Source: Asanoa sp. WMMD1127 (GTDB taxonomy: Bacteria > Actinomycetota > Actinomycetes > Mycobacteriales > Micromonosporaceae). From it: a DNA stretch of 64,000 nt. The DNA lies in the NCBI RefSeq assembly GCF_029626225.1, contig NZ_JARUBP010000001.1, positions 6,138,001 to 6,202,000 on the forward strand, written 5' to 3'. Positions 1-64,000 of this stretch are shown here, one piece after another (position 1 is the first letter of the stretch; each line of letters begins with the position of its first letter). The notes under the pieces are model-generated. The model did no database searches. It saw nothing but the letters and a program-made list of their open reading frames with translations, and was not told where the DNA came from. The position numbers and the translations under genes are program-made.

Positions 1-232
1 ACCGGGCCGTCACCGCGATCACCGCGGTCTCGGGCCGGTCGCGCAGCCTGCGGATCAGCTCGAGGCCGTCGCCGTCGGGCAGCCCGAGGTCGACGAGCAC
101 CACATCGGACGGATCGGCCCGCACCGCCTCGGCCGCCGTGGCCACGCGGTGCACCTCGAAGCCGGCCTGCGCCAGCACGGTCACCAGCCCGCGCGCGACC
201 CGGTCGTCGTCCTCGATGACCGTGACCCGCAT
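1..232 (-). CDS. Response regulator, N-terminal receiver domain (partial)
   Basis: The leftward reading frame starts with ATG at 232 and runs off the window edge. It encodes the beginning of a CheY-like receiver domain. An acidic cluster (VIEDDD) follows the first strand, and VLVDLGLPDGDGLEL carries the phospho-acceptor Asp. The output domain is outside the window, so the class (OmpR type or other) cannot be read directly. The gene is divergent from the tripartite tricarboxylate transporter genes, 131 bp away. TctD-type two-component systems commonly regulate such transporters, so a role in controlling tctCBA is a reasonable inference but is not shown. Confidence 0.85.
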   Translation of the reverse strand, partial: MRVTVIEDDDRVARGLVTVLAQAGFEVHRVATAAEAVRADPSDVVLVDLGLPDGDGLELIRRLRDRPETAVIAVTAR

Positions 233-363
233 ACCGGCGGATTGTACGGGCCGGCGCACCCCGACCCCAGCCATCGACTTCTTGGGATTCCTCTGACACC
301 ATGCGCCGCGCCGCGGCCCGAAACTGGTGCAGCGCATCCATCGACATGAAGGAGGGCCGCGAT

Positions 364-1392
364 ATGAGTACGACCGGCAGCCACCGGGTTGCCGCACGGA
401 TGATCGCCGTGGCCGGCGCCGTCTCGCTGCTCGTCGCCTGCTCCGACAACGGCGGCGGCGGCAGTGGCACCGGCGGCGACGCCGCGGGCTACCCGCAGCA
501 GAACATCACGTTCGTCGTGCCGTTCAGCGCCGGCGGACCGACCGACACCGTCACCCGCATGATCGCCGACCCGATGGCCAAGAAGCTCGGCGGCAAGATA
601 GTCGTGCAGAACGTCGAGGGCGCGGGCGGCACCGTCGGCGCCGGCGAGGTCGCCCGGGCCGAGCCCGACGGCTACACCGTGCTGATGCACCACATCGGCA
701 TGTCGACCGCGCCGGCGCTCTACGCGGACCTGGGCTACAAGCCGCTCGAGGACTTCGAGATGGTCGGGCTCGTCACCGAGGTGCCGATGACGGTGGTGGC
801 CCGCAAGGACTTCGAGCCGGCCACGTTGCAGGACCTGGTCACCTATGTGAAGGCCAACTCGGGCAAGGTGACGCTGGCCAACGCCGGCATCGGGGCGGCG
901 TCGCACCTGTGCGGCCTGCTGTTCCAGTCGGCGGCGGGCGTCAAGCTGCAGGAGGTGCCCTACGAGGGGACCGGGCCGGCGCTGACCGACCTCGTCGGCG
1001 GCCAGGTCGACTTCATGTGCGACCAGACGACCAACACCAGCGGTCAGATCTCCGCGGGCAAGGTCAAGGCGTACGCCGTGACCACGCCCGAGCGGGTGAA
1101 GAGCCTGCCCGACCTGCCGACCACGGCCGAGTCCGGCATGCCGCAGCTGCAGGTGAGCGTCTGGCACGGGCTCTACGTGCCGAAGGGGACGCCGCCGGAG
1201 ATCGTCACCAAGCTGACCGACGCGCTCAAGGCCGCGCTGGCCGACCAGGGCGTGATCGACCAGATGGCCAAGCTCGGCACCGCCCCGGTCCCGGCGGAGG
1301 ACGCGACGCCGGACGCCCACCGGGCCAAGCTCGACGAGCAGATCCAGACCTGGGGCAAGATCATTGCCGACGCCGGGGTCAAGGCATCCTGA
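364..1392 (+). CDS. tctC: Tripartite tricarboxylate transporter substrate-binding lipoprotein
   Basis: This 342-aa protein of the TctC/Bug family is the extracytoplasmic solute receptor of a TTT carboxylate importer. The ATG at 364 is chosen because GAAGGAGG lies 8 nt upstream. An in-frame ATG at 301 would put extra residues before the signal peptide. The N-terminus is a lipoprotein signal with a short Arg-containing n-region, a hydrophobic core and a lipobox ending in Cys (LLVAC), followed by a Gly/Ser-rich tether. The mature part has family-typical patterns (ITFVVPFSAGGPTDTVTR, then GGTVGAGEVARAEPDGYT). TctB and TctA follow directly. The substrate cannot be predicted; citrate and other carboxylates are typical for the family. 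Confidence 0.92.
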   Translation: MSTTGSHRVAARMIAVAGAVSLLVACSDNGGGGSGTGGDAAGYPQQNITFVVPFSAGGPTDTVTRMIADPMAKKLGGKIVVQNVEGAGGTVGAGEVARAEPDGYTVLMHHIGMSTAPALYADLGYKPLEDFEMVGLVTEVPMTVVARKDFEPATLQDLVTYVKANSGKVTLANAGIGAASHLCGLLFQSAAGVKLQEVPYEGTGPALTDLVGGQVDFMCDQTTNTSGQISAGKVKAYAVTTPERVKSLPDLPTTAESGMPQLQVSVWHGLYVPKGTPPEIVTKLTDALKAALADQGVIDQMAKLGTAPVPAEDATPDAHRAKLDEQIQTWGKIIADAGVKAS

Positions 1393-1393
1393 C

Positions 1394-1855
1394 GTGGAGC
1401 GCCAACGGTCCTTTCCGGACGTCCTCGCGGGAGGACTCTTCGTCCTGATCGGGGCCGCCTTCGTGGTGGGGTCGCTCGGCTACTCGCTGGGCACCCCACT
1501 GCGGATGGGCCCGGGCTACTTCCCGCTGCTGATGGGCGCCATCCTGGCCGCGTTGGGCCTGGCGGTGGTCGTCAAGGGCCTGATCGCCGGCGAGGTGATC
1601 GAGTTCGGGGCGGTCCCGTGGCGGGCGGTCGTCGCCATCGTGCTCGCGATCGTGTTCTTCGGGTTCACGGTGCGCCGCCTGGGTTTCGTACCCACGTCGC
1701 TCGTGACCGCGTTCCTCACCACCATGGCCAGCACCCGGGTGCGGCTGCTGACGGCGCTGGCCGTTGCCGCCGGGCTGACCCTGGCCAGCACGCTCATCTT
1801 CGTCGTCGGCCTGCAACTGCGGATCCCGTTGTGGGGCCCGTGGCTCGGCCTGTGA
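1394..1855 (+). CDS. tctB: Tripartite tricarboxylate transporter small membrane subunit
   Basis: This 153-aa integral membrane protein has four hydrophobic segments, the size and topology of TctB, the small membrane subunit of TTT systems. The start is taken as GTG 1394, immediately after the tctC stop (TGA 1390-1392), so the genes are practically fused and probably translationally coupled. The motif LGTPLRMGPGYFPLLMG near residue 40 is typical of TctB. It lies between the binding protein and TctA in the normal order. Confidence 0.9.
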   Translation: MERQRSFPDVLAGGLFVLIGAAFVVGSLGYSLGTPLRMGPGYFPLLMGAILAALGLAVVVKGLIAGEVIEFGAVPWRAVVAIVLAIVFFGFTVRRLGFVPTSLVTAFLTTMASTRVRLLTALAVAAGLTLASTLIFVVGLQLRIPLWGPWLGL

Positions 1856-1875
1856 CGCGCACTGCGGATTGAGGC

Positions 1876-3384
1876 ATGGAACTTCTCGACAACCTCGCGC
1901 TGGGCTTCTCGACCGCGTTCCTGGTCCAGAACGTCCTGTACTGCTTCGTCGGCGTGCTGCTCGGCACCGCCGTCGGCGTGCTGCCCGGCATCGGGCCCAC
2001 GGCGACGGTGGCGATGCTGCTGCCGATCACGTTCAACTTCGAGCCGGTGACGGCGCTGATCATGCTGGCGGGCATCTACTACGGCGCCCAGTACGGCGGC
2101 TCGACGACGGCCATCCTGATCAACCTGCCGGGCGAGTCGTCGGCGGCGGTGACGGCCCTGGACGGGCACGAGATGGCCCGGCAGGGGCGGGCCGGCCCGG
2201 CGCTGGCGGCGGCCGCGATCGGGTCGTTCGTCGCGGGCACGGTGGCGACGGTCGCGTTGGCGGTGGCGGCGCCGCCGTTGGCCGACGTCGCCCTGCGCTT
2301 CGGCCCGGCCGAGTACTTCTCCCTGGTGCTGCTCGGCCTGATCGTCTCGATCGCGCTGGCCCGGGGCTCCGCGCTGAAGGCGCTGGCGATGATCGCCCTG
2401 GGCGTGCTGTTCGGGACGGTGGGACAGGACATCTACACGGGTACGCCGCGGTTCGTCTTCGAGCAGCGGGAGCTCTACGGCGGGATCGACTTCGTGTCGG
2501 TCGCGGTCGGCCTGTTCGGCGTGGCGGAGATCCTGCGCAACCTCGAAAACGAGGACTCGCGGGCGGCCATGGTCAGCAAGGTCAAGAACCTCTGGCCGAC
2601 GCGGGAGGACCGGCGGCGGATCGTGGGGCCGATCCTGCGGGGGACCGGCCTGGGTTCGGCGTTGGGCGTGCTGCCCGGCGGTGGCCACGTGCTGGCGTCG
2701 TTCACCTCCTACGCGGTCGAGAAGCGGATCTCGAAACGGCGCGAGGAGTTCGGCCGGGGCGCCATCGAGGGGGTCGCGGGCCCGGAGTCGGCCAACAACG
2801 CGGCCGCGCAGACGTCGTTCATCCCGCTGCTGACGCTCGGACTGCCGGCCCACCCGGTGATGGCGCTGATGGTGGGCGCCTTCATCGTGCACGGCATCAC
2901 GCCGGGCCCCAACGTCATCACGGACGAGCCGGCCCTGTTCTGGGGCCTGATCGCCTCGATGTGGATCGGCAACGTGCTGCTGGTGCTGCTCAACCTGCCG
3001 TTGATCGGCATGTGGGTACGCATGCTCCGCATCCCGTACGGCGTCCTGTTCCCGATGATCATCCTGTTCGCCGCCATCGGCACGTACTCGTTGAGCTTTA
3101 ACGCGTTCGACGTCTACGCGATCGTGTTCTTCGGACTGCTGGGCTACATCCTGATCAAATGCGGCTGCGAGCCGGCGCCGCTGCTGCTGGGGTTCGTGCT
3201 GGGGCCGCTGCTGGAGGAGAACCTGCGGCGCGCCCTGATCATCTCCCGCGGCGACGCGACGGTGTTCTTCACCCGCCCGATCTCGGCGGCGCTGCTCGCG
3301 GTGGCGGTGGCGGCTCTGGTGATCTCGGTCCTGCCCGCGATCAGCAGGCGCCGCGAGAAGGTCTTCGTCGAGGAGGAGGGTTGA
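1876..3384 (+). CDS. tctA: Tripartite tricarboxylate transporter large membrane subunit
   Basis: This 502-aa polytopic protein of the TctA family forms the translocation channel of the TTT carboxylate importer. The sequence has the conserved N-terminal GVLPGIGPTATVAMLLP segment, YYGAQYGGSTTAILINLPGE, and the second Pro/Gly-rich repeat (GVLPGGGHVLASF) with PESANNAAAQTSFIPLLTLG. Ten or more transmembrane segments are apparent. The ATG at 1876 follows a weak GAGG. The last 44 bp overlap the 3' end of a convergent membrane-protein gene, so no terminator fits between them. Confidence 0.93.
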   Translation: MELLDNLALGFSTAFLVQNVLYCFVGVLLGTAVGVLPGIGPTATVAMLLPITFNFEPVTALIMLAGIYYGAQYGGSTTAILINLPGESSAAVTALDGHEMARQGRAGPALAAAAIGSFVAGTVATVALAVAAPPLADVALRFGPAEYFSLVLLGLIVSIALARGSALKALAMIALGVLFGTVGQDIYTGTPRFVFEQRELYGGIDFVSVAVGLFGVAEILRNLENEDSRAAMVSKVKNLWPTREDRRRIVGPILRGTGLGSALGVLPGGGHVLASFTSYAVEKRISKRREEFGRGAIEGVAGPESANNAAAQTSFIPLLTLGLPAHPVMALMVGAFIVHGITPGPNVITDEPALFWGLIASMWIGNVLLVLLNLPLIGMWVRMLRIPYGVLFPMIILFAAIGTYSLSFNAFDVYAIVFFGLLGYILIKCGCEPAPLLLGFVLGPLLEENLRRALIISRGDATVFFTRPISAALLAVAVAALVISVLPAISRRREKVFVEEEG

Positions 3385-5377
3385 CCGCACCCGGCTCGAG
3401 TCGCTCGCGTCCGCCTTCTCGTTGCGCTGGGGCGACGGGCGTCTCGAACTCGGCATCGTGGGATAGATGGCGATAGCACAGGTAGATGGCAATGCGTCTG
3501 GCCATGGCGACGTCGATTCCACGGAAGTACTGGATCCGCTTCTCTTCGTCCGAGAGCGACAGTGCGACGAAGTACAAAAGCGAGAAGAGGGCGAGGAACG
3601 CGGAGACGCGAAGCCACGGACTCGCCCACAACGAGCGGTCCATGGCGATCACGACCAGCTCCGACGCTCTTGCCGACTGGCCGTCGCCGAAAATCCACTC
3701 TGCCGCAACAGCCGATGGAACCGCCAGTAGCACCAATCCGAGAAACGCGACGAACAGCGTCAACACCACCGCTCCCAGCGTGAACGACTGGTAGACCAAC
3801 AGCACCAGTAGCGCGTTCAGCCAGGCCATCGCACGTAGACGCCGAGCCGAAGGCCGGCCGCAGGGACGAGTGCGGAGAAGATGTGCAAGGCGGTGCGGCA
3901 GATCGCCGTACTCGTTCCGATCGCACCCATCGAGCACCGCTTCGACGTCCGTCCAGTGGGCGAAACGCAGGTTTTCGATCAGCGCGACCGACCAGCCGAT
4001 GACGAGCATCGTGGTCAGCCCTAATAGCACCGCCAACAGGGCGAGGAGTTGGGCAATCGGGAGGTTGGCCGCTATCTGCCAGGTCTCCGCAGTCAACGCG
4101 AAAAAGATCACAAAGATCAGGAGAAGAGGAGTTGCTCCCGCCATACGCTTGAGCGTGTCCCCGCGTTTACGCCACGCTTCGATCGCCGCCCAGCTCGATA
4201 CCCGATCAAGGCCGAAGCCGACGAGGAACCAGACGACCAGCACGTAGGCGCCGTTGAAGCCGATGAGGACGGTCACTTCCACGAACGCGTTTACGTCGTT
4301 GCCGAACATGACGCTGCTCTCCAAGCCCGTGCTCGTCCGGTTGAGCCAAGCCTGAATCGCGGCAAACAGTGGGTAGGCCAAGATGAAGATCGGTATCCAG
4401 TAGCGCAGCTGGGGTTCGTCTATCAACTTTCGTACCCTTTCGCCCGCGTCCACACCCGCCTCCTTGACGACCACCCGCCAGCCGCGGACGGACGCAGCCA
4501 GCCGATATGCCGCCCAGCCGACCAGCAACGCGCTGAGGACCTGGTTGACGACGAACACCACCTCGAAGAAATACGCCAGGAGCCCGTGCGTGAGGCCGAA
4601 GACGGCGACGAGGATGGCGCTCGGCGTCCGGGGTCCGTACAGCGGTCGACCCGGGTCCACCGACGAAAGCCGCTGGGCGCGCAAAGCCAGACACAACATG
4701 CCCGCTGCGACGAGAAGAGAAAAGATTGAGGCGTGCCACAGGATGCCGTCGCCTTGGAACCAGATCGGGTACAGGGCACCGTTGGCGAAATGGCTGACCG
4801 CAGCCAGTAGCAGGATGATCCACAAAAGCCGGCGGACCCGAGCGGACGCAGGTCGCGAAGAAGTGAGGAGCAGGATCGCGGCGGTGTAAAGCGACACGAG
4901 GATGACGGCGGCGTCACTCCAGATCGGCGGCCAGGACCACATCGGGTCGGCACTTCGAAGTGGGATCAAGGTCATGCGTACGATGAAAAAAGTTCCTGCC
5001 GGAACGACGGCGATAACAAGTAGCCCCCACCGATACTTGTTCCGCTCGATGCCAAGAGCGCTCGCCGAGATTGACCGAGTGAGAAATGCGGCGAGGGCGA
5101 CCGGGAACGCGGCGATGATCAGCGTCGTCATCGGTATGTCCGCGGACACCGCTGTCGCGACTCCAAGCTCGAAGGCCAACATCCATAACAATGGGATGAT
5201 GCGGCCGTGGTTCCATGTCGGCCCATTGCTGGCGAAAGCCGGGACGCCGAGGCGTCGAACGTCCGCTTCGCTCGTTGTCTTCAGGCCAGAGCGCTGCGAT
5301 GATCGCGGGAGATGTTCGCCGAGAGCTTCTCGGGTATTCGTGTCCATCGCCAACACCGCCTCGCGTGTCGGCACCAT
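3341..5377 (-). CDS. Multi-pass integral membrane protein of unknown function
   Basis: The leftward frame encodes 678 aa with roughly 14 hydrophobic segments spread through most of its length and a charged, Pro/Arg-rich C-terminal tail. I do not recognise a family, and no enzyme or transporter motif stands out. The start is uncertain: ATG 5377 gives the longest product, while ATG 5347 has a GAGG about 11 nt upstream. Base composition is clearly lower than the neighbours (about 57% GC in a 60-bp sample, against over 70% around it), which suggests later acquisition. The 3' end overlaps tctA by 44 bp. A perfect TTTAC/GTAAA inverted repeat lies 33 bp upstream. Confidence 0.75.
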   Translation of the reverse strand: MVPTREAVLAMDTNTREALGEHLPRSSQRSGLKTTSEADVRRLGVPAFASNGPTWNHGRIIPLLWMLAFELGVATAVSADIPMTTLIIAAFPVALAAFLTRSISASALGIERNKYRWGLLVIAVVPAGTFFIVRMTLIPLRSADPMWSWPPIWSDAAVILVSLYTAAILLLTSSRPASARVRRLLWIILLLAAVSHFANGALYPIWFQGDGILWHASIFSLLVAAGMLCLALRAQRLSSVDPGRPLYGPRTPSAILVAVFGLTHGLLAYFFEVVFVVNQVLSALLVGWAAYRLAASVRGWRVVVKEAGVDAGERVRKLIDEPQLRYWIPIFILAYPLFAAIQAWLNRTSTGLESSVMFGNDVNAFVEVTVLIGFNGAYVLVVWFLVGFGLDRVSSWAAIEAWRKRGDTLKRMAGATPLLLIFVIFFALTAETWQIAANLPIAQLLALLAVLLGLTTMLVIGWSVALIENLRFAHWTDVEAVLDGCDRNEYGDLPHRLAHLLRTRPCGRPSARRLRAMAWLNALLVLLVYQSFTLGAVVLTLFVAFLGLVLLAVPSAVAAEWIFGDGQSARASELVVIAMDRSLWASPWLRVSAFLALFSLLYFVALSLSDEEKRIQYFRGIDVAMARRIAIYLCYRHLSHDAEFETPVAPAQREGGRERLEPGAVNPPPRRRPSRGAC

Positions 5378-5409
5378 GCTAAGCCAGACGCGTAGAGGAT
5401 CGACACGCG

Positions 5410-5423
5410 TTTACAAGCGTAAA
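5410..5423. promoter_or_regulatory. Inverted repeat upstream of membrane-protein gene
   Basis: TTTAC-AAGC-GTAAA is a perfect 5-bp inverted repeat in the spacer between the leftward membrane-protein gene and the TetR gene. Its place 33 bp from the possible start codon fits an operator. No regulator can be assigned to it; the nearby TetR protein is one candidate. Confidence 0.35.
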
Positions 5424-5568
5424 TGGGTGATGCGCCCGATCGAGTGAGACCGGCGGCGCATGAGTCCCGGTGTTGATTCACTGGCGCGACGCGCTGGTGG
5501 GCGAAGGCACGGTTGGTGCTCGACGGCCATGAGCTGGATGGGTTACCCACGCAGTCCCTCGGCGGCGG

Positions 5569-6174
5569 TCAGTCGAAGCGGTCGCCCATCGTGGCGAGCA
5601 TTTCGTCGATCTCGTCGCTCAGGGACGAGCCTTCGCCGCGGCGTTCGAGCCAGATGTCCGTGCCCACGCGCAGGCAGGCCGTGAAGGCCGCCGCCATCAG
5701 ACGGGCGCGGAGGAGGCTGACCGCGCGGTGGGTCAGTTCCTCGGCGATGTCCGCCTCGAAGGCGGTGTGGCGGGCCAGCTGCTGGCCGATCAGCGACGGG
5801 TGGCGGCGGATCAGGCGGCTCTGGACCACCCACTCCGGGTCGGGCTCGCCCTCGGCGTCGAAGAGGGCGCGGGTGCTGGCGCGGATCGCCTGCCAGGCCG
5901 ACTCGGTCCCGGGTCGTGCGCGCAGGGCGCGGACCATCCGGTCGAGGCGTTCGCGTTCGCCGTGGAGGAGGGCGTCCTCCTTGTTGGCGAAGTAGTTCGA
6001 GAACGTCCGCCGGCTGACCTCCGCCGCCTCGACGATGGCCTCGACCGTCACCTCGGTGAGACCGCGGTCGATCGCCAGCTCCATCGCCGCGCGATGGAGA
6101 GCGTCGGCGGTCGCCGCCTTCTTGCGCTCGCGAAGGGTCTGGGCCTCCGCCGTCGCCGTCTCCACGCCTTGCAC
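5569..6174 (-). CDS. TetR/AcrR-family transcriptional regulator
   Basis: This protein of about 201 aa has a classical TetR N-terminal DNA-binding domain. The helix-turn-helix region is EVTVEAIVEAAEVSRRTF followed by SNYFANKEDAL, the usual recognition-helix and post-helix pattern. The C-terminal ligand-binding half is diverse, so no ligand is predicted. The start is uncertain. GTG 6174 is preferred because upstream extension to a TTG at 6237 would run through the intergenic region and its inverted repeat. It is divergent from a universal stress protein gene. Neighbouring-gene or self-regulation is usual for the family but is not demonstrated here. Confidence 0.88.
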   Translation of the reverse strand: MQGVETATAEAQTLRERKKAATADALHRAAMELAIDRGLTEVTVEAIVEAAEVSRRTFSNYFANKEDALLHGERERLDRMVRALRARPGTESAWQAIRASTRALFDAEGEPDPEWVVQSRLIRRHPSLIGQQLARHTAFEADIAEELTHRAVSLLRARLMAAAFTACLRVGTDIWLERRGEGSSLSDEIDEMLATMGDRFD

Positions 6175-6194
6175 GATATCGCGAAGCGTGGCAC

Positions 6195-6209
6195 TTGCCC
6201 AATGAGCAA
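6195..6209. promoter_or_regulatory. Inverted repeat in the tetR/usp intergenic region
   Basis: TTGC-CCAATGA-GCAA is a perfect 4-bp inverted repeat with a 7-nt centre, just upstream of the proposed tetR start and between divergent genes. Its length and position fit a TetR operator. The short arms make this a tentative call. Confidence 0.35.
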
Positions 6210-6338
6210 CTTTGCGCACTAGGAAATCTGATGGCAAGCTGGACGCGTGCGCCGCTCGTGTCCGGCTGCCGCGTGGTGGCGGGGTGCCTGGTTGGCGGCA
6301 AGGATGGGACGGGGCGAACCCGAAAGGATCGAAGCGGG

Positions 6339-6839
6339 ATGGGCACCTCGGTGGCGCGGCATCCGGACGAGGAGCACTACGGTCCGGCCGTACGCCCGAT
6401 GAAGTTCGAACGCGGCACGGACGGTCCGCGAGTCGTCATGGTGGGCGTCGACGGCACCGAGACCTCGCTGCGCGCGGCGGCGTCGGCGTTCGGCGTCGCG
6501 CGGCGCCAGGGCTGCGGCCTGACCATGGTCTTCGTGGCGGCGCCCGGGCTGCTGGCCTCGCTGGCGCCGCAGGTCGGCTACGCCCAGCAGGAGGCCTTCG
6601 ACGAGGTCGCCGCCGAGCTCAAGCGCGAGGCACACCGGGCGGCGGAGGAGTACGGCGTCCCCGTCACCCTCGTCACCCGCCGCGGCGACGCCTTCTCGGA
6701 ACTGGCCGCGGTCGCCGACTCGATCAAGGCCGACTTCGTCTTCGTCGGCGCCTCGGCCCAGGCCGGCCACAAGTTCGTCGGCTCGATCGCCACCCGCCTG
6801 GTCCGCCTCGGCCACTGGCCCGTCGTCGTCGTTCCCTAG
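6339..6839 (+). CDS. Universal stress protein (UspA domain)
   Basis: This protein of about 166 aa has one Usp domain beginning at VVMVGVDGTETSLRAA and ending in the strand PVVVVP. The nucleotide-binding loop is present but degenerate: VGASAQAGHKFVGS has Ala where the ATP-binding G-x2-G-x9-G(S/T) motif needs its second Gly, so ATP binding is doubtful. The ATG at 6339 is preferred; an internal ATG at 6402 would also leave the whole domain intact. A leading stretch of about 20 aa precedes the fold. It is divergent from the TetR gene. Confidence 0.8.
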   Translation: MGTSVARHPDEEHYGPAVRPMKFERGTDGPRVVMVGVDGTETSLRAAASAFGVARRQGCGLTMVFVAAPGLLASLAPQVGYAQQEAFDEVAAELKREAHRAAEEYGVPVTLVTRRGDAFSELAAVADSIKADFVFVGASAQAGHKFVGSIATRLVRLGHWPVVVVP

Positions 6840-6842
6840 CGG

Positions 6843-7223
6843 CTATCCGGCGCGGGCCTGGTCGTACGCACCCCGCGCCTCGAACACGTCGTCGAGGCGG
6901 GCCTCGACCCAGCGCGCCAGCGACGAGATCCGCTCGGCGACCTCGCGGCCCATCGGCGTCAGGGAGTAGTCGACGCGTGGCGGGATGACCGGTTTCGCGT
7001 CGCGGTGGACGAAGCCGTCGCGTTCCAGGGTCTGCAGCGTCTGGGCCAGCATCTTCTCGCTCACCCCGCCGATCTCGCGGCGCAGCTCGCTGAACCGGTG
7101 CGGCCGGTCGAGCAGCACCCCCAGCACGAGCACGCCCCAGCGGCTCGTGACGTGTTCCAGCACCGCCCGCGAGGGGCAGTCGGCCCGGTAGACGTCGGGC
7201 GTGCGGATCTCACTTACGGCCAC
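6843..7223 (-). CDS. HxlR-family winged-helix regulator
   Basis: This 126-aa protein covers the full HxlR domain. It begins with the conserved Cys-containing segment (DCPSRAVLEHVTSRWGVLVL), then the recognition region RFSELRREIGGVSEKMLAQT and the wing ending in YSLTPMGREV. The start is GTG 7223 with a TAAGG about 8 nt upstream. It is divergent from a QorB/NmrA-like oxidoreductase. This pairing is known from QorR-QorB systems in other actinobacteria, where the HxlR protein is a redox-sensing repressor of both genes. The single N-terminal Cys fits such a sensor. Confidence 0.92.
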   Translation of the reverse strand: MAVSEIRTPDVYRADCPSRAVLEHVTSRWGVLVLGVLLDRPHRFSELRREIGGVSEKMLAQTLQTLERDGFVHRDAKPVIPPRVDYSLTPMGREVAERISSLARWVEARLDDVFEARGAYDQARAG

Positions 7224-7226
7224 GCC

Positions 7227-7251
7227 AGTACCTTACGTGAAGGTTGGTACT
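7227..7251. promoter_or_regulatory. Probable HxlR operator
   Basis: AGTACC at 7227-7232 and GGTACT at 7246-7251 form a perfect 6-bp inverted repeat with a 13-nt centre, which contains a nested CCTT/AAGG pair. It lies directly upstream of the hxlR start and about 70 bp from the divergent oxidoreductase start. Position and symmetry fit a dimeric winged-helix operator controlling both genes. Confidence 0.55.
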
Positions 7252-7321
7252 TACGGCTAGGACAGTACAAGACGTAGCGTTAGCCGCGACCAGCCGTCAA
7301 GAACACCGAGGACCACACACC

Positions 7322-8191
7322 ATGAGCATCGTCGTCACCGGCGCCACCGGCCAGCTCGGCCGGCTCGTCATCGGAGACCTCCAGACCCGCGGCGTGCCGG
7401 CCGCGGAGATCACCGCGGTCGTGCGCAGCGCGGAGAAGGGCGCCGACCTGGCGGCCCAGGGGGTACGCCTGCACGTCGCCGACTACGACCAGCCGGAAAC
7501 CCTCGACGGGGCGTTCGCCGCCGCTGACCGGGTGCTGCTGATCTCGGCCAGCGACGCCGGCCGGCGCGTCCCGCAGCACAAGGCCGTGATCGACGCGGCC
7601 GCGGCCGCCGGGGTGGCCCAGCTCGCCTACACCGGCGTGTTCGGCGGCCCGGACGCCTGGTTCGCCCTCGCCGCCGACCACCACGGCACCGAGGACCTGA
7701 TCACCGGGTCCGGCCTGCCCTACACGTTCCTGCGCAACAACTGGTACGCGGAGATGTACACCGGCGACCTCGCCGGCATCATCGCCCGCGGCACGGTGGC
7801 CAACGCCGTCACCGCCGAGGGTCGCATCGCCACCGCGCCGCGCAAGGACTTCGCCGCCGCCGCGGCCGCCGTGCTCACCGAGGAGGGTCACCTCAACCGG
7901 GCGTACGAGCTCGGGGGCGACACGGCCTGGTCGTTCGGCGAGTACGCGGCCGAGGTGAGCCGCCAGAGCGGTAGGCCGGTCACCCACACCACCGTCGCCC
8001 CCGCCGAGCTGAAGGCGATCCTCGTCGGCGCCGGCCTGCCGGACGGGTTCGCCGACATCCTCGTCGAGGTCGACGACGCCATCAGCAAGGGGGCGCTGGC
8101 CGCCACCCCGGGCGACCTGAGCCGCCTGATCGGCCGCCCGACCACCCCGATCGCCGACACGATCGCCGAAGAGCTGGCGAAGCTGGGCTAA
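7322..8191 (+). CDS. NmrA/QorB-like NAD(P)H-binding oxidoreductase
   Basis: This 289-aa atypical short-chain dehydrogenase opens with a Rossmann nucleotide-binding motif (VVTGATGQLGRLV). The family pattern continues with VLLISASDAGRR, then LAYTGVFGG and YTFLRNNWYAEMY, which matches the quinone oxidoreductase QorB/YtfG group. It lacks the SDR YxxxK catalytic pair, as usual for NmrA-like members. Quinone reduction is inferred from family and from the HxlR partner. The stop overlaps the convergent mannosidase stop by 4 bp. Confidence 0.88.
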   Translation: MSIVVTGATGQLGRLVIGDLQTRGVPAAEITAVVRSAEKGADLAAQGVRLHVADYDQPETLDGAFAAADRVLLISASDAGRRVPQHKAVIDAAAAAGVAQLAYTGVFGGPDAWFALAADHHGTEDLITGSGLPYTFLRNNWYAEMYTGDLAGIIARGTVANAVTAEGRIATAPRKDFAAAAAAVLTEEGHLNRAYELGGDTAWSFGEYAAEVSRQSGRPVTHTTVAPAELKAILVGAGLPDGFADILVEVDDAISKGALAATPGDLSRLIGRPTTPIADTIAEELAKLG

Positions 8192-11160
8192 CCCCGGCGG
8201 AGCCGCAACGTGACGATCTGGAACGGCCGCAGCCGCAGCGTCAGATCGGATCCGCCCGTCTCCCGTTCCAGCAGGTCCGTCTCGACCGCGCCGGCCACGG
8301 GGAAGGACGCCGCCAGCGTCGCGGTGGCCCGGCCGCCGAGCGACTCGTAGAGCCGGACCACCACGTCGCCGCTGCGGTCGTCGGCCAGCTTCACCGCCTC
8401 GATCACCACCGACTCGGGTGGCGACGAGGCAACCGAGACCAACGGCGCCACGGCCGGGCCACGCCCGACCCGCGACGGCAGGTTGATCTCGTAGCCGGCC
8501 CGCACGGCGTCGGCGACCGCGGCGCCGGGCGCCAGCGCGTACGACATCGTGTGCCGCCCCTGATCGGTCTCCGGGTCGGGGAAGCGGGGCGCGCGCAGCA
8601 ACGACAGCCGCACCACGCTCGACGTCGAGCCGGCGGGAAGCGCCACCCGCCGCACGTCGTGCCCGTAGGTCGAGTCGTTGACGAGCGCGACCCCGTACCC
8701 CGGCTCGGCGACCCGGACCCACCGGTGCGCGCACACCTCGAACCGGGCCGCGTCCCACGAGGTGTTGTCGTGGGTGGGCCGGGTGACGTGCCCGTACTGC
8801 GTCTCGTACTCCGCCCGGTCGGTGTGCACGTCCAGCGGGAACGCGACCTTGAGGAACTTCTCCCGCTCGTGCCAGTCGACCTCGACCCGGAAGTCGACCC
8901 GGCGCGCGCCGGCCGCCAGGGTGATCTCCTGCAGCACCGTCGAGGCCCCGAACGCCCGCGAGACCCGCACCGTCGAGTCCGACAGCGTCAGCTCGACCAC
9001 ACCGTCCACAGCGGACACCACGTCGCGGTAGAAGGGGTCCACGTCCCAGGCGTCCCACTGGTTGGGCTCGTCGCGGTGGAGCTGCAGCAGGTTGGCCGGC
9101 CCGGCCAGCACCTCCCGCCCGGCGAGGAGGTCGAGCACCGAGACGACCAGGCCCCGCTCGTCGACCTCGACCCGCAGCAGCCCGTTGTCGAGGAACCAGC
9201 CGCCGCCGTCGCGCGACTCGGTCCGCACCAGGCCGGCGACGGCCGCCGGGGGAGCGGCGCCCAGCGCGGGCACGCCGTCGCGCGCGAACGGGGACGCGTT
9301 GAAGAGGACCTCGTGCCCGCCGCCACCGAGCTGGGCGAGCGCGGACGAGATCAAGGACGACAGCCACGAGGCCACGGCGGCGTACGTCGTGCGCGCCTCC
9401 CGGTGCACCCAGGCGATCGACGACCCGGGCAGGATGTCGTGGAACTGGTGCAGCAGCACGGTCTTCCACAACCGGTCGAGCTCGTCATACGGGTACGCGG
9501 CCCCCGCCCGCACGGTCGCCGTCGCGCACCACAGCTCCGCCTCCCGCAGCAGGTGCTCGGCCCGCCGGTTGCCCTGCTTGGTCGCCGCCTGCGATGTGTA
9601 GGTGCCGCGGTGCAGCTCCAGGTAGAGCTCGCCGACCCAGACCGGCGCCCGGGACCCGTACTCCTCCTCGGCGGCGGCGAAGAACGCGGCCGGCGCCTCG
9701 ATCGCGACCCGGGGCGAGCCCTCGAGGTCGGCGACCCGGCGCGCCCGAGCGAGCATCTCCCGCGTCGGCCCGCCACCACCGTCGCCGTGCCCGAACGGCA
9801 GCAGGGACCGCGTCGCGTCGCCCTTGTCGCGGAAGTTGCGCACCGCGTGGGCCAGCTCCGCCGCGGTCAGCTCGCCGTTGTAGGTGTCCGCCGGCGGGAA
9901 GTGGGTGAACACCCGCGTGCCGTCGATGCCCTCCCACCAGAACGTGTGGTGCGGAAACCGGTTCGTCTGGTTCCACGAGATCTTCTGGGTGAGGAACCAG
10001 CGCGTCCCGCTCAGCGCGACGATCTGCGGCAGCGCCGCCGAGTAGCCGAACGAGTCGGGCAGCCACGCCTCCCGCGTCTCGATGCCGAACTTCTCCAGGA
10101 ACCACCGCTTCCCGTGTACGAACTGGCGCGCCATCGCCTCGGAGCCGGGCATGTTGGTGTCGGACTCGACCCACATCCCGCCCACCGGCACGAACCGTCC
10201 ACTGCGGACGTGCGCGGCGATCCGGGCGAACACCTCCGGCCGGTGCTCCTCCAACCAGGCGAACTGCTGGGCGGACGACATCGCGTAGACGAGGTCCGGA
10301 TCGCTGTCGAGCAGGTCCGCGACGTTGGCGGCGGTACGCGCGACCTTGCGCACCGTCTCCCGCTGCGGCCAGAGCCAGGCGGTGTCGATGTGGGCATGCC
10401 CGACGGCGCTGATCCGGTGGGCGCTGGCGTGCGCCGGCCGGCCGAGCACCTCGGCCAGCGTGGCCCGGGCGGCGGCGGCCGTGCCGGACAGGTCGCCGGG
10501 GTCGAGCGCGTCCATCGCCCGCGCCAGCGCCCGCAGGATCTCGTGGCCGCGCGGCTCGCCCTCCGGCAGCTCCGCCCGCAGCCCGGCGAGCACCTCGAGG
10601 TCGTCGGCCAGCGCGGCCAGCTCCTCGTCGCGCACGGTGACGTCGGCCCGGACCAGCCGGTAGATCGGCGTGGCGCCGGCGGTGGCCAGGTCGCCCAAGG
10701 CCGTGGGGCGGAAGGAGGTCAGCACCGTCGGGTTGGCGGCGGCCTCCACGAACAGGTCCACCGCCGGCCCCGACACCGGCACCCAGTCGTTGCGCGGATG
10801 AAGTCCCTTGTGGACCGACCCGTCGGGCCGGTAGACGAGACCCTCGGCCTGGAAGCCGGGGGAGGTGGCGTTCCAGCCGAGGTCGACGACCACCTCGACG
10901 CGGGCGCCGGCCGGCAGGTCGCCGGGCACCGTGCCGGTCAGCCGGAACCAGGTCGTGCCCCACGGCGGGCCCCACGGGTCACCGACGGCGAACGGCGCGA
11001 ACTCACCCTCGGCCAGCGCGACGGCCGGCGGGACGGGCTCGCCCGGGACGGCCCAGGCGGTGACGTCGAGGCCGGCGACCACGCGGTGCACCGCGGGCCG
11101 GAGCCGCTCCGTCAGCAGCCGCGCGAGCCGAGCTTCGACAACGGTCCGGTCGTCATGCAC
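8188..11160 (-). CDS. Glycoside hydrolase family 38 alpha-mannosidase
   Basis: This 990-aa protein is typical of bacterial GH38 enzymes that remove alpha-linked mannose. After an N-terminal beta domain, the catalytic domain starts at GHAHIDTAWLWP (about residues 254-265), whose His and Asp bind the metal. AWLPDSFGYSAALPQ at about residue 365 contains the predicted nucleophile Asp369. SAQQFAWLE and the later FGHGDGGGGPT segment are also conserved. A long C-terminal beta-sandwich completes the fold. There is no signal peptide, so a cytoplasmic role on imported oligosaccharides is likely. ATG 11160 is used. The 3' end overlaps the oxidoreductase by 4 bp. Confidence 0.95.
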   Translation of the reverse strand: MHDDRTVVEARLARLLTERLRPAVHRVVAGLDVTAWAVPGEPVPPAVALAEGEFAPFAVGDPWGPPWGTTWFRLTGTVPGDLPAGARVEVVVDLGWNATSPGFQAEGLVYRPDGSVHKGLHPRNDWVPVSGPAVDLFVEAAANPTVLTSFRPTALGDLATAGATPIYRLVRADVTVRDEELAALADDLEVLAGLRAELPEGEPRGHEILRALARAMDALDPGDLSGTAAAARATLAEVLGRPAHASAHRISAVGHAHIDTAWLWPQRETVRKVARTAANVADLLDSDPDLVYAMSSAQQFAWLEEHRPEVFARIAAHVRSGRFVPVGGMWVESDTNMPGSEAMARQFVHGKRWFLEKFGIETREAWLPDSFGYSAALPQIVALSGTRWFLTQKISWNQTNRFPHHTFWWEGIDGTRVFTHFPPADTYNGELTAAELAHAVRNFRDKGDATRSLLPFGHGDGGGGPTREMLARARRVADLEGSPRVAIEAPAAFFAAAEEEYGSRAPVWVGELYLELHRGTYTSQAATKQGNRRAEHLLREAELWCATATVRAGAAYPYDELDRLWKTVLLHQFHDILPGSSIAWVHREARTTYAAVASWLSSLISSALAQLGGGGHEVLFNASPFARDGVPALGAAPPAAVAGLVRTESRDGGGWFLDNGLLRVEVDERGLVVSVLDLLAGREVLAGPANLLQLHRDEPNQWDAWDVDPFYRDVVSAVDGVVELTLSDSTVRVSRAFGASTVLQEITLAAGARRVDFRVEVDWHEREKFLKVAFPLDVHTDRAEYETQYGHVTRPTHDNTSWDAARFEVCAHRWVRVAEPGYGVALVNDSTYGHDVRRVALPAGSTSSVVRLSLLRAPRFPDPETDQGRHTMSYALAPGAAVADAVRAGYEINLPSRVGRGPAVAPLVSVASSPPESVVIEAVKLADDRSGDVVVRLYESLGGRATATLAASFPVAGAVETDLLERETGGSDLTLRLRPFQIVTLRLRRG

Positions 11161-11224
11161 GCGCGTAGCCTATCGATCATCGATTTGCCGGCTATGTCGG
11201 AAAGGCGAGCCTAGCGTCGGAACC

Positions 11225-11425
11225 GTGCAAGTGTGGAACACGCCGGCGGACCGGCTCGGGCTCGAGTGGCGGATCGAGGTGCGCGACGCGGGCCGGGTCA
11301 GGGTCTTCCGCCGGACCGGCCGGCGCGTCGGTCATGCGCCGCTGCGGCATCCGAAGGATCTCCATGAACTGGGTGAGTGGTTGGTCGAGCGGGGTATCGA
11401 CCCGGAGCGCCTGAGGGCGGCGTGA
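11225..11425 (+). CDS. Small hypothetical protein
   Basis: A GTG at 11225 opens a 66-aa frame encoding a compact basic protein with no membrane segment. It begins VQVWNTPADRLGLEWRIEV and ends with a helical Glu/Leu/Arg-rich tail. Third-codon GC is high, the frame sits alone between divergent and downstream genes, and no competing frame is more gene-like. I do not recognise a domain. The ribosome-binding site is weak. Confidence 0.5.
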   Translation: MQVWNTPADRLGLEWRIEVRDAGRVRVFRRTGRRVGHAPLRHPKDLHELGEWLVERGIDPERLRAA

Positions 11426-11519
11426 CTCGTTTCTCAGTGGGAAAAGTTGCCCACAGCGCAAGATCAGGAGGATGCTGAAGGGGATCGAACAGATTCCGGT
11501 TCCGGAGGATCCCCCTGCG

Positions 11520-13172
11520 ATGAGTGCCACCACCACCACGGCCCGGCCGCCGACCGAGGCCAGCCAGATGAGCCACCGGCAGACCCTGGAGGCGCTCAGC
11601 GGGCTGCTCCTCGTGCTGTTCGTCGCCCTGATCAGCAGCACGGTCGTGTCCACCGCGCTCCCGCGGATCATCGGGGCGCTCAACGGCTCGCAGACCCAGT
11701 ACACGTGGGTGGTCACGGCGACCCTGCTCTCCGCGACCGCGACCACGCCGATCTGGGGCAAGCTGGCCGACCTCTTCAACAAGAAGCAGCTGATCCAGCT
11801 CTCGATCGTGATCTTCGTGATCGGCTCCGCGATCGCCGGCATCAGCCAGAACGCCGGCCAGCTGATCGCCGCCCGGGCGTTCCAGGGCATCGGCGTCGGC
11901 GGCCTGCAGGCGCTGGTCCAGGTCGCGATCGCCGCGATGATCCCGCCGCGCGAGCGCGGCCGCTACAACGGCTACCTCGGCGGCGTCATGGCGGTGGCCA
12001 CGGTCGGCGGCCCGCTGCTCGGCGGCCTGATCGTCGACACCTCCTGGCTCGGCTGGCGCTGGTGCTTCTTCGTCGGCGTGCCGATCGCGGTCATCGCGCT
12101 GGTGCTGCTCCAGGCCACCCTGCGGCTGCCCACCGTCCGCCGCGACAACGTGAAGATCGACTACCTGGGCGCGACGCTGATCGCCGCCGGCGTCAGCCTG
12201 CTGCTGATCTGGATCTCGTTCGTCGACGGTTCGTTCGCCTGGCTGTCCTGGCAGACCTTCGTGATGGTGGCCGGCTCGGTGGTGCTGCTGGGCCTCGCCG
12301 TGCTGGTCGAGGCCCGGGCCAAGGAGCCCGTCGTGCCGCTGGGCATCATCAAGCAGCGCACCACCGCCCTGTCGATCCTCGGCAGCCTCGCGGTCGGCAT
12401 GGCGATGTTCGGCGGCGCCGTCTTCCTCGGCCAGTACTTCCAGATCGGCCGCGGCTACTCGCCGACCGAGGCGGGCCTGCTGACCATCCCCATGATGGCC
12501 GGCGTGCTGCTCTCCTCGATCATCGCCGGCCGGCTGATCACCAAGACGGGCAAGATCAAGCCATACATCGTTGTCGGCGCGATCGTGCTGGTGGCCGGCT
12601 TCGCCATGCTCGGCACCATCGACCACGCCACGTCGCTCGTGTTCGTCGGGGCCGGCATGCTGCTCGTGGGCATCGGCGTCGGCATGACCATGCAGAACCT
12701 GGTGCTGGCCGTGCAGAACACGGTGCCGCTGCGGGACATCGGCGCGGCCAGTGCGTCGGTCGCGTTCTTCCGCTCGCTCGGCGGCACGATCGGCGTCTCG
12801 GTGCTCGGCGCGGTGCTGGCCCGCCGGGTCACCGACCAGATCACCCACGACCTGACGGCCGCGGGCGTGCCGGCCGGCGGGACGTCGTCGGGCACCAGCG
12901 CGCTCAACCTCAACGCCCTGCCGGACGCCGTGCAGCACATCGTCCGGGCCGCCTACGGCGACGCGACCGGCCACATCTTCCTGATCTCGGCCGCGATCGC
13001 GGTGGTCGGCGTGATCGCCGCCCTGCTGCTGCGCCCGGTCACCCTCCGGTCGAGCCTGGACCTGGCCGACACGGAGAAGTCGGTCTCCACCGCCGCCGGC
13101 GCCATCGACGGCATGCCGGAAGCGGAGCCCGCCGTCACCTCCCCGAACGGCGGTCGCCCGAGCGGCCGCTGA
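11520..13172 (+). CDS. DHA2-family (EmrB/QacA-like) MFS drug exporter
   Basis: This protein of about 550 aa has 14 predicted transmembrane segments, the DHA2 topology. Family signatures are visible: the motif C-like segment GGPLLGGLIVD, motif A as WGKLADLFNKKQ, and the D1-like LDxTVVxxALP motif in altered form as LISSTVVSTALP. It should export drugs or other small molecules with proton antiport; the substrate is unknown. The start is taken as ATG 11520 with GGAGG upstream. ATG 11472 is possible, but its AGGAGG abuts the codon. A hairpin terminator follows the gene. Confidence 0.93.
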   Translation: MSATTTTARPPTEASQMSHRQTLEALSGLLLVLFVALISSTVVSTALPRIIGALNGSQTQYTWVVTATLLSATATTPIWGKLADLFNKKQLIQLSIVIFVIGSAIAGISQNAGQLIAARAFQGIGVGGLQALVQVAIAAMIPPRERGRYNGYLGGVMAVATVGGPLLGGLIVDTSWLGWRWCFFVGVPIAVIALVLLQATLRLPTVRRDNVKIDYLGATLIAAGVSLLLIWISFVDGSFAWLSWQTFVMVAGSVVLLGLAVLVEARAKEPVVPLGIIKQRTTALSILGSLAVGMAMFGGAVFLGQYFQIGRGYSPTEAGLLTIPMMAGVLLSSIIAGRLITKTGKIKPYIVVGAIVLVAGFAMLGTIDHATSLVFVGAGMLLVGIGVGMTMQNLVLAVQNTVPLRDIGAASASVAFFRSLGGTIGVSVLGAVLARRVTDQITHDLTAAGVPAGGTSSGTSALNLNALPDAVQHIVRAAYGDATGHIFLISAAIAVVGVIAALLLRPVTLRSSLDLADTEKSVSTAAGAIDGMPEAEPAVTSPNGGRPSGR

Positions 13173-13184
13173 CGCGTCAGGCCG

Positions 13185-13211
13185 CGGCCGGCGCCCGCGT
13201 GGCGCCGGCCG
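13185..13211 (+). terminator. Hairpin after the MFS exporter gene
   Basis: CGGCCGGCGCC and GGCGCCGGCCG form a perfect 11-bp stem around a 5-nt loop, 12 bp past the MFS stop codon. There is no U-tract, as is common in high-GC actinomycetes. Confidence 0.6.
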
Positions 13212-13230
13212 TGCTGCCGGGCGGTGGCTG

Positions 13231-13358
13231 GCGTGCCCGGTCCACGGCCCGCGCCGGCCGCGCTGCTCGTGGGTGACCGGCGCGTCCGGTCCGCGGCCCG
13301 CGCCGGCCGCGCTGCTCGTGGGTGACCGGCGCGTCCGGTCCGCGGCCCGCGCCGGCCG
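13231..13358. repeat. 49-bp tandem repeat, about 2.6 copies
   Basis: Two exact copies of a 49-bp unit occupy 13261-13309 and 13310-13358, starting CGCTGCTCGTGGGTGACC. A partial, diverged copy precedes them at about 13231-13260. The block sits between convergent genes, flanked by two strong hairpins, and is non-coding in any convincing sense. Confidence 0.85.
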
Positions 13359-13369
13359 CCAGAACGACC

Positions 13370-13395
13370 GCGGCCGGCGCCTGAGCGCCGGCCGC
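13370..13395. terminator. Bidirectional hairpin between convergent genes
   Basis: GCGGCCGGCGC and GCGCCGGCCGC form an 11-bp perfect stem with loop CTGA. It lies 6 bp from the stop of the leftward hydrolase gene and can terminate both convergent transcripts. Confidence 0.6.
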
Positions 13396-13401
13396 GCGCG
13401 A

Positions 13402-14748
13402 TCAGGGGCAGGCGGGGAACAGGCGGCGGGTGCCGGTGGTGTAGGCCGCGCGGTCGCTGAAGCGGCAGCCGTAGTCGGGTGCCGCCACCGAGCGCGGGTC
13501 GAGCCGGTCGCCGGCCGGGCGCCGGTCGTGGCGTACCCACGTCACGAGGTCGTCCCAGGCCGCACCGACCTCGGCCGGGCTGAACTCGCAGTGCTCGACC
13601 GCCCGGATCGCCCGCTGCACCACCAGCCGGCCGCGACCGTTGCGGTCCACGTCGGCCTTGTATTGCAGCTCGTTGGAGAACGGCACGAACAGGTCGCCCA
13701 GGTCGTGCAGCGACAGCACCGGCACCCGCGGCCGGCCCTCGATCCGCGGCACCTGGGTCAGCCAGGGTGACAGCCGCTGCCAGGGTTCCTCGGGCGCGAC
13801 CCGCCGCACCTCCCGGTTGACGTCGACCGGGGCGTTGGGCGTGTAGCGGGTGAACAGGTTCGTCGCGATCAGCCCCGGGTCCTGCGCCGGCGTGTCCGAC
13901 GACGCCGACGGGGCGCCCAGGCCGAACACGAAGTCCTTCCAGTAGGCGAACGCCGCCGCCGCGCCCGGCCGGGGCCCGCCGGTCAGGTTGACGGTGATGT
14001 CGCGGAACTGCCTGCCCCGCGCGTTGGCCGGCTCCGGCGCCAGCGGCGTCAGGCCCGCGATGCCGAGTTCCTGCTGGACCGCCGGCACCACCGCGGTCAG
14101 GTAGTCCGCGCCCGGCGGGTAGGACTTCACGCCGCTGAGTGTCTCGGCGGTGAGCTGGTAGTCGAGGAAGTAGTCGATCAGCCGCTGGTCGCCCATGACG
14201 CCGCAGAGCGGCAGACCGCCGGCGTAGAGGCCCGGGTATTCCTCCAGCGAGCGGCCGATGACGTAGCCGCCCATGGAGACGCCCGCGATGTAGACCCGGT
14301 GCGGCCGGCGGACGGACGCCGCGAACCGTTCGACGAGCTGCTTCGTGCTGACCACGCCGGCGCGGATGTCGAAACCGTTGCCGGAGTACGAGGACGCCGC
14401 CCACGCGTACCCCTGGCCGAGCAGTTTCTGCCGCAGGCCGTAGCTGGGCGGGTCGACGGTGAGCGTCATGCCCTGGCCGCGGTAGCCGTGCGCCCACATC
14501 ACGAGGTCGCCGTTCCAGCGGGGAGGCACTTCGATGATGTACGCGGCGTGCTCGTGCGTGCCCTGGCGCACCGTGGTCGGCCGACCGTCCACGGTGGCCG
14601 GCGCGAGCGGCGGGTTGACGATCGTGTAGCCGGGCAGCGGTTGGTTGCCGGGTGTGCCGCCGGCGGACGCCGCCGTCGGGAGGGCGGTCACGGCGGTGAC
14701 GGCGACCACCGTGGACACCAGGACGCGGAACAGGAGGGTACGGCGCAT
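13402..14748 (-). CDS. Secreted alpha/beta hydrolase
   Basis: This 448-aa protein has a Sec signal peptide (Arg-rich start, hydrophobic core, cleavage near ALPTAASAGG). The mature part is an alpha/beta-hydrolase fold: the WAHGY oxyanion region is followed by the nucleophile elbow AGVSMGGYV with Ser as nucleophile, and later HDLGDLFVP probably supplies the Asp. The start is ATG 14748, since GGGAGGAG lies about 8 nt upstream; the frame extends further back without a good start. An esterase, lipase or peptidase role is likely, but the substrate is unknown. It is similar to D-(-)-3-hydroxybutyrate oligomer hydrolase-like and prolyl-peptidase-like secreted proteins only in general fold. Confidence 0.82.
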   Translation of the reverse strand: MRRTLLFRVLVSTVVAVTAVTALPTAASAGGTPGNQPLPGYTIVNPPLAPATVDGRPTTVRQGTHEHAAYIIEVPPRWNGDLVMWAHGYRGQGMTLTVDPPSYGLRQKLLGQGYAWAASSYSGNGFDIRAGVVSTKQLVERFAASVRRPHRVYIAGVSMGGYVIGRSLEEYPGLYAGGLPLCGVMGDQRLIDYFLDYQLTAETLSGVKSYPPGADYLTAVVPAVQQELGIAGLTPLAPEPANARGRQFRDITVNLTGGPRPGAAAAFAYWKDFVFGLGAPSASSDTPAQDPGLIATNLFTRYTPNAPVDVNREVRRVAPEEPWQRLSPWLTQVPRIEGRPRVPVLSLHDLGDLFVPFSNELQYKADVDRNGRGRLVVQRAIRAVEHCEFSPAEVGAAWDDLVTWVRHDRRPAGDRLDPRSVAAPDYGCRFSDRAAYTTGTRRLFPACP

Positions 14749-14925
14749 CGTCGCGCTCCTCCCAGACGGGGCGGGGGACATCGACGTTAGGCAGCCGGTG
14801 CGACAGGTGTCAATACTGCACTGCCAGTGCGCAAACCCCGGGGCATCGAAAGGCTTGACCGGCCCGGGTCCGCCTGGCTAGCGTCCGAGACCGACGTTGG
14901 TCGATTCTCACGGGGAGGCTTCACC

Positions 14926-15165
14926 ATGCGCGCACGCACTTCTGTCGTCCGGCTCGCCGTCGTCGGGGCGGTCGCCGCCGCGGTCACCGCGATCGCCGCC
15001 GCGCCCGCCCAGGCCGGGATCTACACCTGGAAGCACGCGGGCAGCTACGCCAGCAACGCCGACTGCGTGGCCGCCGGCACCGCCGAGGTCCGGATCGGCG
15101 AGGCCGACACCTACCGCTGCAGCGGCACGGGCGGCACCGAGCTGTATCTCGGTTACATCTGGTAG
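14926..15165 (+). CDS. Small secreted protein
   Basis: This 79-aa product has a clear signal peptide with cleavage near APAQAGIYTW, leaving a mature part of about 47 aa with two Cys residues that could form a disulfide. ATG 14926 is supported by GGGGAGG 7 nt upstream. The function is unknown. It precedes the methyltransferase gene by 24 bp and may share its transcript. Confidence 0.75.
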   Translation: MRARTSVVRLAVVGAVAAAVTAIAAAPAQAGIYTWKHAGSYASNADCVAAGTAEVRIGEADTYRCSGTGGTELYLGYIW

Positions 15166-15189
15166 GTCCCGGGCGGTAGCTTCTCCGCC

Positions 15190-16017
15190 GTGACCGACTA
15201 CCGCACCGTCAACCGCGCCAACTGGGACGAGCGCGCCCCCGCGCACGCCGCCTCGCCGGACTACGGCCTGGACAGGTTCGCGGCGGATCCCGCCTACCTG
15301 CACCCGGTGGTGCGGTTCGACCTGCCGCGGCTCGGCGACGTGCGCGGGCTGCGCGGCGTCCACCTGCAGTGCCACATCGGCACCGACACGATCTCGCTGT
15401 CGCGCCTCGGCGCCCGCATGACCGGCCTGGACTTCTCGCCGGCGGCGATCGCCGAGGCCCGCCGGCTCGCGGAGCGGCTCGACGACCCGACCGAGTTCGT
15501 CGAGTCCGACGTCTACGGCGCCGCCGACGTGCTGCCCAACGAGTCCTACGACCTGGTGTTCACCGGGATCGGGGCGCTCTGCTGGCTGCCTTCGGTCGAC
15601 CGCTGGGCGGCGGTGGTGGCGCGGCTGCTCAAGCCGGGCGGCCGGCTGTTCATCCGCGAGGGCCACCCGATGCTGTGGACCCTCGACGACGCCCGGCCGG
15701 ACCTGCTCGTGGTGCGCTACCCCTATTTCGAGACGGCCGAGCCGATGGTGTTCGAGGACGGCGGCACCTACGTCAACACCGACGCCGTGTTCACCCAGAA
15801 CGTCACCCACGAGTGGAACCACGGCCTCGGCGAGATCGTCACCGCGCTGCTGGCCCACGGGCTGCGGCTGACGGCGCTGGAGGAGCACGACAGCGCGCCC
15901 TGGGAGGCGCTGCCGGGCCGGATGACGCTGGGCGACGACGACGAGTGGCGGCTGGTCGAGGGGCGTGCGCGGGTTCCGCTCACCTACACGCTCCAAGCGG
16001 TCAAGATGGACGGGTGA
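15190..16017 (+). CDS. Class I SAM-dependent methyltransferase
   Basis: This 275-aa protein starts at GTG 15190. Motif I of the SAM-binding Rossmann fold is the atypical [18 protein letters not shown], a form common in actinobacterial small-molecule methyltransferases. It is followed by [15 protein letters not shown] and the acidic strand FVESDVYG. The motif IV/V region is [15 protein letters not shown], then [15 protein letters not shown]. The substrate is unknown. The stop overlaps the next gene's start (GTGA), so the two are translationally coupled. Confidence 0.9.
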
Positions 16018-17051
16018 GCGATCTCCCGGAGGCGATGACCGCCTGGCAGGTGGTCGATCCCGGCCCGCTGGACACCCATCCGCTGCGCCGGGCGACGCTG
16101 CCCGTGCCGGTGCCCGAGCCCGACGAGGTGCTGGTCCGGGTCGAGGCGTGCGCGGTCTGCCGCACCGACCTGCACGTCGCCGAGGGCGACCTGCCGCCGC
16201 ACCGCAGCCCGGTGGTGCCCGGTCACCAGATCGTCGGCCGGGTCGTCGGTCGGGGCGCCCAGGCGACCGCCTACGCGCCCGGCGACCGGGTCGGCGTCGC
16301 CTGGCTGCGGCACACCGACGACACCTGCGTCTGGTGCCGGCGAGGGAGCGAGAACCTCTGCCCGGCCTCCCGCTACACCGGCTGGGACGCCGACGGCGGT
16401 TACGCCGAGTACGCGGCCGCCCCGGAGGCGTACGTCTATCCGCTGCCGGGGGACCGCGACGCGCGCGAGCTCGCACCGCTGCTCTGCGCCGGGATCATCG
16501 GCTACCGCGCGTTGCTCCGGGCCGAACTCCCGCCCGGGGGGACGCTGGGCATCTACGGGTTCGGCGCCTCGGCCCACCTGACCGCGCAGATCGCCATCGC
16601 GCAGGGTGCGACCGTACACGTGATGACCCGGTCCACCGTCGCGCAGCGACTGGCCCTCGAGCTCGGCGCGGCCTCGGCGGGCGGCGCGGCGGACCGGCCG
16701 CCGGACAAGCTGGACTCGGCGATCCTGTTCGCGCCGGTCGGCACGCTGGTGCCCGTGGCCCTCGCGGCGCTCGACCGGGGCGGGACGCTCGCCGTCGCGG
16801 GCATCCACCTGACCGACATCCCCGCGCTCAACTACGAGAAGCACCTGTTCGAGGAGCGCACGCTGCGCAGCGTCACCGCGAACACCCGCGCCGACGGGCG
16901 GGCCTACCTCGAGGCGGCGCGGGCCCATCCGCCGGTCGTGCACCGCCAAGAGTACGCGCTGGCCGACGCCGACCGGGCCCTGGCGGACCTGGCCGGCGAC
17001 CGGGTCGACGGCGTGGCCGTGCTGGTGCCTCAGGCGATGACCTCGCGGTAG
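16014..17051 (+). CDS. Zinc-dependent alcohol dehydrogenase family protein
   Basis: This 345-aa medium-chain dehydrogenase has the catalytic-zinc segment [10 protein letters not shown] and GHQIVGRV, and a structural-zinc loop with [12 protein letters not shown]. The NAD(P) fold shows [11 protein letters not shown] instead of the usual GxGxxG, a variant seen in the AdhP-like group. It starts at GTG 16014, overlapping the methyltransferase stop by 4 bp; ATG 16035 is an alternative. The 3' end overlaps glgM by 22 bp. It is probably an alcohol/aldehyde oxidoreductase; the substrate is not predicted. Confidence 0.9.
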
Positions 17052-18223
17052 ACGGCCATCGTGCGCTCGGCGATCGACGCCCAGGAGAAGTGGTCGACCG
17101 CGCGCTCGCGGCCGGCGGCGCCCATGCGCTGGGCCCGGGCCGGGTCGGCGAGCAGCGTGTTGACGGCGGCCGCGAGGTCGGCGACGAAGCGGTCCGGGTC
17201 CAGCGGGGTGCCGGTGCCGTCGCTCGCCTGGTCGATCGGCACCAGCAGGCCGGTCACGCCGTCGTCGACCACCTCCGGGATGCCGCCGGTCGCGGTCGCG
17301 ACCACGGCCGTCTCGCAGGCCATCGCCTCCAGGTTGACGATGCCCATCGGCTCGTAGATCGACGGGCAGACGAACACCGTGCTGTGCGTGAGCAGCTGGA
17401 TCACGTCTGGCTTGGGCAGCATCTCCGGCACCCAGAAGATCCGCTCGTGGCTTTTGCGCAGCTCGTCGACCAGCTCGGTGACCTCGGCCGCGATCTCGGG
17501 CGTGTCGGGCGCGCCCGCCAGCAGCACCAACTGCGCCTCGGCCGGCAGCTCCCGGGCGGCCCGCAGCAAATAGGGCAGGCCCTTCTGGCGGGTGATCCGG
17601 CCGACGAAGATCACCGTGGGGCGGGCCGGGTCGGCGCCGATGCGCTCCCAGACGCCGGTGCCGCGGTCCGGCGCGTACTGCGTGGTGTCGATGCCGTTGT
17701 GCACCACGCGGACCCGGTCCGGGTTGACGGCCGGGTAGGCGGTGAGCACGTCGCGGCGCATGCCCTCGGAGACCGCGACGACAGCGTCGGCAGCCTCGAT
17801 CGCGGTGCGCTCGGCCCACGACGAGAGCCGGTAGCCGCCGCCCAGCTGCTCGGCCTTCCAGGGGCGCAGCGGCTCCAGGCTGTGCGTGGTGACGACGTGG
17901 GGCACGCCGTGCAGCAGCTTGGCGGTGTGGCCGGCCAGGTTCGCGTACCACGTGTGGCTGTGCACCACGTCCGTGCCCGCCGCGCCGGCGGCCATCTCCA
18001 GATCGATGCCGAGCGTACGCAGGGCCGGGTTGGCGTCTGTCAGCCCCGGTGGGTCGGGATAGGCGGTCACGCCCGGCTCGGTGCGCGGCGCGCCGAAGCA
18101 GTGCACCCGGACATCGGCGAGCCGCCGCAGGTCACGGGCCAGATATTCCAGGTGTACGCCGGCGCCGCCGTACACCTCCGGGGGGTACTCGCGGGTGAGG
18201 AGATCGACTCGAATCCGGTCCAC
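17030..18223 (-). CDS. glgM: Alpha-maltose-1-phosphate synthase / GlgA-type GT4 glycosyltransferase
   Basis: This 397-aa GT-B fold glycosyltransferase is of the actinobacterial 'GlgA' type (mycobacterial Rv1212c), which makes maltose-1-phosphate from ADP-glucose and glucose-1-phosphate. Conserved parts include the N-terminal glycine loop [35 protein letters not shown], and the GT4 donor-site signature [18 protein letters not shown]. It is divergent from glgC with an 80-bp spacer, and glgE and glgB follow, which supports the GlgM rather than the classical glycogen synthase role. The 3' end overlaps the ADH gene by 22 bp. Confidence 0.93.
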
Positions 18224-18303
18224 AGCGGAAACCTTAGACGGCTCGGGCCGACCAGCCGCCCCCTCCGCTGGTGTACGGGCCGCGAGGTGGTTAGCGTCTG
18301 CTC

Positions 18304-19536
18304 ATGGCACCCAAGGTCCTCGCGATGGTTCTCGCCGGCGGTGAGGGCAAGCGCCTGATGCCGCTGACCGCCGACCGCGCCAAGCCCGGCGTCCCGTTCG
18401 GCGGCATCTACCGGATGATCGACTTCGTTCTGTCGAACCTGGCCAACGCCGGCTATCTCAAGATGGTCGTGCTGACCCAGTACAAGTCGCATTCGTTGGA
18501 CCGGCACATCACCAAGACCTGGCGGATGTCGAACCTGCTCGGCAACTACGTGACCCCGGTGCCGGCGCAGCAGCGCCTCGGCCCGCGCTGGTTCGCGGGG
18601 TCGGCCGACGCGATCTACCAGAGCCTCAACCTGGTGCACGACGAGAAGCCCGACTACGTGATCGTCTTCGGCGCCGACCACATCTACCGCATGGACCCGG
18701 CGCAGATGGTCAGGCAGCACATCGACTCGGGCGCCGACGTGACCGTGGCCGGGATCCGGCAGCCGATCTCCATGGCCGACCAGTTCGGCGTGATCGAGGT
18801 GGCCGGCGACGGCAAGCGGATCCAGGCGTTCCGCGAGAAGCCCACGGACGCCCGCGGCCTGCCGGACGCGCCCGACGAGATCTTCGCCTCGATGGGCAAC
18901 TACGTGTTCACCGCCGAGGCGCTGATCGACGCGGTGACCCGCGACGCGCAGAACCCGTCGAGCAAGCACGACATGGGCGGCAACATCATTCCCATGCTGG
19001 TCGAGAAGCAGGCGGCCAACGTCTACGACTTCGCCGACAACGCGGTGCCGGGCAGCACCGAACGCGACCGCGGCTACTGGCGCGACGTGGGGACGCTGGA
19101 CTCGTTTTACGACGCCCACATGGACCTGATCTCGATCCATCCGGTGTTCAACCTCTACAACTTCGAGTGGCCGATCTACACCGACTACATGCCGTGGCCG
19201 CCGGCGAAGTTCGTGCACGGCTGGCAGGAGCGCGTCGGCCGGGCGGTCGGCTCGATGGTCTCGCCCGGCGCGGTGATCTCCGGGTCGCTCGTCGAGAACT
19301 CCGTCGTCTCGCCCAACGTCAAGGTCCACTCGTGGGCACACGTGTCCGGTTCGGTGCTCATGGAAGGCGTCGACATCGGCCGACACGCCGTGGTCCGCAA
19401 CGCGATCCTCGACAAGAACGTCGTGGTCCCCGAGGGCGCCGAGATCGGCGTGGATCTGGAGCGCGACCGCCGCCGCTTCACGGTCTCCGACAACGGGATC
19501 GTGGTGATCGGCAAGGGCCAGCGGGTCGAGGGCTGA
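18304..19536 (+). CDS. glgC: Glucose-1-phosphate adenylyltransferase
   Basis: This 410-aa ADP-glucose pyrophosphorylase catalyses ATP + glucose-1-P to ADP-glucose + PPi, the committed step of glycogen synthesis. The pyrophosphorylase loop is [34 protein letters not shown] and [10 protein letters not shown] are catalytic and metal-site regions, and the C-terminal left-handed beta helix ends the protein. It starts at ATG 18304, divergent from glgM. It supplies ADP-glucose to GlgM. Confidence 0.96.
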
Positions 19537-19631
19537 GGGGGCCGCCCCGAGCGAAACAGACAAGGGCCACAGGGCGAACATTCCTCGTCCTCGACGCGAC
19601 GCGGGCCGACGACCCGACTACGGTGGAGATC

Positions 19632-22502
19632 ATGGCTGAGGTCGATCCCGCGCCGACGACGAACCCTGCCGCCGGGGCTTCCCGGCCGCCGGCCGAGAGC
19701 GCCCGCCCGGCGCCCAAACCGGGCCCACCCGGCGCCAGACCGGCCGCCCCGAAGCCCGGCCCGCCCGCGGACGCCAAGCCCGCGCCACCTGCGGCGAAGC
19801 CCGGCCCGCCCCCGGACGCCAAGCCCGCTCCGGCCGCGGCCAAGCCCGCTCCGGCCGCGGCCAAGCCCGCTCCGGCCGCGGCCAAGCCCGGTCCGCACGC
19901 CGCCAAGCCCGCGGCGCCCGCGCCGAAGCCGGGTCCGCCGGCGGCCAAGCCGGCGTTGATCTACAGCAGCTCCACCCCCGCGGAGCCGGCCAAGCCTGGG
20001 TCGGCGACGCCGGCCTCGCCGAAGCCGGGGCCGGCGGCGGCGAAGCCGGAAGGCTCCGAGCCCGCGCCGGGCTCGGCGAAGCCGGCCGACCCGGCGGCCG
20101 AGGCGCCCTCCGCGGACACCACCGCGGCGCCCGCGCCCGCTCCGCCGGCCGCCCCTCCGCCGGCGCCTGCGGCCGAGTCGCCGGCCGCTACTTCTGCGGC
20201 CGAGTCGCCGGCCGCCGCTCCCGCGACTCCGACTCCTTCGGCGGCTCCCTCGGCATCGCCGGCCGCTGTTCCCGCGACTCCCGCAGCTGCGCCGGTTCCT
20301 GCTGGTTCGCCTGCCGACGCTGCGGCGGCGCCTGCGGCGACCGCGGCTGACCCGGCTCCTGCGGGGCCCGCGACTTCAACGGCTCCTGCCGCTTCGCCTC
20401 CTGCGGCTCCTGCTCCTGTCGCGTCGCCCGCCCCCGCCTCGACGGCGACGGCGACCGCGGCGCCCGCTGACGCGGACTTCGCGGACGCGCCGGCGGAGGC
20501 GCCGCGCTCCGGCAGGCAGGCGCCGGTCGAGCCCGACCCGGCCGACGGCCGGATCCCGATCGACGAGGTCGGCCCGTCGGTGAGCTGCGGCAAGTACCCG
20601 GCCAAGGCGGTCGTCGGCGAGATCGTCCCGGTCTCGGCCACCGTGTTCCGCGAAGGTCACGACGCCGTCGGCTGCAACGTGGTGTGGCGGGATCCGAGCG
20701 GCGCTGAGGGGCCGTTCACCCGGATGACCCCCGGCGCCACCGGCACCGACCGCTGGCACGCCGCCTTCACCCCCGACTCCGTCGGCGAGGGCAGCTTCGT
20801 GATCGAGGCGTTCAGCGACCCGTACCTCAGCTGGCGCAGCGCCGTCGACAAGAAGATCGCCGCCGGGCAGGACGTCACCGACCTAGCCAACGACCTCGTC
20901 GAGGGCGCGGCTCTGCTCGACCGGGCCGCGGAGGGCGTGCCCGACGACCAGCGCTCGCGCGTCACCAAGGCGGCCGAGGCGCTGCGGGCCGACGACCTGC
21001 CCCTCGGCGTGCGGGTGTCCCCGGCGCTCGGCCTGCAGGACCTGCTCTGGCAGCACCCCGTCCGTGAGCTCGTCACCGCGAGTGACGCGTACCCCGTCTG
21101 GGTCGATCGCAAGAAGGCCCTGTTCTCGGCCTGGTACGAGTTCTTCCCACGCTCCGAGGGCGCGGTCGTGGGCGACGGGCACAGCCGGCACGGCACGTTC
21201 ACGACCGCTCAGAACCGCCTGCCGGGTGTGGCGAAGATGGGCTTCGACGTGCTCTACCTGCCGCCGATCCACCCGATCGGCCGCGTCAACCGCAAGGGGA
21301 AGAACAACGCGCTGGTCGCGGAGGAGGGTGACGTCGGCTCGCCGTGGGCGATCGGGGCCGAGGAGGGCGGGCACGACGCGATCCACCCGGCGCTGGGCAC
21401 GCTCGACGACTTCCGGGCGTTCATCGCGAAGGCCGCCGAGCACGGGCTCGAGGTCGCGATGGACCTCGCCCTGCAGTGCGCGCCCGACCACCCGTGGGTC
21501 ACCGAGCATCCGGAGTGGTTCACGACCAGGGCCGACGGCACCATCGCGTACGCCGAGAACCCGCCGAAGAAGTACCAGGACATCTACCCGTTGAACTTCG
21601 ACAACGACCCCGAGGGGATCAAGCAGGAGATCCGGCGGGTCGTCCTGCACTGGGTCGAACAAGGCGTCAAGATCTTCAGGGTGGACAATCCGCACACCAA
21701 GCCGGTCAACTTCTGGCACTGGTTGATCGCGGAGGTCAAGGACGTCGATCCGGACGTGTTGTTCCTCGCGGAGGCGTTCACCCGCCCGGCGATGATGAAC
21801 GGGCTGGGCAAGATCGGCTTCAGCCAGTCGTACACCTATTTCACCTGGCGGACGACCGCCTGGGAGATGCGCGAGTACTGCGAGCAGCTGGTCGCGGCGG
21901 CCGACCACATGCGACCGAACTTCTGGCCGAACACGCCCGACATCCTGCACGAGAGCCTGCAGCACGGTGGTCCGCCGATGTTCAAGATCCGCGCGGTGCT
22001 GGCCAGCATGCTGATGCCGTCGTGGGGCGTCTACGCCGGCTACGAGCTGTTCGAGCACGTCGCGCGGCCCGGGGCGGAGGAATATCTCGACAACGAGAAG
22101 TTCCAGCTGCGGCCCCGGGACTGGGCCGGCGCCGAGGCCGCGGGCCGTTCCCTGGCCGGCTTCCTGGGCCGGCTCAACGCGGTCCGGCGCGCCAACCCGG
22201 CCCTGCACTGGCTGCGCAACCTGCGCTTCCACGAGATCGACAACCCGGCTCTGCTCTGCTGGTCCAAACGGGATCCGCGGGTCGACAACACCATCCTGGT
22301 CATCTGCTCGTTCGACTCGGGCGGGGTGCAGTGGGGAAACACCACGCTGGACATGCCGGCGCTCGGGATGGACTGGCACGAACGGTTCGTTGTTACGGAC
22401 CAGCTGACCGGGGGCACGTACGACTGGGGCCAGCGCAACGCGGTCCGGCTCGACCCGTTCCTCGAGCCGGCGCACATTCTCTCGGTGCGTCCGCGTCGGT
22501 GA
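19632..22502 (+). CDS. glgE: GlgE maltosyltransferase with long Ala/Pro/Lys-rich N-terminal extension
   Basis: The product is 956 aa. Residues from about 309 on match alpha-1,4-glucan:maltose-1-phosphate maltosyltransferase (GH13_3), which extends glucan from maltose-1-phosphate. FRVDNPHTKP holds the predicted nucleophile Asp685 and LAEAFTRP the acid/base Glu714; the 29-residue spacing equals that of known GlgE proteins. The first 300 or so residues are low-complexity Ala/Pro/Lys with repeats such as KPAPAAA and KPGPP, unlike the usual length of about 670 aa. ATG 19632 is the natural start, but one near residue 300 cannot be excluded. It is 95 bp downstream of glgC and 45 bp upstream of glgB. 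Confidence 0.93.
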   Translation: MAEVDPAPTTNPAAGASRPPAESARPAPKPGPPGARPAAPKPGPPADAKPAPPAAKPGPPPDAKPAPAAAKPAPAAAKPAPAAAKPGPHAAKPAAPAPKPGPPAAKPALIYSSSTPAEPAKPGSATPASPKPGPAAAKPEGSEPAPGSAKPADPAAEAPSADTTAAPAPAPPAAPPPAPAAESPAATSAAESPAAAPATPTPSAAPSASPAAVPATPAAAPVPAGSPADAAAAPAATAADPAPAGPATSTAPAASPPAAPAPVASPAPASTATATAAPADADFADAPAEAPRSGRQAPVEPDPADGRIPIDEVGPSVSCGKYPAKAVVGEIVPVSATVFREGHDAVGCNVVWRDPSGAEGPFTRMTPGATGTDRWHAAFTPDSVGEGSFVIEAFSDPYLSWRSAVDKKIAAGQDVTDLANDLVEGAALLDRAAEGVPDDQRSRVTKAAEALRADDLPLGVRVSPALGLQDLLWQHPVRELVTASDAYPVWVDRKKALFSAWYEFFPRSEGAVVGDGHSRHGTFTTAQNRLPGVAKMGFDVLYLPPIHPIGRVNRKGKNNALVAEEGDVGSPWAIGAEEGGHDAIHPALGTLDDFRAFIAKAAEHGLEVAMDLALQCAPDHPWVTEHPEWFTTRADGTIAYAENPPKKYQDIYPLNFDNDPEGIKQEIRRVVLHWVEQGVKIFRVDNPHTKPVNFWHWLIAEVKDVDPDVLFLAEAFTRPAMMNGLGKIGFSQSYTYFTWRTTAWEMREYCEQLVAAADHMRPNFWPNTPDILHESLQHGGPPMFKIRAVLASMLMPSWGVYAGYELFEHVARPGAEEYLDNEKFQLRPRDWAGAEAAGRSLAGFLGRLNAVRRANPALHWLRNLRFHEIDNPALLCWSKRDPRVDNTILVICSFDSGGVQWGNTTLDMPALGMDWHERFVVTDQLTGGTYDWGQRNAVRLDPFLEPAHILSVRPRR

Positions 22503-22547
22503 CACAGACCGCGCCGAAGGGCGTGGGGTGAGGTAGGGACTGACCAG

Positions 22548-24653
22548 ATGATGGACGAGCTGATCTCGGGCGCGACGCACGACCCGCACGCCACTCTCGG
22601 CGCGCATCCACGCGACGGGCGCACCACCATCCGGACGCTGCGCCGGGGCGCCGGCACGGTCACCGTCGTGGTCGGCGACGAACGGCACACCGCGTCGCGC
22701 GTACACCCGGATGGGGTTTTCGAGGTCGAGGTGCCGGGTGAGGTCGTCGACTACCGGATCGACGTCGACGGCCGGCTGGTCGACGACCCCTACCGGCACG
22801 GCCCGACGATCGGCGAGCTCGATCTGCACCTGATCAACGAGGGCCGGCACGAGAAGCTCTGGGACGCGCTCGGCTCGCACGCCCGCGACGGCGGCGTCTC
22901 GTTCACCGTGTGGGCGCCGAGCGCGCGCGGCGTGCGGGTGGTCGGCGACTTCACCGGCTGGGGCCCCTACGAGGGCTGGCCGATGCGCTCGATGGGCAGC
23001 AGCGGCGTCTGGGAGGTGTTCGTGCCGGGCGCGGCGGTCGGCGACCGCTACAAGTACCGGATCCTCGGCCGCGACGGCGTCTGGCGCGAGAAGGCCGACC
23101 CGATGGCCCGGCGCACCGAGATCCCGCCACGCACGGCCTCGGTCGTCGACGAGTCGTCGTACGACTGGAAGGACGCCGAGTGGATGTCGCGCCGCTCGTC
23201 GGCGAAGCCGCACCAGGAGGCGATGAGCGTCTACGAGGTGCACCTCGGCTCGTGGCGGCCCGGCCTGGGCTACCGGGAGCTGGCCGACCAGCTCACCGAA
23301 TACGTCGCGGAGATGGGCTTCACCCACGTCGAGTTCCTGCCGGTGATGGAGCACCCGTTCGGCGGCTCGTGGGGCTACCAGGTGACCGGCTACTTCGCGC
23401 CGACGGCGCGGTTCGGCGACCCCGACGACTTCCGCTACCTCGTCGACCGGCTGCACCAGTCGGGCATCGGCGTGCTGCTCGACTGGGTGCCGGCGCACTT
23501 CCCGCGCGACGAGTGGGCGCTGGCCCGGTTCGACGGGACGCCGCTCTATGAGCACGGCGACTGGCGGCGCGGCGAGCACCCCGACTGGGGCACCTACATC
23601 TTCGACTACGGGCGGCGCGAGGTGCGCAATTTCCTCGTCGCCAACGCGCTCTACTGGTGCGCGGAGTTCCACGTCGACGGGCTGCGGGTCGACGCGGTCG
23701 CCTCGATGCTCTACCTCGACTACTCGCGCGAGGAAGGGCAGTGGGAACCGAACCAGTACGGCGGCCGCGAGAACCTCGACGCGATCGGCTTCCTGCAGGA
23801 GACCAACGCGACCGTCTACAAGCACCACCCGGGCGTCGTGATGATCGCCGAGGAGTCGACAGCCTATCCGGGCGTCACCTGGCCCACGTCCGGTGGCGGG
23901 CTCGGGTTCGGCTTCAAGTGGAACATGGGCTGGATGCACGACACGCTGCTCTACACCTCGAAGGAGCCGGTGCACCGGCAGTACCACCACAACCAGGTGA
24001 CCTTCTCGATGGTGTACGCGTGGTCCGAGAACTACGTGCTGCCCATCTCGCACGACGAGGTCGTACACGGGAAGCGGTCGTTGCTGTCCAAGATGCCCGG
24101 TGACCTGTGGCAGCGCCTGGCCAACGTGCGGGCCCTGCTGGCGTTCATGTGGGCCCATCCGGGCAAGCAGCTGCTGTTCATGGGCTGCGAGCTCGGCGAC
24201 GACGAGGAGTGGAACGAGGAGCGGGGGCTCAACTGGGGCCTCACCTCGGATCCGCAGCGCTCCGGGCTGCAGCGGCTCGTGCGCGACATCAACCTCGTCT
24301 ACCGCGAGGCGCCGGAGCTGTGGTCGCAGGACACGACGCCGGCCGGGTTCCGCTGGATCGTGTCCGACGACGCGGCCAACAACACGCTGGCGTTCATCCG
24401 GCTGGCGCCGGACGGTTCGCCGCTGGTCTGCGTGGTCAACTTCGCGGCCGTGCCGCACGAGGACTACCGGATCGGCCTGCCGCGGGCCGGGGCGTGGGTC
24501 GAGGTGCTCAACACGGACGCGGCCGACTACGGCGGCTCAGGGGTGGGCAACATGGGCACCGTGACGACCGACGAGGTGCACTGGCACGGGATGCCGGTGT
24601 CGGCGAAGCTGCGGGTGCCGCCGCTTGGCGCGCTCTGGTTGCGACCCGCGTGA
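22548..24653 (+). CDS. glgB: 1,4-alpha-glucan branching enzyme
   Basis: This 701-aa GH13_9 enzyme introduces alpha-1,6 branches into the glucan made by GlgE. An N-terminal carbohydrate-binding module (CBM48; [18 protein letters not shown]) precedes the TIM barrel. The nucleophile is Asp382 in [14 protein letters not shown] and the acid/base is Glu435 in VMIAEES. The downstream [12 protein letters not shown] region carries the transition-state stabiliser. It starts at ATG 22548 and is followed by a strong terminator, making it the last gene of the pathway unit. Confidence 0.96.
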
Positions 24654-24662
24654 TGTGTCAGT

Positions 24663-24690
24663 GGGGCCCCCGGATGCTTCCGGGGGCCCC
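24663..24690. terminator. Strong hairpin between glgB and the esterase gene
   Basis: GGGGCCCCCGGA and its exact complement form a 12-bp stem around loop TGCT, followed by TTG. It lies 9 bp after the glgB stop and 6 bp from the stop of the leftward esterase remnant, so it serves both directions. Confidence 0.85.
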
Positions 24691-24696
24691 TTGCTG

Positions 24697-25368
24697 TCAC
24701 CAGTTGAAGCCGGCGGCGTAGCTCACCTGGGCCAGGGCCGTCTGGCCGGCCGCGTTGGGGTGGAAGTAGTCCCAGCCGGAGACCTGGCTGAAGGCGAACG
24801 GGTAGTTGAAGACCGCGTTGCCGTCCCAGTCGCAGTTCGGGCCGTAGGCCGCGCAGGCCTGGGCGAGCTGGGTGTTGAAGTCGATCACCCGCTGGCGTAC
24901 GCGGTCGCGCCGGGCGGTGTCGGCCGCGGCCGTCGAGGTCGGGTTGGCCAGCATCGACCTGCAGATGCCGAAAAGCGACCAGGCTGTGCGGGCGCTGCCA
25001 CTGGTCCGGCCGACCTCCCAGAGCCGCTTGATGTCGGGGATGCTGATCACGGCGACCTTGGCGTTGGGCAGGCCGGCCTTGAGCGTGGCGAGGGCGGTGT
25101 CGATGTGGCCGCGGAACGTGCTCACCGCGGTCATCGAGCTCTCGGAGCTCGTGCAGGCGTCGTTGGCGCCGATCAGGATCGTGACGTACTGCGGCGCGCG
25201 GCCGACCGTCGCCGTGGCCTGCGCCGGCATGTCGTCGGCCTTGGCGCCGGACTCGGCCTGGTTGTAGTTGCGCCCGTTGATCGCGCTGTTCTTCGCGCGG
25301 ATCCGCAGGTAGTGGCTGTTGATGCCGGACTCGGAGCCGGTGCTGAACGACCGCGACGTGCAGTCGAA
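24697..25368 (-). pseudogene. SGNH/GDSL hydrolase, 5' end removed by prophage insertion
   Basis: The open frame runs leftward from codon 25368 to a TGA at 24697, but a TAG at 25369-25371 closes it on the 5' side with no start in place. What remains is the mature SGNH-esterase body: CTSRSFSTGS, block III as LIGANDACTSS, and block V as DYFHPNAAGQ with the catalytic Asp/His pair. The signal peptide, block I (GDS with the nucleophile Ser) and the region up to the first Cys are missing. An internal ATG at 25230 would still lack the nucleophile. The break coincides with the change from host to phage-type sequence, so the missing part should lie on the far side of the prophage. Confidence 0.85.
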
Positions 25369-25385
25369 CTAACATCTGGTGCCTG
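25360..25385. other. Prophage attachment junction (attL or attR side)
   Basis: The esterase frame stays intact up to 25368 and stops at 25369. To the right, sequence is less GC-rich, has phage-type promoters and carries a phage repressor gene. No tRNA gene lies here, so integration is into a protein gene, which is more typical of serine than tyrosine integrases. The exact core cannot be defined without the other junction. Confidence 0.6.
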
Positions 25386-25585
25386 ACCTGGACAAACGTA
25401 GCCCTTAAACGGTTACCGAGAGTGCCTCATACCGAGTGCAAACCGGGGCAGACCTGGACATGCTTAGGTTGGGAGCGATGGGGGTCCGTGACCGCATCGT
25501 GACCCGATGTCTGGCCGAAAGGATGATTGGGGCCGCGTGTCCGAATCTGTGGTTGAGTACGCTGGACATAGCTTCAACCGTGAGT

Positions 25586-25600
25586 CACAATCTAAGCATC
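25586..25600 (-). promoter_or_regulatory. Leftward copy of the AAGCTTrGrTTGGG motif in the repressor leader
   Basis: The spacer 25372-25636 has no gene. It holds a rightward motif copy at 25460-25476 (ATGCTTAGGTTGGGAGC) and this leftward copy (GATGCTTAGATTGTG on the - strand). Between them, GGTTGA/TCAACC forms a 6-bp inverted repeat at 25551-25579. These are plausible control elements for the repressor gene that follows. Confidence 0.4.
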
Positions 25601-25636
25601 ACCCACCGCGAGGGTGCCCACGAAGGAGTTTCAACG

Positions 25637-26122
25637 ATGCCTGCCCGTAGGGTTCTGCCGGACAACAGTGTCCTTGTGCAGCTCCGCCACGACGGATGGC
25701 AATACTCGGACATAGCAGCGCACTACGGGACGACGGAGAACGCGGTCTACCTCCGTCTCCGCCAGGCGAACGCGGTCAAGCCGCGCGCCCGGCACGATGA
25801 CTTCATTCCCTGGCGAGTGGCCAAGGAGCACACGTACGCACACCCGGCCCTGATGCTGCGTTACCTAGCTCAGCGCGAAGCCGGCGAGAGCCCCCTACCC
25901 CCGGCGAAGTCGAGGATGGTCGATAAGTGGCTACGGGGCATCCGGGAGAACGGGCTAGTCCTGTGCTACGACCGGGAGCAGCCACCGAACGACGCCTCCC
26001 CGAAGACGGGTGGCTTCTTCTACATGCGGCGTAGGCCAGAGGATGGCGACAACCTGATCAGACCCCCTGAGTTGGTCGAGGAGATCCGCGCAAGCGCCGG
26101 CCGCCACCGGGGCCGCGGGTAG
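25637..26122 (+). CDS. L5 gp71-like immunity repressor (stoperator-binding type)
   Basis: This 161-aa protein is chosen from ATG 25637 with GAAGGAG 8 nt upstream. An N-terminal helix-turn-helix is clear: LRHDGWQYSDIAAHYGTTEN then AVYLRLRQA. The remainder resembles mycobacteriophage L5 gp71 as I recall it: a Trp-rich segment, a WLRGIRENGLVLCYD core matching the L5 LRDNDLVLEFD region, then TGGFFYMRRRPEDGDNLIR matching GGGFRYVPR...LIR. L5 gp71 keeps the lysogen silent by binding many dispersed asymmetric sites. Here it is the first gene inside the attachment junction, and a repeated 10-bp site occurs throughout the phage. Identification is by remembered similarity, without alignment. Confidence 0.78.
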   Translation: MPARRVLPDNSVLVQLRHDGWQYSDIAAHYGTTENAVYLRLRQANAVKPRARHDDFIPWRVAKEHTYAHPALMLRYLAQREAGESPLPPAKSRMVDKWLRGIRENGLVLCYDREQPPNDASPKTGGFFYMRRRPEDGDNLIRPPELVEEIRASAGRHRGRG

Positions 26123-26138
26123 CGCGACCGACAGCGAG

Positions 26139-26170
26139 AGCCCTTCCGGGAGCCACCCGGGAGGGCTTTT
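26139..26170 (+). terminator. Rho-independent terminator after the repressor gene
   Basis: AGCCCTTCCGGG pairs with CCCGGGAGGGCT (one G-T pair) around a 5-nt loop and is followed by TTTT. It separates the repressor from the downstream early genes. Confidence 0.85.
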
Positions 26171-26221
26171 CGCTGGTCAGGGCCAGTGTCACGGCTCACT
26201 AGTGCCAAGTGTCGTACCCTC

Positions 26222-26305
26222 AAGCTATAGTTGGGAACGTAAGAGCGAAGGGGTCAGGCCCGCTACGGCGGGCCTTCCAAAGCCCCCGAAGCTTAGATTG
26301 GGAAA
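26222..26305 (+). promoter_or_regulatory. Two copies of the AAGCTTrGrTTGGGAA motif upstream of the whiB-like gene
   Basis: Copies lie at 26222-26238 (AAGCTATAGTTGGGAAC) and 26289-26305 (AAGCTTAGATTGGGAAA). The first contains TATAGT and the second TTAGAT, both plausible -10 hexamers. A short GGCCCGC/GCGGGCC hairpin separates them. The second copy ends only 15 bp before the whiB-like start. Confidence 0.5.
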
Positions 26306-26320
26306 CTCAGGAGGTGGCCG

Positions 26321-26803
26321 GTGTCAGACGGTAGCCCGTGCGAACGCAACCCGGAGCTTTGGTTCGCCAGTCGCGGTAAGGACGTTGAGGCCGCGAAAGC
26401 CGGGTGCGAGGAGTGCCCCCTGAGCCGGTACAACGCGTGCCGCGAAGAGGGCTGGAAGCATGAGTTCGGCGTCTTCGGTGGGCTGTCCCACGTCGACCGC
26501 CAGGCCATCGACCCTAAGCGTTGGAACGACATTCGGCTTGCCAACCGTCGCGACTCGAACGCCCGTGACGAGATGATCCGGGCTTCGGAAAACCTGGCCC
26601 GACTGGCGGGTGAACTTTCGGAGGATCAGCGCGGCGTGGCCCGTGGGATTCTTGCGACGGAACGGGATCGAGTTACCGCCGGGCAGCGAATGATGTCCGA
26701 GTTGGGAATGAACGCGTCCCAAGTCGCTTCTCTGTTCGGTGTTACCCGTGACTCGGTTTATCGGTGGGTGACGTGGGAGCGCCGCGGGGCGCGTGCGGCC
26801 TAG
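26321..26803 (+). CDS. WhiB-family iron-sulfur regulator with C-terminal helix-turn-helix
   Basis: This 160-aa protein starts at GTG 26321 after AGGAGGTGG. It has four WhiB cysteines (Cys7, 29, 32, 40; spacing CxxC then C) and the Wbl turn motif as GVFGGLS instead of G(V/I)WGG. Most Wbl proteins are 80-130 aa. Here a second region near the C-terminus, LGMNASQVASLFGVTRDSVY, looks like a helix-turn-helix, so iron-sulfur sensing and DNA binding may be joined. Phage WhiB proteins are known from mycobacteriophage TM4, where one interferes with host WhiB2 and superinfection. A regulatory role in host takeover or lysogeny is inferred. Confidence 0.85.
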   Translation: MSDGSPCERNPELWFASRGKDVEAAKAGCEECPLSRYNACREEGWKHEFGVFGGLSHVDRQAIDPKRWNDIRLANRRDSNARDEMIRASENLARLAGELSEDQRGVARGILATERDRVTAGQRMMSELGMNASQVASLFGVTRDSVYRWVTWERRGARAA

Positions 26804-26893
26804 CCGATCGGATGATGTGCGTTTCCGCACGTCAGCCCTAGTGTCTGCCTCACGTGTCAGCAAGGTTTCAGCCCGAACGGAGTACGGCCGAAA

Positions 26894-27256
26894 GTGAACA
26901 CCGAAGCACGCCTTGAACTGCCTACCGTCGACCTCACTTTGCCGTTTGTCCGGCTCGATGCCGGCGACGTGACGGAGCTTCGTGAGCTTGATGTCCTGAT
27001 CGACCTCCCTAACGTTCTCTCCCTCGTCCGCTTCCATTTCCGGAGCGGAACGGGGTTCGAGATGATCTCATCCGGCATGTGCGACGGTGAGGACTACAAC
27101 GCCGCCGTAACCGCCATGGAGGGCGCAAAGCTGATCGCGGTCAACTCCCACGGAGTGAACGGCTTCGGCGAGCCCATGAACCGCTCTTGGTATTGGGCCG
27201 ACACCGGCACCCCCGATCACATCCGCGTGATGCGGCAGCAGCTCCGCCCGTACTGA
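26894..27256 (+). CDS. Hypothetical phage protein
   Basis: A GTG at 26894 opens a 120-aa soluble protein with alternating beta-like hydrophobic stretches and no known motif. It is preceded by the TGTCAGCAAGG leader element (26855-26865), as in the small-gene array, and followed by its own terminator, so it is an individually transcribed unit. Confidence 0.65.
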   Translation: MNTEARLELPTVDLTLPFVRLDAGDVTELRELDVLIDLPNVLSLVRFHFRSGTGFEMISSGMCDGEDYNAAVTAMEGAKLIAVNSHGVNGFGEPMNRSWYWADTGTPDHIRVMRQQLRPY

Positions 27257-27266
27257 CACTTGAGGG

Positions 27267-27292
27267 AGGCCCCCGACCGGGGCCTTTCTTTA
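27267..27292 (+). terminator. Rho-independent terminator
   Basis: AGGCCCC pairs with GGGGCCT, followed by TTCTTTAA, just past the stop of the 120-aa gene. The next motif copy (27300-27316) follows at once. Confidence 0.75.
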
Positions 27293-27299
27293 AGCCCTC

Positions 27300-27316
27300 A
27301 AGCTTAGATTGGGAAC
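27300..27316 (+). promoter_or_regulatory. AAGCTTAGATTGGGAAC motif before the Cas4-like gene
   Basis: The 17-bp motif AAGCTTAGATTGGGAAC lies directly between a terminator and GGGAGG, the ribosome-binding site of the next gene. It is likely to be the promoter, or part of it, for the operon that begins at 27329. Confidence 0.5.
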
Positions 27317-27328
27317 CTTGGGAGGTAG

Positions 27329-28162
27329 ATGGACGAGACCAAGAAGCACCGAAGGAGCGTCAGCCAATGGTCGAGCTTCGTGAAGTGCTCAGAGGGCTAC
27401 CGGTTGGAGAAGATCGCGAAGGCCCCCGCGCGACCCGCAGCGTGGTTCGCGCAAGGGATCGCGGTGCACAGCGCGTGCGAGTTCTGGGAAGAGGGCTTCC
27501 GCCAGGCGCACCCTGACGACGTTGTCGACCTGTACGAGACGGAGTTTGACCGCCTCATCGCGGAAGCGACGGAGACGGAGCCGGATCTCGGTCGGTGGCT
27601 AACCGGGGGACGCGTCAGGGCCTCCGACGACATAGGTAGGCGTAGGACCAGAGGGGCCGAACAGGTACTTGGGTACCTCCGGTATGCCTCCGAAGCTCAA
27701 GAGCGGGTTTGGCTAATCGGTGGCCAAGAACCGGCCCTCGAAGTCGAGTTCGAACTAGACCTTGATGGCGTAACGGTGAAGGGCTTCATCGATCAGATCA
27801 TCGAGTGGCCAACCGGGCAGATTGGCCCTAGGGACGTCAAGACCGGTAGCAAGCGCCCGGACTGGCCCTTTCAGCTAGGCGTGTACCGCCTGGCCATCGA
27901 ACAGGACTACGGCTACTTGCCGACGTGGGGCGATTTCTACATGGCCAAGGACAACCGGCCGGATGCCCCCGTGGATCTCAGCGCGTTTACACGCTCTCGT
28001 GTCACTCGCTGGTTTCACGACATGGATAGGTCTGTGAACGCGGGCCTCTTCCTACCCAACCCCGGAGATCACTGCCGCACGTGTGGCGTCTCCGACTTCT
28101 GTTCCGCGGTCGGCTCACGTGCCGACGAATACCCACCCAAGGAGGAAACACAGCTTGACTGA
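27329..28162 (+). CDS. Cas4/RecB-like PD-(D/E)XK exonuclease
   Basis: The 277-aa protein has the nuclease core: an N-terminal KCSEGYRLEKI segment, a His in the AVHSACEFWEEG helix, then GFIDQI and RDVKTGSK, matching D-x(n)-(D/E)xK. Near the C-terminus CRTCGVSDFC provides three Cys which, with the N-terminal Cys, fit the Fe-S cluster of Cas4/AddB-type nucleases. L5-like phages carry a Cas4-family gene in the same region. The likely role is DNA end processing in replication or recombination. There is no CRISPR system in the window. The start is ATG 27329 with GGGAGG upstream. Confidence 0.85.
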   Translation: MDETKKHRRSVSQWSSFVKCSEGYRLEKIAKAPARPAAWFAQGIAVHSACEFWEEGFRQAHPDDVVDLYETEFDRLIAEATETEPDLGRWLTGGRVRASDDIGRRRTRGAEQVLGYLRYASEAQERVWLIGGQEPALEVEFELDLDGVTVKGFIDQIIEWPTGQIGPRDVKTGSKRPDWPFQLGVYRLAIEQDYGYLPTWGDFYMAKDNRPDAPVDLSAFTRSRVTRWFHDMDRSVNAGLFLPNPGDHCRTCGVSDFCSAVGSRADEYPPKEETQLD

Positions 28163-28583
28163 CACTCGCGATGACTTCGTGGTGAGCTTCAAGCCGCACC
28201 CCGGCTACGACGCTCCGCTGTTCGTGATCAAGGGCAGCACTGCCGCGGAGATCGCTGACAAGATCGCCTCGGTTGAGGCAACGGGCCTGTTCGCAACCGT
28301 GGGCAACGCCGACAAGACCTTTAAGGGGTTCTTCCTCGTCGGTAGCGAGCTTGGCGGACAGCCGGTCGAGCACCCGTCAACCGTTCAGGCCAACGGCTAC
28401 ACGCCGCCGGCTACGCCGCCCCCGGCAGCTCCCGCCGGCACTCCGCCCGGCATGACTGCCCCCACGTGCCCCCACGGCACGAAGGTCTTTAAGACGGGCC
28501 AGGGCAAGCGCGGGGAGTGGAAGGCGTGGATGTGCCCGGCTCGCCAGGGTGACCCGTCACAGTGCAAGCCGGAATGGCTCTGA
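28155..28583 (+). CDS. Hypothetical phage protein with Cys-rich C-terminus
   Basis: This 142-aa protein starts at TTG 28155 (AAGGAGG 9 nt upstream) and overlaps the nuclease stop by 8 bp. An alpha/beta N-terminal domain of about 80 aa is followed by a Pro/Ala linker and a C-terminal module with TCPHGTKVF and WMCPARQGDPSQCKP, possibly a small zinc-binding element. It is between the nuclease and the DnaB-like ATPase, so a replication or recombination role is likely, but no family is recognised. Confidence 0.75.
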   Translation: MTDTRDDFVVSFKPHPGYDAPLFVIKGSTAAEIADKIASVEATGLFATVGNADKTFKGFFLVGSELGGQPVEHPSTVQANGYTPPATPPPAAPAGTPPGMTAPTCPHGTKVFKTGQGKRGEWKAWMCPARQGDPSQCKPEWL

Positions 28584-28645
28584 GCCTCTGACCGCGTACG
28601 CCTGGCCGGCACCGACGACCGGCCGGGCCTCCGGAAGGGGGCCGA

Positions 28646-29455
28646 ATGCTCACGCTCACTAGGGCCAAGCTTTCCCGGGGCAGTGCGGGTGAACCACTCC
28701 CGACCGTCTTCAAAAGCCTGGCCGGGGAAGGCGTTCACATCCGCCGTGGACAGCTAACGCTGATCGCCGCGGCTCCGGGTGTGGGTAAGTCCGTCAAGGC
28801 TCTTACGGTCGCTCTCAGGTCCGGGGCACCCGGGTATTACGCCTCCGCTGACACGGATGCATTCACGATGTATCTCCGGGCCGGTGCGATGTTCACGGGT
28901 TGGTCAACCCACGACATCGAAAACGCCGTGATGGCAGAGAACACCGCACAGGTAGACGCGCTTCTTGAGGCCAAGAGCAACGTCCGAATGGACTTCGCGG
29001 GCCGCATCGAGCTTGATTACCTCGAACAGGATCTCTACGCCTACGCGGCAACCTACGGGGAGTGGCCGCACTTCATCGTGATTGACAACATCTCGAACCT
29101 TGAAAGCGAAGGGGAGGGATACCAAGCGCTTGAGGCTTCCTGCGACTACCTACACGAGCTAGGACGCAAGACCGGAGCCGCAATCATCGCGCTTCATCAC
29201 GTGACCGGCGAGTTTGACGACGGGATCAAACCCGTTCCGCTCTCCGGACTCCGCGGGAAGATCAGCAAGGTTCCTGAGCTGATCCTGACGCTTTACCGGA
29301 ACGCCGAATCAACCCGGCTGTTCGTGTGCCCGGTGAAGAACCGGACCGGGCGCAACGACAGCTCCGCCCAATGGCAAGTGCCGCTTGCGTACGACCCTTC
29401 GCGGATGCGGCTCGCAGACATCAGCACAGAATCGGAGGCCACCCCTTATGGCTAA
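28646..29455 (+). CDS. DnaB/RecA-like ATPase (replicative helicase-type)
   Basis: This 269-aa P-loop ATPase of the RecA/DnaB fold has Walker A as APGVGKS (residues 43-49) and Walker B as FIVIDN. ALHHVTG is the sensor/H-motif strand and the Arg-rich LSGLRGKIS region follows. It is smaller than DnaB and lacks its N-terminal domain. L5-like phages have a DnaB-like helicase in the same gene order. It probably acts in phage DNA replication together with the primase encoded 640 bp downstream. ATG 28646 is preceded by GGAAGGGGG. Confidence 0.85.
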   Translation: MLTLTRAKLSRGSAGEPLPTVFKSLAGEGVHIRRGQLTLIAAAPGVGKSVKALTVALRSGAPGYYASADTDAFTMYLRAGAMFTGWSTHDIENAVMAENTAQVDALLEAKSNVRMDFAGRIELDYLEQDLYAYAATYGEWPHFIVIDNISNLESEGEGYQALEASCDYLHELGRKTGAAIIALHHVTGEFDDGIKPVPLSGLRGKISKVPELILTLYRNAESTRLFVCPVKNRTGRNDSSAQWQVPLAYDPSRMRLADISTESEATPYG

Positions 29456-29657
29456 GGTCAAGGTCGAGAAGAACCCCGTTATCACTCTCACGATGACGGG
29501 CCAGGAGGCGCGGGCCTTGTTCCTCTCGATCAAGCCGGACAACGTCCGCACGTTCGCGAACATGGCGAACCGGGCTGGTCTTGAGTCGGACGCACGGGCC
29601 ATCGAGAACAAGCTTGGTGACATCCTGGCCGATCTCGGTATCCGTATTGCCGACTAG
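29448..29657 (+). CDS. Small hypothetical phage protein
   Basis: The 69-aa product from ATG 29448 overlaps the ATPase stop by 8 bp and is preceded by GGAGG. It is a mixed alpha/beta protein with no recognised motif. Tight coupling suggests a helper of the ATPase or the nuclease that follows. Confidence 0.7.
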   Translation: MAKVKVEKNPVITLTMTGQEARALFLSIKPDNVRTFANMANRAGLESDARAIENKLGDILADLGIRIAD

Positions 29658-30075
29658 GGAGTGCGTCGTATGCGGGGGCGCGCTATCTGGCTCGCAACGG
29701 CTGTACGACAAACCCGAGTGTGCCAAGCGGAAGGCACGTGCCGATTGGGTCCTGAAAACCTACGGGATCACCCTCGAAGAGTGGGACCTGATCTGGAAGC
29801 ACCAAGGCGAATGCTGCGCGATATGCAAGCGGAAGCCGCGGGATGGGGAGACGTTCCATCTCGACCATGAGCACGCGTTTAAACAGGCTGGCCCTGTGCG
29901 GGGCATCCTCTGCCCCTATTGCAATACGCGGTTGGTCGGACGCCTTAAGAGCGCCGACCGTGCCCAAGCCCTAGCCGACTACCTCAAGAACCGGCCCGCT
30001 GTTCAAGCTCTCGGCCGGGAGGTCATCGCGCCCGGAAGGCCACCGCGGAGAAGGGTCCGCCGGCGTACCCGATGA
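29647..30075 (+). CDS. Endonuclease VII-like HNH endonuclease
   Basis: This protein of about 142 aa belongs to the recombination endonuclease VII group. The N-terminal CVVCGGAL zinc pair is followed by GECCAICKRKP, the HNH core LDHEHAF, and LCPYCNTRLVGRL. The enzyme family resolves branched DNA before packaging. L5 gp59 is a member in the equivalent position. The start is uncertain: TTG 29647 overlaps the previous stop by 11 bp, and GTG 29617 is also in frame. A GTTTAAAC site (29877-29884) lies inside the HNH-coding region. Confidence 0.85.
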   Translation: MPTRECVVCGGALSGSQRLYDKPECAKRKARADWVLKTYGITLEEWDLIWKHQGECCAICKRKPRDGETFHLDHEHAFKQAGPVRGILCPYCNTRLVGRLKSADRAQALADYLKNRPAVQALGREVIAPGRPPRRRVRRRTR

Positions 30076-30090
30076 AAAGGAGGTTCCCGA

Positions 30091-30492
30091 GTGACTGAGA
30101 AGCCACCGATTGACGCCGTTCTAGAACACTACGGGGCCGCCTTCGTGCCGCTAGCGCCGAGATGGCGACGCATGAAATGCCCATTCCATGAGGACCGTAC
30201 GGCTTCGGCATCGGTTCACGGGGAGCTTCAACGGTTCCGCTGTTTCGCTTGCGACGTAAACGAAGACGCCTACGGGCTAGTCATTTGGAAGGGGGATGCA
30301 AGAGATTTCCCTGGTAGTAAGCAATTCTTGGAAGACCTTCTTGGGCGAAGCTACGGAGACGTATCACAAGGCTCTGATGGCAAACCCGGCAAGTCCCGCC
30401 GTCGAGTATTTGAAGGAGACCCGGGGCCTGTCAGGGGCCAACGCTCAATTCTTCAAGCTGGGTCTCGTAGAAAGCCCCTTGCCGGGGCATGA
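30091..30492 (+). CDS. DNA primase, N-terminal zinc-binding part (frame 1 of a split gene)
   Basis: This 133-aa frame from GTG 30091 (AAAGGAGG upstream) encodes a CHC2 zinc domain with Cys30, His33, Cys51 and Cys54 (MKCPFHEDRTASASV, RFRCFACD), followed by the usual helix FLEDLLGRSYGDVS. The rest of the primase lies in the +1 frame, which overlaps from about 30281. Residues after about GRSYGD probably do not belong to the functional protein unless it acts alone. Cluster A phages also show the primase as two overlapping frames, so this is likely a conserved arrangement and not damage. Confidence 0.82.
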   Translation: MTEKPPIDAVLEHYGAAFVPLAPRWRRMKCPFHEDRTASASVHGELQRFRCFACDVNEDAYGLVIWKGDARDFPGSKQFLEDLLGRSYGDVSQGSDGKPGKSRRRVFEGDPGPVRGQRSILQAGSRRKPLAGA

Positions 30493-30967
30493 GCAATACG
30501 AGGGAAAGCTAGCAATCCCCTACCTGACCCGCTCCGGAGTCGTGAGTATGCGGTTCCGGGCCATCCCTCCCGGCGACGCTACCGGCCCGAAATACCTTTC
30601 GGTCCCTGGCGACATCCCGCGGCTATTCAACCCCGCAGACCTCGATAGGCGAGAGCACTTCGTGTGTATCTGCGAAGGGGAGTTCGACGCGATGACCGCG
30701 CACCAAGCGGGATTGCCGGCAGTCGGAATCCCCGGAGTCAACGGCTGGAAAGAGTATTACAGCCATTGCTTCAAGGGATACGAGAACGTGTTCATCCTGG
30801 CGGACAACGACGACAAGGGCCAGGGGGAGACGTTCGCGGAGAAGGTCGCTAGCCAAGTGGCCAACGCTCGAATCGTGTTGATGCCATCCGGTCATGACGT
30901 CAACTCTTTTGTCTTGGCCGAAGGGCCGGACGCACTCACCAAACGATTGGAGGTCAAGAGTGCCTGA
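30296..30967 (+). CDS. DNA primase, Toprim catalytic part (frame 2 of a split gene)
   Basis: The 223-aa frame could start at ATG 30296 but is open back to 30281. From YHKALMANPASPAVEYL on, it matches the primase core. The Toprim motifs are CICEGEFDAMTAHQ (catalytic Glu) and ILADNDDKGQG (metal-binding Asp-x-Asp). It is read +1 relative to the zinc-binding frame and overlaps it by 197 bp. A +1 shift near 30343-30361 would join GRSYGD to TYHKALM and restore a full primase. Its own ribosome-binding site is unconvincing. Confidence 0.82.
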   Translation: MQEISLVVSNSWKTFLGEATETYHKALMANPASPAVEYLKETRGLSGANAQFFKLGLVESPLPGHEQYEGKLAIPYLTRSGVVSMRFRAIPPGDATGPKYLSVPGDIPRLFNPADLDRREHFVCICEGEFDAMTAHQAGLPAVGIPGVNGWKEYYSHCFKGYENVFILADNDDKGQGETFAEKVASQVANARIVLMPSGHDVNSFVLAEGPDALTKRLEVKSA

Positions 30968-31325
30968 CTTCGAAACCAAGGATTCCGGGGTGCGCTGGTC
31001 CTACCCAACCGGGATGGTGCGGGACACCCAAGACGGTAAGCCGCGGTTCGATCTGCTCATTCCGAAAGGCATCCCGTACGACGAACAGATGATTACCCGG
31101 TTCGCGGCCCTGCTAGCCCGCGGAGCCGTGAAGTACGGGGATCGGAATTGGGAGAAGGCCACCACCCAAGAGGAGCTTGACCGCTTCCACGCATCCGCCT
31201 TCCGGCACTTCATGCAGTGGCTAGCCGGCGAGACGGACGAGGATCACGCCGCCGCAGTCACCTACAACGTGTGGGCCGCCGAGAAAGTCAAATACGAAAT
31301 GAGGAACCTTGCTGAGACTGTTTAA
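30960..31325 (+). CDS. dATP/dGTP diphosphohydrolase-like protein
   Basis: This 121-aa protein starts at GTG 30960 and overlaps the primase stop by 8 bp. It has the phage family pattern DGKPRFDLLIPKGIPYDE, then ARGAVKYGDRNWEKA, FHASAFRHFMQWLAGETDED and a final Ala-rich helix. This resembles the dGTP-diphosphohydrolase N-terminal family (PF18909/DUF5664). Such proteins remodel deoxynucleotide pools. It fits the nearby RNR, ThyX and dCMP deaminase. Confidence 0.72.
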   Translation: MPDFETKDSGVRWSYPTGMVRDTQDGKPRFDLLIPKGIPYDEQMITRFAALLARGAVKYGDRNWEKATTQEELDRFHASAFRHFMQWLAGETDEDHAAAVTYNVWAAEKVKYEMRNLAETV

Positions 31326-31713
31326 ACGCCGCCGAACCGTCCAGGCCGAAGAGGTCGAGGTTCCCATGGTCCGCCTGTTCGAGGAGCCGATTCAAGAGGA
31401 CATCCCGGAAGCGTTCGACTTCGAGCTTGAGATGTCGGTCGGGCCTCGGAAGATCGCGGCAATCTTCATGGATCAGGGTTGGCAGCTTGCCGTTGGCGAC
31501 ACCATCGGTATCCCACTCCCGTACGGGATCGCGCAATTCATCGCGGAACAGTCCGCGGCCCTGCTCGAATCCCCGGAAGCGGCAGCTTACGCGCCTATCG
31601 GCCGAATGCTGTTCCTGAAAGACGACGTTGACTTTCCGGATTCCGTCGACATCTACCTACACCTCGGTACCGCGGCCCGCGTGCACACCGACGAAACGGA
31701 GGAGACCCTTTGA
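31309..31713 (+). CDS. Hypothetical phage protein
   Basis: This 134-aa acidic protein starts at TTG 31309, overlapping the previous gene by 17 bp. The basic start LLRLFKRRR is encoded over a GTTTAAAC site. No domain is recognised. It is translationally coupled to the RNA ligase-like gene by a 4-bp TTGA overlap. Confidence 0.7.
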   Translation: MLRLFKRRRTVQAEEVEVPMVRLFEEPIQEDIPEAFDFELEMSVGPRKIAAIFMDQGWQLAVGDTIGIPLPYGIAQFIAEQSAALLESPEAAAYAPIGRMLFLKDDVDFPDSVDIYLHLGTAARVHTDETEETL

Positions 31714-32390
31714 GCGACTACCCGAGTTGGCCGAAGATCCCGCGACTCAGCAAAGACGCTGTGATCACGGAGAAGATCGACGGGACGAACGGACTTGTCT
31801 CGATCACCCGGGAGACGTTCGGAACGGGCGTCGATCGGCCAGACGGTGTAAACGTCGTGTTGGACTACACCACCATTGACGAAGAGGGCATTCCCCAATG
31901 GGAGTGGCACATTCGAGCCGGCTCCCGGAACCGATGGCTTACCCGGCAGCAGGACAACGCGGGCTTCGCCGCATGGGTCGAGCGGAACGCGGGAGCGCTG
32001 GTCCAGCTTGGCCAGGGCAACCACTACGGGGAATGGTTCGGCTCCGGTATTCAGCGCAACTACGGACTTGCCGAGAAGCGGTTCGCTCTGTTCAACGCTG
32101 GCCGTTGGTACGACCCGCGGGACGAGGAAGCGAACGACTTCGTACGCGAATACTTCCCGAAGGTTCAGCCGTGCCCCGACGTGTGCACCGTGGTCCCGAT
32201 CCTTTGGGTTGGCTCCGGTGCCGAGATGGGGAATGCGATCGACTTCCTTCGCGACGCGATGAAGGGCCGCATGTCGATTGCGGTTCCCGGATTCGAGCAC
32301 CCGGAAGGGCTGATCGTCTACCACACCGGGGCGAGTAACTACTTCAAGGTTCTGTTCGATGGCGACACCCCGAAGGGAGCGACTAAGTGA
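31710..32390 (+). CDS. RNA ligase-like nucleotidyltransferase
   Basis: This 226-aa protein from TTG 31710 (GGAGG upstream) has the nucleotidyltransferase motif I as EKIDGTNG, with the adenylated Lys near residue 23. Motif III-IV-like parts follow (HYGEWFGSGI; RFALFNAGRW) and the protein ends with EGLIVYH and FKVLFD, where motif V usually supplies a Lys. The size fits phage RNA ligase family proteins without a C-terminal domain. Repair of host-damaged RNA is the usual proposal. It overlaps both neighbours by 4 bp. Confidence 0.8.
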   Translation: MSDYPSWPKIPRLSKDAVITEKIDGTNGLVSITRETFGTGVDRPDGVNVVLDYTTIDEEGIPQWEWHIRAGSRNRWLTRQQDNAGFAAWVERNAGALVQLGQGNHYGEWFGSGIQRNYGLAEKRFALFNAGRWYDPRDEEANDFVREYFPKVQPCPDVCTVVPILWVGSGAEMGNAIDFLRDAMKGRMSIAVPGFEHPEGLIVYHTGASNYFKVLFDGDTPKGATK

Positions 32391-32587
32391 TTGCGATTTT
32401 CAAGATTCAAATGGACCCGGCGATGGTTCCCCCGGGGCAGACAACCCCGCGGCTGGTCGAGGGAGAGGATCAGTTGACTACCACGCTGACCATGCTCCGC
32501 AACCGATGGGGCCAGACCGTCATTCAGAGCATCACCCTTATTGCTGCTGAGCCCATCGACGTTACGGCTTCGTACCCGGGTGAGTGA
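32387..32587 (+). CDS. Small hypothetical phage protein
   Basis: The 66-aa product from GTG 32387 overlaps the ligase stop by 4 bp (GTGA) and the next gene by 8 bp. It is a beta-rich, acidic protein without a known motif. Confidence 0.65.
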   Translation: MIAIFKIQMDPAMVPPGQTTPRLVEGEDQLTTTLTMLRNRWGQTVIQSITLIAAEPIDVTASYPGE

Positions 32588-33362
32588 CCCGCGCATCGCC
32601 GTACTCGACATCGAGACGGCACCCTTGATTGCCCAAGTGTGGGGCACCTTCGATCAGAACATTGGCCTAGGCCAGATCGAACGTGATTGGTCCATCCTTT
32701 CCTTCGGTTGGAAATGGCTCGGTAACCCGCGGTTCGTGTACCGCGATCAGAGCGAAGCCGACGACATCGAAGACGACACCGCGCTTCTCGAAGCCGTGTG
32801 GAATCTCCTCGATGAAGCCGACATCGTGATTGCGCACAACGGGCGGAAGTTCGACTTCAAGAAGCTGAACGCGCGGTTCATCCTTGCCGGGATGTCTCCG
32901 CCGGCTCCGTATCGAGTCATCGACACGTTGGTTGAGGTCCGTCGCGTTGCCGCGTTCACGAGCAACAAGCTTGCCTACCTGACTGACAAGCTGACGGACA
33001 CGAAGAAGGGCAGTCACGCCCGTTACCCCGGTCACGCGCTTTGGAAGGCGTGCCTTAAGGGTGACCCTGCCGCTTGGCGGGAGATGAAGAAGTACAACCG
33101 GTTGGACGTGCTTTCGCTTGAGGAGCTGTACCTAAAGCTCCGGCCGTGGATGCTGTCGCATCCCAACGTCGCGACGTTCTCTCTTAGCGACGACCCGAAC
33201 GAATTCACGTGCACCCGGTGCGGCTCGAAGGACATGCAGAGCCGCGGACACCGCATCACCCAAGCGGGCCGCTACCGGCGCTTTCAGTGCCAGGACTGCG
33301 GAGGTTGGTCGAACGGCCGACTCATGGAGAAGGACAACCGAGAAGGGCTGTTGACTAACTGA
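32580..33362 (+). CDS. RNase H-fold 3'-5' exonuclease with C-terminal zinc ribbon
   Basis: This 260-aa protein from GTG 32580 opens with the DEDD exonuclease motif I (VLDIETAPLI). It continues with IVIAHNGRKFDFKKLNARF for motif II and MKKYNRLDVLSLEELY for motif III (Asp in YNRLDV), as in DNA polymerase proofreading-like nucleases (YprB/RNase H-like group). A C-terminal zinc ribbon follows: CTRCGSKDMQ then FQCQDCGGWS. No polymerase gene lies next to it. It probably takes part in phage DNA metabolism. Confidence 0.85.
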   Translation: MSDPRIAVLDIETAPLIAQVWGTFDQNIGLGQIERDWSILSFGWKWLGNPRFVYRDQSEADDIEDDTALLEAVWNLLDEADIVIAHNGRKFDFKKLNARFILAGMSPPAPYRVIDTLVEVRRVAAFTSNKLAYLTDKLTDTKKGSHARYPGHALWKACLKGDPAAWREMKKYNRLDVLSLEELYLKLRPWMLSHPNVATFSLSDDPNEFTCTRCGSKDMQSRGHRITQAGRYRRFQCQDCGGWSNGRLMEKDNREGLLTN

Positions 33363-34033
33363 TGACTGAGTTTGACGTTTCCCCGCTACTGCCGATCATC
33401 GAGAAGGCCGCACGGGATGTGCACTACACGCACGGCATCGAGGAAGACGAAGCGTTCAGCGTGCTTTCGCTCGAAGCGGTCGAGCACGCGCGTAACTATC
33501 TGATCCTCTTCCGGGAGGGTCAGACGGGTCTGATCGAGACCCGCCTTAAGAACGTGGCCCGGGTGTACGCGCGGAAGGAACGCGTACAGCGGATGTCGGA
33601 CGCGGACCAGTATTTCTATGACCCGGAGTACGTCCGCCTGTTCCTGCCGTTCTTCTTCGACTACGAGGATTGGACGAACGGGCCGACCCCGGAAGACGTG
33701 TCCGCGAAGTGGGTTACCGGCGAGGCAATCGACACCGCGCTAGACATCAAGGCCGCTTGGCCGCGGCTCCGCGACTGGCAGGCAACCGTCATTCAGGAGC
33801 GCCACCTTGGCGCACCGAACGAGGATGGCGGACCGGATTGGGACCGGATCGCCGGGGCGATGGGCCGGAAGTCCGCGGACTCTGCCCGGAACGCGTACGG
33901 GCAGGCAACCCGTGAGCTGACCGTCGAAATGAACGTGTCGCGTGCCGCTCGCATCGACAACCACGAGGGGCCGGGTGCCCGCCACGCAATCAGCAACGCC
34001 GCCGCCGGCTTGGCCATCAAGGGGGACATGTGA
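33362..34033 (+). CDS. Hypothetical phage protein, possible sigma-like or HTH role
   Basis: The 223-aa product from ATG 33362 overlaps the exonuclease stop (TGATG). It is mainly helical. A segment near residues 160-180 (WDRIAGAMGRKSADSARNAY) looks like a helix-turn-helix, and the overall plan of two helical parts joined by a loop recalls small sigma-like phage proteins. I do not recognise the family with certainty. Confidence 0.6.
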   Translation: MTEFDVSPLLPIIEKAARDVHYTHGIEEDEAFSVLSLEAVEHARNYLILFREGQTGLIETRLKNVARVYARKERVQRMSDADQYFYDPEYVRLFLPFFFDYEDWTNGPTPEDVSAKWVTGEAIDTALDIKAAWPRLRDWQATVIQERHLGAPNEDGGPDWDRIAGAMGRKSADSARNAYGQATRELTVEMNVSRAARIDNHEGPGARHAISNAAAGLAIKGDM

Positions 34034-36108
34034 CCGAACCGAAATGGGGGCCTACGGGCGAGACCGTTTACACGCGGACCTACCAGCGACCCAACCCGGA
34101 CGGCACCCGGGAGACGTGGGCCGACACCGTGAACCGGGTAGTGACCGGCAACCTCGGGTTGGTGTACGGGGAGCCTGACACGTGGTCGGCTGAGGTCCAG
34201 GCGGAGGCGGAGCAGCTCCGCGCGCACATGGGCGACTTCCGGATCATCCCGGCCGGTCGCCACCTTTGGGCGAGCGGCGTACCCGGTCGGCAATACCTGT
34301 TCAACTGCCACGTGTCCGGCTGGTCCGCGGAGCGTCTGTCGACGCACTTCGAATTCAGCTTCATGCGCCTCATGGAGGGTGGGGGAGTAGGGGCGAACTA
34401 CAGCTCCCGCTTCTTGGAGCCGTACGGGCGTGTACGCCGTGCCCTTACCGTGCACGTGGTCTGCGACCCTGCCCACCCCGACTACACCCGGATGCGGGAT
34501 GCGGGCCTTCTGAGCAATGCCTACAGCCACGAATGGACGGGTGCGTTCGCTGTCGAGGATTCGCGGGAGGGTTGGGCCGCCGCCCTTGTCGACCTGATCG
34601 ACACGTACATGAGCGACACCGACCCGAAGCACGTCGACCGGGTGTACGACGTGAGCCGGGTACGGGCGGAAGGTCAGCCGCTCCGCACCTTCGGCGGTAC
34701 CGCGTCCGGGCCGGGCCCGTTCGCTCGCATGATGAACAACATCGGTCGAGTCCTCAACAGCTCCCGCGTCAGCTCCAAGCACATCACGCCGCTTGAGGCC
34801 ATGGAGATTGACCACGAGATCGGGGCGTGTGTCGTTGCGGGTGGTGTCCGGAGGTCCGCCCGGATGTCGATGGTTCATTGGGCCGACCCGCACGTGTTCG
34901 ACTTCATCGATTCGAAGTCGGACCCGGCGAAGCATTGGACAACCAACATTTCGGTCGAGATCGATGAGCACTTCATCCGGCACCTTCGCCAGGCCGCGAA
35001 GGGTGCGCCGGCTGTCGGCAAGCGGAAGCTTGCGCTCGACGTTCACCGGGCCGTGGTTACCGGGATGCTCGCCAACGGTGAGCCGGGGTATTGGAACAAG
35101 ACCCTCTCAAACGAGGGTGAGCCAACCGAGGTAGTCACCACCAACCCGTGTGGCGAGATCGCGCTGACCGAGTGGGAAAACTGCAACCTCGGACACGTCA
35201 ACCTGGACGCGTTCGCAGGCACCCCGGACGAGATATACGACATCGACGGGATGGCGGAGGCTCACCGGCTGATGACCCGCTTCCTGATCCGGGCCACCTT
35301 CGGGGACGTGACAGACCCGAAGCAGGCGGACCGGTTGGCCGCACAGCGGCGAATCGGGGTTGGTCACTTCGGGGTTCAGGGCTTCCTTGCCAAGCGGGGA
35401 ATCCCGTTCACCCAAGCTCCGCTTGGGATGGGCTCGATCCCGAACATGCTCCGCTACCTCCGCCAGGCGGTACGGGATGAGGCACGGGCGTACGCGTTCG
35501 CTCTCCGCATCCCGGAACCCGTCAAGGTCACCACCGTTGCCCCCACGGGCAGCATCGCGAAGATGCCGGGCCGGACCGAAGGAATCCATCCGGTCTACGC
35601 GCGGTACTTCATCCGGCGAGTCCGCTTCTCGTCCGTCGACCCGGTTCAGTGGGCGAAGGTCATGGAGTACGCCGCGGAGGGCTACACGGTTGAGCCGTGC
35701 CAGTACGCCGCGAACACATGGGTTGTCGAGTTCCCCACGAAGGAAAGCCTTGTGGAGGAAGTCGAAGCGTTGGGCCTTGACCCGAACGCCGTTGTCCAGT
35801 CGGCAGACGAGATCCCGCTTGGCTCGATGCTGGCCTTCCAAGCCATGTATCAGGAGCACTACGCGGACAACGCCGTGAGCTTCACGGCCAACGTGCCCGA
35901 AGGCGTTTACACGGTCGATGGCGTGATGGAGCTGTTGACCGAGTGGCTTCCCAACTTGAAGGGAACCACGATCATGCCGGACGGCACCCGGCCGCAGGCA
36001 CCCTATGAGCGGCTGACGCTCGCACAGTGGCGGGAGATCACAGCGCCAACGGTCGTCGCGGACAGCGTCGATGAGGAGTGCTCCAACGGAGCCTGCCCCA
36101 TCCGTTAG
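34030..36108 (+). CDS. nrdJ: Class II (B12-dependent) ribonucleotide reductase
   Basis: This 692-aa monomeric RNR reduces ribonucleotides to deoxyribonucleotides with adenosylcobalamin. The active-site residues are visible: Cys93 in FNCHVSG, Asn372-Cys374-Glu376 in TNPCGEIALTE, and the redox pair Cys684/Cys689 at the C-terminus (CSNGACPIR). VAPTGSIAKMPG is the phosphate-binding loop. L5-like phages carry the same class. GTG 34030 overlaps the previous stop by 4 bp. GTTTACAC sites lie at 34066 and 35905 within the gene. Confidence 0.95.
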   Translation: MTEPKWGPTGETVYTRTYQRPNPDGTRETWADTVNRVVTGNLGLVYGEPDTWSAEVQAEAEQLRAHMGDFRIIPAGRHLWASGVPGRQYLFNCHVSGWSAERLSTHFEFSFMRLMEGGGVGANYSSRFLEPYGRVRRALTVHVVCDPAHPDYTRMRDAGLLSNAYSHEWTGAFAVEDSREGWAAALVDLIDTYMSDTDPKHVDRVYDVSRVRAEGQPLRTFGGTASGPGPFARMMNNIGRVLNSSRVSSKHITPLEAMEIDHEIGACVVAGGVRRSARMSMVHWADPHVFDFIDSKSDPAKHWTTNISVEIDEHFIRHLRQAAKGAPAVGKRKLALDVHRAVVTGMLANGEPGYWNKTLSNEGEPTEVVTTNPCGEIALTEWENCNLGHVNLDAFAGTPDEIYDIDGMAEAHRLMTRFLIRATFGDVTDPKQADRLAAQRRIGVGHFGVQGFLAKRGIPFTQAPLGMGSIPNMLRYLRQAVRDEARAYAFALRIPEPVKVTTVAPTGSIAKMPGRTEGIHPVYARYFIRRVRFSSVDPVQWAKVMEYAAEGYTVEPCQYAANTWVVEFPTKESLVEEVEALGLDPNAVVQSADEIPLGSMLAFQAMYQEHYADNAVSFTANVPEGVYTVDGVMELLTEWLPNLKGTTIMPDGTRPQAPYERLTLAQWREITAPTVVADSVDEECSNGACPIR

Positions 36109-36127
36109 GGCCTTTCGTCGTACCTCG

Positions 36128-36175
36128 AAGCTATGATTGGGAACGTTGGGAGGCCCGGTAGGGACCGGGCCTCCC
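36128..36175 (+). promoter_or_regulatory. AAGCTATGATTGGGAAC motif abutting a 12-bp hairpin
   Basis: The motif at 36128-36144 contains TATGAT, a good -10. Three bp later GGGAGGCCCGGT and ACCGGGCCTCCC form a perfect stem (36148-36175, loop AGGG). It can be read as a terminator for RNR with a promoter just before it, or as an attenuated promoter for thyX. The same upstream context (GTCGTACC..TC) occurs before the motif at 26222. Confidence 0.55.
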
Positions 36176-36201
36176 GCCCCTAGGGAAGGAGCTACAACCC
36201 T

Positions 36202-36936
36202 TTGCGCGTAACGCCTATCGCTCACACGCTGGTTGATTGGGAAGCCGTCCGCGGCGTCCTCGGTGGGACCGCCTTTGCGGACCAAGCCGGCGAAGAGTTC
36301 GACGTGACCGACGCCGATCACCTGGCGGAGCTTGCCGGCCGTGCCTGCTACAAGGCTTGGGGCCGGAAGCGGCCAGCGACAGCGACAACCGCCGGCTACC
36401 TGGACAACATCCTTGATCAGGGTCACTACAGCGTGCTTGAGCACTCTTCGGTGACGTTCTATGTCGAGGGCGTCTCCCGTGCCCTGCTCGTCGAGCTTGA
36501 GCGACACCGGTTCCTGTCGTTCTCCGTCGAGTCACAGCGGTACGTCGACCAAGAGGTTTCGCACCCGGTGCCGACCCTGCCGCCCCTGTTCGATGCGCTC
36601 CCGGAGCGCACCCTCTGGGAAGCCCTGGAAGGCCACTACCAGCGCTCCCTAGACCTGTACCGGGCCGCGGTTGCCGAGACCGCCAGGCACGGCTACAGCG
36701 TGAAGGAGAGCCGGGAAGCGGCCCGTTCCTTCCTGCCCAACTCGACGCCCGTCGACCTGATCGTTACGGGCAACCTCCGGGCCTGGCGGGATGTGCTCGC
36801 CAAGCGCTACCACTCCGCGGCTGACGCGGAGATCCGCGGCTTCGCCGCGATCGTCCTTGGCCACCTCCGGGAGCTAGCTCCCTTCTCTGTTCAGGACTTC
36901 CCGACTACCCCGATTGCGGAGGCTGCTCATGCCTAA
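36202..36936 (+). CDS. thyX: Flavin-dependent thymidylate synthase
   Basis: This 244-aa protein starts at TTG 36202 (AAGGAG about 10 nt upstream). The ThyX motif RHRx7S is present as Arg101-His102-Arg103 to Ser111 ([13 protein letters not shown]). [13 protein letters not shown] and the substrate-binding [13 protein letters not shown] segments are also conserved. It makes dTMP from dUMP with FAD and methylenetetrahydrofolate. Together with RNR and dCMP deaminase it supplies dTTP for phage replication. Confidence 0.95.
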
Positions 36937-37096
36937 GGCTGTTACCACCATCGTTGCCAACGACCCGAAGAAGGGCCTCACGGCCGGGGAGATCCGGACC
37001 GCTCTGCGGTTCGTCAAGCCTGAGTCGACCGTCAAGGTTCAGCCCGGTTTCGGTGGCCAGATCAAGGCCCTGACCGTGGTCGAGGATCACGGTTGA
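36929..37096 (+). CDS. Small hypothetical phage protein
   Basis: The 55-aa product from ATG 36929 overlaps thyX by 8 bp with GCGGAGG upstream. It is a small basic alpha/beta protein and ends in a 4-bp TTGA overlap with the next gene. No family is recognised. Confidence 0.7.
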
Positions 37097-37356
37097 TCGG
37101 GAAGCATCGCGCCGCGGAGCCGGCGACAGAGCGGGACGTGATCGAGGAGTGGGTTACGTCCCTGCGGTCCGCGGATTGGGTCGCTCCGTTCACTGAGCCG
37201 ACCACGGAGCACCCGCTAGCGCGCAGCGTTTACACGGCCGGATTCTCGAGTTCGAGAACAAACCGGACATGGCGGGATCGCGTCGACCAGCTCCGGGAGC
37301 GGGTCGGTATCGCGGTCGGTTCGTGGATCGCGGGTTACCGGCTTGACCTCGATTGA
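37093..37356 (+). CDS. Hypothetical phage protein
   Basis: The 87-aa product from TTG 37093 is helical with a conserved-looking Trp-rich first half and contains a CGTTTACACG site (37227-37236) in its coding sequence. It overlaps both neighbours. The function is unknown. Confidence 0.65.
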   Translation: MIGKHRAAEPATERDVIEEWVTSLRSADWVAPFTEPTTEHPLARSVYTAGFSSSRTNRTWRDRVDQLRERVGIAVGSWIAGYRLDLD

Positions 37357-37726
37357 GCCGGACCCGCGGGAGGAACGGCTACCGAAGTGGGCGCGGGATC
37401 GGATGGCCTACTACCGCCGGCTAGCCACTACCGCGGAGGCCCGTGTAAACGCCGCGAAGGCGTACGCCGAAGGGGCCAGGGACGGAACGAAGCCGGGGGA
37501 GACCGACACCGTTCTTGACCCGTACGACCCGCACCCGATCGGACTCAAGCCGGGAACGCGGGTGCGTTTCAAGGTTGACCTCGGGTTGCCGCCCAAGATG
37601 GCGGACCGAATCGGCTACGTCGACATAACCGCCAGGGGCGGACACGTCGAACTGATGGCGGGTGGCCCGATGACTCTTCACCCGCAGGTTTCCAACGTCC
37701 TTCACGTAAAGCTAAGGGGGCACTGA
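37343..37726 (+). CDS. Hypothetical phage protein
   Basis: The 127-aa product from TTG 37343 has a charged helical N-terminal half and a beta-rich C-terminal half (GLKPGTRVRFKVDLG) that could be a small barrel. A CGTGTAAACG site at 37442 lies within it. No family is recognised. Confidence 0.65.
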   Translation: MTSIEPDPREERLPKWARDRMAYYRRLATTAEARVNAAKAYAEGARDGTKPGETDTVLDPYDPHPIGLKPGTRVRFKVDLGLPPKMADRIGYVDITARGGHVELMAGGPMTLHPQVSNVLHVKLRGH

Positions 37727-38038
37727 GTGCGCGCAATCATGATCGGTGGCCCTAAGAACGGTCAGCTAGTCGAGCTTCGGACCGGTGACGAATCCGTGAT
37801 GATGATCGACTCTTCTCGCCTTCGCGCAATCAGCTTCCGCGATTGGGACGACATGTCCTATCGGTATCCGGAGGCTCTTGAGGTTCCTAGCCTTCGCTGC
37901 GACGTGATCCGGATGCGGCTTGGTGGGCGAACCGTGTACGGCATCCACCACCCGGAAATCAGCCGGGATACCGCGGAGCGCTATCTCGGGGATCTCGTGG
38001 CGAACGCGTGGGAGCAGACGCTTAAGGACCGCCGGTAG
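37727..38038 (+). CDS. Hypothetical phage protein
   Basis: The 103-aa product from GTG 37727 directly follows the preceding stop. The opening [17 protein letters not shown] and the later VYGIHHP strand are seen in several actinophage hypothetical proteins as I recall, but no function is known. Confidence 0.65.
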
Positions 38039-38394
38039 TGGTGAGAGTCCTTGTCACGGGTAGCCGTGACTGGCAGGAGCGGGGCCGCATCCGCGCGGCC
38101 CTGCTCCGCCTGGACGGGCCGGGGCGTCTCCTCGTGTCGGGTGCCTGCCCGACCGGAGCGGACCGGATGGCAGAGGAAGAGGCAGAGCTACTCGGTTGGG
38201 GTGTCGAGCGTCACCCGGCCGATTGGGAGCGCTTCGGCAAGCGAGCCGGCTTCATCAGAAACGCCGAGATGGTGAAGTTAGGTGCGGATATCTGCATAGC
38301 TTTCATTCTCAACAACTCCCGCGGAGCAACCATGACCGCGGGTCTAGCTCAAGCGGCAGGCATCATGACCGTCATAGACCGGATGGTCTGTTGA
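38038..38394 (+). CDS. SLOG-superfamily (DUF2493) nucleotide-binding protein
   Basis: This 118-aa protein opens with the Rossmann-like VLVTGSRDW, followed by [18 protein letters not shown], the hallmark of DUF2493/YspA proteins. SLOG proteins bind or sense nucleotides or nucleotide-derived signals. A free-standing phage copy next to nucleotide-metabolism genes suggests nucleotide handling or sensing. GTG 38038 overlaps the previous stop by 1 bp, and GTG 38041 is an alternative. Confidence 0.82.
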
Positions 38395-38786
38395 CCGCTC
38401 AAGAAGAATCGCGGCCCGATTGGGATGAGTATTTCTTGGGGATTGCGAGGTCTGTTGCCGCACGCGCGGATTGCTCACGGCGCAAGGTTGGTGCGGTTGT
38501 GGTCCGTGATAACCGGATCATCTCAACGGGCTACAACGGGAGCCCACCAGGTAGACCGTCCTGTCTAGCCGGCCGTTGCCCCCGGGCAACCTCCGGAGTC
38601 CTACCCGGCAGTAGTTACGACACGGGGGCCGGCTCGTGCATCGCGGTACACGCTGAGGCAAACGCCGTGATCTACGCCGGACGTGACGGATGCGAAGGAA
38701 GCACGCTGTATATCACTGATCCACCCTGCCAGGGGTGCGAACGGCTGATCGAGGCCGCGGGAGTGCGTCGAATCGTGTACCCGTGA
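38391..38786 (+). CDS. dCMP deaminase
   Basis: This 131-aa ComEB-type deaminase starts at TTG 38391 in a 4-bp overlap. Zinc ligands and the catalytic Glu are in AVHAEANAV, and the Cys pair is in [22 protein letters not shown] is the substrate loop. It converts dCMP to dUMP, the ThyX substrate, completing the phage thymidylate route. It is the last gene of the packed early operon. Confidence 0.93.
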
Positions 38787-38896
38787 GCGCTTGCGTGCTA
38801 GCGTTCGACGCGGGTAACCCCCCGGGGACGGTCTTCTCTGGCCTCTTTCGGTGTTGTGCCTTGCTGACACTTGGAAACAACGAAGGGGTTCCCGGA

Positions 38897-38922
38897 GGTC
38901 CCCCGGCTTCGGCCGGGGGGCC
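38897..38922. terminator. UUCG-loop terminator in the 38,787-39,150 gene-free stretch
   Basis: CCCCCGGC and GCCGGGGG flanked by GGT/GCC form an 11-bp stem with a TTCG loop, followed by TTCCTTCGTTT. The surrounding 364 bp contain no convincing gene. They hold an inverted TGTCAGCAAG element (38859-38869), this terminator, a leftward promoter and two CGTTTAAACG sites (39030-39039, 39084-39093). The hairpin can stop the early operon and also any leftward transcript from 39002-39029. Confidence 0.8.
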
Positions 38923-39001
38923 TTCCTTCGTTTAGGGCCAGGCCGCGGAGCCGGCCGCCGGGGTACACCGCCGTACCGGCGCACCTCTCCCATTGTACCC
39001 A

Positions 39002-39029
39002 ATCTAAGCTTCGCGCCGCTCCGAGTCAA
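39002..39029 (-). promoter_or_regulatory. Leftward sigma70-type promoter next to a CGTTTAAACG site
   Basis: On the - strand TTGACT (39024-39029) is followed after 16 nt by TTAGAT (39002-39007), which is inside a copy of the AAGCTTAGATTGGG motif. The palindrome CGTTTAAACG at 39030-39039 abuts the -35. No leftward gene lies downstream, so it may make a short antisense or non-coding RNA ending at the 38897-38922 hairpin. Confidence 0.55.
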
Positions 39030-39076
39030 CGTTTAAACGGTGTGGCATACCGCACTTGAAGCTTTGGTTGGGAAGC

Positions 39077-39105
39077 TTGACTTCGTTTAAACGGTGCCGT
39101 AAAGT
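39077..39105 (+). promoter_or_regulatory. Promoter with operator between -35 and -10
   Basis: TTGACT (39077-39082), a 17-nt spacer and TAAAGT (39100-39105) form a near-consensus sigma70 promoter. The spacer contains CGTTTAAACG at 39084-39093. The TGTCAGCAAGG leader starts 7 nt after the -10, at the expected transcription start. Repressor binding at this palindrome would block RNA polymerase. It drives the SprT-like gene. Confidence 0.75.
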
Positions 39106-39150
39106 TCTTCATGTCAGCAAGGAACACAGCACAACGAGAAAGGCACCGAC

Positions 39151-39816
39151 ATGGAGACCAACGTTAAGGACACCCGCGAGGCTTGGCTTCACCGCGCAGT
39201 CGAAATCTTCCGCGCGAAGTTCATCGAGATTGGCACTCCGCTTCCGGAGACCATTCACGTGTCGGTTGGATTCGCGGCCGGTGCCCGCGCCGAGAACGGC
39301 AAGATCCTTGGCTGCACCTACAAGCGCGAGCTTTCCGAGGATGGCAACTCGCACGTGTTCATCTCCCCGGAGTCGGGCGACACGGTCGAGGTTCTTGAGA
39401 CCCTGCTTCACGAACTGATCCACGTTGCCGACAACTGCGAGAGCGGCCACAAGAAGTTCTTCGCGGAAGCCGCCACCCGGCTTGGCTTCCTTGGCCCGGC
39501 GACGATGACCCCGGCTAGCCCGACCCTGATGGCGGAGCTGGTCCTGATCATTGACTCTCTCGGCCACTACCCGCACTCGGCGATGACGCTCCCGACGCGG
39601 GTTACCGCGGCGAACATCCCGGGTGTTCTGGTCGGCGCTTCGGGTGGCCCGATCAAGTGGAGCAGCGGCCCGGCGAAGCAGGGTACGCGGATGCTCAAGA
39701 TGGTCTGCGACAACAGCGAGTGCCCCGCGCACGGGTACACGGTCCGCCTGTCGGCTAAGTGGATCGCGATCGGTGCCCCGCGGTGCCCGATGGGTCACGA
39801 GATGACCGCGGCCTAA
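39151..39816 (+). CDS. SprT-like zinc metallopeptidase with C-terminal zinc ribbon
   Basis: This 221-aa protein has the gluzincin motif HELIHVAD with His87, Glu88 and His91. SGHKKFF a few residues later probably gives the third ligand, as in SprT/Spartan proteins. The C-terminal part has MVCDNSECPAHG and APRCPMGHE, a likely zinc ribbon. SprT-like proteases act on proteins crosslinked to or bound on DNA. This is the first and largest gene of the individually promoted array, with its own promoter and terminator. Confidence 0.85.
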   Translation: METNVKDTREAWLHRAVEIFRAKFIEIGTPLPETIHVSVGFAAGARAENGKILGCTYKRELSEDGNSHVFISPESGDTVEVLETLLHELIHVADNCESGHKKFFAEAATRLGFLGPATMTPASPTLMAELVLIIDSLGHYPHSAMTLPTRVTAANIPGVLVGASGGPIKWSSGPAKQGTRMLKMVCDNSECPAHGYTVRLSAKWIAIGAPRCPMGHEMTAA

Positions 39817-39828
39817 GCGGAAAGGAAA

Positions 39829-39858
39829 GGGAGGCCCCTCCGGGGGTCTCCCTTTTTT
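39829..39858 (+). terminator. Rho-independent terminator of the SprT-like gene
   Basis: GGGAGGCCCC and GGGGTCTCCC (one G-T pair) close a TCCG loop and are followed by six T residues. It is the first of the GGGAGGCCCC terminator family in the array. Confidence 0.9.
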
Positions 39859-39894
39859 GTGGCCTAAGCCACTCGTTTAAACGGGCCGTGAAGC

Positions 39895-39924
39895 TTGTGT
39901 TGGGAACCTGTGGTGCGCTAATCT
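39895..39924 (+). promoter_or_regulatory. Array-type promoter (TTGTGT-18-TAATCT)
   Basis: TTGTGT inside the AAGCTTGTGTTGGGAAC motif is followed after 18 nt by TAATCT. TGTCAGCAAG begins 5 nt later at 39930. CGTTTAAACG lies just upstream at 39874-39883. Confidence 0.7.
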
Positions 39925-39967
39925 ATTCATGTCAGCAAGACACAACTCCACAGAGAAAGGCCAGTCC

Positions 39968-40153
39968 ATGGACTACGACCTTCGCCGCGCGCTTGAGGCA
40001 ATCGAGCGGTGCGATCCGGACGGGGGAGAGATCGAGCCGACTGAGACCGCGTACGCGGTTCACAAGGCTTGGGCGATCGACCGCTACGGGGAAGCCGTTT
40101 GGAAGACCTACGTGCGGGGCGGTTGGGGAGATTACGGCCTGGACATCGTCTGA
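39968..40153 (+). CDS. Small acidic phage protein
   Basis: The 61-aa product from ATG 39968 (GAGAAAGG upstream) is helical, with aromatic residues in its second half. It has its own promoter and terminator. The function is unknown. Confidence 0.75.
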   Translation: MDYDLRRALEAIERCDPDGGEIEPTETAYAVHKAWAIDRYGEAVWKTYVRGGWGDYGLDIV

Positions 40154-40157
40154 CAGG

Positions 40158-40185
40158 AAGGGCCTCCGCTACGGGGGAGGCCCTT
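40158..40185 (+). terminator. Rho-independent terminator
   Basis: AAGGGCCTCC pairs with GGAGGCCCTT around an 8-nt loop and is followed by TCCCTTTCTCT. It ends the 61-aa gene unit. Confidence 0.8.
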
Positions 40186-40222
40186 TCCCTTTCTCTCGGA
40201 GCCACACCGAAAGGGAACAGCA

Positions 40223-40342
40223 ATGGAACCGAGTTACCCGATGACCGCGGAGACGTTGAGCGATCACGGTTTCTGCGTCTGCTCGGACTGCTTGGAGTCC
40301 TGGCGGAAGGCGGGTCTCCTCATCGAGGAAGACGAAAGCTAG
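40223..40342 (+). CDS. 39-aa phage microprotein with three Cys
   Basis: ATG 40223, preceded by AAAGGGAA, opens a 39-aa frame ending at TAG 40340-40342. It contains CVCSDCLESW, a possible metal-binding or redox cluster with a nearby His. The frame is short, but it has a good start context and is followed 9 bp later by a terminator, which supports it as a gene. Confidence 0.6.
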   Translation: MEPSYPMTAETLSDHGFCVCSDCLESWRKAGLLIEEDES

Positions 40343-40351
40343 CCGCTAAAC

Positions 40352-40375
40352 GGGAGGCCCCTCCGGGGGCCTCCC
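40352..40375. terminator. GGGAGGCCCC-TCCG-GGGGCCTCCC terminator
   Basis: A perfect 10-bp stem with a TCCG loop lies between the 39-aa gene and the stop of the leftward GntR gene. It probably acts in both directions. Confidence 0.85.
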
Positions 40376-40617
40376 TACCCGCGTTTGACGAAGCTCCCGC
40401 GCCCGTGGGTGGTCTCGATCAGGCCAGCGTCTCTAAGGACCGCTACAGCCTTCCTAGCCGTCTCCCTGGCTACGCCGTAGGTCTGCGTAAGGGTCGTCTC
40501 TGACGGGATGCGTACGCCCGGCTGTAGCCGGCCCTCCTCGATGTCCTCACGGAGGTAGTCGGCTAGTTGCCGGTAGACCGGTCGAGGGTCGTCTTCCCGG
40601 ATCTCCCGCTCTGCCAT
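40375..40617 (-). CDS. Minimal GntR-family regulator
   Basis: The protein of about 80 aa is little more than a GntR winged helix: PVYRQLADYLREDIEEGRL, then GVRIPSETTLTQTYGVARET and the wing IETTHGRGSFV. It has no effector domain. ATG 40617 is chosen, although the frame continues to ATG 40671 and TTG 40683, because a TGTCTACAGACA palindrome at 40671-40682 fits an operator better than coding sequence. It is the only leftward gene inside the array, so it may control neighbouring units or itself. Confidence 0.8.
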   Translation of the reverse strand: MAEREIREDDPRPVYRQLADYLREDIEEGRLQPGVRIPSETTLTQTYGVARETARKAVAVLRDAGLIETTHGRGSFVKRG

Positions 40618-40670
40618 CCGCCCATCGTGGCGGAGCCGGGGGAGTGGTGTCAGCCGCTCTCGTCTGCCCA

Positions 40671-40682
40671 TGTCTACAGACA
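40671..40682. promoter_or_regulatory. Probable GntR operator
   Basis: TGTCT-AC-AGACA is a perfect 5-bp inverted repeat 54 bp upstream of the GntR start and 32 bp before the next array promoter. It resembles HutC/DasR-type sites (TGGTCTAGACCA-like). Confidence 0.5.
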
Positions 40683-40713
40683 ACTGGAGTGGACTAGATC
40701 ACACGAACCAAGC

Positions 40714-40743
40714 TTGTGTTGGGGAAGCTGTGGTTGGTAATGT
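40714..40743 (+). promoter_or_regulatory. Array-type promoter (TTGTGT-18-TAATGT)
   Basis: TTGTGT at 40714-40719 in the AAGCTTGTGTTGGGGAA motif, an 18-nt spacer and TAATGT, with the leader TGTCAGCAGG at 40750. This unit lacks the CGTTTAAACG palindrome; a GntR-type palindrome lies upstream in its place. Confidence 0.7.
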
Positions 40744-40790
40744 TTGGTGTGTCAGCAGGGAACACCAACACCCAACAGAGGGAGCCCCAA

Positions 40791-41144
40791 ATGTTCGGCA
40801 TCACGGAGACCCGCTCGGCCGCCTTCACCGTCGAGACGACCACGGACGCCGTTCGCACGGTCGTCACGGAGGTTGTCCTTCGGACGGAGGTCCGGGTTCC
40901 GGTGATCGAGGAAACCCCGTGGGGTTTCTACCGGGCGGAGGAGATCGAGCCGGGCGCGGTCATTCAGGACCGCGACGGTAACCGGTTCCTCGTGACCGGG
41001 ACTCTCTTCGGTGCCGGTGCGGGCCTTGACCTGGCCGTGCTGGACCTTCTCGACCTCTACACGGGCGAGGTGTACGCGGGTGACCGCGGCTGGCGTGGCG
41101 AGACCAGCTCCTACGTCCGCGCGGAGCGGACCCGCCTCCCCTAA
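40791..41144 (+). CDS. Hypothetical phage protein
   Basis: The 117-aa product from ATG 40791 (GAGGGAG upstream) is acidic and beta-rich, with Thr/Val-rich strands in the first half. It has its own promoter, leader and terminator. No family is recognised. Confidence 0.75.
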   Translation: MFGITETRSAAFTVETTTDAVRTVVTEVVLRTEVRVPVIEETPWGFYRAEEIEPGAVIQDRDGNRFLVTGTLFGAGAGLDLAVLDLLDLYTGEVYAGDRGWRGETSSYVRAERTRLP

Positions 41145-41151
41145 GCGGGTC

Positions 41152-41182
41152 GGAAGGGGCCTCCTTCCCCGAGGCCCCTTCC
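41152..41182 (+). terminator. Rho-independent terminator
   Basis: GGAAGGGGCCTC and its exact complement form a 12-bp stem around a 7-nt loop, followed by TTCCCCTCTCT. It ends the 117-aa gene. Confidence 0.8.
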
Positions 41183-41240
41183 TTCCCCTCTCTCGCCTCA
41201 GATTCGCTCTCAGCCCGTTTAAACGCACCCGGAGGAAACC

Positions 41241-41351
41241 GTGTCCCGCTCGATCAAAGGCACCGACCGTCGCGCCATCAAGTCCGTTCGCAAGGCGGAG
41301 CAGCAGACCCGCCGTATCCGTCAGGAGATCAGCCGTGCGCAAGGCCGCTAA
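41241..41351 (+). CDS. 36-aa basic phage microprotein
   Basis: GTG 41241 with GGAGG 5 nt upstream opens a 36-aa frame rich in Arg, Lys and Gln that should be a single helix. It overlaps the start of the next small membrane gene by 17 bp. A CGTTTAAACG site lies at 41216-41225, just upstream of the ribosome-binding site. Confidence 0.6.
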   Translation: MSRSIKGTDRRAIKSVRKAEQQTRRIRQEISRAQGR

Positions 41352-41475
41352 AGACCTGTGGAGCCGCATTGAGCGGCGGGTGGTGTTCGCCTCCCTGGCC
41401 CTGTTCTGTGTCGCCTTTTGGATTGTCGCAATCTTCGGCGTTACCGGTCTTGCCGGTCGAAGCTTTGGTTGGTAA
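41335..41475 (+). CDS. Small single-pass membrane protein
   Basis: The 46-aa product from GTG 41335 has a basic amphipathic start and one transmembrane segment (VVFASLALFCVAFWIVAIFG). Its last codons (GRSFGW and stop) coincide with an AAGCTTTGGTTGG motif copy at 41460-41476, so the 3' end of this gene is also the promoter region of the next one. Confidence 0.65.
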   Translation: MRKAAKDLWSRIERRVVFASLALFCVAFWIVAIFGVTGLAGRSFGW

Positions 41476-41521
41476 GCTTAGGTTGTCAGCAAGGCACAGC
41501 GGCTAAGAAAGGGCCGAACCA

Positions 41522-42124
41522 ATGAAGACGCTAGACAAGATGGTCGGGCGCGCAGTTGTCACGCTCGCCTTCGGAGCCTTCGTGTTGAGCTTCGAGAAGC
41601 TGTTTCACGTGGCTATCAACTCCGGGATTCACCCGAAGCTAGCGTGGATTTACCCCCTGATCGTTGAGGGCTTCACGACGGTTTCGACCTTGGCCGCATT
41701 CCTGCGACGCGGACAGTCCGGCGCTTGGTACCCTTGGGCCGCGGGCCTGATGGCCTTCGGGTACTCGCTTTGGGCGAACGCACTCCCGGAGAGCGTTCCC
41801 GGTTCGGTTGTCCGGGCTGTCCCCGTGATCTGTATCCCGCTTATGGTTCACATGTACGTAATCATCAAGGGCCACGCTGACGCGGTTGAGACCGCAACGG
41901 TTCAGGCCGCGGTTGTGGCAGCTACTATGCCGCCGGTTCAGCCGGCTACGGTTGCGACTCCCGCGACTCCCGCGGCCCCTGTGGTAAAGCCGGCTCCGCC
42001 GGTTACTTCGAAGGCTGCACGGACGTTCCTCGATCAGGCGAAGCACGCACCGTCCCCGGCCGCACGGAAGTTCTGGCTCGACAAAGCGGCTGAGGCCGCA
42101 GGTATGACCCCCGCAACTGCCTAG
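41522..42124 (+). CDS. DUF2637 (SpdB-like) membrane protein
   Basis: This 200-aa protein has an N-terminal domain with about four hydrophobic segments (LAFGAFVLSFEKLFHVAI, then WIYPLIVEGFTTVSTLAAFL), the pattern of DUF2637/Spd proteins. These are known mostly from conjugative plasmids and integrative elements of actinomycetes, where they help plasmid spread. A Pro/Ala/Thr linker and a short helical C-terminal tail follow. It has the TGTCAGCAAGG leader at 41484-41494. Phage versions are unusual; the role here is unknown. Confidence 0.75.
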   Translation: MKTLDKMVGRAVVTLAFGAFVLSFEKLFHVAINSGIHPKLAWIYPLIVEGFTTVSTLAAFLRRGQSGAWYPWAAGLMAFGYSLWANALPESVPGSVVRAVPVICIPLMVHMYVIIKGHADAVETATVQAAVVAATMPPVQPATVATPATPAAPVVKPAPPVTSKAARTFLDQAKHAPSPAARKFWLDKAAEAAGMTPATA

Positions 42125-42135
42125 GAGGCAAGGCA

Positions 42136-42477
42136 ATGGCTAAGCAGATCATCCACCGGGTTACCGATGACCTGGACGGTTCGGATGCTGAGCACTCGAT
42201 CGAATTCGCTCTCGATGGTGTGGCGTACTCGATCGACCTCAACGACAAGAACGCCACGGAGTTCCGGGAGATCATGTCCCGCTACGTCGGGGTAGGGGAG
42301 CGGCTTGGACGGGTCAAGGTCATGCGGGTGACGCACCTTCCGACCGCCGGCCCCTCGAAGTCGACCAAGATGCGGAACGACGCGATCCGGGCATGGGCGA
42401 AGAAGCAGGGTAAGGAGATCAGCGACCGGGGACGCATCCCGGCCGCGATCGAGGAGGAGTACGACCGGGCGCACTGA
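42136..42477 (+). CDS. lsr2: Lsr2-family nucleoid-associated / xenogeneic silencing protein
   Basis: This 113-aa protein from ATG 42136 (AGGAGG upstream) is a full-length Lsr2. The N-terminal oligomerisation domain begins MAKQIIHRVTDDLDGS and continues with FALDGVAYSIDLNDKNA. The C-terminal domain has IRAWAKKQGKEISDRGRIPA, whose RGR is the AT-hook-like minor-groove motif. Host Lsr2 silences AT-rich foreign DNA; phage copies can interfere with it or organise phage DNA. The gene is 11 bp downstream of the DUF2637 gene and shares its promoter and terminator. Confidence 0.93.
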   Translation: MAKQIIHRVTDDLDGSDAEHSIEFALDGVAYSIDLNDKNATEFREIMSRYVGVGERLGRVKVMRVTHLPTAGPSKSTKMRNDAIRAWAKKQGKEISDRGRIPAAIEEEYDRAH

Positions 42478-42495
42478 GCTTGTTCTTGCTGACAC

Positions 42496-42521
42496 GGGGA
42501 GGCCCCTTCGGGGGCCTCCCC
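42496..42521 (+). terminator. UUCG-loop terminator after lsr2
   Basis: GGGGAGGCCCC and GGGGCCTCCCC form an 11-bp perfect stem with a TTCG loop, followed by TCTTTTG. An inverted TGTCAGCAAG element (42485-42494) lies directly before it. Confidence 0.9.
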
Positions 42522-42557
42522 TCTTTTGTGCTCTCGGAAACTCGGCCCGTTTAAACC

Positions 42558-42587
42558 TTGTGTTGGGAACCTAGGGTTTGCTACTGT
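42558..42587 (+). promoter_or_regulatory. Array-type promoter (TTGTGT-18-TACTGT) adjoining an operator
   Basis: TTGTGT (42558-42563) and TACTGT (42582-42587) are 18 nt apart. CGTTTAAACC (42548-42557) abuts the -35. TGTCAGCAAGG follows at 42593. Confidence 0.72.
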
Positions 42588-42623
42588 TCTCTTGTCAGCA
42601 AGGACAACGGAAAGGGAAGCCCG

Positions 42624-42890
42624 ATGATCGCCTTGGAAATCCACATCTGCGACCAGCGCCGGTCCTACACCGCCCGGTTCGCTACCGAGGATCAGGCCCT
42701 GACCTTCCTCACCGTCCGGGGCATGACTCACGCCTTTCACGAGATCAAGGCGGAGCCGGTTGATTGGGCCGCTTTCCCGCGGCTGTACGACTACCTCTAC
42801 CCGGAGTGCGAGCACGGGATGCGCGGGGACTGCTACGGGCCTCAGCACTACTACATGACGGATGATGAACGGCGTCACGCGGGTTGGTGA
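42624..42890 (+). CDS. Hypothetical phage protein
   Basis: The 88-aa product from ATG 42624 has a beta-alpha N-terminal half and a Cys/His/Tyr-rich tail (YPECEHGMRGDCYGPQHYY) that could bind a metal. It is an individually promoted and terminated unit. No family is recognised. Confidence 0.75.
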   Translation: MIALEIHICDQRRSYTARFATEDQALTFLTVRGMTHAFHEIKAEPVDWAAFPRLYDYLYPECEHGMRGDCYGPQHYYMTDDERRHAGW

Positions 42891-42905
42891 CCAGCTCGAC
42901 CGAAT

Positions 42906-42927
42906 GGGGCACCCTCCGGGGTGCCCC
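42906..42927 (+). terminator. Rho-independent terminator
   Basis: GGGGCACCC and GGGTGCCCC close a TCCG loop, followed by TTCTTTG. Unlike its neighbours the stem is not of the GGGAGGCCCC type. Confidence 0.85.
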
Positions 42928-42973
42928 TTCTTTGTGGCCTACCGCACACCGTTTAAACGGCTCCGAATGATGC

Positions 42974-43003
42974 TTAGGTTGGGAATCTCTGGTAACGTAT
43001 CTC
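42974..43003 (+). promoter_or_regulatory. Array-type promoter (variant)
   Basis: The motif copy ATGCTTAGGTTGGGAAT (42970-42986) provides TTAGGT as -35. TATCTC lies 18 nt downstream; TAACGT at 42993-42998 is an alternative -10. CGTTTAAACG is at 42950-42959 and the leader TGTCAGCGAGG at 43005. Confidence 0.55.
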
Positions 43004-43035
43004 TTGTCAGCGAGGGAACAACACAGGGAGCCGAA

Positions 43036-43221
43036 ATGCTGTACTTCACCAGCGCGCGGGGCGGGAACCAGATCCACGAGAGCACCGCGACCGAGACCGA
43101 CGAATACCAGGTGTTCGGGGCGTTCGCGAAGTGCACCAAGCGGAAGATGACCGGCTACGTTTCCGCCCACGCTAACGATGAGCTGTTCAAGCGCTGCCCG
43201 AAGTGCTTCCCCGCTAACTGA
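43036..43221 (+). CDS. Small phage protein with C-terminal CPKC
   Basis: The 61-aa product from ATG 43036 (GGGAG upstream) is beta-rich and ends KRCPKCFPAN, with another Cys in FAKCTKRK. These three Cys and a nearby His could bind zinc. It has its own promoter and terminator. The function is unknown. Confidence 0.72.
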   Translation: MLYFTSARGGNQIHESTATETDEYQVFGAFAKCTKRKMTGYVSAHANDELFKRCPKCFPAN

Positions 43222-43234
43222 ACGGGAACGGACC

Positions 43235-43254
43235 GAGGCCCCTCCGGGGGCCTC
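43235..43254 (+). terminator. Rho-independent terminator
   Basis: GAGGCCCC-TCCG-GGGGCCTC followed by TTTCCTTTTG. It ends the 61-aa gene. Confidence 0.85.
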
Positions 43255-43298
43255 TTTCCTTTTGTGCGGTACGCCACACGTGTAAACGGTCTCCAAGG

Positions 43299-43328
43299 TT
43301 GTGTTGGGAACGTGTGGTCAGGTAGAGT
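43299..43328 (+). promoter_or_regulatory. Array-type promoter (TTGTGT-18-TAGAGT)
   Basis: TTGTGT (43299-43304) and TAGAGT (43323-43328) are 18 nt apart. The leader TGTCAGCAAG begins at 43335. The variant operator CGTGTAAACG is at 43279-43288. Confidence 0.72.
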
Positions 43329-43374
43329 TCTCCTTGTCAGCAAGACACATTGAAAACTCCAAAGGGGAAACGAG

Positions 43375-43668
43375 ATGGCGACCACCGTTTACAACCGGAC
43401 TCCGGAATTCCTCCGCGCCGCGGAGGGCCTGATTTCCTACGACACGGACATGGTCAAGCGGTTCCGGATCTACTTCGCCGGGTTGGTCGAGAAGGGGATT
43501 GCCCTTCCTGACACGCTCGATGCGATCGACAGCACGCTTGAGCTTCGCGAGTGGCTGACCCTCCGGGCGGACGCCGCGGACATCAACCAGCTTGCCGCGG
43601 AGTACGCGGGGCGGGACCTGGACGAGATCGAGGATGAATACGGCCGGATCTGCGGACCGACCGCCTAG
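43375..43668 (+). CDS. Hypothetical phage protein
   Basis: The 97-aa acidic, helical product from ATG 43375 (AAAGGGGAAA upstream) has its own promoter, leader and terminator. No domain is recognised. Confidence 0.75.
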   Translation: MATTVYNRTPEFLRAAEGLISYDTDMVKRFRIYFAGLVEKGIALPDTLDAIDSTLELREWLTLRADAADINQLAAEYAGRDLDEIEDEYGRICGPTA

Positions 43669-43674
43669 CAGCAG

Positions 43675-43698
43675 GGGAGGCCCCTCCGGGGGCCTCCC
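43675..43698 (+). terminator. GGGAGGCCCC-TCCG-GGGGCCTCCC terminator
   Basis: A perfect 10-bp stem with a TCCG loop, identical in stem and loop to the one at 40352-40375. The next gene begins only 39 bp downstream without a motif copy, so some read-through is likely. Confidence 0.85.
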
Positions 43699-43737
43699 TC
43701 CTAGCGGGCCTCGGTTCCGGAAGGGGAGGATGACGGC

Positions 43738-44061
43738 ATGTCCGATGCGTTCTATGAAGACGACGAACCGGCCGCGGACGTCAAGTCCGCGTTCGAGCGG
43801 GGAGAGAAGGGCTCAACCGGTCGGATGATCACCTACACCGTTTACTACGGAGACCCGCGCCGAGACAACACCCCGGGCAAAGCAAGTCACACGCTGCACA
43901 AGCCGGGTTGCTCCCACACGCGAGACGCCGACCGGGGCGTCATGCCCATCGAAGCGCCGGACCTAGAAACGGCTATCCGCCTGGCGGAGCACCAAGGCGA
44001 AGACACCAACGACGAAGCGATGTTCATTGGGGACGTCGACCCGGCACCCTGCCTCAAGTAG
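43738..44061 (+). CDS. Hypothetical phage protein
   Basis: The 107-aa product from ATG 43738 (GGGGAGG upstream) has an acidic N-terminal tail followed by a domain with GKASHTLHKPGCSHT and VDPAPCLK. The spaced His and Cys residues suggest metal binding. It has no array promoter of its own but has a terminator. Confidence 0.72.
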   Translation: MSDAFYEDDEPAADVKSAFERGEKGSTGRMITYTVYYGDPRRDNTPGKASHTLHKPGCSHTRDADRGVMPIEAPDLETAIRLAEHQGEDTNDEAMFIGDVDPAPCLK

Positions 44062-44078
44062 CCAAGCAACACGATTCG

Positions 44079-44102
44079 AGGAGGCCCCTTCGGGGGCCTC
44101 CT
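44079..44102 (+). terminator. UUCG-loop terminator
   Basis: AGGAGGCCCC-TTCG-GGGGCCTCCT followed by TTTTCG. The next 200 bp to 44,312 have no gene; they hold a CGTTTAAACG site (44200-44209) and a degenerate leader (CCAGCAAGGA at 44271). Confidence 0.9.
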
Positions 44103-44312
44103 TTTTCGTGCCCGTCGATCGGCACCAGCTCCCGCCGGCGAACCACGGGGAGTAGCGCGAGCTCTTACCGTCCGTGACGCTGTTTCCGCAGGTCAGACCC
44201 GTTTAAACGTGATCATGGATAGCCGTTCGGACGATGGCAGACGACCGTAGACAACTGCACTCTTGAGCGGCCAGCAAGGAACAACACGCGCGGACGCGAA
44301 GGAGAACCAACC

Positions 44313-44801
44313 TTGAAGCTTGGAATGAAGATCGGCCTCGGTATCGGGGGCCTGGCCCTGCTCGGTTGCTGCGGGATCGGCGGGTGCACCGCCGTTCTCT
44401 CCGGGGGAGACGACGCAACCACGGGCACGGGGGCCGCGGTTGCTACTGCCGCCGCGGAGGGTGCGAAGGCGGGAGCCGCGGTCGGCACCGGTACGCCTAC
44501 TCCGGTCGCGACGGTCGAGGGGGCCGCCGCTACCACCAAGCCGCCGGCTCCGCCGAAGCCGGCTACGCCGACCATCGAGGATGGGACCTGGACGGTTGGG
44601 GACGACATCCCGGCCGGTACGTACAAAGTGCGGGAGCCGATCTCCGATGGCCTCTGCTACTGGTCGATCACGAAGACCGGCAGCAACGGAGCCGACATCG
44701 TTCAGAACGACTTGGGCGGGAAGGGTCGCCCGTCCGTGGTCCTCAAGAAGGGCCAGGACTTCGAGACCGCCCGTTGCGGCACGTGGGTCAAGACCAAGTG
44801 A
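44313..44801 (+). CDS. Exported membrane-anchored or lipoprotein-like protein
   Basis: This protein of up to 162 aa starts at TTG 44313 (AAGGAGA upstream) or ATG 44325. The N-terminus is a hydrophobic export signal with several Cys (LALLGCCGIGGCTAVLSGG), one of which could be lipidated. An Ala/Thr/Pro-rich spacer follows. The C-terminal domain contains DGTWTVGDDIPAGTYKV and LCYWSIT, found in many actinobacterial secreted proteins. Surface location and its place beside the switch region suggest lysogenic expression, perhaps superinfection exclusion, which is an inference only. Confidence 0.7.
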   Translation: MKLGMKIGLGIGGLALLGCCGIGGCTAVLSGGDDATTGTGAAVATAAAEGAKAGAAVGTGTPTPVATVEGAAATTKPPAPPKPATPTIEDGTWTVGDDIPAGTYKVREPISDGLCYWSITKTGSNGADIVQNDLGGKGRPSVVLKKGQDFETARCGTWVKTK

Positions 44802-44823
44802 TCCGAGGTCGCTAGCATTAGCT

Positions 44824-44877
44824 CAGAGACACGAGAAACCCCCGGCCCTACCTCGGTAGGGGTCCGGGGGTTTCGTC
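44824..44877. terminator. Long hairpin, copy 1 of a near-identical pair
   Basis: AAACCCCCGG...CCTACC pairs with GGTAGG...CCGGGGGTTT. The 54-bp segment closely matches 46696-46749. CGTTTAAACG begins at its last base (44877-44886). From 44,887 to 45,050 only GC-rich inverted repeats (GGGGCGGG/CCCGCCCC) are seen and no gene. Confidence 0.85.
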
Positions 44878-45050
44878 GTTTAAACGGGTTAGGGGGCGGG
44901 CCTCCGGGAGCCTGGCGACCCGCCCCCACCCGACCGCCGGCACGGTCGAGCTTGGGGCAACGAACCGTGAGGGATGGATGCCGACGACCGGGAGCTAGGT
45001 GGGGGCGGGCCGTGTGCCGTCGATCGACCCGCCCCCGGTGCTCCGCCCTC

Positions 45051-45398
45051 TTACAGACCGGCTACGGGCCTAGCGTCGGTCAGGGGCGGAGTGGTCACCT
45101 TGCGGGACGCGATCACGGCCGTTCGCACGTCGACCGTCACGCGATCGAGAGAGCGGGTGTTGTTGAACAGGCTCACCTTGCGACCCGTGATCCCGATCCA
45201 CTCGACCGCCGGGTGGTCGATCAGGGGGCCGAAGGACTCGACTTCGAGGAGAAGCGGCCCGGACCCGTACATGTAGTCCTCTAGCCGCAGGGACAGCACT
45301 TCCCCGGCTCTCAGTCGCCGAGACTCCGTGATCGGGTCCATGTTGCCCGGGTGCAAGTAGCTTCCCCGCTTCACCGTCGCACCATCCTTCGCTGCCAT
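45051..45398 (-). CDS. Hypothetical protein
   Basis: The product of about 115 aa from ATG 45398 is beta-rich with Leu/Val strands (GEVLSLRLEDYMYGSGPLLL) and no membrane segment. The frame extends upstream to 45437 without a better start. It overlaps the preceding small membrane gene by 28 bp and so forms a leftward pair with it. No family is recognised. Confidence 0.65.
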   Translation of the reverse strand: MAAKDGATVKRGSYLHPGNMDPITESRRLRAGEVLSLRLEDYMYGSGPLLLEVESFGPLIDHPAVEWIGITGRKVSLFNNTRSLDRVTVDVRTAVIASRKVTTPPLTDARPVAGL

Positions 45399-45511
45399 CG
45401 ATGACCGCGGACCTCGAACAGCCCGCAGTGAGGGCACCGGTAGTCACGGACCTTGGGCAGCACCCACCCGAGCAGGGCACCGACGATCAACGCGGCGACG
45501 ATCACTAACAC
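45371..45511 (-). CDS. 46-aa membrane microprotein with CPHC zinc motif
   Basis: GTG 45511 with a perfect GGAGGTGA ribosome-binding site opens a 46-aa frame with one N-terminal transmembrane segment (VIVAALIVGALLGWVL), then YRCPHCGLF and a basic tail. CPxC with a later His could bind zinc. The good start and overlap with the next leftward gene support it as real. Confidence 0.7.
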   Translation of the reverse strand: MLVIVAALIVGALLGWVLPKVRDYRCPHCGLFEVRGHRWQRRMVRR

Positions 45512-45556
45512 GGGTCACCTCCGTTGCACTCCGTTGCGTCCTGTATCATGCTGCGC

Positions 45557-45568
45557 CATCACATGATG
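45557..45568. promoter_or_regulatory. Inverted repeat in the XRE promoter region
   Basis: CATCA-CA-TGATG is a perfect 5-bp inverted repeat 8 bp after a TATCAT hexamer (45544-45549), in the divergent spacer between the leftward pair and the XRE gene. It is a candidate auto-regulatory operator. Confidence 0.4.
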
Positions 45569-45635
45569 CGGCGCAACCCCCGCCGCGCAGAAACCGAGAA
45601 TCAAGAGTATTCCCAGCTAGGAGGGCCGCCGTCAC

Positions 45636-46526
45636 ATGAGGGAAGATCCCAGCGTGCCCAGATTCAGCCCACCAACCCCGCGATCGAAGCGTCTCGGTCG
45701 CGAGCTTCGAAGGCTCCGCGAAGCCGCCGGCATGACCGGCGAACAGGTGGCGGACCGGATCTCAAGCTCAGCTAGCCGGCTGTCCCGCATCGAGTCGGGG
45801 CACATCAAGCCGTCATCCGGCGGAGTGATGGAACTACTCGATCTCTATGCGGTCACCTGGAAGGACGGACCGGGGAAGGCACTCGTCGACCTGGCCCGTA
45901 CGCTCAAAGAAACCGGTTGGTGGGCGAGGCTTGGCACCCTCTCAAACCAGTACGCGACTTACATTGCGTACGAGGAAGAGGCGTTGGCCCTGCTCAACTA
46001 TGAGCCGACGATCATTCCCGGGTTGCTACAGACGAGGGACTACGCACTAGCCGTCAGTGCCGTAGGAAGGGAGACGGATGCAGCAGGGATCAAGCAGCGA
46101 GTAGACGCGCGGATGACGCGTCAAGAGGTGTTGACCAAGAGGGAGAAGCCGCTCCGGTTGCACGCGATCGTCAGCGAGGCAGCGTTGCGGACCGAGGTAG
46201 GCGGACCGGACCTCTTGGCGGACCAGCTCCGCCACGTGGTCAAGATGGCCGCCAGGCCGAACGTCACCGTTCAGGTACTCCGGTTCGCCGCGGGAGCACA
46301 CCTAGCCGACCGGGGCGGATTCGCGGTCCTCACGTTCGACACAGACGAGAGCCCGTTGGGCTACGTCGAGACGCCTGCCGGGGAGTTGTTCCTTGAAGGG
46401 CCACGAGAGATCGCCCGGCTAACCGGGGTGTTCGACAACCTCCGCGAACTGGCGATGTCGCCCGCGGAGAGCATCAAATGGATCAAGGGGATGGCTGATG
46501 GACAAGAACCGTTGGATCACGTCTAG
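45636..46526 (+). CDS. XRE-family regulator with DUF5753 (Scr1-type)
   Basis: This 296-aa protein from ATG 45636 (TAGGAGGG upstream) has an N-terminal helix-turn-helix: LGRELRRLREAAGMTGEQVA, then SRLSRIESGHIKPS. The C-terminal DUF5753 domain begins around EEEALALLNYEPTIIPGLLQ and includes VTVQVLRFAAGAHLA and GYVETPAGELFLE. This architecture is very common in Streptomyces and Micromonosporaceae chromosomes, usually paired with DUF397, and is now described as an antitoxin-like regulator. In this phage it occupies the region between the early and late arms. Confidence 0.93.
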   Translation: MREDPSVPRFSPPTPRSKRLGRELRRLREAAGMTGEQVADRISSSASRLSRIESGHIKPSSGGVMELLDLYAVTWKDGPGKALVDLARTLKETGWWARLGTLSNQYATYIAYEEEALALLNYEPTIIPGLLQTRDYALAVSAVGRETDAAGIKQRVDARMTRQEVLTKREKPLRLHAIVSEAALRTEVGGPDLLADQLRHVVKMAARPNVTVQVLRFAAGAHLADRGGFAVLTFDTDESPLGYVETPAGELFLEGPREIARLTGVFDNLRELAMSPAESIKWIKGMADGQEPLDHV

Positions 46527-46686
46527 CCGTAGCGGCAGCAACGGCCAGTGCGTAGAGGTCATGGACACCGGGGAAGGCTTCCGTGTCCGCGACAGCAAGG
46601 ACCGGAGCGGACCCGTCCTCAAGTTCACCCGCGCCGAGTGGGACGCGTTCACGGGTGGCGTCAAGGATGGCGAGTTCGACGCCTGA
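46498..46686 (+). CDS. DUF397 domain protein (partner of XRE/DUF5753 regulator)
   Basis: This 62-aa protein from ATG 46498 overlaps the XRE gene by 29 bp. It has all DUF397 hallmarks: WITSSRSGSNGQCVEV, FRVRDSKDRSGPVLKF, and the end EWDAFTGGVKDGEFD. DUF397 proteins act with Scr1-type regulators, and a toxin-like role has been proposed for some. Whether it affects phage lysogeny or host physiology is unknown. Confidence 0.93.
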   Translation: MDKNRWITSSRSGSNGQCVEVMDTGEGFRVRDSKDRSGPVLKFTRAEWDAFTGGVKDGEFDA

Positions 46687-46695
46687 GCACAGCCT

Positions 46696-46749
46696 CAGAG
46701 ACACGAAAAGCCCCCGGTCCCTACCAGAGGTAGGGCCGGGGGTTTCGTC
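46696..46749. terminator. Long hairpin, copy 2 of a near-identical pair
   Basis: AAGCCCCCGG...CCCTACC pairs with GGTAGGG...CCGGGGG, with TTTCGTC following. It matches 44824-44877 over 54 bp with few changes and stands between the DUF397 stop and the leftward thioredoxin gene, so it probably terminates both. Confidence 0.85.
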
Positions 46750-46813
46750 TGTGCAGAGGCAAGGAGAGCGGGACGTTTAAACGCCCGTCCTCGAGTTTTC
46801 CAAAGTGGACCGG

Positions 46814-47065
46814 TCAGCCTGCCAGGACCGCGGCAACCTCCGGAAGGCACTCAACCCCGGAGCCCGTGTAAACGGTCTTGCCCTCCGCGTCGACCAGCCG
46901 GACCGAAGGGACGGAGCGCACGCCGTGCAGCTCCGCCACCGCCGGCTCAGAGTCAACGTCGACCACGGTCACGGGAACCCCGTGCCGGGCCGCCAGGGCG
47001 TCAAGGAGCGGCCCTGCGGTCTTACAGGGCCGACACCAAGAAGCCGTGAAGCGGAGCAGGATCAA
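46814..47065 (-). CDS. Thioredoxin-like protein
   Basis: This 83-aa compact thioredoxin fold has the active site ASWCRPCKT near the N-terminus and the cis-Pro loop VRSVPSVRLV. It starts at TTG 47065, overlapping the holin-like gene by 4 bp, and is the last gene of the leftward late operon. Redox roles in RNR reduction or virion protein folding are possible. It is shorter than typical thioredoxin (about 105 aa) because the first beta-alpha unit is missing, as in glutaredoxin-like phage proteins. Confidence 0.85.
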   Translation of the reverse strand: MILLRFTASWCRPCKTAGPLLDALAARHGVPVTVVDVDSEPAVAELHGVRSVPSVRLVDAEGKTVYTGSGVECLPEVAAVLAG

Positions 47066-47340
47066 CGGACAGTCGGGATGAACGAAGTCTCGTCCGGCTC
47101 CGCGCGGTGCCGACCACCGGTAGCGACGTCGACCGCCTCCGCCACAACCTCATCAACCCGGCCGTTCGGCGTGACAGCCGACCGGGTGATGAACGACAGC
47201 ACGGCCACAACGGCACCCGCGATCAGGACATCGAGGCCCGGGGGGACCGGGATACCGAACAGGATCAGGGCCGCAAGGACGTACTTGAGAAGGTCGAGCA
47301 GCAGAACCGGGTTGTCCTTGATGAAACGAACGTACGACAT
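47062..47340 (-). CDS. Holin-like membrane protein
   Basis: This 92-aa protein has two hydrophobic segments (LLKYVLAALILFGIPVPPG and VLIAGAVVAVLSFITRSAV) and a charged C-terminal tail. It lies 12 bp downstream of the endolysin gene, where actinophage holins usually are. ATG 47340 has GGAAGGGAAG upstream. Confidence 0.75.
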   Translation of the reverse strand: MSYVRFIKDNPVLLLDLLKYVLAALILFGIPVPPGLDVLIAGAVVAVLSFITRSAVTPNGRVDEVVAEAVDVATGGRHRAEPDETSFIPTVR

Positions 47341-47352
47341 TGTTTCCTTCCC

Positions 47353-48186
47353 TTACTTAGTGATGAGTGCAGTCCAGGTGTTCCGGCCGATCTCGCCATC
47401 CGCCGAGAGCTTCCGGGCACGCTGAAACGCCTTAGTGGCGGTATCGGTCGCCGGGCCAAAATCGCCATCGATGGTGATCCGGTAGCCGTGCGAGTTCAGA
47501 AGGGCCTGCGCGTTCCGGACAAGCTGTCCCTTAGAACCGCGCTTCAAAGTGGCGAGAGCCATGATGAGAGAAACCGTCCAATCGGTCGGGGTGGCGGGAG
47601 GCTTAGGAGTGGTCGGAGGCTTCGGAGCCGCGGGAGGCTTCGGCGGAGCCGGGGGAGTGGGAGTGCCCATCGCGGCCTTGACCCGCTCGATCAGGTACGA
47701 CTCCGGGAAATTGGGGCCAGGGTCCGTGTGGGTCGTGCCGCCCCATGCCTGCCGCATGTCGTCGTGGGTGACGAAACCGCCAACGTTCTTCGCCTTCGCC
47801 TGAGCAACGGAAAGGTTCTGAACGGGGATGCCGTGCGCCTTGCACACCTTCGCGATGACCGGGGCCACTCGGTCAATGACCTTGCGCCAGTACGCTTCCG
47901 AGGAACCGTTGGTGCCGACCAGCTCGAACGCGATAGCGCGCTGGTTGCCCCACGAGGAGCCGGCGTGCCAGGCGTCATAGTTGGTGTCGAGCGACTGAAT
48001 GACCGTAGAAGCGTCCGCGTAGAAGTGGCTCGAAACGCTGTCCGTCCGGCGCTTCGCGTAGCTCGCTTCGTTCTTCGGCGGAGCGTCGTTGCTCGTGTTG
48101 TGAATGGCAATGTAGAGCTTCTTCGCTCCCGAGTTGCCGTAACCGCGGGGCGGACCGTCATAGGCCACGCCGTCAAACTTGGGCAT
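47353..48186 (-). CDS. Endolysin: N-acetylmuramoyl-L-alanine amidase with peptidoglycan-binding domain
   Basis: This 277-aa protein has an N-terminal Amidase_2 domain with zinc ligands in YIAIHNTSN and in THTDPGPNFP. A repetitive Pro/Lys/Thr linker (KPPAAPKPPTTPKPPATP) joins it to a C-terminal PG_binding_1 domain (VRNAQALLNSHGYRITIDGD then FGPATDTATKAFQ). It cleaves the bond between MurNAc and L-Ala during lysis. The start ATG 48186 overlaps the preceding stop (TAATG). Confidence 0.95.
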   Translation of the reverse strand: MPKFDGVAYDGPPRGYGNSGAKKLYIAIHNTSNDAPPKNEASYAKRRTDSVSSHFYADASTVIQSLDTNYDAWHAGSSWGNQRAIAFELVGTNGSSEAYWRKVIDRVAPVIAKVCKAHGIPVQNLSVAQAKAKNVGGFVTHDDMRQAWGGTTHTDPGPNFPESYLIERVKAAMGTPTPPAPPKPPAAPKPPTTPKPPATPTDWTVSLIMALATLKRGSKGQLVRNAQALLNSHGYRITIDGDFGPATDTATKAFQRARKLSADGEIGRNTWTALITK

Positions 48187-48527
48187 TACTTCCCCTCTTC
48201 TAGGGACCGGATGAGAGTGGCCAGGCCGGCGAAGCCGTCCGTGATAGCGGCCCGAAGGTCCGCCATTTCCTGGCGTGAGTCGTGGAGTTGCCGCAACATG
48301 ACGTTCTCTGCTTCGAGGTGACCGACCCGCTTCTCAAGCGACGCGAACGCGGCCTCAAGCCGCTCCGCTTTCGACTTCCACGCTTGCGCCTCCTCTTTCC
48401 AGAGGGCCGCGGTAGTCTCGTCAGCCGCGGTACGGAACCGCGCCCAAAACACGCCGCCGAGAGCGACCAAGCCAAGAAAGCCGGCGAGACTCGCAATGAC
48501 CGTTCCGGCGATAGCGAGTGCGCTCAC
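48186..48527 (-). CDS. Membrane-anchored coiled-coil protein of the lysis region
   Basis: This protein of about 113 aa from GTG 48527 (GTGA overlap with the preceding stop) has one N-terminal transmembrane segment (IAGTVIASLAGFLGLVALGG) followed by a long coiled coil rich in Glu, Ala and Leu. Position directly before the endolysin suggests a second holin or a lysis accessory protein. Confidence 0.75.
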   Translation of the reverse strand: MSALAIAGTVIASLAGFLGLVALGGVFWARFRTAADETTAALWKEEAQAWKSKAERLEAAFASLEKRVGHLEAENVMLRQLHDSRQEMADLRAAITDGFAGLATLIRSLEEGK

Positions 48528-49048
48528 TTCGAAACCCACTCCATCATCAGGAATGAGCCCGCCAAGCCGTCCGGGCCACCGGTCGGACAGTTGTTGCAAG
48601 CGACGCTGGTTTCAGAGTTCACGGAAAGCGTTTCATTGACACTGAATCGAGCCGTACAAGTCCATTGCACCGTTGTGACGTTTGCCGGGGTGGCAGGAAC
48701 CTTGGGGGCCACCCAAGGACCGGAGCTGTTCCTGTAGAGGTTGATTCCCCGATGGCCGCCGCTAGCGTTCGCGTATGTCACCTGTGCGGTAACGCGGTAT
48801 AGGCCCGCAGTCCGAACGATCACCCGGCCGCCCGTCTGGCCGACCGTCATTGAGTCCGTGTCGTCAATGAGGTCATCCATCGGAACGGCCAGGTTGCCGA
48901 CACCGGCATTAAAGGTGTTTAGGTTCGCAATGTGAACAAAGGGCTTGTAGTGAACGGCAGCCTCGATCGCACCCTTAGTGTGCTCATTGAGCTTCGCCGC
49001 ACGGACCTTCTCGCCCACAAGGAAGCCGACGAGATCAGGAATTGCCAA
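48524..49048 (-). CDS. Minor tail or virion surface protein
   Basis: The product is 174 aa. TTG 49048 is preferred because AAAGGATGG lies upstream, with GTG 49072 as alternative. It starts with a helix (IPDLVGFLVGEKVRAAKLNE) and continues with a C1q/jelly-roll-like beta domain (RTAGLYRVTAQVTYAN). This plan is common in small actinophage tail-tip or receptor-binding proteins encoded next to the large minor tail protein. Confidence 0.65.
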   Translation of the reverse strand: MAIPDLVGFLVGEKVRAAKLNEHTKGAIEAAVHYKPFVHIANLNTFNAGVGNLAVPMDDLIDDTDSMTVGQTGGRVIVRTAGLYRVTAQVTYANASGGHRGINLYRNSSGPWVAPKVPATPANVTTVQWTCTARFSVNETLSVNSETSVACNNCPTGGPDGLAGSFLMMEWVSK

Positions 49049-49077
49049 CGGTGGCCATCCTTTCGGGCACACGAAAA

Positions 49078-49104
49078 GGGAGGCCCCCTCGTGGGGAGCC
49101 TCCC
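49078..49104 (-). terminator. Leftward terminator between minor tail genes
   Basis: On the - strand GGGAGGCTCCCC and GGGGGCCTCCC form a stem with a short loop followed by TTTTCG. CGTTTAAACG at 49109-49118 lies between it and the minor tail gene stop. It probably reduces expression of the downstream tail-tip and lysis genes. Confidence 0.75.
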
Positions 49105-49119
49105 GGATCGTTTAAACGG

Positions 49120-52100
49120 TCAGTAGGAAAGGACGCAATGGGAGTCATCGAGGATGCCGGAAAGGTCATCCTCCAAAACCCAAGCGTCGGAGTTGGTTGC
49201 CGGGGCAATCTGCAATGTCGTCACGACATCGAGCACGCCGCCCACAAGCTGAACCTTCCGAGTAATGCCCTCAACGAAGAAGTCACCCTCATCGAAGGGG
49301 GCAGTGTCCGGGAGGTCTGTCAACCTGATCCGGTCACCGATCGCTACTCGGGTAGCGAGTGGAAGCAGCGCGAGCGAAGCTCCCGCGTCAACCTCGATCG
49401 TGTCGCACCAGGGGGCCAGCGTCCCGTACCGGTGAGCAACCCACCCGGCAGCCTGTAGCACCTCTTCGTCATCGGCCACCTCCCGCTTCACGGTGGCTTC
49501 CTTCGCGCCGTAGCGCTCCACCGATTCCTCGTTGGTGACAGTGCGACTGAGGCCCGTCGACCGCTCCGCGGTCACGACGTTGAACAGCCGGCTATCGTCC
49601 AGGAAGAAGCGAAGGCCCGGGGTGACATCGGAGATCGTCCAACGCACCTTTGCCGAGAGCCGCCTATCCCGGTTCTGATAGATCAGCTCCCGCGCGGGAC
49701 TGGCGAGGAACTGACCGGAGGCAGACTCCGCGCCTTCGTTCAGGATGTCGAGTGCGGGAGTGCCCGCCTCCCACCGGGGCGACAGCAGCTCCGATCGCGC
49801 GTCATCCTGCAAGACCGGGCCAACCCAACCGATCGCATCGAGCACCCGTGAAATGCGGGCCGACTCATTTTCAGGCGTACTCACGCCTAGCGCGTACAGC
49901 TCGTCAAGGTCCGTCTTGGTGAGCGAACCGCCGATCAGTAGCGCGGCGTGACCTATCGAGCCGCGGAACGGTCCCGCCGGCGTAACCCCTTCGACCGCGT
50001 ATCCGCCAAACATCGTGTTAGCCGGGGTGACGTGAGCAGGGGCCAACGCGAAGGTACTCACGAACGGAGTCCGGTTGTTCACTTGCAAACGAAGCTCAGT
50101 CCTAAGCGGGACCCCAACCGCCGCTTCCACCGTCACCTGAATTAGCGTCGGAGTGTTGATCGGGAACGACGCGTTATCAGTAGTGGTGAGCACACCCGTA
50201 AGCGGCTGGCCGCCGAATTCGCCATAGGGGAAGTTGTAAACCGCTTTGATCTGGCCACCGCCATACGACACCGTAAGGATTGGTGCGTTCTTCGCGTTCG
50301 CCGTCCGGAATAGGATCATAGGGTTAGCGGTAGTCGCCGCGGATGTGGCCTTGAACCACATCAGTACAGAGAATTTGTTTTGGCCCCTCGTGTCGACCAT
50401 GGGCCGGCTTCGTGCGTTCAGCCGCATAACCGCAATCTCAGTGCCAACGTCACCATCACCGAGTGCGACTTGGAATGCGCTCGAACCCATTCCGTCCGCG
50501 TGCACCATCACAGGATCTCCGCCCAAGCCGGCGTAGCCGGAAGGAACAGGGTTGCCCGTGTACAGGTTCAGGGGCAGACTCCCAACGGTGGGGGCCGCGG
50601 TCTTATTCTCCGATGGGTCCGTGAGCGGCCAATAGAACTTCGTTCCCGGAAGCTTCGAGAGCTTGCCGAGCAGAGCAGCGCTGTACGCGGAAGGCGTTGG
50701 CGTATCCGATAGCAGCGCCAACCCGTCGACACACTCAACCCGGGCAACCGGAAAGGTTCCGTCGTATTCGACGTGCCACTGTTCGACCGTGCCATAGAAC
50801 ATCGGGGCGACCCCGGAAGCGTCGCTATCGACCGTCTCGGAACCGATACCGTTTAAACGGAGCTTGACGTCAGTCATCCGGAATTCCGCGCCCGGCTCCA
50901 AGTAGATCCACACCGCACCCGCCTTCGCGGCGGTATGCGTAATGGTCCTGGTAGCCCATCCGGTCGGAGCCGTGAATAGATCAGAGGTCTCGACCGAGGT
51001 CCCGTCAAAGTTGCGCTGAAAGAGCCCTAGGAAAATCTGGGCTCCGTCACAGCGGTACTGAAACGACAGGGTTACGGTGTCCCCGGCTTCGACCTGAAAC
51101 GAATCCGTATACCCGCCAACGCCGAACACGATTTGGTTAAACGTGTTCGAGAATCCCGGGTCAGAGAAGAAGAACACCTCATCGTTGAGGGTGTTGTCCC
51201 ACTCCGTGTAGATGCTCCGGGTGGTCGGCTCCCACGGGAATTGGTCAGCCTCCCGGAAGAAGCGGAGCTTCTGCCTGTCGGACTGCTCCGGGCAGACGTT
51301 CTCGGCCCGAAGGTGGTTGTCGTCGTAGCGTGTAAACGCCCGGACCCGCTTACGCGGTTCGAGCTTCCCGAAGTACGGGGCAGGGATCTCCAGTCGCACG
51401 CGGGCAAACGTGGCAGTGAACGTGCCCGCCTGGCCGCCGTTGTGCCAGAGCTGTGCAACGGGGCGAGCGAACGCCGCACCAGCCGGAACCGTGAACGTCG
51501 CGCGGGCCTTAACGAACACGTCGTTCGAGTTGGTACCCGGGCCGTTCTGGTTGGATACCTGCTGCCCCGCCGCATCGTGGAAGACGACAACGGGAATGAC
51601 GTTGGCGGAGCCGCCGTTGGCGGAGTCCTTCGCCTTCGCGTAAACCTCGATGGTCACCTGATCGCCAGGTTTGACCGCGGCCATCTTGTTCGAGGGGGCG
51701 AACGCAAGCTCACCGAAGCCACCCGCTGGGTTGTCCGTGAAGACAGCGCGGAGACCCCCGCCGGCTACGGGGGTCACGCTCTTACTCGCGCCGTTGTGGT
51801 TCGTGAACCAACGGCCGGTGTCCGCGGTAAAGCTCATGTCCGGGTAGATCGGCCCCATGGAAGAGAACCGCTCCGAGAAGATCCGGACCGTGTCCCTTCC
51901 AGGGGTGAACCGACCATCACCGTTGTCTAGCTCGAACTGGCAGCTACCGGCTTCCATTCGGTCAAGCTCGAAAGAGCGACCCTGCTTGGTGGTGACCTCA
52001 TTTACGAATGAGGAAACGTCATCCCATTTGACTAGCTGGTCATCATCGAACAGCGTTGACATGGGTCCGTTGAACAGAGCGTCAAACGCAATCTGTACCC

Positions 52101-52122
52101 GGAAATCACCGCGTACCGCCAA
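49120..52122 (-). CDS. Large minor tail protein
   Basis: The product is about 1000 aa. TTG 52122 is chosen because it overlaps the tape measure stop by 17 bp and avoids a long upstream extension. The N-terminal part (residues 1-150; LDNGDGRFTPGRDTV) is typical of actinophage tail-tip proteins that follow the tape measure gene. The middle contains two jelly-roll/LamG-like regions (for example GKLSKLPGTKFYWPLTDP), which may bind cell-surface glycans. Four GTTTAAAC or GTGTAAAC sites fall in or beside it. Confidence 0.82.
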   Translation of the reverse strand: MAVRGDFRVQIAFDALFNGPMSTLFDDDQLVKWDDVSSFVNEVTTKQGRSFELDRMEAGSCQFELDNGDGRFTPGRDTVRIFSERFSSMGPIYPDMSFTADTGRWFTNHNGASKSVTPVAGGGLRAVFTDNPAGGFGELAFAPSNKMAAVKPGDQVTIEVYAKAKDSANGGSANVIPVVVFHDAAGQQVSNQNGPGTNSNDVFVKARATFTVPAGAAFARPVAQLWHNGGQAGTFTATFARVRLEIPAPYFGKLEPRKRVRAFTRYDDNHLRAENVCPEQSDRQKLRFFREADQFPWEPTTRSIYTEWDNTLNDEVFFFSDPGFSNTFNQIVFGVGGYTDSFQVEAGDTVTLSFQYRCDGAQIFLGLFQRNFDGTSVETSDLFTAPTGWATRTITHTAAKAGAVWIYLEPGAEFRMTDVKLRLNGIGSETVDSDASGVAPMFYGTVEQWHVEYDGTFPVARVECVDGLALLSDTPTPSAYSAALLGKLSKLPGTKFYWPLTDPSENKTAAPTVGSLPLNLYTGNPVPSGYAGLGGDPVMVHADGMGSSAFQVALGDGDVGTEIAVMRLNARSRPMVDTRGQNKFSVLMWFKATSAATTANPMILFRTANAKNAPILTVSYGGGQIKAVYNFPYGEFGGQPLTGVLTTTDNASFPINTPTLIQVTVEAAVGVPLRTELRLQVNNRTPFVSTFALAPAHVTPANTMFGGYAVEGVTPAGPFRGSIGHAALLIGGSLTKTDLDELYALGVSTPENESARISRVLDAIGWVGPVLQDDARSELLSPRWEAGTPALDILNEGAESASGQFLASPARELIYQNRDRRLSAKVRWTISDVTPGLRFFLDDSRLFNVVTAERSTGLSRTVTNEESVERYGAKEATVKREVADDEEVLQAAGWVAHRYGTLAPWCDTIEVDAGASLALLPLATRVAIGDRIRLTDLPDTAPFDEGDFFVEGITRKVQLVGGVLDVVTTLQIAPATNSDAWVLEDDLSGILDDSHCVLSY

Positions 52123-54169
52123 GGCCCGAACCCCCGTTCCTCTTTCCGTTGCGCGCGATCTCGTCTCGCACGCTGACCGCAATAGCCTTCGCCAAATCAC
52201 GCTCTGCGGTTACGTGACCGCGAACGTTAACCTCGACCTTTACGCCGCCCGATCGCGACGGAGCGGTAAGCGCACCCGTCGAAACATTGGAACCGGTACG
52301 GGCGATATCCCACGTCACGCGGTTGAACGTCTTCTTGACGTTCGGCGATTCGTCATCGACACCGCGGATAAGGCCACCCATGATTGCCTTACCGGCGGGA
52401 CGCAAAAGGACCTTGTCCTTATCGAGCGGTCCCTTCCAATCGGGAATCAGGTTCGTTACCGAATTGAACTTCTCTTTCAGACTCCCGATCATGTCAGAGA
52501 CGCCTTGAATCAGGCCGCGAATGATCGACTTGCCGGCTTCCTTTAGCCACGTGCCCGCACTCTTAAAGAATCCGAGCACCTTGTCTTTAATTCCGGTCAC
52601 CTTGTCGACCGCGCCTTTTATCGCGCCAGTCACGGCATTCTTTATGCCGGTCGCGATATTGACTACGCCGTTCTTCGCACCGTTAAACAATGCGACGCTT
52701 CGGTCTTTGATCCACCCCCAAGCAGCAGGGATCTTGACCTTTAGCCAGTTGATCGCGGCCATCACGCCGCCCTTTACCGCATTCCAAACCGCAATCACGA
52801 TCTTGCGGAATTTCTCGGAATGGGTCCATGCATACGCGATACCGGCAGCAAGGGCGATCAACGCCAAAATGATAATGCCTATTGGGTTAGCGTTGAGCGC
52901 TACGTTCAATAGCCATTGGTACGCGGTGTAAACCTTAGTCGCAATCGCAACGACACCAAGTGCCGCACCGATAGCGAGAAGGCCAACCGCGATAGGCATA
53001 ATCCATTCCTTGTTACGGCTGAACCATTGCCCAAACGAAATGATGATTGGCAGAGCAGCGCTTACCTTTTCGACAATCGCCTGTTGCACACTCCGTTTGA
53101 ACTTTTGGAGAGCGGCCCCCGGAGTGTCCATAGCCTTGCCTGCCTTCTCGGCAGCGCCGGACACATCTCCCATTGCGGTAGTCGCCTTAGACGGATCGAG
53201 CTTGAGAAGGGCTTCGCCCAAGTCCTCAGCCTGAGTGCCGAACAGCGCAACCGCGGCTTGGTTCTGCTTTACGGGGTCCTTGATCCCACGGAGCTTGTCA
53301 AGAACGGTGTCGAGCCCCTTCGAGGCATCGTCACCACCCTTACCGATTTGCTTCGCCATCTTGCCCGCATCAAGACCAAGCATCTTGAAGCCTTCGGCCG
53401 TCAGCTTCGAACCATCGACAGCGCGAATGCTGAATTCCTTCAAGCTGTCCGCCACAATGTCCGCGTCTCGCGCACCGCCCTTAAGGCCCTGCTGAATGAG
53501 ACCCATTGCGGTAGTGCCGTCAAGGCCAAGCTTACGGAATTGCGTGCTGTACTCGGAAACGGTGTCGAGCAGGTCACCGGCGTTGTCGCCGGTCTGCTGA
53601 AAGCCGCGGGTAAGGATGTCGAATGCCTCGTCAGCATCCTTAGCGAGACCCGTACGGACCATTTGACCGGCAGCCCTAGCGGACTGTGCCACGTCCTGGC
53701 CGAAGACCTTGGAAAGCGTCTGAGCCTTAGCCGTAATCCGCTCAATGTCAGCGTTGGACGCATCCTCCGAAAGGAGGCCCGTACTCATGACCCGCCGGAT
53801 AGCGTTCATGTTGTCTTCGACCGACTCACCGAAGTTGCTCGTGTAGAGCTTGCCGGCTACGTCTCCAAGCTCCGCGGCATAACCCGCGTCGCCCATTTGG
53901 GCCGCGAATTTGCCCTTCACGGCATCGAGGTTCATTGCCTCAGCGAAGGCCACACTCAAGCCGCCGGCCGCGGCGACAAGGCCAGCGAAAGCCAAGCCCG
54001 CCTTGTCAGCCATACCGGTAATGGAAGTCCCGAGACCCTTAACGCCTTTGCTCGCTTGCTGAGCTTCCCGGTCCGCCTTGTCAAGGCCAGTGCCAAGAAC
54101 CTTAAGCGCCTGCCGTGCACTCTTCGCGTCACCCGCGATTACGACTTTAAGTTGACGCGTCTCCGACAT
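52106..54169 (-). CDS. Tape measure protein
   Basis: This 687-aa protein sets tail length. It has a helical Ala/Lys-rich N-terminus, a TP901-type tail-length domain (SKVFGQDVAQSARAAGQMV), two strongly hydrophobic segments near residues 390-450 (PIAVGLLAIGAALGVVAIAT; PIGIIILALIALAAGIAYAW) and a basic amphipathic C-terminal region. It lies directly after the two-frame tail chaperone genes, as expected. At about 690 aa it predicts a rather short siphovirus tail of roughly 100 nm by the usual 1.5 Å per residue rule. Confidence 0.95.
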   Translation of the reverse strand: MSETRQLKVVIAGDAKSARQALKVLGTGLDKADREAQQASKGVKGLGTSITGMADKAGLAFAGLVAAAGGLSVAFAEAMNLDAVKGKFAAQMGDAGYAAELGDVAGKLYTSNFGESVEDNMNAIRRVMSTGLLSEDASNADIERITAKAQTLSKVFGQDVAQSARAAGQMVRTGLAKDADEAFDILTRGFQQTGDNAGDLLDTVSEYSTQFRKLGLDGTTAMGLIQQGLKGGARDADIVADSLKEFSIRAVDGSKLTAEGFKMLGLDAGKMAKQIGKGGDDASKGLDTVLDKLRGIKDPVKQNQAAVALFGTQAEDLGEALLKLDPSKATTAMGDVSGAAEKAGKAMDTPGAALQKFKRSVQQAIVEKVSAALPIIISFGQWFSRNKEWIMPIAVGLLAIGAALGVVAIATKVYTAYQWLLNVALNANPIGIIILALIALAAGIAYAWTHSEKFRKIVIAVWNAVKGGVMAAINWLKVKIPAAWGWIKDRSVALFNGAKNGVVNIATGIKNAVTGAIKGAVDKVTGIKDKVLGFFKSAGTWLKEAGKSIIRGLIQGVSDMIGSLKEKFNSVTNLIPDWKGPLDKDKVLLRPAGKAIMGGLIRGVDDESPNVKKTFNRVTWDIARTGSNVSTGALTAPSRSGGVKVEVNVRGHVTAERDLAKAIAVSVRDEIARNGKRNGGSGLGGTR

Positions 54170-54174
54170 GCCCC

Positions 54175-54635
54175 TTAGCCCTTACTGGCTTGCGCCTGGT
54201 TGTATTCGTTCATCCAAGACACGAAAGCCCGGTATTCGAGTACGGTCAGAGAACGCATCTCCCCGGGGGTCATGCCGTAGAAGTGACAGAACGCGGCTTG
54301 GTCCCTAAGCCGCTTTAGCCTTTTTCCTGGCCGTCCTGCGGAGCCTCGGAAAGGGTCAGCGAAGTAACCCGCACGTTCCGCGCGTCAGCCACGGTGAAGT
54401 CAGGATTCGACTTCCGGACCACGATCCACACAAGGCAAACCAGCGTCTTCGCGCTGACCTCCGTAGTCGTGATCGGTCGGCCCTTCTCGTCAAAGAGCCG
54501 TTCCCCGGTCTCGTCATCGAAGACGGGAACCGTCTTGAACGCCTTATCGATCGTGGTCCCGGTGTGAGCCTCGAAGTCTTCGAGGTCACCAAGCGTCAGC
54601 TCATCCGGGTTCAAGTTCAGGTCAAGGGCAGTCAC
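54175..54635 (-). CDS. Tail assembly chaperone, -1 frameshift product (gpGT-like)
   Basis: Continuing from the upstream chaperone frame, a -1 slip at GGAAAAA (54321-54327 on the - strand) passes the stop at 54315 and adds about 48 aa (ending in VSWMNEYNQAQASKG) before TAA at 54175-54177. The added part includes FCHFYGMTPGEMRSLTVLEY, a typical gpT-like segment in tailed phages. The total is roughly 150 aa. This frameshift between major tail and tape measure genes is one of the most conserved features of siphoviruses. Confidence 0.85.
54315..54635 (-). CDS. Tail assembly chaperone, unshifted product (gpG-like)
   Basis: This 106-aa protein from ATG 54635 ends QEKG and is made without frameshifting. 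It is acidic with a helical core (LTLGDLEDFEAHTGTTIDKA). It helps tape measure protein to fold and assemble the tail tube. A CGTTTAAACG palindrome overlaps the region just upstream of its start (54635-54644), the only such site between the major tail and tape measure genes. Confidence 0.88.
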   Translation of the reverse strand: MTALDLNLNPDELTLGDLEDFEAHTGTTIDKAFKTVPVFDDETGERLFDEKGRPITTTEVSAKTLVCLVWIVVRKSNPDFTVADARNVRVTSLTLSEAPQDGQEKG

Positions 54636-54651
54636 GTTTAAACGCTCCGTT

Positions 54652-55155
54652 CTATTGCGGAAAGGCTTGGGCGGTTAGAGCGTCGATACGCTCCATGTAG
54701 GCATCGATTAGCTGTTTGGCATCACGCCGAATGGTTGGGTGCAGGAAGTAGCCGGGGCCGCCTTCCCAACCTCCCCATTGGTTGCCGCGCCAACTCTTGA
54801 GCTGATCGCGGCCTTGTCCTTGGTATTGCCGCCGCGCGTACCAACCGGACCGCCGGTCCTGGCCAAACTCCGCGGCGAAGAAGTACGGATAGCGGGGGCC
54901 GCCACCGGCAATCACTGACTGATTGGTCGAGCGGTACGACTTGAGCGAACGAGCAGCCTTAGCGTGAAAGCGGCCCTCTTGGGCCGCCATCGTCCGGGCA
55001 CGGTCGATTAGCTCGCCCGCAAGGTCATAGTTGGCATCCCGAAGCGACTTCGGATACTCGTCATTCACAGACTTGAGGGCCTTCGCGAAAGCGCGAAGAC
55101 CCTCAATCTGGACCGCGTTAGAGCTGTTCGTTATTGCCCGCGAACGGGCAGCCAT
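54652..55155 (-). CDS. Virion morphogenesis protein downstream of the major tail gene
   Basis: This protein of about 167 aa from ATG 55155 overlaps the major tail stop (TAATG). It is helical in its first half with an aromatic, Gly-rich middle (YPYFFAAEFGQDRRSGWYAR; WGGWEGGPGYFLHPT). HK97-gp10-like proteins have similar F/Y-rich segments, although their usual position is upstream of the tail gene. The name is therefore tentative. Confidence 0.65.
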   Translation of the reverse strand: MAARSRAITNSSNAVQIEGLRAFAKALKSVNDEYPKSLRDANYDLAGELIDRARTMAAQEGRFHAKAARSLKSYRSTNQSVIAGGGPRYPYFFAAEFGQDRRSGWYARRQYQGQGRDQLKSWRGNQWGGWEGGPGYFLHPTIRRDAKQLIDAYMERIDALTAQAFPQ

Positions 55156-56123
55156 TACGGAGTAGCGTCCTTGGACTTGTAAGCGACCGAGACCGGCGAA
55201 GCCGACCCGTCCCAAAGGGCCATACCCGAAAGCGCGTGGTCGATCAGCTTCGCGCCATCGAAGTTCACAGCGCCCGCATCGAAACGGCCAACCGGGATCG
55301 TCAGCTTAAGCTCGCCACCCTGCGGACTCGCCCACGTGCAATCAACCGCAGCGATCGTGCCCGAAGCGAGAAGGGCCGCTACACGCTGCGCGTGCGCGAG
55401 TCCTTCGAATTCGCCCTTAAGCTCGAAGCTGTATTCGCGAAGGCCCTCTTCGACCGGCTCTCGCTTACCGACCGTCGACCACCGGTCATCCTTAAGCTTG
55501 TTCTCACCCTTAATCGAGATGTCAGAGACACCGAAAGGTGCGCCGGCGATGTTCACGACACCGCCAACGAAGGTGAACAACTGAGCCGTAGTGCTGTACG
55601 TCGGAGTAGCCGGGGCAAGAGGCCCGGCACCCGCACCGATGTTCTCCTTAGCGGAGTCCAGGTCGAACGACAGGTTCATTACCCCGTCGACCGCGTTGGA
55701 CAGCTCCCAACCCTTCACCTTGCAACCGGTGTAGGTAAACGGGTGCAGCACACCCGCGTTATCCACGCGGCCAACCTGGACCGTCAGGGACTTACCGCGG
55801 AGATCCCCCACGGTCGCGGTGTGAGTGGTGAAGCCGCCAGTCGGAGCACCCGAGGAGATCGAGCCGAGAGCGTGCTTCAACAGCAGGCCAAGCCCGGAGT
55901 CCATTCCCTCAAGCTTGATCGAGCCTTCCGCACCCTTCGGGTTGGGCTGGAAGCGGTCCTTGTGAAGGACACGCTGACCCGCCCGGAAAGCCTCGGAGTC
56001 GATTCGCTCGTACTTGCCCTTAAGGTCTTCCCCGGTCATCTCAAGGAAGCGAGCAACCGCAACGGCAGTGCCATAGGTAACTTCCTCGACCATGCCAAGG
56101 TATGAGTCGTGAACGGCAGCCAT
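55155..56123 (-). CDS. Major tail (tube) protein
   Basis: This 322-aa protein begins MAAVHDSYLGMVEEVTYGTA, the usual start of actinophage major tail proteins, and has a tube fold with a long central beta region and FDLDSAKENIGAGAG-type loops. A GEFEGLAHAQRVAALLASG segment near the C-terminal third is followed by strands. Position between the tail terminator and chaperone genes confirms it. Confidence 0.88.
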   Translation of the reverse strand: MAAVHDSYLGMVEEVTYGTAVAVARFLEMTGEDLKGKYERIDSEAFRAGQRVLHKDRFQPNPKGAEGSIKLEGMDSGLGLLLKHALGSISSGAPTGGFTTHTATVGDLRGKSLTVQVGRVDNAGVLHPFTYTGCKVKGWELSNAVDGVMNLSFDLDSAKENIGAGAGPLAPATPTYSTTAQLFTFVGGVVNIAGAPFGVSDISIKGENKLKDDRWSTVGKREPVEEGLREYSFELKGEFEGLAHAQRVAALLASGTIAAVDCTWASPQGGELKLTIPVGRFDAGAVNFDGAKLIDHALSGMALWDGSASPVSVAYKSKDATP

Positions 56124-56263
56124 TACTCCGCCCCCTCCTTCTCTACGATCCGGAACGCGGAACCAAGCGACTCCGCCAGGTCCGCGGGAACCTCGACCGG
56201 CTCACCGCGGACAAAAAGAAAGCCCCCGCCCTCTACGGCGGAGGCGTGACCCTCGTAAATCAC
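56123..56263 (-). CDS. 46-aa small virion-operon protein
   Basis: GTG 56263 overlaps the preceding stop (GTGA) and the frame ends at TAA 56123-56125, overlapping the major tail start (TAATG). GTG 56272 would give 49 aa. The product is acidic with IYEGHASAVEGGGFLFVRGE, which resembles small actinophage proteins encoded just before the major tail gene. The function is unknown. Confidence 0.7.
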   Translation of the reverse strand: MIYEGHASAVEGGGFLFVRGEPVEVPADLAESLGSAFRIVEKEGAE

Positions 56264-56685
56264 ACTCGACACGTAACGCTGACCTCTGTTTCAAACTGAC
56301 ACTCGTAGGTGTCGCGGTCCGAAGGGAACGCACGCATACTCCGCGGCTGGAAGCCGGAAGTGATCGCGAGCCCGCCAAGCGATGGATCAGCCATCAGTGC
56401 GGCCAGGAAATCCCGCGACATCAGTACCGCGTACGCCTCAACTTCTTTGGCCGTAGCGCCGGACATCTGCACATCGAAAATCACCTGAACCGAGAAGGCT
56501 TCGTTGCGGCTCCGGTTCGTCGCCCACTCGGACGACTCCCAACGGATCTCGCCAACGGCAATCCATTTCTTCTCGGGAGCACGCATCGGGAATCCGTACG
56601 TGACCTGAACCTGATCGGTAGGGACAACCGGCATTCCCGCGGCCACCGTTTCGAGGTAGCTCTTGACCTCAACCGCCTTGGTCAC
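56260..56685 (-). CDS. Tail terminator-like protein
   Basis: This 141-aa protein from GTG 56685 overlaps the connector gene by 4 bp. It has the alpha/beta plan of tail terminators/neck proteins (SYLETVAAGMPVVPTDQVQV; FSVQVIFDVQMSG), and its position just before the major tail gene fits. The assignment rests mainly on position and size. Confidence 0.65.
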   Translation of the reverse strand: MTKAVEVKSYLETVAAGMPVVPTDQVQVTYGFPMRAPEKKWIAVGEIRWESSEWATNRSRNEAFSVQVIFDVQMSGATAKEVEAYAVLMSRDFLAALMADPSLGGLAITSGFQPRSMRAFPSDRDTYECQFETEVSVTCRV

Positions 56686-57491
56686 AAGAACACCGAATCC
56701 ACTACGTCAAAGGTGTAGTCATCAAGGACCGCATCAACATCGGGAATGCCCGTGTGGTAGCCGGCTCGCCCGGCTGTCGCCAGGGTGTACGTGCCGCCGT
56801 CGACCGGCTGATACGAAGTCGCCCGGTCCGGGATCGCGGAGCGATCCTCGGTCAGCACCCACCGAAGCCGGACCAGCCCAACCCGCCGGATGTCCTCGGG
56901 AACCTCGGTGAACCCGTACTCGATCTCAACCCCGGCCGTGCCGTGCGGCAGCTCCGGTACGTACGCGAACGGTCCGACCCGATCGAGCGTCAGCGAAACC
57001 GGCCCGTCCGGGGTGCCTAGCGCTACCACAGACCGCACATCGCGCACGGGTAGGAGATCCGTACACCCGCCAAGGTCCGAGGCTTCTACGTAGAGCGTGC
57101 GGGGCGTGAAGCTCCGCCCGGTGATGCGCTCGAACTCGCGCTCGACGACATCGCGCGCCTGGCGGACCTCGGCCGCCGGGTACCGGGTGGCCGGCAGCTC
57201 AAGCGCCGGCTTCCGAACCTCCGGGATGCCGAACAGGAAGCCGCCCACGACTTCGATACGTAGCGTGTCCGTCACGGCAGAACTCGAGAATCGGACCGTG
57301 TAAACACCCTGCGGGAGCAGGCCCGCGGAGAACGTGTAAACGGTCCCGTCCCGGGTGGCTGGCCCCTCCGCGGTAGGCGTACTAGCGCCGTCCCGAGTGA
57401 CCGTCACGGTCACGTCATCCGGGGTAAGCGCATCCTCGTCATCGAGGAAGGTGTGTGTGAGCGTGACCGCCCGACCGCTAAGGAACCGCAC
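56682..57491 (-). CDS. Head-to-tail connector (adaptor) protein
   Basis: This 269-aa protein from GTG 57491 has an N-terminal Ig-like beta domain (residues 1-85) fused to a gp6/gp15-type head-tail adaptor helical part (VRQARDVVEREFERITGRSF) with further strands. Two GTGTAAAC sites (57297-57306, 57333-57342) lie in the Ig-like part. Such Ig fusions are common in actinophage virion proteins. Confidence 0.75.
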   Translation of the reverse strand: MRFLSGRAVTLTHTFLDDEDALTPDDVTVTVTRDGASTPTAEGPATRDGTVYTFSAGLLPQGVYTVRFSSSAVTDTLRIEVVGGFLFGIPEVRKPALELPATRYPAAEVRQARDVVEREFERITGRSFTPRTLYVEASDLGGCTDLLPVRDVRSVVALGTPDGPVSLTLDRVGPFAYVPELPHGTAGVEIEYGFTEVPEDIRRVGLVRLRWVLTEDRSAIPDRATSYQPVDGGTYTLATAGRAGYHTGIPDVDAVLDDYTFDVVDSVFL

Positions 57492-57494
57492 CCG

Positions 57495-57722
57495 TCAGCC
57501 CTCCTTGCGGGGACGACCGGGGCCGCGCCGCGGAGCAGCGTCGGCAGTCTCGCGACGTTCGGCCGGGGTAGCGCGACCAACGGCAGCAGGGCCGATCATC
57601 TCGGCGTAGCCGTCTTCCATGAGGGAGACCGCCGTAGTCGGCTCTACCTCGATCTCGTCACCGGGGACGAGGATGCGACCCAACAGCAGGCCGGGAACGG
57701 GGAACAGGATTCGAATGCGCAA
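57495..57722 (-). CDS. Small virion-operon protein with AT-hook-like tail
   Basis: This 75-aa protein from TTG 57722 follows the capsid terminator. It has a beta-rich first half (LLGRILVPGDEIEVEPTTAV) and a basic RRGPGRPRKEG end. The first half resembles small head-associated proteins found after capsid genes in actinophages. The function is unknown. Confidence 0.65.
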   Translation of the reverse strand: MRIRILFPVPGLLLGRILVPGDEIEVEPTTAVSLMEDGYAEMIGPAAVGRATPAERRETADAAPRRGPGRPRKEG

Positions 57723-57748
57723 CTTGCCTCCTTCCCGCGCACAGAAAA

Positions 57749-57772
57749 GGGGGCCGCCCGAAGGCGACCCCC
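57749..57772 (-). terminator. Leftward terminator after the major capsid gene
   Basis: GGGGGTCGCC-TTCG-GGCGGCCCCC on the - strand, followed by TTTTCT. It lowers downstream transcription relative to the capsid gene, a usual design in phage late operons. Confidence 0.85.
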
Positions 57773-57784
57773 TATCCCGATGGA

Positions 57785-59008
57785 TCAGGCAGTGACGGTC
57801 AGGGCCTTGACGCTGTTCAGGTCGAACAGGTCACCCGAGCCACGCCACGACACCTTGAACGCGATCACGTCACGGTCAAAGCCGTACTCGTCCGACCGCG
57901 TAACCCGCAGGCTGTTGACCTGACGGATCATGTACTTCGACGGGTCACCGAACAGGACCGTCTTCGCGGCAGCACCGGCAATCGCCATGTTGGGATCGGT
58001 CAGAACCGCCTTGCCCCAAATGGTGTCCGGCTCGCCAGCCTGGACCGAAGGACGCCACACGTAGTTGCCCGTGCCATCCACGATCTTCGACAGCACCGGA
58101 ACCGCAGCGTCGTTGAACATGTAAGCGCCGTTGCGCCGGTACGGAGCGGTAACCGCGTACTGGAGATCGAGCAGGTTCTGGAAGGTGATACCCGCCAGGT
58201 TCGCCGCGTTGACGCCCGAAGTCGTCGCGCGAGTGACCCAACCCCACGGCTTGTTCGTGCCGTTACCGAGCAGCAGGTCAGCCACGATCGCATCCGCGAC
58301 AGTCTCACCCGCGTCCGCGGCCAGCATCGACAGGATCGGCAGAGCCGAGTCCGCGACGATTTCCTGAGTGGCCTCAACGATGACGCCGTACTTGTAGGCA
58401 CCGATGTTCGTCTTGGTCCAAGACGTGTTCGCCTTGTTGTACGCCGTGTTCTCAGCCTTGAGGATGGTGCCGCTCTCAAGCGTCACCGGGGGAGTGGCCG
58501 GGTTCAGAGCGTTCTTGATCGGGAACTCCATGACCTCACCACCGGAAGTGGTGAGCAGGCGAGCCCGGCCGAAGAACTGGCTCCGGTTCCGCATGGCCTC
58601 AAGCACCTGAGCGGCAAACGTGGTCGGCTTGGTGTTGCCGCCCTTCGTCTGGTCCGCGTTGGTGGACTCCGCGGTACGAAGGTCGAACTCGACCGCCTCC
58701 CGGCGACCAAGCGCCAGGTCCCGAAGCTCCTGAGCTTCGTCGCGGACCTCGGTCCGACGCTCGACACCCCGGCCGCCGGAAAGCTTCGCGGCACGCTCGT
58801 TGATCGAGCGCACCTCCGCCTCAGCCTCAGCCGCGCGAACGTGACCGTCCGCCTCCTTGGCAAGCTCCGCCATGTGCGCGTGAATGGCCTCGACCCGCTG
58901 ACGCTTGTCAGCCTCGGTCAGGGTCGCGTCCTCAAGAACCGCCTTGCGCTGCTCGTCCGCACGGGCACGCTTCGCCAGGGCCGCGTTAGCGGCCTCGATG
59001 TAATCCAC
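57785..59008 (-). CDS. Major capsid protein (HK97 family)
   Basis: This 407-aa protein from GTG 59008 has an N-terminal coiled-coil scaffold (delta) domain of about 100 aa, rich in Ala/Glu/Arg, then the HK97 fold: GGEVMEFPI, NIGAYKYGVIVEATQEIVAD, DAIVADLLLGNGTNKPWGWV and a C-terminal VLFGDPSKYMIRQV. The protease encoded upstream should remove the N-terminal domain. Leftward terminators flank the gene. Confidence 0.95.
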   Translation of the reverse strand: MDYIEAANAALAKRARADEQRKAVLEDATLTEADKRQRVEAIHAHMAELAKEADGHVRAAEAEAEVRSINERAAKLSGGRGVERRTEVRDEAQELRDLALGRREAVEFDLRTAESTNADQTKGGNTKPTTFAAQVLEAMRNRSQFFGRARLLTTSGGEVMEFPIKNALNPATPPVTLESGTILKAENTAYNKANTSWTKTNIGAYKYGVIVEATQEIVADSALPILSMLAADAGETVADAIVADLLLGNGTNKPWGWVTRATTSGVNAANLAGITFQNLLDLQYAVTAPYRRNGAYMFNDAAVPVLSKIVDGTGNYVWRPSVQAGEPDTIWGKAVLTDPNMAIAGAAAKTVLFGDPSKYMIRQVNSLRVTRSDEYGFDRDVIAFKVSWRGSGDLFDLNSVKALTVTA

Positions 59009-59064
59009 TGTTAGTGAACCTCTTTCAATGCTTGGGCTAAGAGCCCGAAATTGGGAATGAAAAA

Positions 59065-59092
59065 GGCCCGCACCCCCGAAGGGGCCGGGCCT
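59065..59092 (-). terminator. Leftward terminator between protease and capsid genes
   Basis: On the - strand GGCCCGGCCCC-TTCG-GGGGTGCGGGCC is followed by TTTTTC. The capsid gene starts 57 bp later, so it may have its own promoter there, although none is obvious. Confidence 0.8.
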
Positions 59093-59106
59093 ATCTGCTC
59101 TGGGCC

Positions 59107-59730
59107 TTAGCCGCGCAGAGAAAGGGCCGCAAGTCGCGACCGGATGGCGAACGCCTCAACGTCAAAGTCGGGAGCCGCCGGGGGAGTCCAAAGCTCGCTA
59201 CCGAAGGAAGCCGCCATGTCGAGTGCGCGCTTCGCAACCTGCGAATCGGACGTCAGGTAAGCCGGGTAAGTCACAGGGCTTACGTCGAACAGCCGCAAGC
59301 TCGAAACCGAGCGAAGCGGGAAGTCGTCTTCATCGCGGGTCCAAGCCTCACCCTGCGGGTTGACCTGGAAACCGAAAGACGACTGAGAAACGTCACCGCG
59401 CTCAAGCGCGATCAGAAGGTCACGCACGTAGCTAATTCGCTCGTCCGCGTCGATCTCGTAATGCAGACCGTTGGAGTCCTCCGCAACCCGAAGCGTCTCC
59501 GCCCGGTTGCGACCAAGGATCAGGTTCGGATCGTGGTTCATGAGAGCCCGGATGTCGTCAGCCTTGACGCTCTCCGCGCCGGCCCCTTCAAGGATGGTCT
59601 CCTTGAAGCCGCCCAAGTTCTGACTCCGCGCATTGAACCGGTACGCGTAACCGACAATCGTGTGTCGGTTCTCGCCAGCCGATCGAACCTCAACCTCGGA
59701 GAGGAACACCCGACGCTCAATCTCCGCCAT
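59107..59730 (-). CDS. Prohead (capsid maturation) protease
   Basis: This 207-aa protein of the HK97 gp4/U35 protease type starts at ATG 59730 (GAGGAAGAGAG upstream, 14-bp overlap with portal). Conserved parts are IVGYAYRFN, LMNHDPNLILGR with the catalytic His, DVSQSSFGF with the catalytic Ser, and VSPVTYPAY. It cleaves the capsid delta domain during head maturation. Confidence 0.93.
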   Translation of the reverse strand: MAEIERRVFLSEVEVRSAGENRHTIVGYAYRFNARSQNLGGFKETILEGAGAESVKADDIRALMNHDPNLILGRNRAETLRVAEDSNGLHYEIDADERISYVRDLLIALERGDVSQSSFGFQVNPQGEAWTRDEDDFPLRSVSSLRLFDVSPVTYPAYLTSDSQVAKRALDMAASFGSELWTPPAAPDFDVEAFAIRSRLAALSLRG

Positions 59731-60982
59731 CAGTGCTCTCTTCCTCTTTATCCTCGGCCGCGGGATCATCCGCCGGCTTTGGTTCCGGTTCAGGCTTGGG
59801 AGCGGGAGCCGGCTCCGGCTTGACCCCCAATTCCTGTAGGTTCATGGGGATGTAGTGCTTGCTGCCCTTGCCGCCCGGGATTGGCTCCATGTCCTCAAGC
59901 GCTCGAACCTCATCGAGCGTGAAGAAGCCATTCGTGACCGCGTACACGTACGCCTGGAATCGCTCCATCGTCTTAGCGCGGAGCTTCGCGGCAACGTTGA
60001 ACTTGATGTACTGGCCATTCACCAACAGCCGGGAGAAAGCCTGCTCAAGTCGAGTCAGCCACGGAACAAGGGTGTACTCAACGAAGAACGAATTCTGTTC
60101 CTCGACACCGGAGCCCCACGACGATTGCACCGAAGGGTCAATCATGTGCGGAGGCACCCGGTAGATTTGCGCAATCTGGATGTTCTGAAAGCGCCGCGTT
60201 TCGAGGAACTGAGCCTGTTCGGGCGTGATGGAAATCGACTTCCACGTTGCCCCGCCCGTGAGGATGCCGACCGCGTGACTGTTCTTGAGTCCCGCGTGAC
60301 TCTTCCGGAGCATCTTCCCGAGAATCGCGACTTCGCCAGGCTTCGGCGTACCCGGGTGTTCGACAACACCCGCCATCGTCGTGCCCTGCGAGAAGAACCG
60401 TGCGCCGAACTCTTCGGCCGCCAGGCCAAGCCCGATCGCTTCCTTCGCGTGGTCAATCGGGGAGATTCCGCGACGCTGGCCCGGCACAGTGAAAGCCGGG
60501 ATGTGCAGGATGTCTTTAGCGCCGTAGGTCTTGCCGTTGTACGTGTACCGCGGCTCCGCCGAATCCTCGTCAACGACAACCTGAGTGGGATCGAGCACCC
60601 AAAGGGAAACAACCTGGCCCTTGTCATCCCGCGGAGTCAGGATGAACGCGTTTCCATCCTCACCCAACAGCGAGATCATGACTTTGTGCCAGAACGTGTA
60701 AGGCGTATCGAACGGGTTGGGCTCGATCAGCCACCGCGGGGAATCGACCGAAGACTTCCGGCCCTTAGCCTTCTCCCGCCGGTACGTGTCGACCGGCAGC
60801 GAAGCCACACCGTCAGCCACGAGGGACTGAGCCGCCCACACGGACACAAGCTGTCGAGCCCGGTCCGGGTTCACCTTGACGCCGCTCGCTGTCGGAGCTG
60901 CTGTCTCAACGTCCCGCGCCCAATCGGAAGCAGGGCCGCCCACGGAGGCCATCCGCTTCTCGACCCGTTTAAACAGGCTCAC
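59717..60982 (-). CDS. Portal protein (HK97 family)
   Basis: This 421-aa protein from GTG 60982 shows portal hallmarks: WAAQSLVADGVASLPVDTYR, the DILHIPAFTVPGQRRGISPI region, FFVEYTLVPWLTRLEQAFSR and a Pro/Lys/Glu-rich C-terminal tail. It forms the dodecameric ring for DNA packaging. Its first codons lie over a GTTTAAAC site (60966-60975, encoding LFKRV). Confidence 0.95.
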   Translation of the reverse strand: MSLFKRVEKRMASVGGPASDWARDVETAAPTASGVKVNPDRARQLVSVWAAQSLVADGVASLPVDTYRREKAKGRKSSVDSPRWLIEPNPFDTPYTFWHKVMISLLGEDGNAFILTPRDDKGQVVSLWVLDPTQVVVDEDSAEPRYTYNGKTYGAKDILHIPAFTVPGQRRGISPIDHAKEAIGLGLAAEEFGARFFSQGTTMAGVVEHPGTPKPGEVAILGKMLRKSHAGLKNSHAVGILTGGATWKSISITPEQAQFLETRRFQNIQIAQIYRVPPHMIDPSVQSSWGSGVEEQNSFFVEYTLVPWLTRLEQAFSRLLVNGQYIKFNVAAKLRAKTMERFQAYVYAVTNGFFTLDEVRALEDMEPIPGGKGSKHYIPMNLQELGVKPEPAPAPKPEPEPKPADDPAAEDKEEESTDGGD

Positions 60983-61146
60983 TCGTCAACCGCCCAACCG
61001 ATCAGGCAGAGGAAGCCGCCGGCTAGGAACAGCCCAAGCCACAACCCGAGAGCGAAACCGCCGGCAGCGAACACGGCCAGGCCCGCAATCTGTAGCGCGC
61101 TAGCGCGGGTCGAACGATCTCCAATCGTCTTCCTGATCGCCGTCAT
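60979..61146 (-). CDS. Small membrane protein between TerL and portal genes
   Basis: The 55-aa product from ATG 61146 has a basic start and two close hydrophobic segments (LQIAGLAVFAAGGFALGLWL; FLAGGFLCLIGWAVDE). It overlaps the TerL 3' end by 47 bp and the portal start by 4 bp. A small membrane protein here is seen in some actinophages; the function is unknown. Confidence 0.65.
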   Translation of the reverse strand: MTAIRKTIGDRSTRASALQIAGLAVFAAGGFALGLWLGLFLAGGFLCLIGWAVDE

Positions 61147-62866
61147 TCCACGCTTCCATGAACTCATCAAGCGCGTCTCGTTCCTCATCCGTCAACACCT
61201 CCTCTTCTTCTTCTAAGCCGAATTGCATAAAGGTCACGTCCGCGTCACCCTCGAATGGGATCGCAGCGACAAACAGCGCGGAGACGAGAGCGGCGATACC
61301 GTCGATCTTTTCGCCGGACTTCTTCCGGGAAGGCTTCATCAAGCCGTCTCCCGTGATCTCCAATTCCACGTTGTCAGCCATCCACCGAAGGATCGGATTC
61401 GAACCGTGGTGAAGCTGACGTTCGGCAAGCGCACTCTCAAGCGCTTTGCACGGATCGTTTAAACGCGGAGCCGTCTGAGGCACCTTTACCGTTGCCTGCC
61501 CGCGTTCCTCAATCAGGCTGATTAGGTGCGTTGCGTTCCATGGGTCGTAGCCGACCAAATGAATCCGGAACCACTCCGCGTCTAGTGAGACGTGGTTAAG
61601 GATCACGTCGTAATCGGTCGTCTTCCCTTCGGTGACGGTTAGCCAACCGTCCCGCTCCCACGTCTCCATTTGGTCCCGCATATTTGACCGCGCTTCAAGC
61701 GCCGGACGGGGCAGGAAGAAGTGGGGGAGAACCGTAAAGCCGGGATCGTCCGCCGAAGTCGGAGAGCCGCGGAACAGCAGCACCCAAGCCGTGAAGTCCT
61801 GAGTTGACGCCAGGTCGAGCGCACCAACGCACTCCCGGCCCTTAAGCGCTTCCCGGGTGATCTCGGCCGTACCGTTCTCATCCCAAAGCGCCATGTCCAA
61901 CCAGCGCTCCGCCTGGCTCACCCATTGGTTGAGGCGGAACACGCGGAACGCGTTCTGAGCGGACGGCTTCTCCCGCGCCTCCTTGGCTTCCGCCCGGAGG
62001 TTGTTGATGTTCAGGAAGTCACCCAAAGCCGGGTTAGCGAAATACCAACCCGTACCCTTCGGATGTTCGGCGGAAGGAGGTTCCCCTTCATCCCGCCAGT
62101 CCCAATCGCGGGGCACGTTCCGGCGGAACACGAACCGAGCAGGGTCCGTTTCCGGCTTCTTCTCGATCAGCTCCCCGTACTCATGCTCCGCAAGCGCGAA
62201 CGCCGCGGTTGTGTACGCCGCGGTAGTAGCGGCCAACAGCAGAGGCTCTTTACGGGTACCGAAGCCCTGGCGTAGCGAGTCCCAAAGGTGCCGGTCCTTC
62301 TGCGTCAGCACCTCATCGAAGAGGACCGCTGACGGGTTGGTGCCGAGAGCGCCGGCAGCGTCACCGGGTAGCACCTGATAGAAGCTGTTCGTCTTCGCGT
62401 ACACGAGACGCTTCTTGCTGTCGATGATCTCGACAACCTTGGAGAGAGCCGGCGACAGCTCGACCATGCGCTTAGCCGTGTTGTAGACCAAGGACGCTTG
62501 GTCCTTGTCAGCCGCTACGGAGTAAACCTCCGCGGACTCTTCACCATCCGCGACCAAGTGATACAGCGCCAGGGCCGACAAGACTTCACTCTTGCCGTTC
62601 TTCCGGGCCATCTCCATCCACGCGATCCGGTACTGCCTGACCCATTCGTCGTACTGATCGTCATAGGCAACGGTCGCGTACAGCGGACGAATGATCTCGT
62701 CCTTCTGCCAAGCGGCCAGCAAGAACGGAGCCCGTGCGTGCCTACCTTTGGTGTGCACGATGAAGCGTTCAATGAAGTTGATTACGCGTTGAGCCCGCTT
62801 CTCGTCGTAACGAAAAAGGCCCGCCTCCGGGGAGGTCGGGCCGTGTGGGGCGAGAGGGTATTCCAA
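61100..62866 (-). CDS. Terminase large subunit
   Basis: This 588-aa protein from TTG 62866 has ATPase Walker A as MARKNGKS (residues 86-93), Walker B as VLFDEV (181-186), and the coupling motif LLLAATTAA. The nuclease begins at GALDLASTQDF with further acidic residues around EITGDG and KIDGIAAL. It packages DNA into proheads. A terminator-like hairpin lies within the first 20 codons. No small terminase precedes it in the window. Confidence 0.93.
   Translation of the reverse strand: MEYPLAPHGPTSPEAGLFRYDEKRAQRVINFIERFIVHTKGRHARAPFLLAAWQKDEIIRPLYATVAYDDQYDEWVRQYRIAWMEMARKNGKSEVLSALALYHLVADGEESAEVYSVAADKDQASLVYNTAKRMVELSPALSKVVEIIDSKKRLVYAKTNSFYQVLPGDAAGALGTNPSAVLFDEVLTQKDRHLWDSLRQGFGTRKEPLLLAATTAAYTTAAFALAEHEYGELIEKKPETDPARFVFRRNVPRDWDWRDEGEPPSAEHPKGTGWYFANPALGDFLNINNLRAEAKEAREKPSAQNAFRVFRLNQWVSQAERWLDMALWDENGTAEITREALKGRECVGALDLASTQDFTAWVLLFRGSPTSADDPGFTVLPHFFLPRPALEARSNMRDQMETWERDGWLTVTEGKTTDYDVILNHVSLDAEWFRIHLVGYDPWNATHLISLIEERGQATVKVPQTAPRLNDPCKALESALAERQLHHGSNPILRWMADNVELEITGDGLMKPSRKKSGEKIDGIAALVSALFVAAIPFEGDADVTFMQFGLEEEEEVLTDEERDALDEFMEAWNDGDQEDDWRSFDPR
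62813..62842 (-). terminator. Terminator-like hairpin inside the 5' end of terL
   Basis: On the - strand GGCCCGACCTCC pairs with GGAGGCGGGCC (one bulge) and is followed by TTTTT, a full intrinsic terminator 24 bp inside the terL frame. It separates tail-fibre genes from the packaging and head genes and may act as an attenuator. Confidence 0.65.
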
Positions 62867-62882
62867 TCCCGCCCCCTTCCGT

Positions 62883-63689
62883 TTACGAGATCGCGAAGTT
62901 GAACCCCGGAGGAGGGTCGGTTGTGTCGACTGACGTTCCGGTGATCGCTGTCTGATTCGCTCCGCCCCCGGTGATGTCGGGTACGGGCGTACTGATGTCG
63001 GCTTGGTTGAACAGCCACATGGCGTTAGGCCCGCGGGTCAGCCATGCCGCCGCACTGAGATGCATCCCTGATGCCTCAATGGCCGCGTCGCCCGCGGTGT
63101 CCGCCGCGAACGGCAGAGCGTTCGACCAAGCGGCCCGTACCGCGACCTTCGCCAACGGGAAGTCAGAGCCGGCCGCCGACATCTTGATTGAGCCGCCGAC
63201 CCCCGCGGGAGTCCAGGCCGCGCGAGCGTTCGCACCGTTGACGTGCTGCCAGGTTCCGCCCGTGTAGTCGTAGGAGCTGAACCGTGGAGTAGACGTGCCC
63301 GCCGGCTTCCTGGCGACCACGAAGAACCAACGGTTGTTCGTGAGCGCTCCACCGATGGACGCTGCCCCGCTATACCACTGCCAGGCGTTACCCGTGCTGG
63401 TCCCAACCTCGCCGCGGAACGTGCCGTCCGAAGAGTGCGGGGCGAACATGGCCTCGACCGCACCGGAGCCGGTTCGCTTCATGATGAACGCGACCGTTCC
63501 GTGCGTCATGGCGGACAGCGCACCGACACCGGTCACGATCTCGTCATCGATGCCATCGAACGCCCGGACGTACGGGAGAGCCGGCTCCGGGGAGCCGCCG
63601 GCTAGCGTGATCCACTGGCCGTTTAAACGCACCTTGCGGACAGCCGGGAACCAAGCTCCGCCAACGCGGGCCTTACGCATCCGTGTCAT
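62883..63689 (-). CDS. LamG/jelly-roll domain virion protein
   Basis: The protein of about 268 aa from ATG 63689 (or 63680) overlaps the tail-fibre stop by 17 bp. A short N-terminal strand segment (ARVGGAWFPAVRKVRLNGQW) is followed by a concanavalin/LamG-like beta sandwich (YVRAFDGIDDEIVTG; NNRWFFVVARKPAGTS; GGTWQHVNG), as in phage proteins that bind surface sugars. CGTTTAAACG (63620-63629) lies in the first part. It is encoded upstream of TerL. Confidence 0.72.
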   Translation of the reverse strand: MTRMRKARVGGAWFPAVRKVRLNGQWITLAGGSPEPALPYVRAFDGIDDEIVTGVGALSAMTHGTVAFIMKRTGSGAVEAMFAPHSSDGTFRGEVGTSTGNAWQWYSGAASIGGALTNNRWFFVVARKPAGTSTPRFSSYDYTGGTWQHVNGANARAAWTPAGVGGSIKMSAAGSDFPLAKVAVRAAWSNALPFAADTAGDAAIEASGMHLSAAAWLTRGPNAMWLFNQADISTPVPDITGGGANQTAITGTSVDTTDPPPGFNFAIS

Positions 63690-64000
63690 CCCAAACGGAG
63701 CCGTCAGGGACAGCTCCGGGGTCCTGCGGTCCCGGGTAGTAGCCCGCTCCGGTAGCCGGTACATAGGCTGTGCCGTCCCAACGGAACGCGGCCAGTAGGG
63801 CAGTGTGGGTGTGGCCCGTATCGGCTTTCCCTGTAAGGGAAGCAGCGAGCCCGATCACGTCAGACTGAGCGTGCGAATGCGTCGCCGCGGCCTTGCCAGC
63901 AAGGGCCGCATCGAGCCCGCTTACGTCCGCCGTCGAGTGCCCGTGAACCGCGGGAGCGTAGGTGCCAGCGTGGGTGTGGGTGGTGTCGCTCTTGCCCGCC
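63673..64000 (-). CDS. Tail fibre-like protein with HxH repeats (partial)
   Basis: The C-terminal 108 aa of a leftward gene continue beyond the window. Repeats of the form THTHAGTY, HGHSTADVSGL, THSHAQSDVIGL and TGHTHTALL are typical of phage tail-fibre shafts, where His pairs often coordinate iron in trimers. The end is acidic and Gly/Pro-rich (GAGYYPGPQDPGAVPDGSVW). It is probably a receptor-binding or fibre subunit. Confidence 0.8.
   Translation of the reverse strand, partial: AGKSDTTHTHAGTYAPAVHGHSTADVSGLDAALAGKAAATHSHAQSDVIGLAASLTGKADTGHTHTALLAAFRWDGTAYVPATGAGYYPGPQDPGAVPDGSVWDDTDA

Follow-up and report, generated by a model that had tools for sequence, protein, structure and literature searches.

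A soil-type actinobacterium carries a prophage (a dormant virus) with 33 copies of a near-symmetrical word which, to judge from the sequences compared, are very probably the binding site of the prophage repressor. The explanation that we regard as by far the most probable is that a two-domain repressor of the L5/TipsytheTRex family, encoded at 25637-26122, binds CGTTTA-V-ACG at operators as well as at stoperators. Direct support comes from homology, predicted fold, enrichment of the word, its placement at predicted promoters, co-variation of motif and repressor, and an asymmetric pattern of variation.

The window, i.e. the whole stretch of DNA analysed, comprises 64,000 nucleotides of a 7.97-Mb host genome, and positions above 64,000 are given in window numbering continued into L005. 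The prophage spans about 44.2 kb from a 14-bp direct repeat, adjoined by a tyrosine integrase gene, at 25460 and 69609; the preliminary description had ended it at 63629, but the second repeat copy and four further sites lie beyond the window. Of the called prophage proteins, just three recur as homologues in every one of the 12 relatives compared, namely the repressor, a DnaB-like helicase and a primase. The features other than sites that are needed below are:

25460..25473, no strand: putative attL core, a 14-bp repeat whose second copy lies at 69609 (continued numbering; L005:5609)
25637..26122, + strand: L5-type immunity repressor, 161 aa, HTH and stoperator domain
26321..26803, + strand: WhiB-like protein with C-terminal HTH, adjoining the repressor gene; rival regulator
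33362-34033: sigma-factor-like protein, regulator or DNA-binding class by PHROG
42136-42477: Lsr2-like protein, regulator or DNA-binding class by PHROG

By sequence and predicted fold, the product of ORF 25637-26122 is a member of the L5/TipsytheTRex repressor family. The likeness to gp71 noticed in the preliminary description was borne out by an HMM search, in which PHROG 3929 matched residues 1-151 (E 6e-16), and by tblastn, which matched 1001 phage records, 41 of 50 among the matches listed being annotated as repressor. PDB entry 7r6r matched residues 10-145 by sequence (E 1e-6), and was the sole Foldseek match of the predicted fold at E<=1e-3 (E 1.7e-8, 142 columns, TM 0.56). Counting against the favoured explanation, seven of the eight base-contacting residues of 7r6r differ in the sequence alignment (residue numbering matched by hand), and none of the 33 mapped prophage sites lies at the repressor's own promoter.

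Recounting gave the numbers reported before, with 17 copies of GTTTAAAC (0.21 expected) and 12 of GTTTACAC/GTGTAAAC (0.67 expected) in the window. These 29 sites, spanning 27985 to 63628, had been described as a 10-bp motif; 22 of them indeed have the full 10-mer, but the strict core is the 8-mer GTTTA[A/C]AC. Four more, at 64253, 64774, 67561 and 68278, bring the prophage to 33 sites in about 44 kb. Genome-wide, the 10-mers number 15 CGTTTAAACG and 11 CGTGTAAACG, of which the window holds 13 and 9. All 19 copies of GTTTAAAC and all 11 of CGTGTAAACG in the genome fall within the prophage and the host flank (window 1-25400) is free of motif sites, which agrees with the claimed absence from the host; for these two words, density in host and prophage is not equal. 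Position 7 of the motif varies between A, C and occasionally G, with the remaining core positions nearly fixed. Perfect palindromes make up 19 of the 33 cores here and 44 of 97 in three prophages, and the palindrome score of the consensus is 0.72-0.76, versus 0.39-0.51 in seven other site sets. The window sites are listed below, with a dot where no strand is assigned; early leader refers to the word TGTCAGCAAG.

Ahead of the late arm
27985..27992, +, GTTTACAC, in gene
29877..29884,., GTTTAAAC, intergenic
31320..31327,., GTTTAAAC, overlap of two genes
31846..31853, -, GTTTACAC, in gene, against transcription
34066..34073, +, GTTTACAC, in ribonucleotide reductase gene
35905..35912, +, GTTTACAC, in ribonucleotide reductase gene
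37228..37235, +, GTTTACAC, in gene
37443..37450, -, GTTTACAC, in gene, against transcription
39031..39038,., GTTTAAAC, 81 bp upstream of early leader and within 17-bp spacer of minus-strand promoter-like pair
39085..39092,., GTTTAAAC, putative operator in -35/-10 spacer TTGACT-N17-TAAAGT, 27 bp upstream of leader
39875..39882,., GTTTAAAC, 55 bp upstream of early leader
41217..41224,., GTTTAAAC, 16 bp before gene start
42549..42556,., GTTTAAAC, 44 bp upstream of early leader
42951..42958,., GTTTAAAC, 54 bp upstream of early leader
43280..43287, -, GTTTACAC, intergenic, 55 bp upstream of early leader
44201..44208,., GTTTAAAC, intergenic
44878..44885,., GTTTAAAC, convergent gap
46775..46782,., GTTTAAAC, convergent gap

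Late arm
46866..46873, -, GTTTACAC, in small called gene
49110..49117,., GTTTAAAC, intergenic
50851..50858,., GTTTAAAC, in late gene
51330..51337, -, GTTTACAC, in late gene
52926..52933, -, GTTTACAC, in tape measure gene
54636..54643,., GTTTAAAC, 16-bp intergenic gap; same position in M. veneta prophage (G162)
57298..57305, -, GTTTACAC, in head-tail adaptor-like gene; position shared with G162 and G087
57334..57341, -, GTTTACAC, in head-tail adaptor-like gene; position shared with G162 and G087
60967..60974,., GTTTAAAC, start of portal gene; conservation may reflect protein sequence
61457..61464,., GTTTAAAC, in large terminase gene
63621..63628,., GTTTAAAC, intergenic

Seventeen of the 33 sites lie inside genes as called by us, and thus they are not mainly intergenic as in L5. 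Promoter-like -35/-10 pairs with a site in the spacer were found by our own script in the prophage and three relatives (the promoters are predicted only), the site at 39085 overlaps a predicted early lytic promoter, and five of 15 site-to-leader distances are 27 bp and six are 53-55 bp. In the mechanism that we propose, the repressor, with its HTH and stoperator domain, would bind CGTTTA-V-ACG, V being mostly A or C; at early promoters, which have the site within the -35/-10 spacer or immediately upstream of the -35 element, binding would block initiation, and the many remaining copies, intergenic as well as intragenic and spread over the two arms, would serve as stoperators that halt stray transcription in the lysogen. 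Since the site is nearly self-complementary, the repressor probably sits on it either way round, which would relax the one-way rule of L5. Binding, repression, the block of elongation and function in both directions are what we infer from these patterns. A further idea, which we hold tentatively and would put somewhat below even, is that the one-way rule was shed when the two different DNA-binding domains of a single-chain repressor came to read nearly the same half-site, so that palindromic sites silence transcription whichever side it comes from, convergent gene boundaries included, with the form of in-gene sites set by codon usage.

Motif and repressor travel together, and the motif tracks repressor relatedness. 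The motif is present at every one of the 17 loci whose repressor is 49% or more identical (174 sites versus 3.9 expected); at the 26 loci where repressor identity is 42% or less, 7 sites were counted in 1.56 Mb, and other words occur at several of these loci. This fits the earlier suggestion of a separate immunity group as far as the motif is concerned, but its assignment to Micromonosporaceae phages is too narrow, since close relatives were also seen in Streptomyces sp. NEAU-Y11 and among IMG/VR contigs whose host is unknown. The locus G279a, with a repressor 50-52% identical and just 6 sites, counts against the favoured explanation. It has the look of a mosaic and decayed prophage, with a late arm that matches the late arm of a second prophage in the same genome, one with another repressor, at 93-99% identity, and with two insertion-like repeats of about 1.7 kb near its terminase gene. 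Because of the shared late arm and these repeats, it was set aside as a counter-example, being an unclean test. In a motif search of 25 regions, a clear dispersed word was absent from 12 (G330, G227, G242, G114, G232, G198, G213, G182, G169, G162b, G296b and G276), codon-bias words dominating the output; G279a and G279b yielded codon-like words only, the word of G279b having come from separate analyses. Lika has a weak candidate word only, and G194, G309, phiHau3 and BroPlease have dispersed words together with an L5-type repressor. The word TACACCTA is enriched in G296a.

The sites are near-palindromic and weakly oriented, which is the new point relative to other members, and the one-way orientation of the L5/TipsytheTRex system was not found among them. 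On the coding strand, all five variants of the leftward arm in the window have the form GTTTACAC, as reported in the preliminary description, but this hint of orientation is explained by codon usage, which alone predicts 84% for coding sites; orientation as evidence of an L5-like direction was rejected after this codon model. In three prophages, coding sites are oriented 26:12, below that expectation, and noncoding sites 7:4. For the whole clade the ratio is 61:27 versus 106:11 in five other members (all sites, Fisher P 0.0002, G131 included), and for noncoding sites 13:5 versus 79:9 (P 0.06, G131 included); orientation relative to genes was scored for these five, with BroPlease, G279b, L142 and L143 outside the set. 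Nearly all sites are one-directional in four of the five, and G131, with 10 sites oriented 5:5, counts against other groups being oriented. Variant and palindromic forms number 38 and 12 inside genes and 15 and 32 between genes (three prophages), GTTTACAC prevailing in genes and GTTTAAAC between them because one reading frame of GTTTAAAC contains TAA and another TTA. The new site sequence thus seems less tied to transcription direction.

A reading in which the sites serve a multi-promoter early regulon purely as operators, with no stop of elongation at the copies in genes and in the late arm, is rather unlikely. It would fit the fixed distances from predicted early promoters and leaders and the weakness, in this prophage, of the orientation that L5 stoperators are reported to need; however, 13 of the 33 sites lie in late-arm genes or gaps (46866 to 64774), several of them in genes and far from any start, and two relatives have retained a pair of late-gene sites in place, a pair that G279a has lost. 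We give slightly less weight still to a symmetric dimer, of the repressor or another protein, with one half-site per subunit and the variant half as the weaker one. The palindrome score and the 44 perfect palindromes among 97 cores favour such a dimer, but the doubly variant form GTGTACAC was not seen in three prophages where 7.2 copies were expected (exact test, P 5e-5, signal mainly from G162), which favours an asymmetric reading of the site, unless a dimer may tolerate one weak half and not two. Singly variant sites outnumber palindromic ones 26:9 in G162, which is odd if a dimer binds the palindrome best, and 7r6r is described in the available part of its report as binding DNA as a monomer (PMC9283540). 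G162 additionally carries three copies of GTCTAAAC and one of GTCTACAC, which counts against the favoured explanation.

Reading of the sites by another prophage regulator, such as the WhiB-HTH, sigma-factor-like or Lsr2-like protein, is improbable. The WhiB-HTH gene adjoins the repressor gene, homologues of it were found in each of the four close relatives compared (G162, G087, G279a and L120), and the other two belong to suitable PHROG classes, but the motif changes with repressor identity. Moreover, no WhiB-HTH homologue was found at E 1e-4 in G194, G309, phiHau3 and BroPlease despite their dispersed words and L5-type repressors, so that this protein may at most be the reader in this clade alone, and among site-carrying relatives, L120 has no homologue of either the Lsr2-like or the sigma-like protein, and G087 none of the Lsr2-like protein. 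Hardly credible is a restriction-modification, nucleoid or packaging signal: a short palindrome spread over both arms and an encoded Lsr2-like nucleoid protein would suit it, but not the variation at position 7 in an otherwise nearly fixed core, the placement in predicted promoter spacers or the co-variation with the repressor, and no methyltransferase match was found among the 28 of 71 called prophage proteins scanned with PHROGs.

Repressor binding at operators and stoperators places the prophage beside several known systems. R4-like phages of Streptomyces are the closest named phages, both in the repressor (31% identity) and in parts of the early region, among them ribonucleotide reductase (60-62%). 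phiHau3, Lika and BroPlease, classed as Arquatrovirinae and presumably R4-like, have an annotated serine integrase where the prophage has a tyrosine integrase, and R4-like structural genes differ from those of the prophage; the site computed for phiHau3 is TC.gtcTAtCACAC, with 29 of 31 copies in one direction. In phiC31, the repressor acts at conserved inverted repeats, palindromic sites at many early promoters of this actinophage. The prophage sites resemble these repeats as palindromes at early promoters, predicted ones in the prophage.

With L5 gp71 and TipsytheTRex the prophage shares a homologous two-domain repressor and tens of dispersed sites, some at early promoters, the number of copies of one short site being about 24-34 there and 33 in 44 kb here. 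The L5 13-mer GGTGGMTGTCAAG and the Bxb1 site GTTACGWDTCAAG are described, in the portions of the reports available, as asymmetric, oriented and mainly intergenic (PMC9283540, PMC3029335, PMC6550527), and reversed L5 stoperators as losing function (PMC9283540); unlike these, CGTTTAVACG is near-palindromic, weakly oriented and about half the time inside called genes. According to excerpts of the respective papers, repressor-stoperator systems with other site sequences occur in Streptomyces R4-like phages (PMC10276819), Rhodococcus CA phages (PMC5721134) and M. abscessus prophages (PMC9934374). Rhodococcus cluster CA and M. abscessus MabJ prophages have a gp71-type repressor and up to 20, 25 and 14 dispersed sites, TGTCTATTGTCAAG and cTTgACATACGaCC, which the same partial sources describe as asymmetric or mostly in one orientation, unlike those of the prophage (PMC5721134, PMC13313380, PMC9934374). 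Cluster O mycobacteriophages, from which no stable lysogens were recovered, have 17-bp palindromes TGTTCGGNNNCCGAACA that are dispersed like the prophage sites, about a third in genes, and are linked to no gp71-type repressor in the sections available (PMC4351075).

Palindromic stoperators or the prophage word were not found reported in the portions of the literature at hand. How a bound L5 repressor stops RNA polymerase one way only could be approached here, near-palindromic sites with a homologous repressor being a natural test of whether site or protein is the source of direction, and G194/G309, G292, phiHau3, L142 and this clade, each with its own repressor and word, offer a ready panel in which the specificity of each of the two domains could be mapped. 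The kind of system is already known, and its recognition sequence is new relative to the published sites compared, as far as the available text of those reports goes; the prophage thus appears to hold a new variant of the repressor-stoperator system, which would extend this silencing to a new DNA sequence.

The first prophage gene encodes a 161-residue protein that the preliminary description had likened to the gp71 repressor of phage L5, and this homology is borne out by sequence and by predicted fold. The open reading frame matches PHROG 3929 (E 6e-16) and 357 (E 1e-15), both 'transcriptional repressor', and tblastn returned 1001 phage records, all below 60% identity, with a repressor annotation in 41 of the best 50; among the matches listed, the best are from Streptomyces phages, e.g. 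phiHau3. The sole phmmer match in the PDB up to E 1 is 7r6r, the L5 gp71-type repressor of TipsytheTRex (E 1e-6, residues 10-145), which is also the sole Foldseek match at E <= 0.001 (1.7e-8, TM 0.56) of the AlphaFold2 model (pLDDT 82.9, pTM 0.65; 15 sequences). When 7r6r numbering was matched to our phmmer alignment, K75 alone was kept among the base-contacting residues given in the structure paper (PMC9283540), R108 being ambiguous by one position; such replaced contacts would be expected for a repressor reading another site. The repressor, a DnaB-like helicase and a primase (30296-30967) are the only called proteins with homologues in all 12 relatives compared.

Repressor gene and putative prophage ends
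25637-26122, candidate L5-type repressor, 161 aa (PHROG, tblastn, phmmer, Foldseek)
25460 and 69609, 14-bp direct repeat, putative prophage ends
68585-69640 (L005:4585-5640), tyrosine integrase gene adjoining the right-hand repeat

The counts of 17 GTTTAAAC and 12 GTTTACAC/GTGTAAAC cores in the window stand, far above the 0.21 and 0.67 expected from dinucleotide shuffles; the full 10-mer CGTTTAMACG, first ascribed to all 29, is present in 22. All 15 CGTTTAAACG, 11 CGTGTAAACG and 19 copies of the 8-mer GTTTAAAC in the 7,967,499-base genome lie within G000:C1:6165984-6206286, inside the prophage, and exclusivity thus refers to these three words. The prophage, previously followed to 63629, does contain the sites but extends beyond the window end, and has 33 in total (19 palindromic, 14 variant). 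Its size is about 44.2 kb, judged from the 14-bp repeats beside the integrase gene (24600-25700 searched against 69600-71600), the exact end being uncertain since the integrase ORF, as called, overlaps the right-hand repeat with its 5' end. In Catellatospora sichuanensis H14505 (G087), three GTTTAAAC occur in 1.4 kb off the prophage contig (G087:C20:188538-189926).

The word co-varies with the repressor. Repressor relatives occur at 31 places in 28 of the 354 family genomes searched; regions of 43-100 kb were fetched for 22 places (our own included), and three Streptomyces phages and 21 related loci, some on shared contigs, were added, with L124, L125 and L134 left out of the count as repeats of G087 and of Micromonospora veneta CAP181 (G162). 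A repressor of 49% identity or more is present at 17 loci, the near-identical IMG/VR pairs L130/L131, L132/L133 and L137/L138 still being among them; together the 17 hold 174 sites in 346 kb versus 3.9 expected, each locus having two or more. The 26 loci at or below 42%, host flanks included, hold 7 sites in 1.56 Mb, with two or more in a single locus. Several of the other members have dispersed words of their own: TcCtTAGCAAGt in G194 and G309, gAAACCGcTAGTGaGaG in G292, TC.gtcTAtCACAC in phiHau3 and BroPlease, ACTTAGACct in G131, ACCTAAGTttCA in G279b, and, on one strand only, TGTCaAGCGTTaA in L142 (repressor 35% identical, 8 sites) and CaagCGTATAT in L143 (42%, 6 sites). The L142 word includes TGTCAAG of L5. 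Motif search gave no clear dispersed word in 12 of 25 regions.

Core variants in the frame GTxTAyAC
Asanoa prophage, 19 palindromes, 14 single variants
G162, 9 palindromes, 26 single variants, three GTCTAAAC, one GTCTACAC
G087, 16 palindromes, 13 single variants
G279a, 6 palindromes, one GTCTACAC
L120, 3 palindromes, 4 single variants, one GTCTAGAC

The double variant GTGTACAC is absent from these five sets and from 21 related loci. Independent variation of the two halves predicts 7.2 copies for the three full prophages combined (Asanoa, G162, G087; exact P 5e-5, with G162's three GTCTAAAC and its single GTCTACAC not counted), although G162 drives the result (per-prophage P 0.17, 0.0004 and 0.18). 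Because of this absence the GTTTA half seems obligatory, which fits a single chain that reads the site with two different domains, as 7r6r does. A threshold dimer is also conceivable as the reader. Palindromicity is 0.72-0.76 in the Asanoa clade versus 0.39-0.51 in seven other sets, and palindromes occupy 5 of 6 convergent-gap and 7 of 9 divergent-gap sites in the three prophages.

The orientation hinted at earlier for the leftward late arm needs no rule of its own, since an independent-codon model predicts 84% GTTTACAC reading for coding variant sites; along transcription, 26 of 38 read so in the three prophages. Noncoding sites with a defined direction are 7:4, and with 13 further loci the ratios are 48:22 (coding) and 13:5 (noncoding). 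Other members give 25:2 (G194), 28:1 (G309), 19:1 (G292), 29:2 (phiHau3) and 5:5 (G131), four further sites without direction being omitted. Over all directed sites the clade has 61:27 versus 106:11 in these five (Fisher P 0.0002); for noncoding sites only, P is 0.06, or 0.011 without G131. The weaker orientation in the clade is suggestive, because homologous sites are counted repeatedly and gene calls are home-made.

By blastn, 16 of the 33 sites can be aligned to G162, 14 to G087 and 10 to G279a. The pair 57298/57334 occupies exactly the corresponding positions in G162 and G087, whereas G279a has lost it. The portal-start site is shared with G279b, a conservation that the protein sequence may account for. 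Only 6 sites are present in G279a, which is read as a mosaic and decayed prophage, because its late arm shares 93-99% identity with the late arm of G279b, a second prophage in that genome that encodes a different repressor, and because two copies of a repeat of about 1.7 kb lie near its terminase gene (L045/L121, G279:C1:459247-462950). The repeat, insertion-sequence-like, also occurs at three places in the second prophage's region.

Promoter-like and leader elements
39085, site between -35-like and -10-like hexamers, TTGACT-N17-TAAAGT (own scan)
26855, 39112, 39930, 40750, 41484, 42593, 43005 and 43335, plus strand, early leader TGTCAGC[AG][AG]G
39041-39055, 39858-39872, 42933-42947 and 43264-43278, TGTGGCNTANNGCAC-type near-palindromes

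The same predicted promoter-spacer placement, from our scan without shuffle control, recurs in G162 (53022, 54235), G087 (928, 1954, 39657) and G279a (50299; all region coordinates). Many early genes carry the leader 31-57 bp ahead of the called start codon, in Asanoa mostly directly 3' of a -10-like element, with 31-41 bp separating the leader from the gene start; it is also found in G162, G087 and G279a, and may be, like start-associated sequences, a second regulatory element located where early transcripts begin. A site lies within 90 bp upstream of the plus-strand leader in 5 of 8 cases in Asanoa, 5 of 9 in G162, 3 of 3 in G087 and 1 of 3 in G279a; of the 15 distances, measured for plus-strand leaders only, five are 27 bp and six 53-55 bp, the rest being 24, 44, 46 and 81. 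Four early gaps each pair a TGTGGCNTANNGCAC-type near-palindrome with an adjoining GTTTAAAC or GTTTACAC site. Stem-like repeats GGGAGGCCCC (9 copies) and AGGGGCCTCC (7 copies), at 27264-49088 and 66116, are terminator-like, many directly 3' of early genes.

A sigma-factor-like protein (33362-34033; PHROG 354, E 5e-9) might recognise the early promoters; it has homologues in G162, G087, G279a and G279b, and neither L120 nor any other distant relative in the comparison has one. An Lsr2-like DNA-bridging protein is encoded at 42136-42477 (PHROG 1223, E 3e-32). Part of the early region (25637-38394) has relatives in Streptomyces phages (ribonucleotide reductase 60-62%), and the late arm (47353-62866) has no phiHau3, BroPlease or Lika match at E 1e-4 save short tape-measure stretches; by these comparisons the prophage is mosaic.

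In the mechanism we propose, the repressor would bind the sites and repress, gene-internal sites would block elongation, and the sites would be usable from both sides. Repressor-stoperator systems are already known in L5 and Bxb1 (PMC9283540, PMC3029335, PMC6550527), Rhodococcus CA and M. abscessus MabJ (PMC5721134, PMC13313380, PMC9934374) and Streptomyces R4-like phages (PMC10276819); among the literature matches listed, neither palindromic stoperators nor the Asanoa word appear. The known systems usually have one-way orientation and mainly intergenic sites, whereas the present tests found neither. For this reason we file the Asanoa system not as a standard member, but as a variant with a homologous repressor, working like the repressor-stoperator kind.
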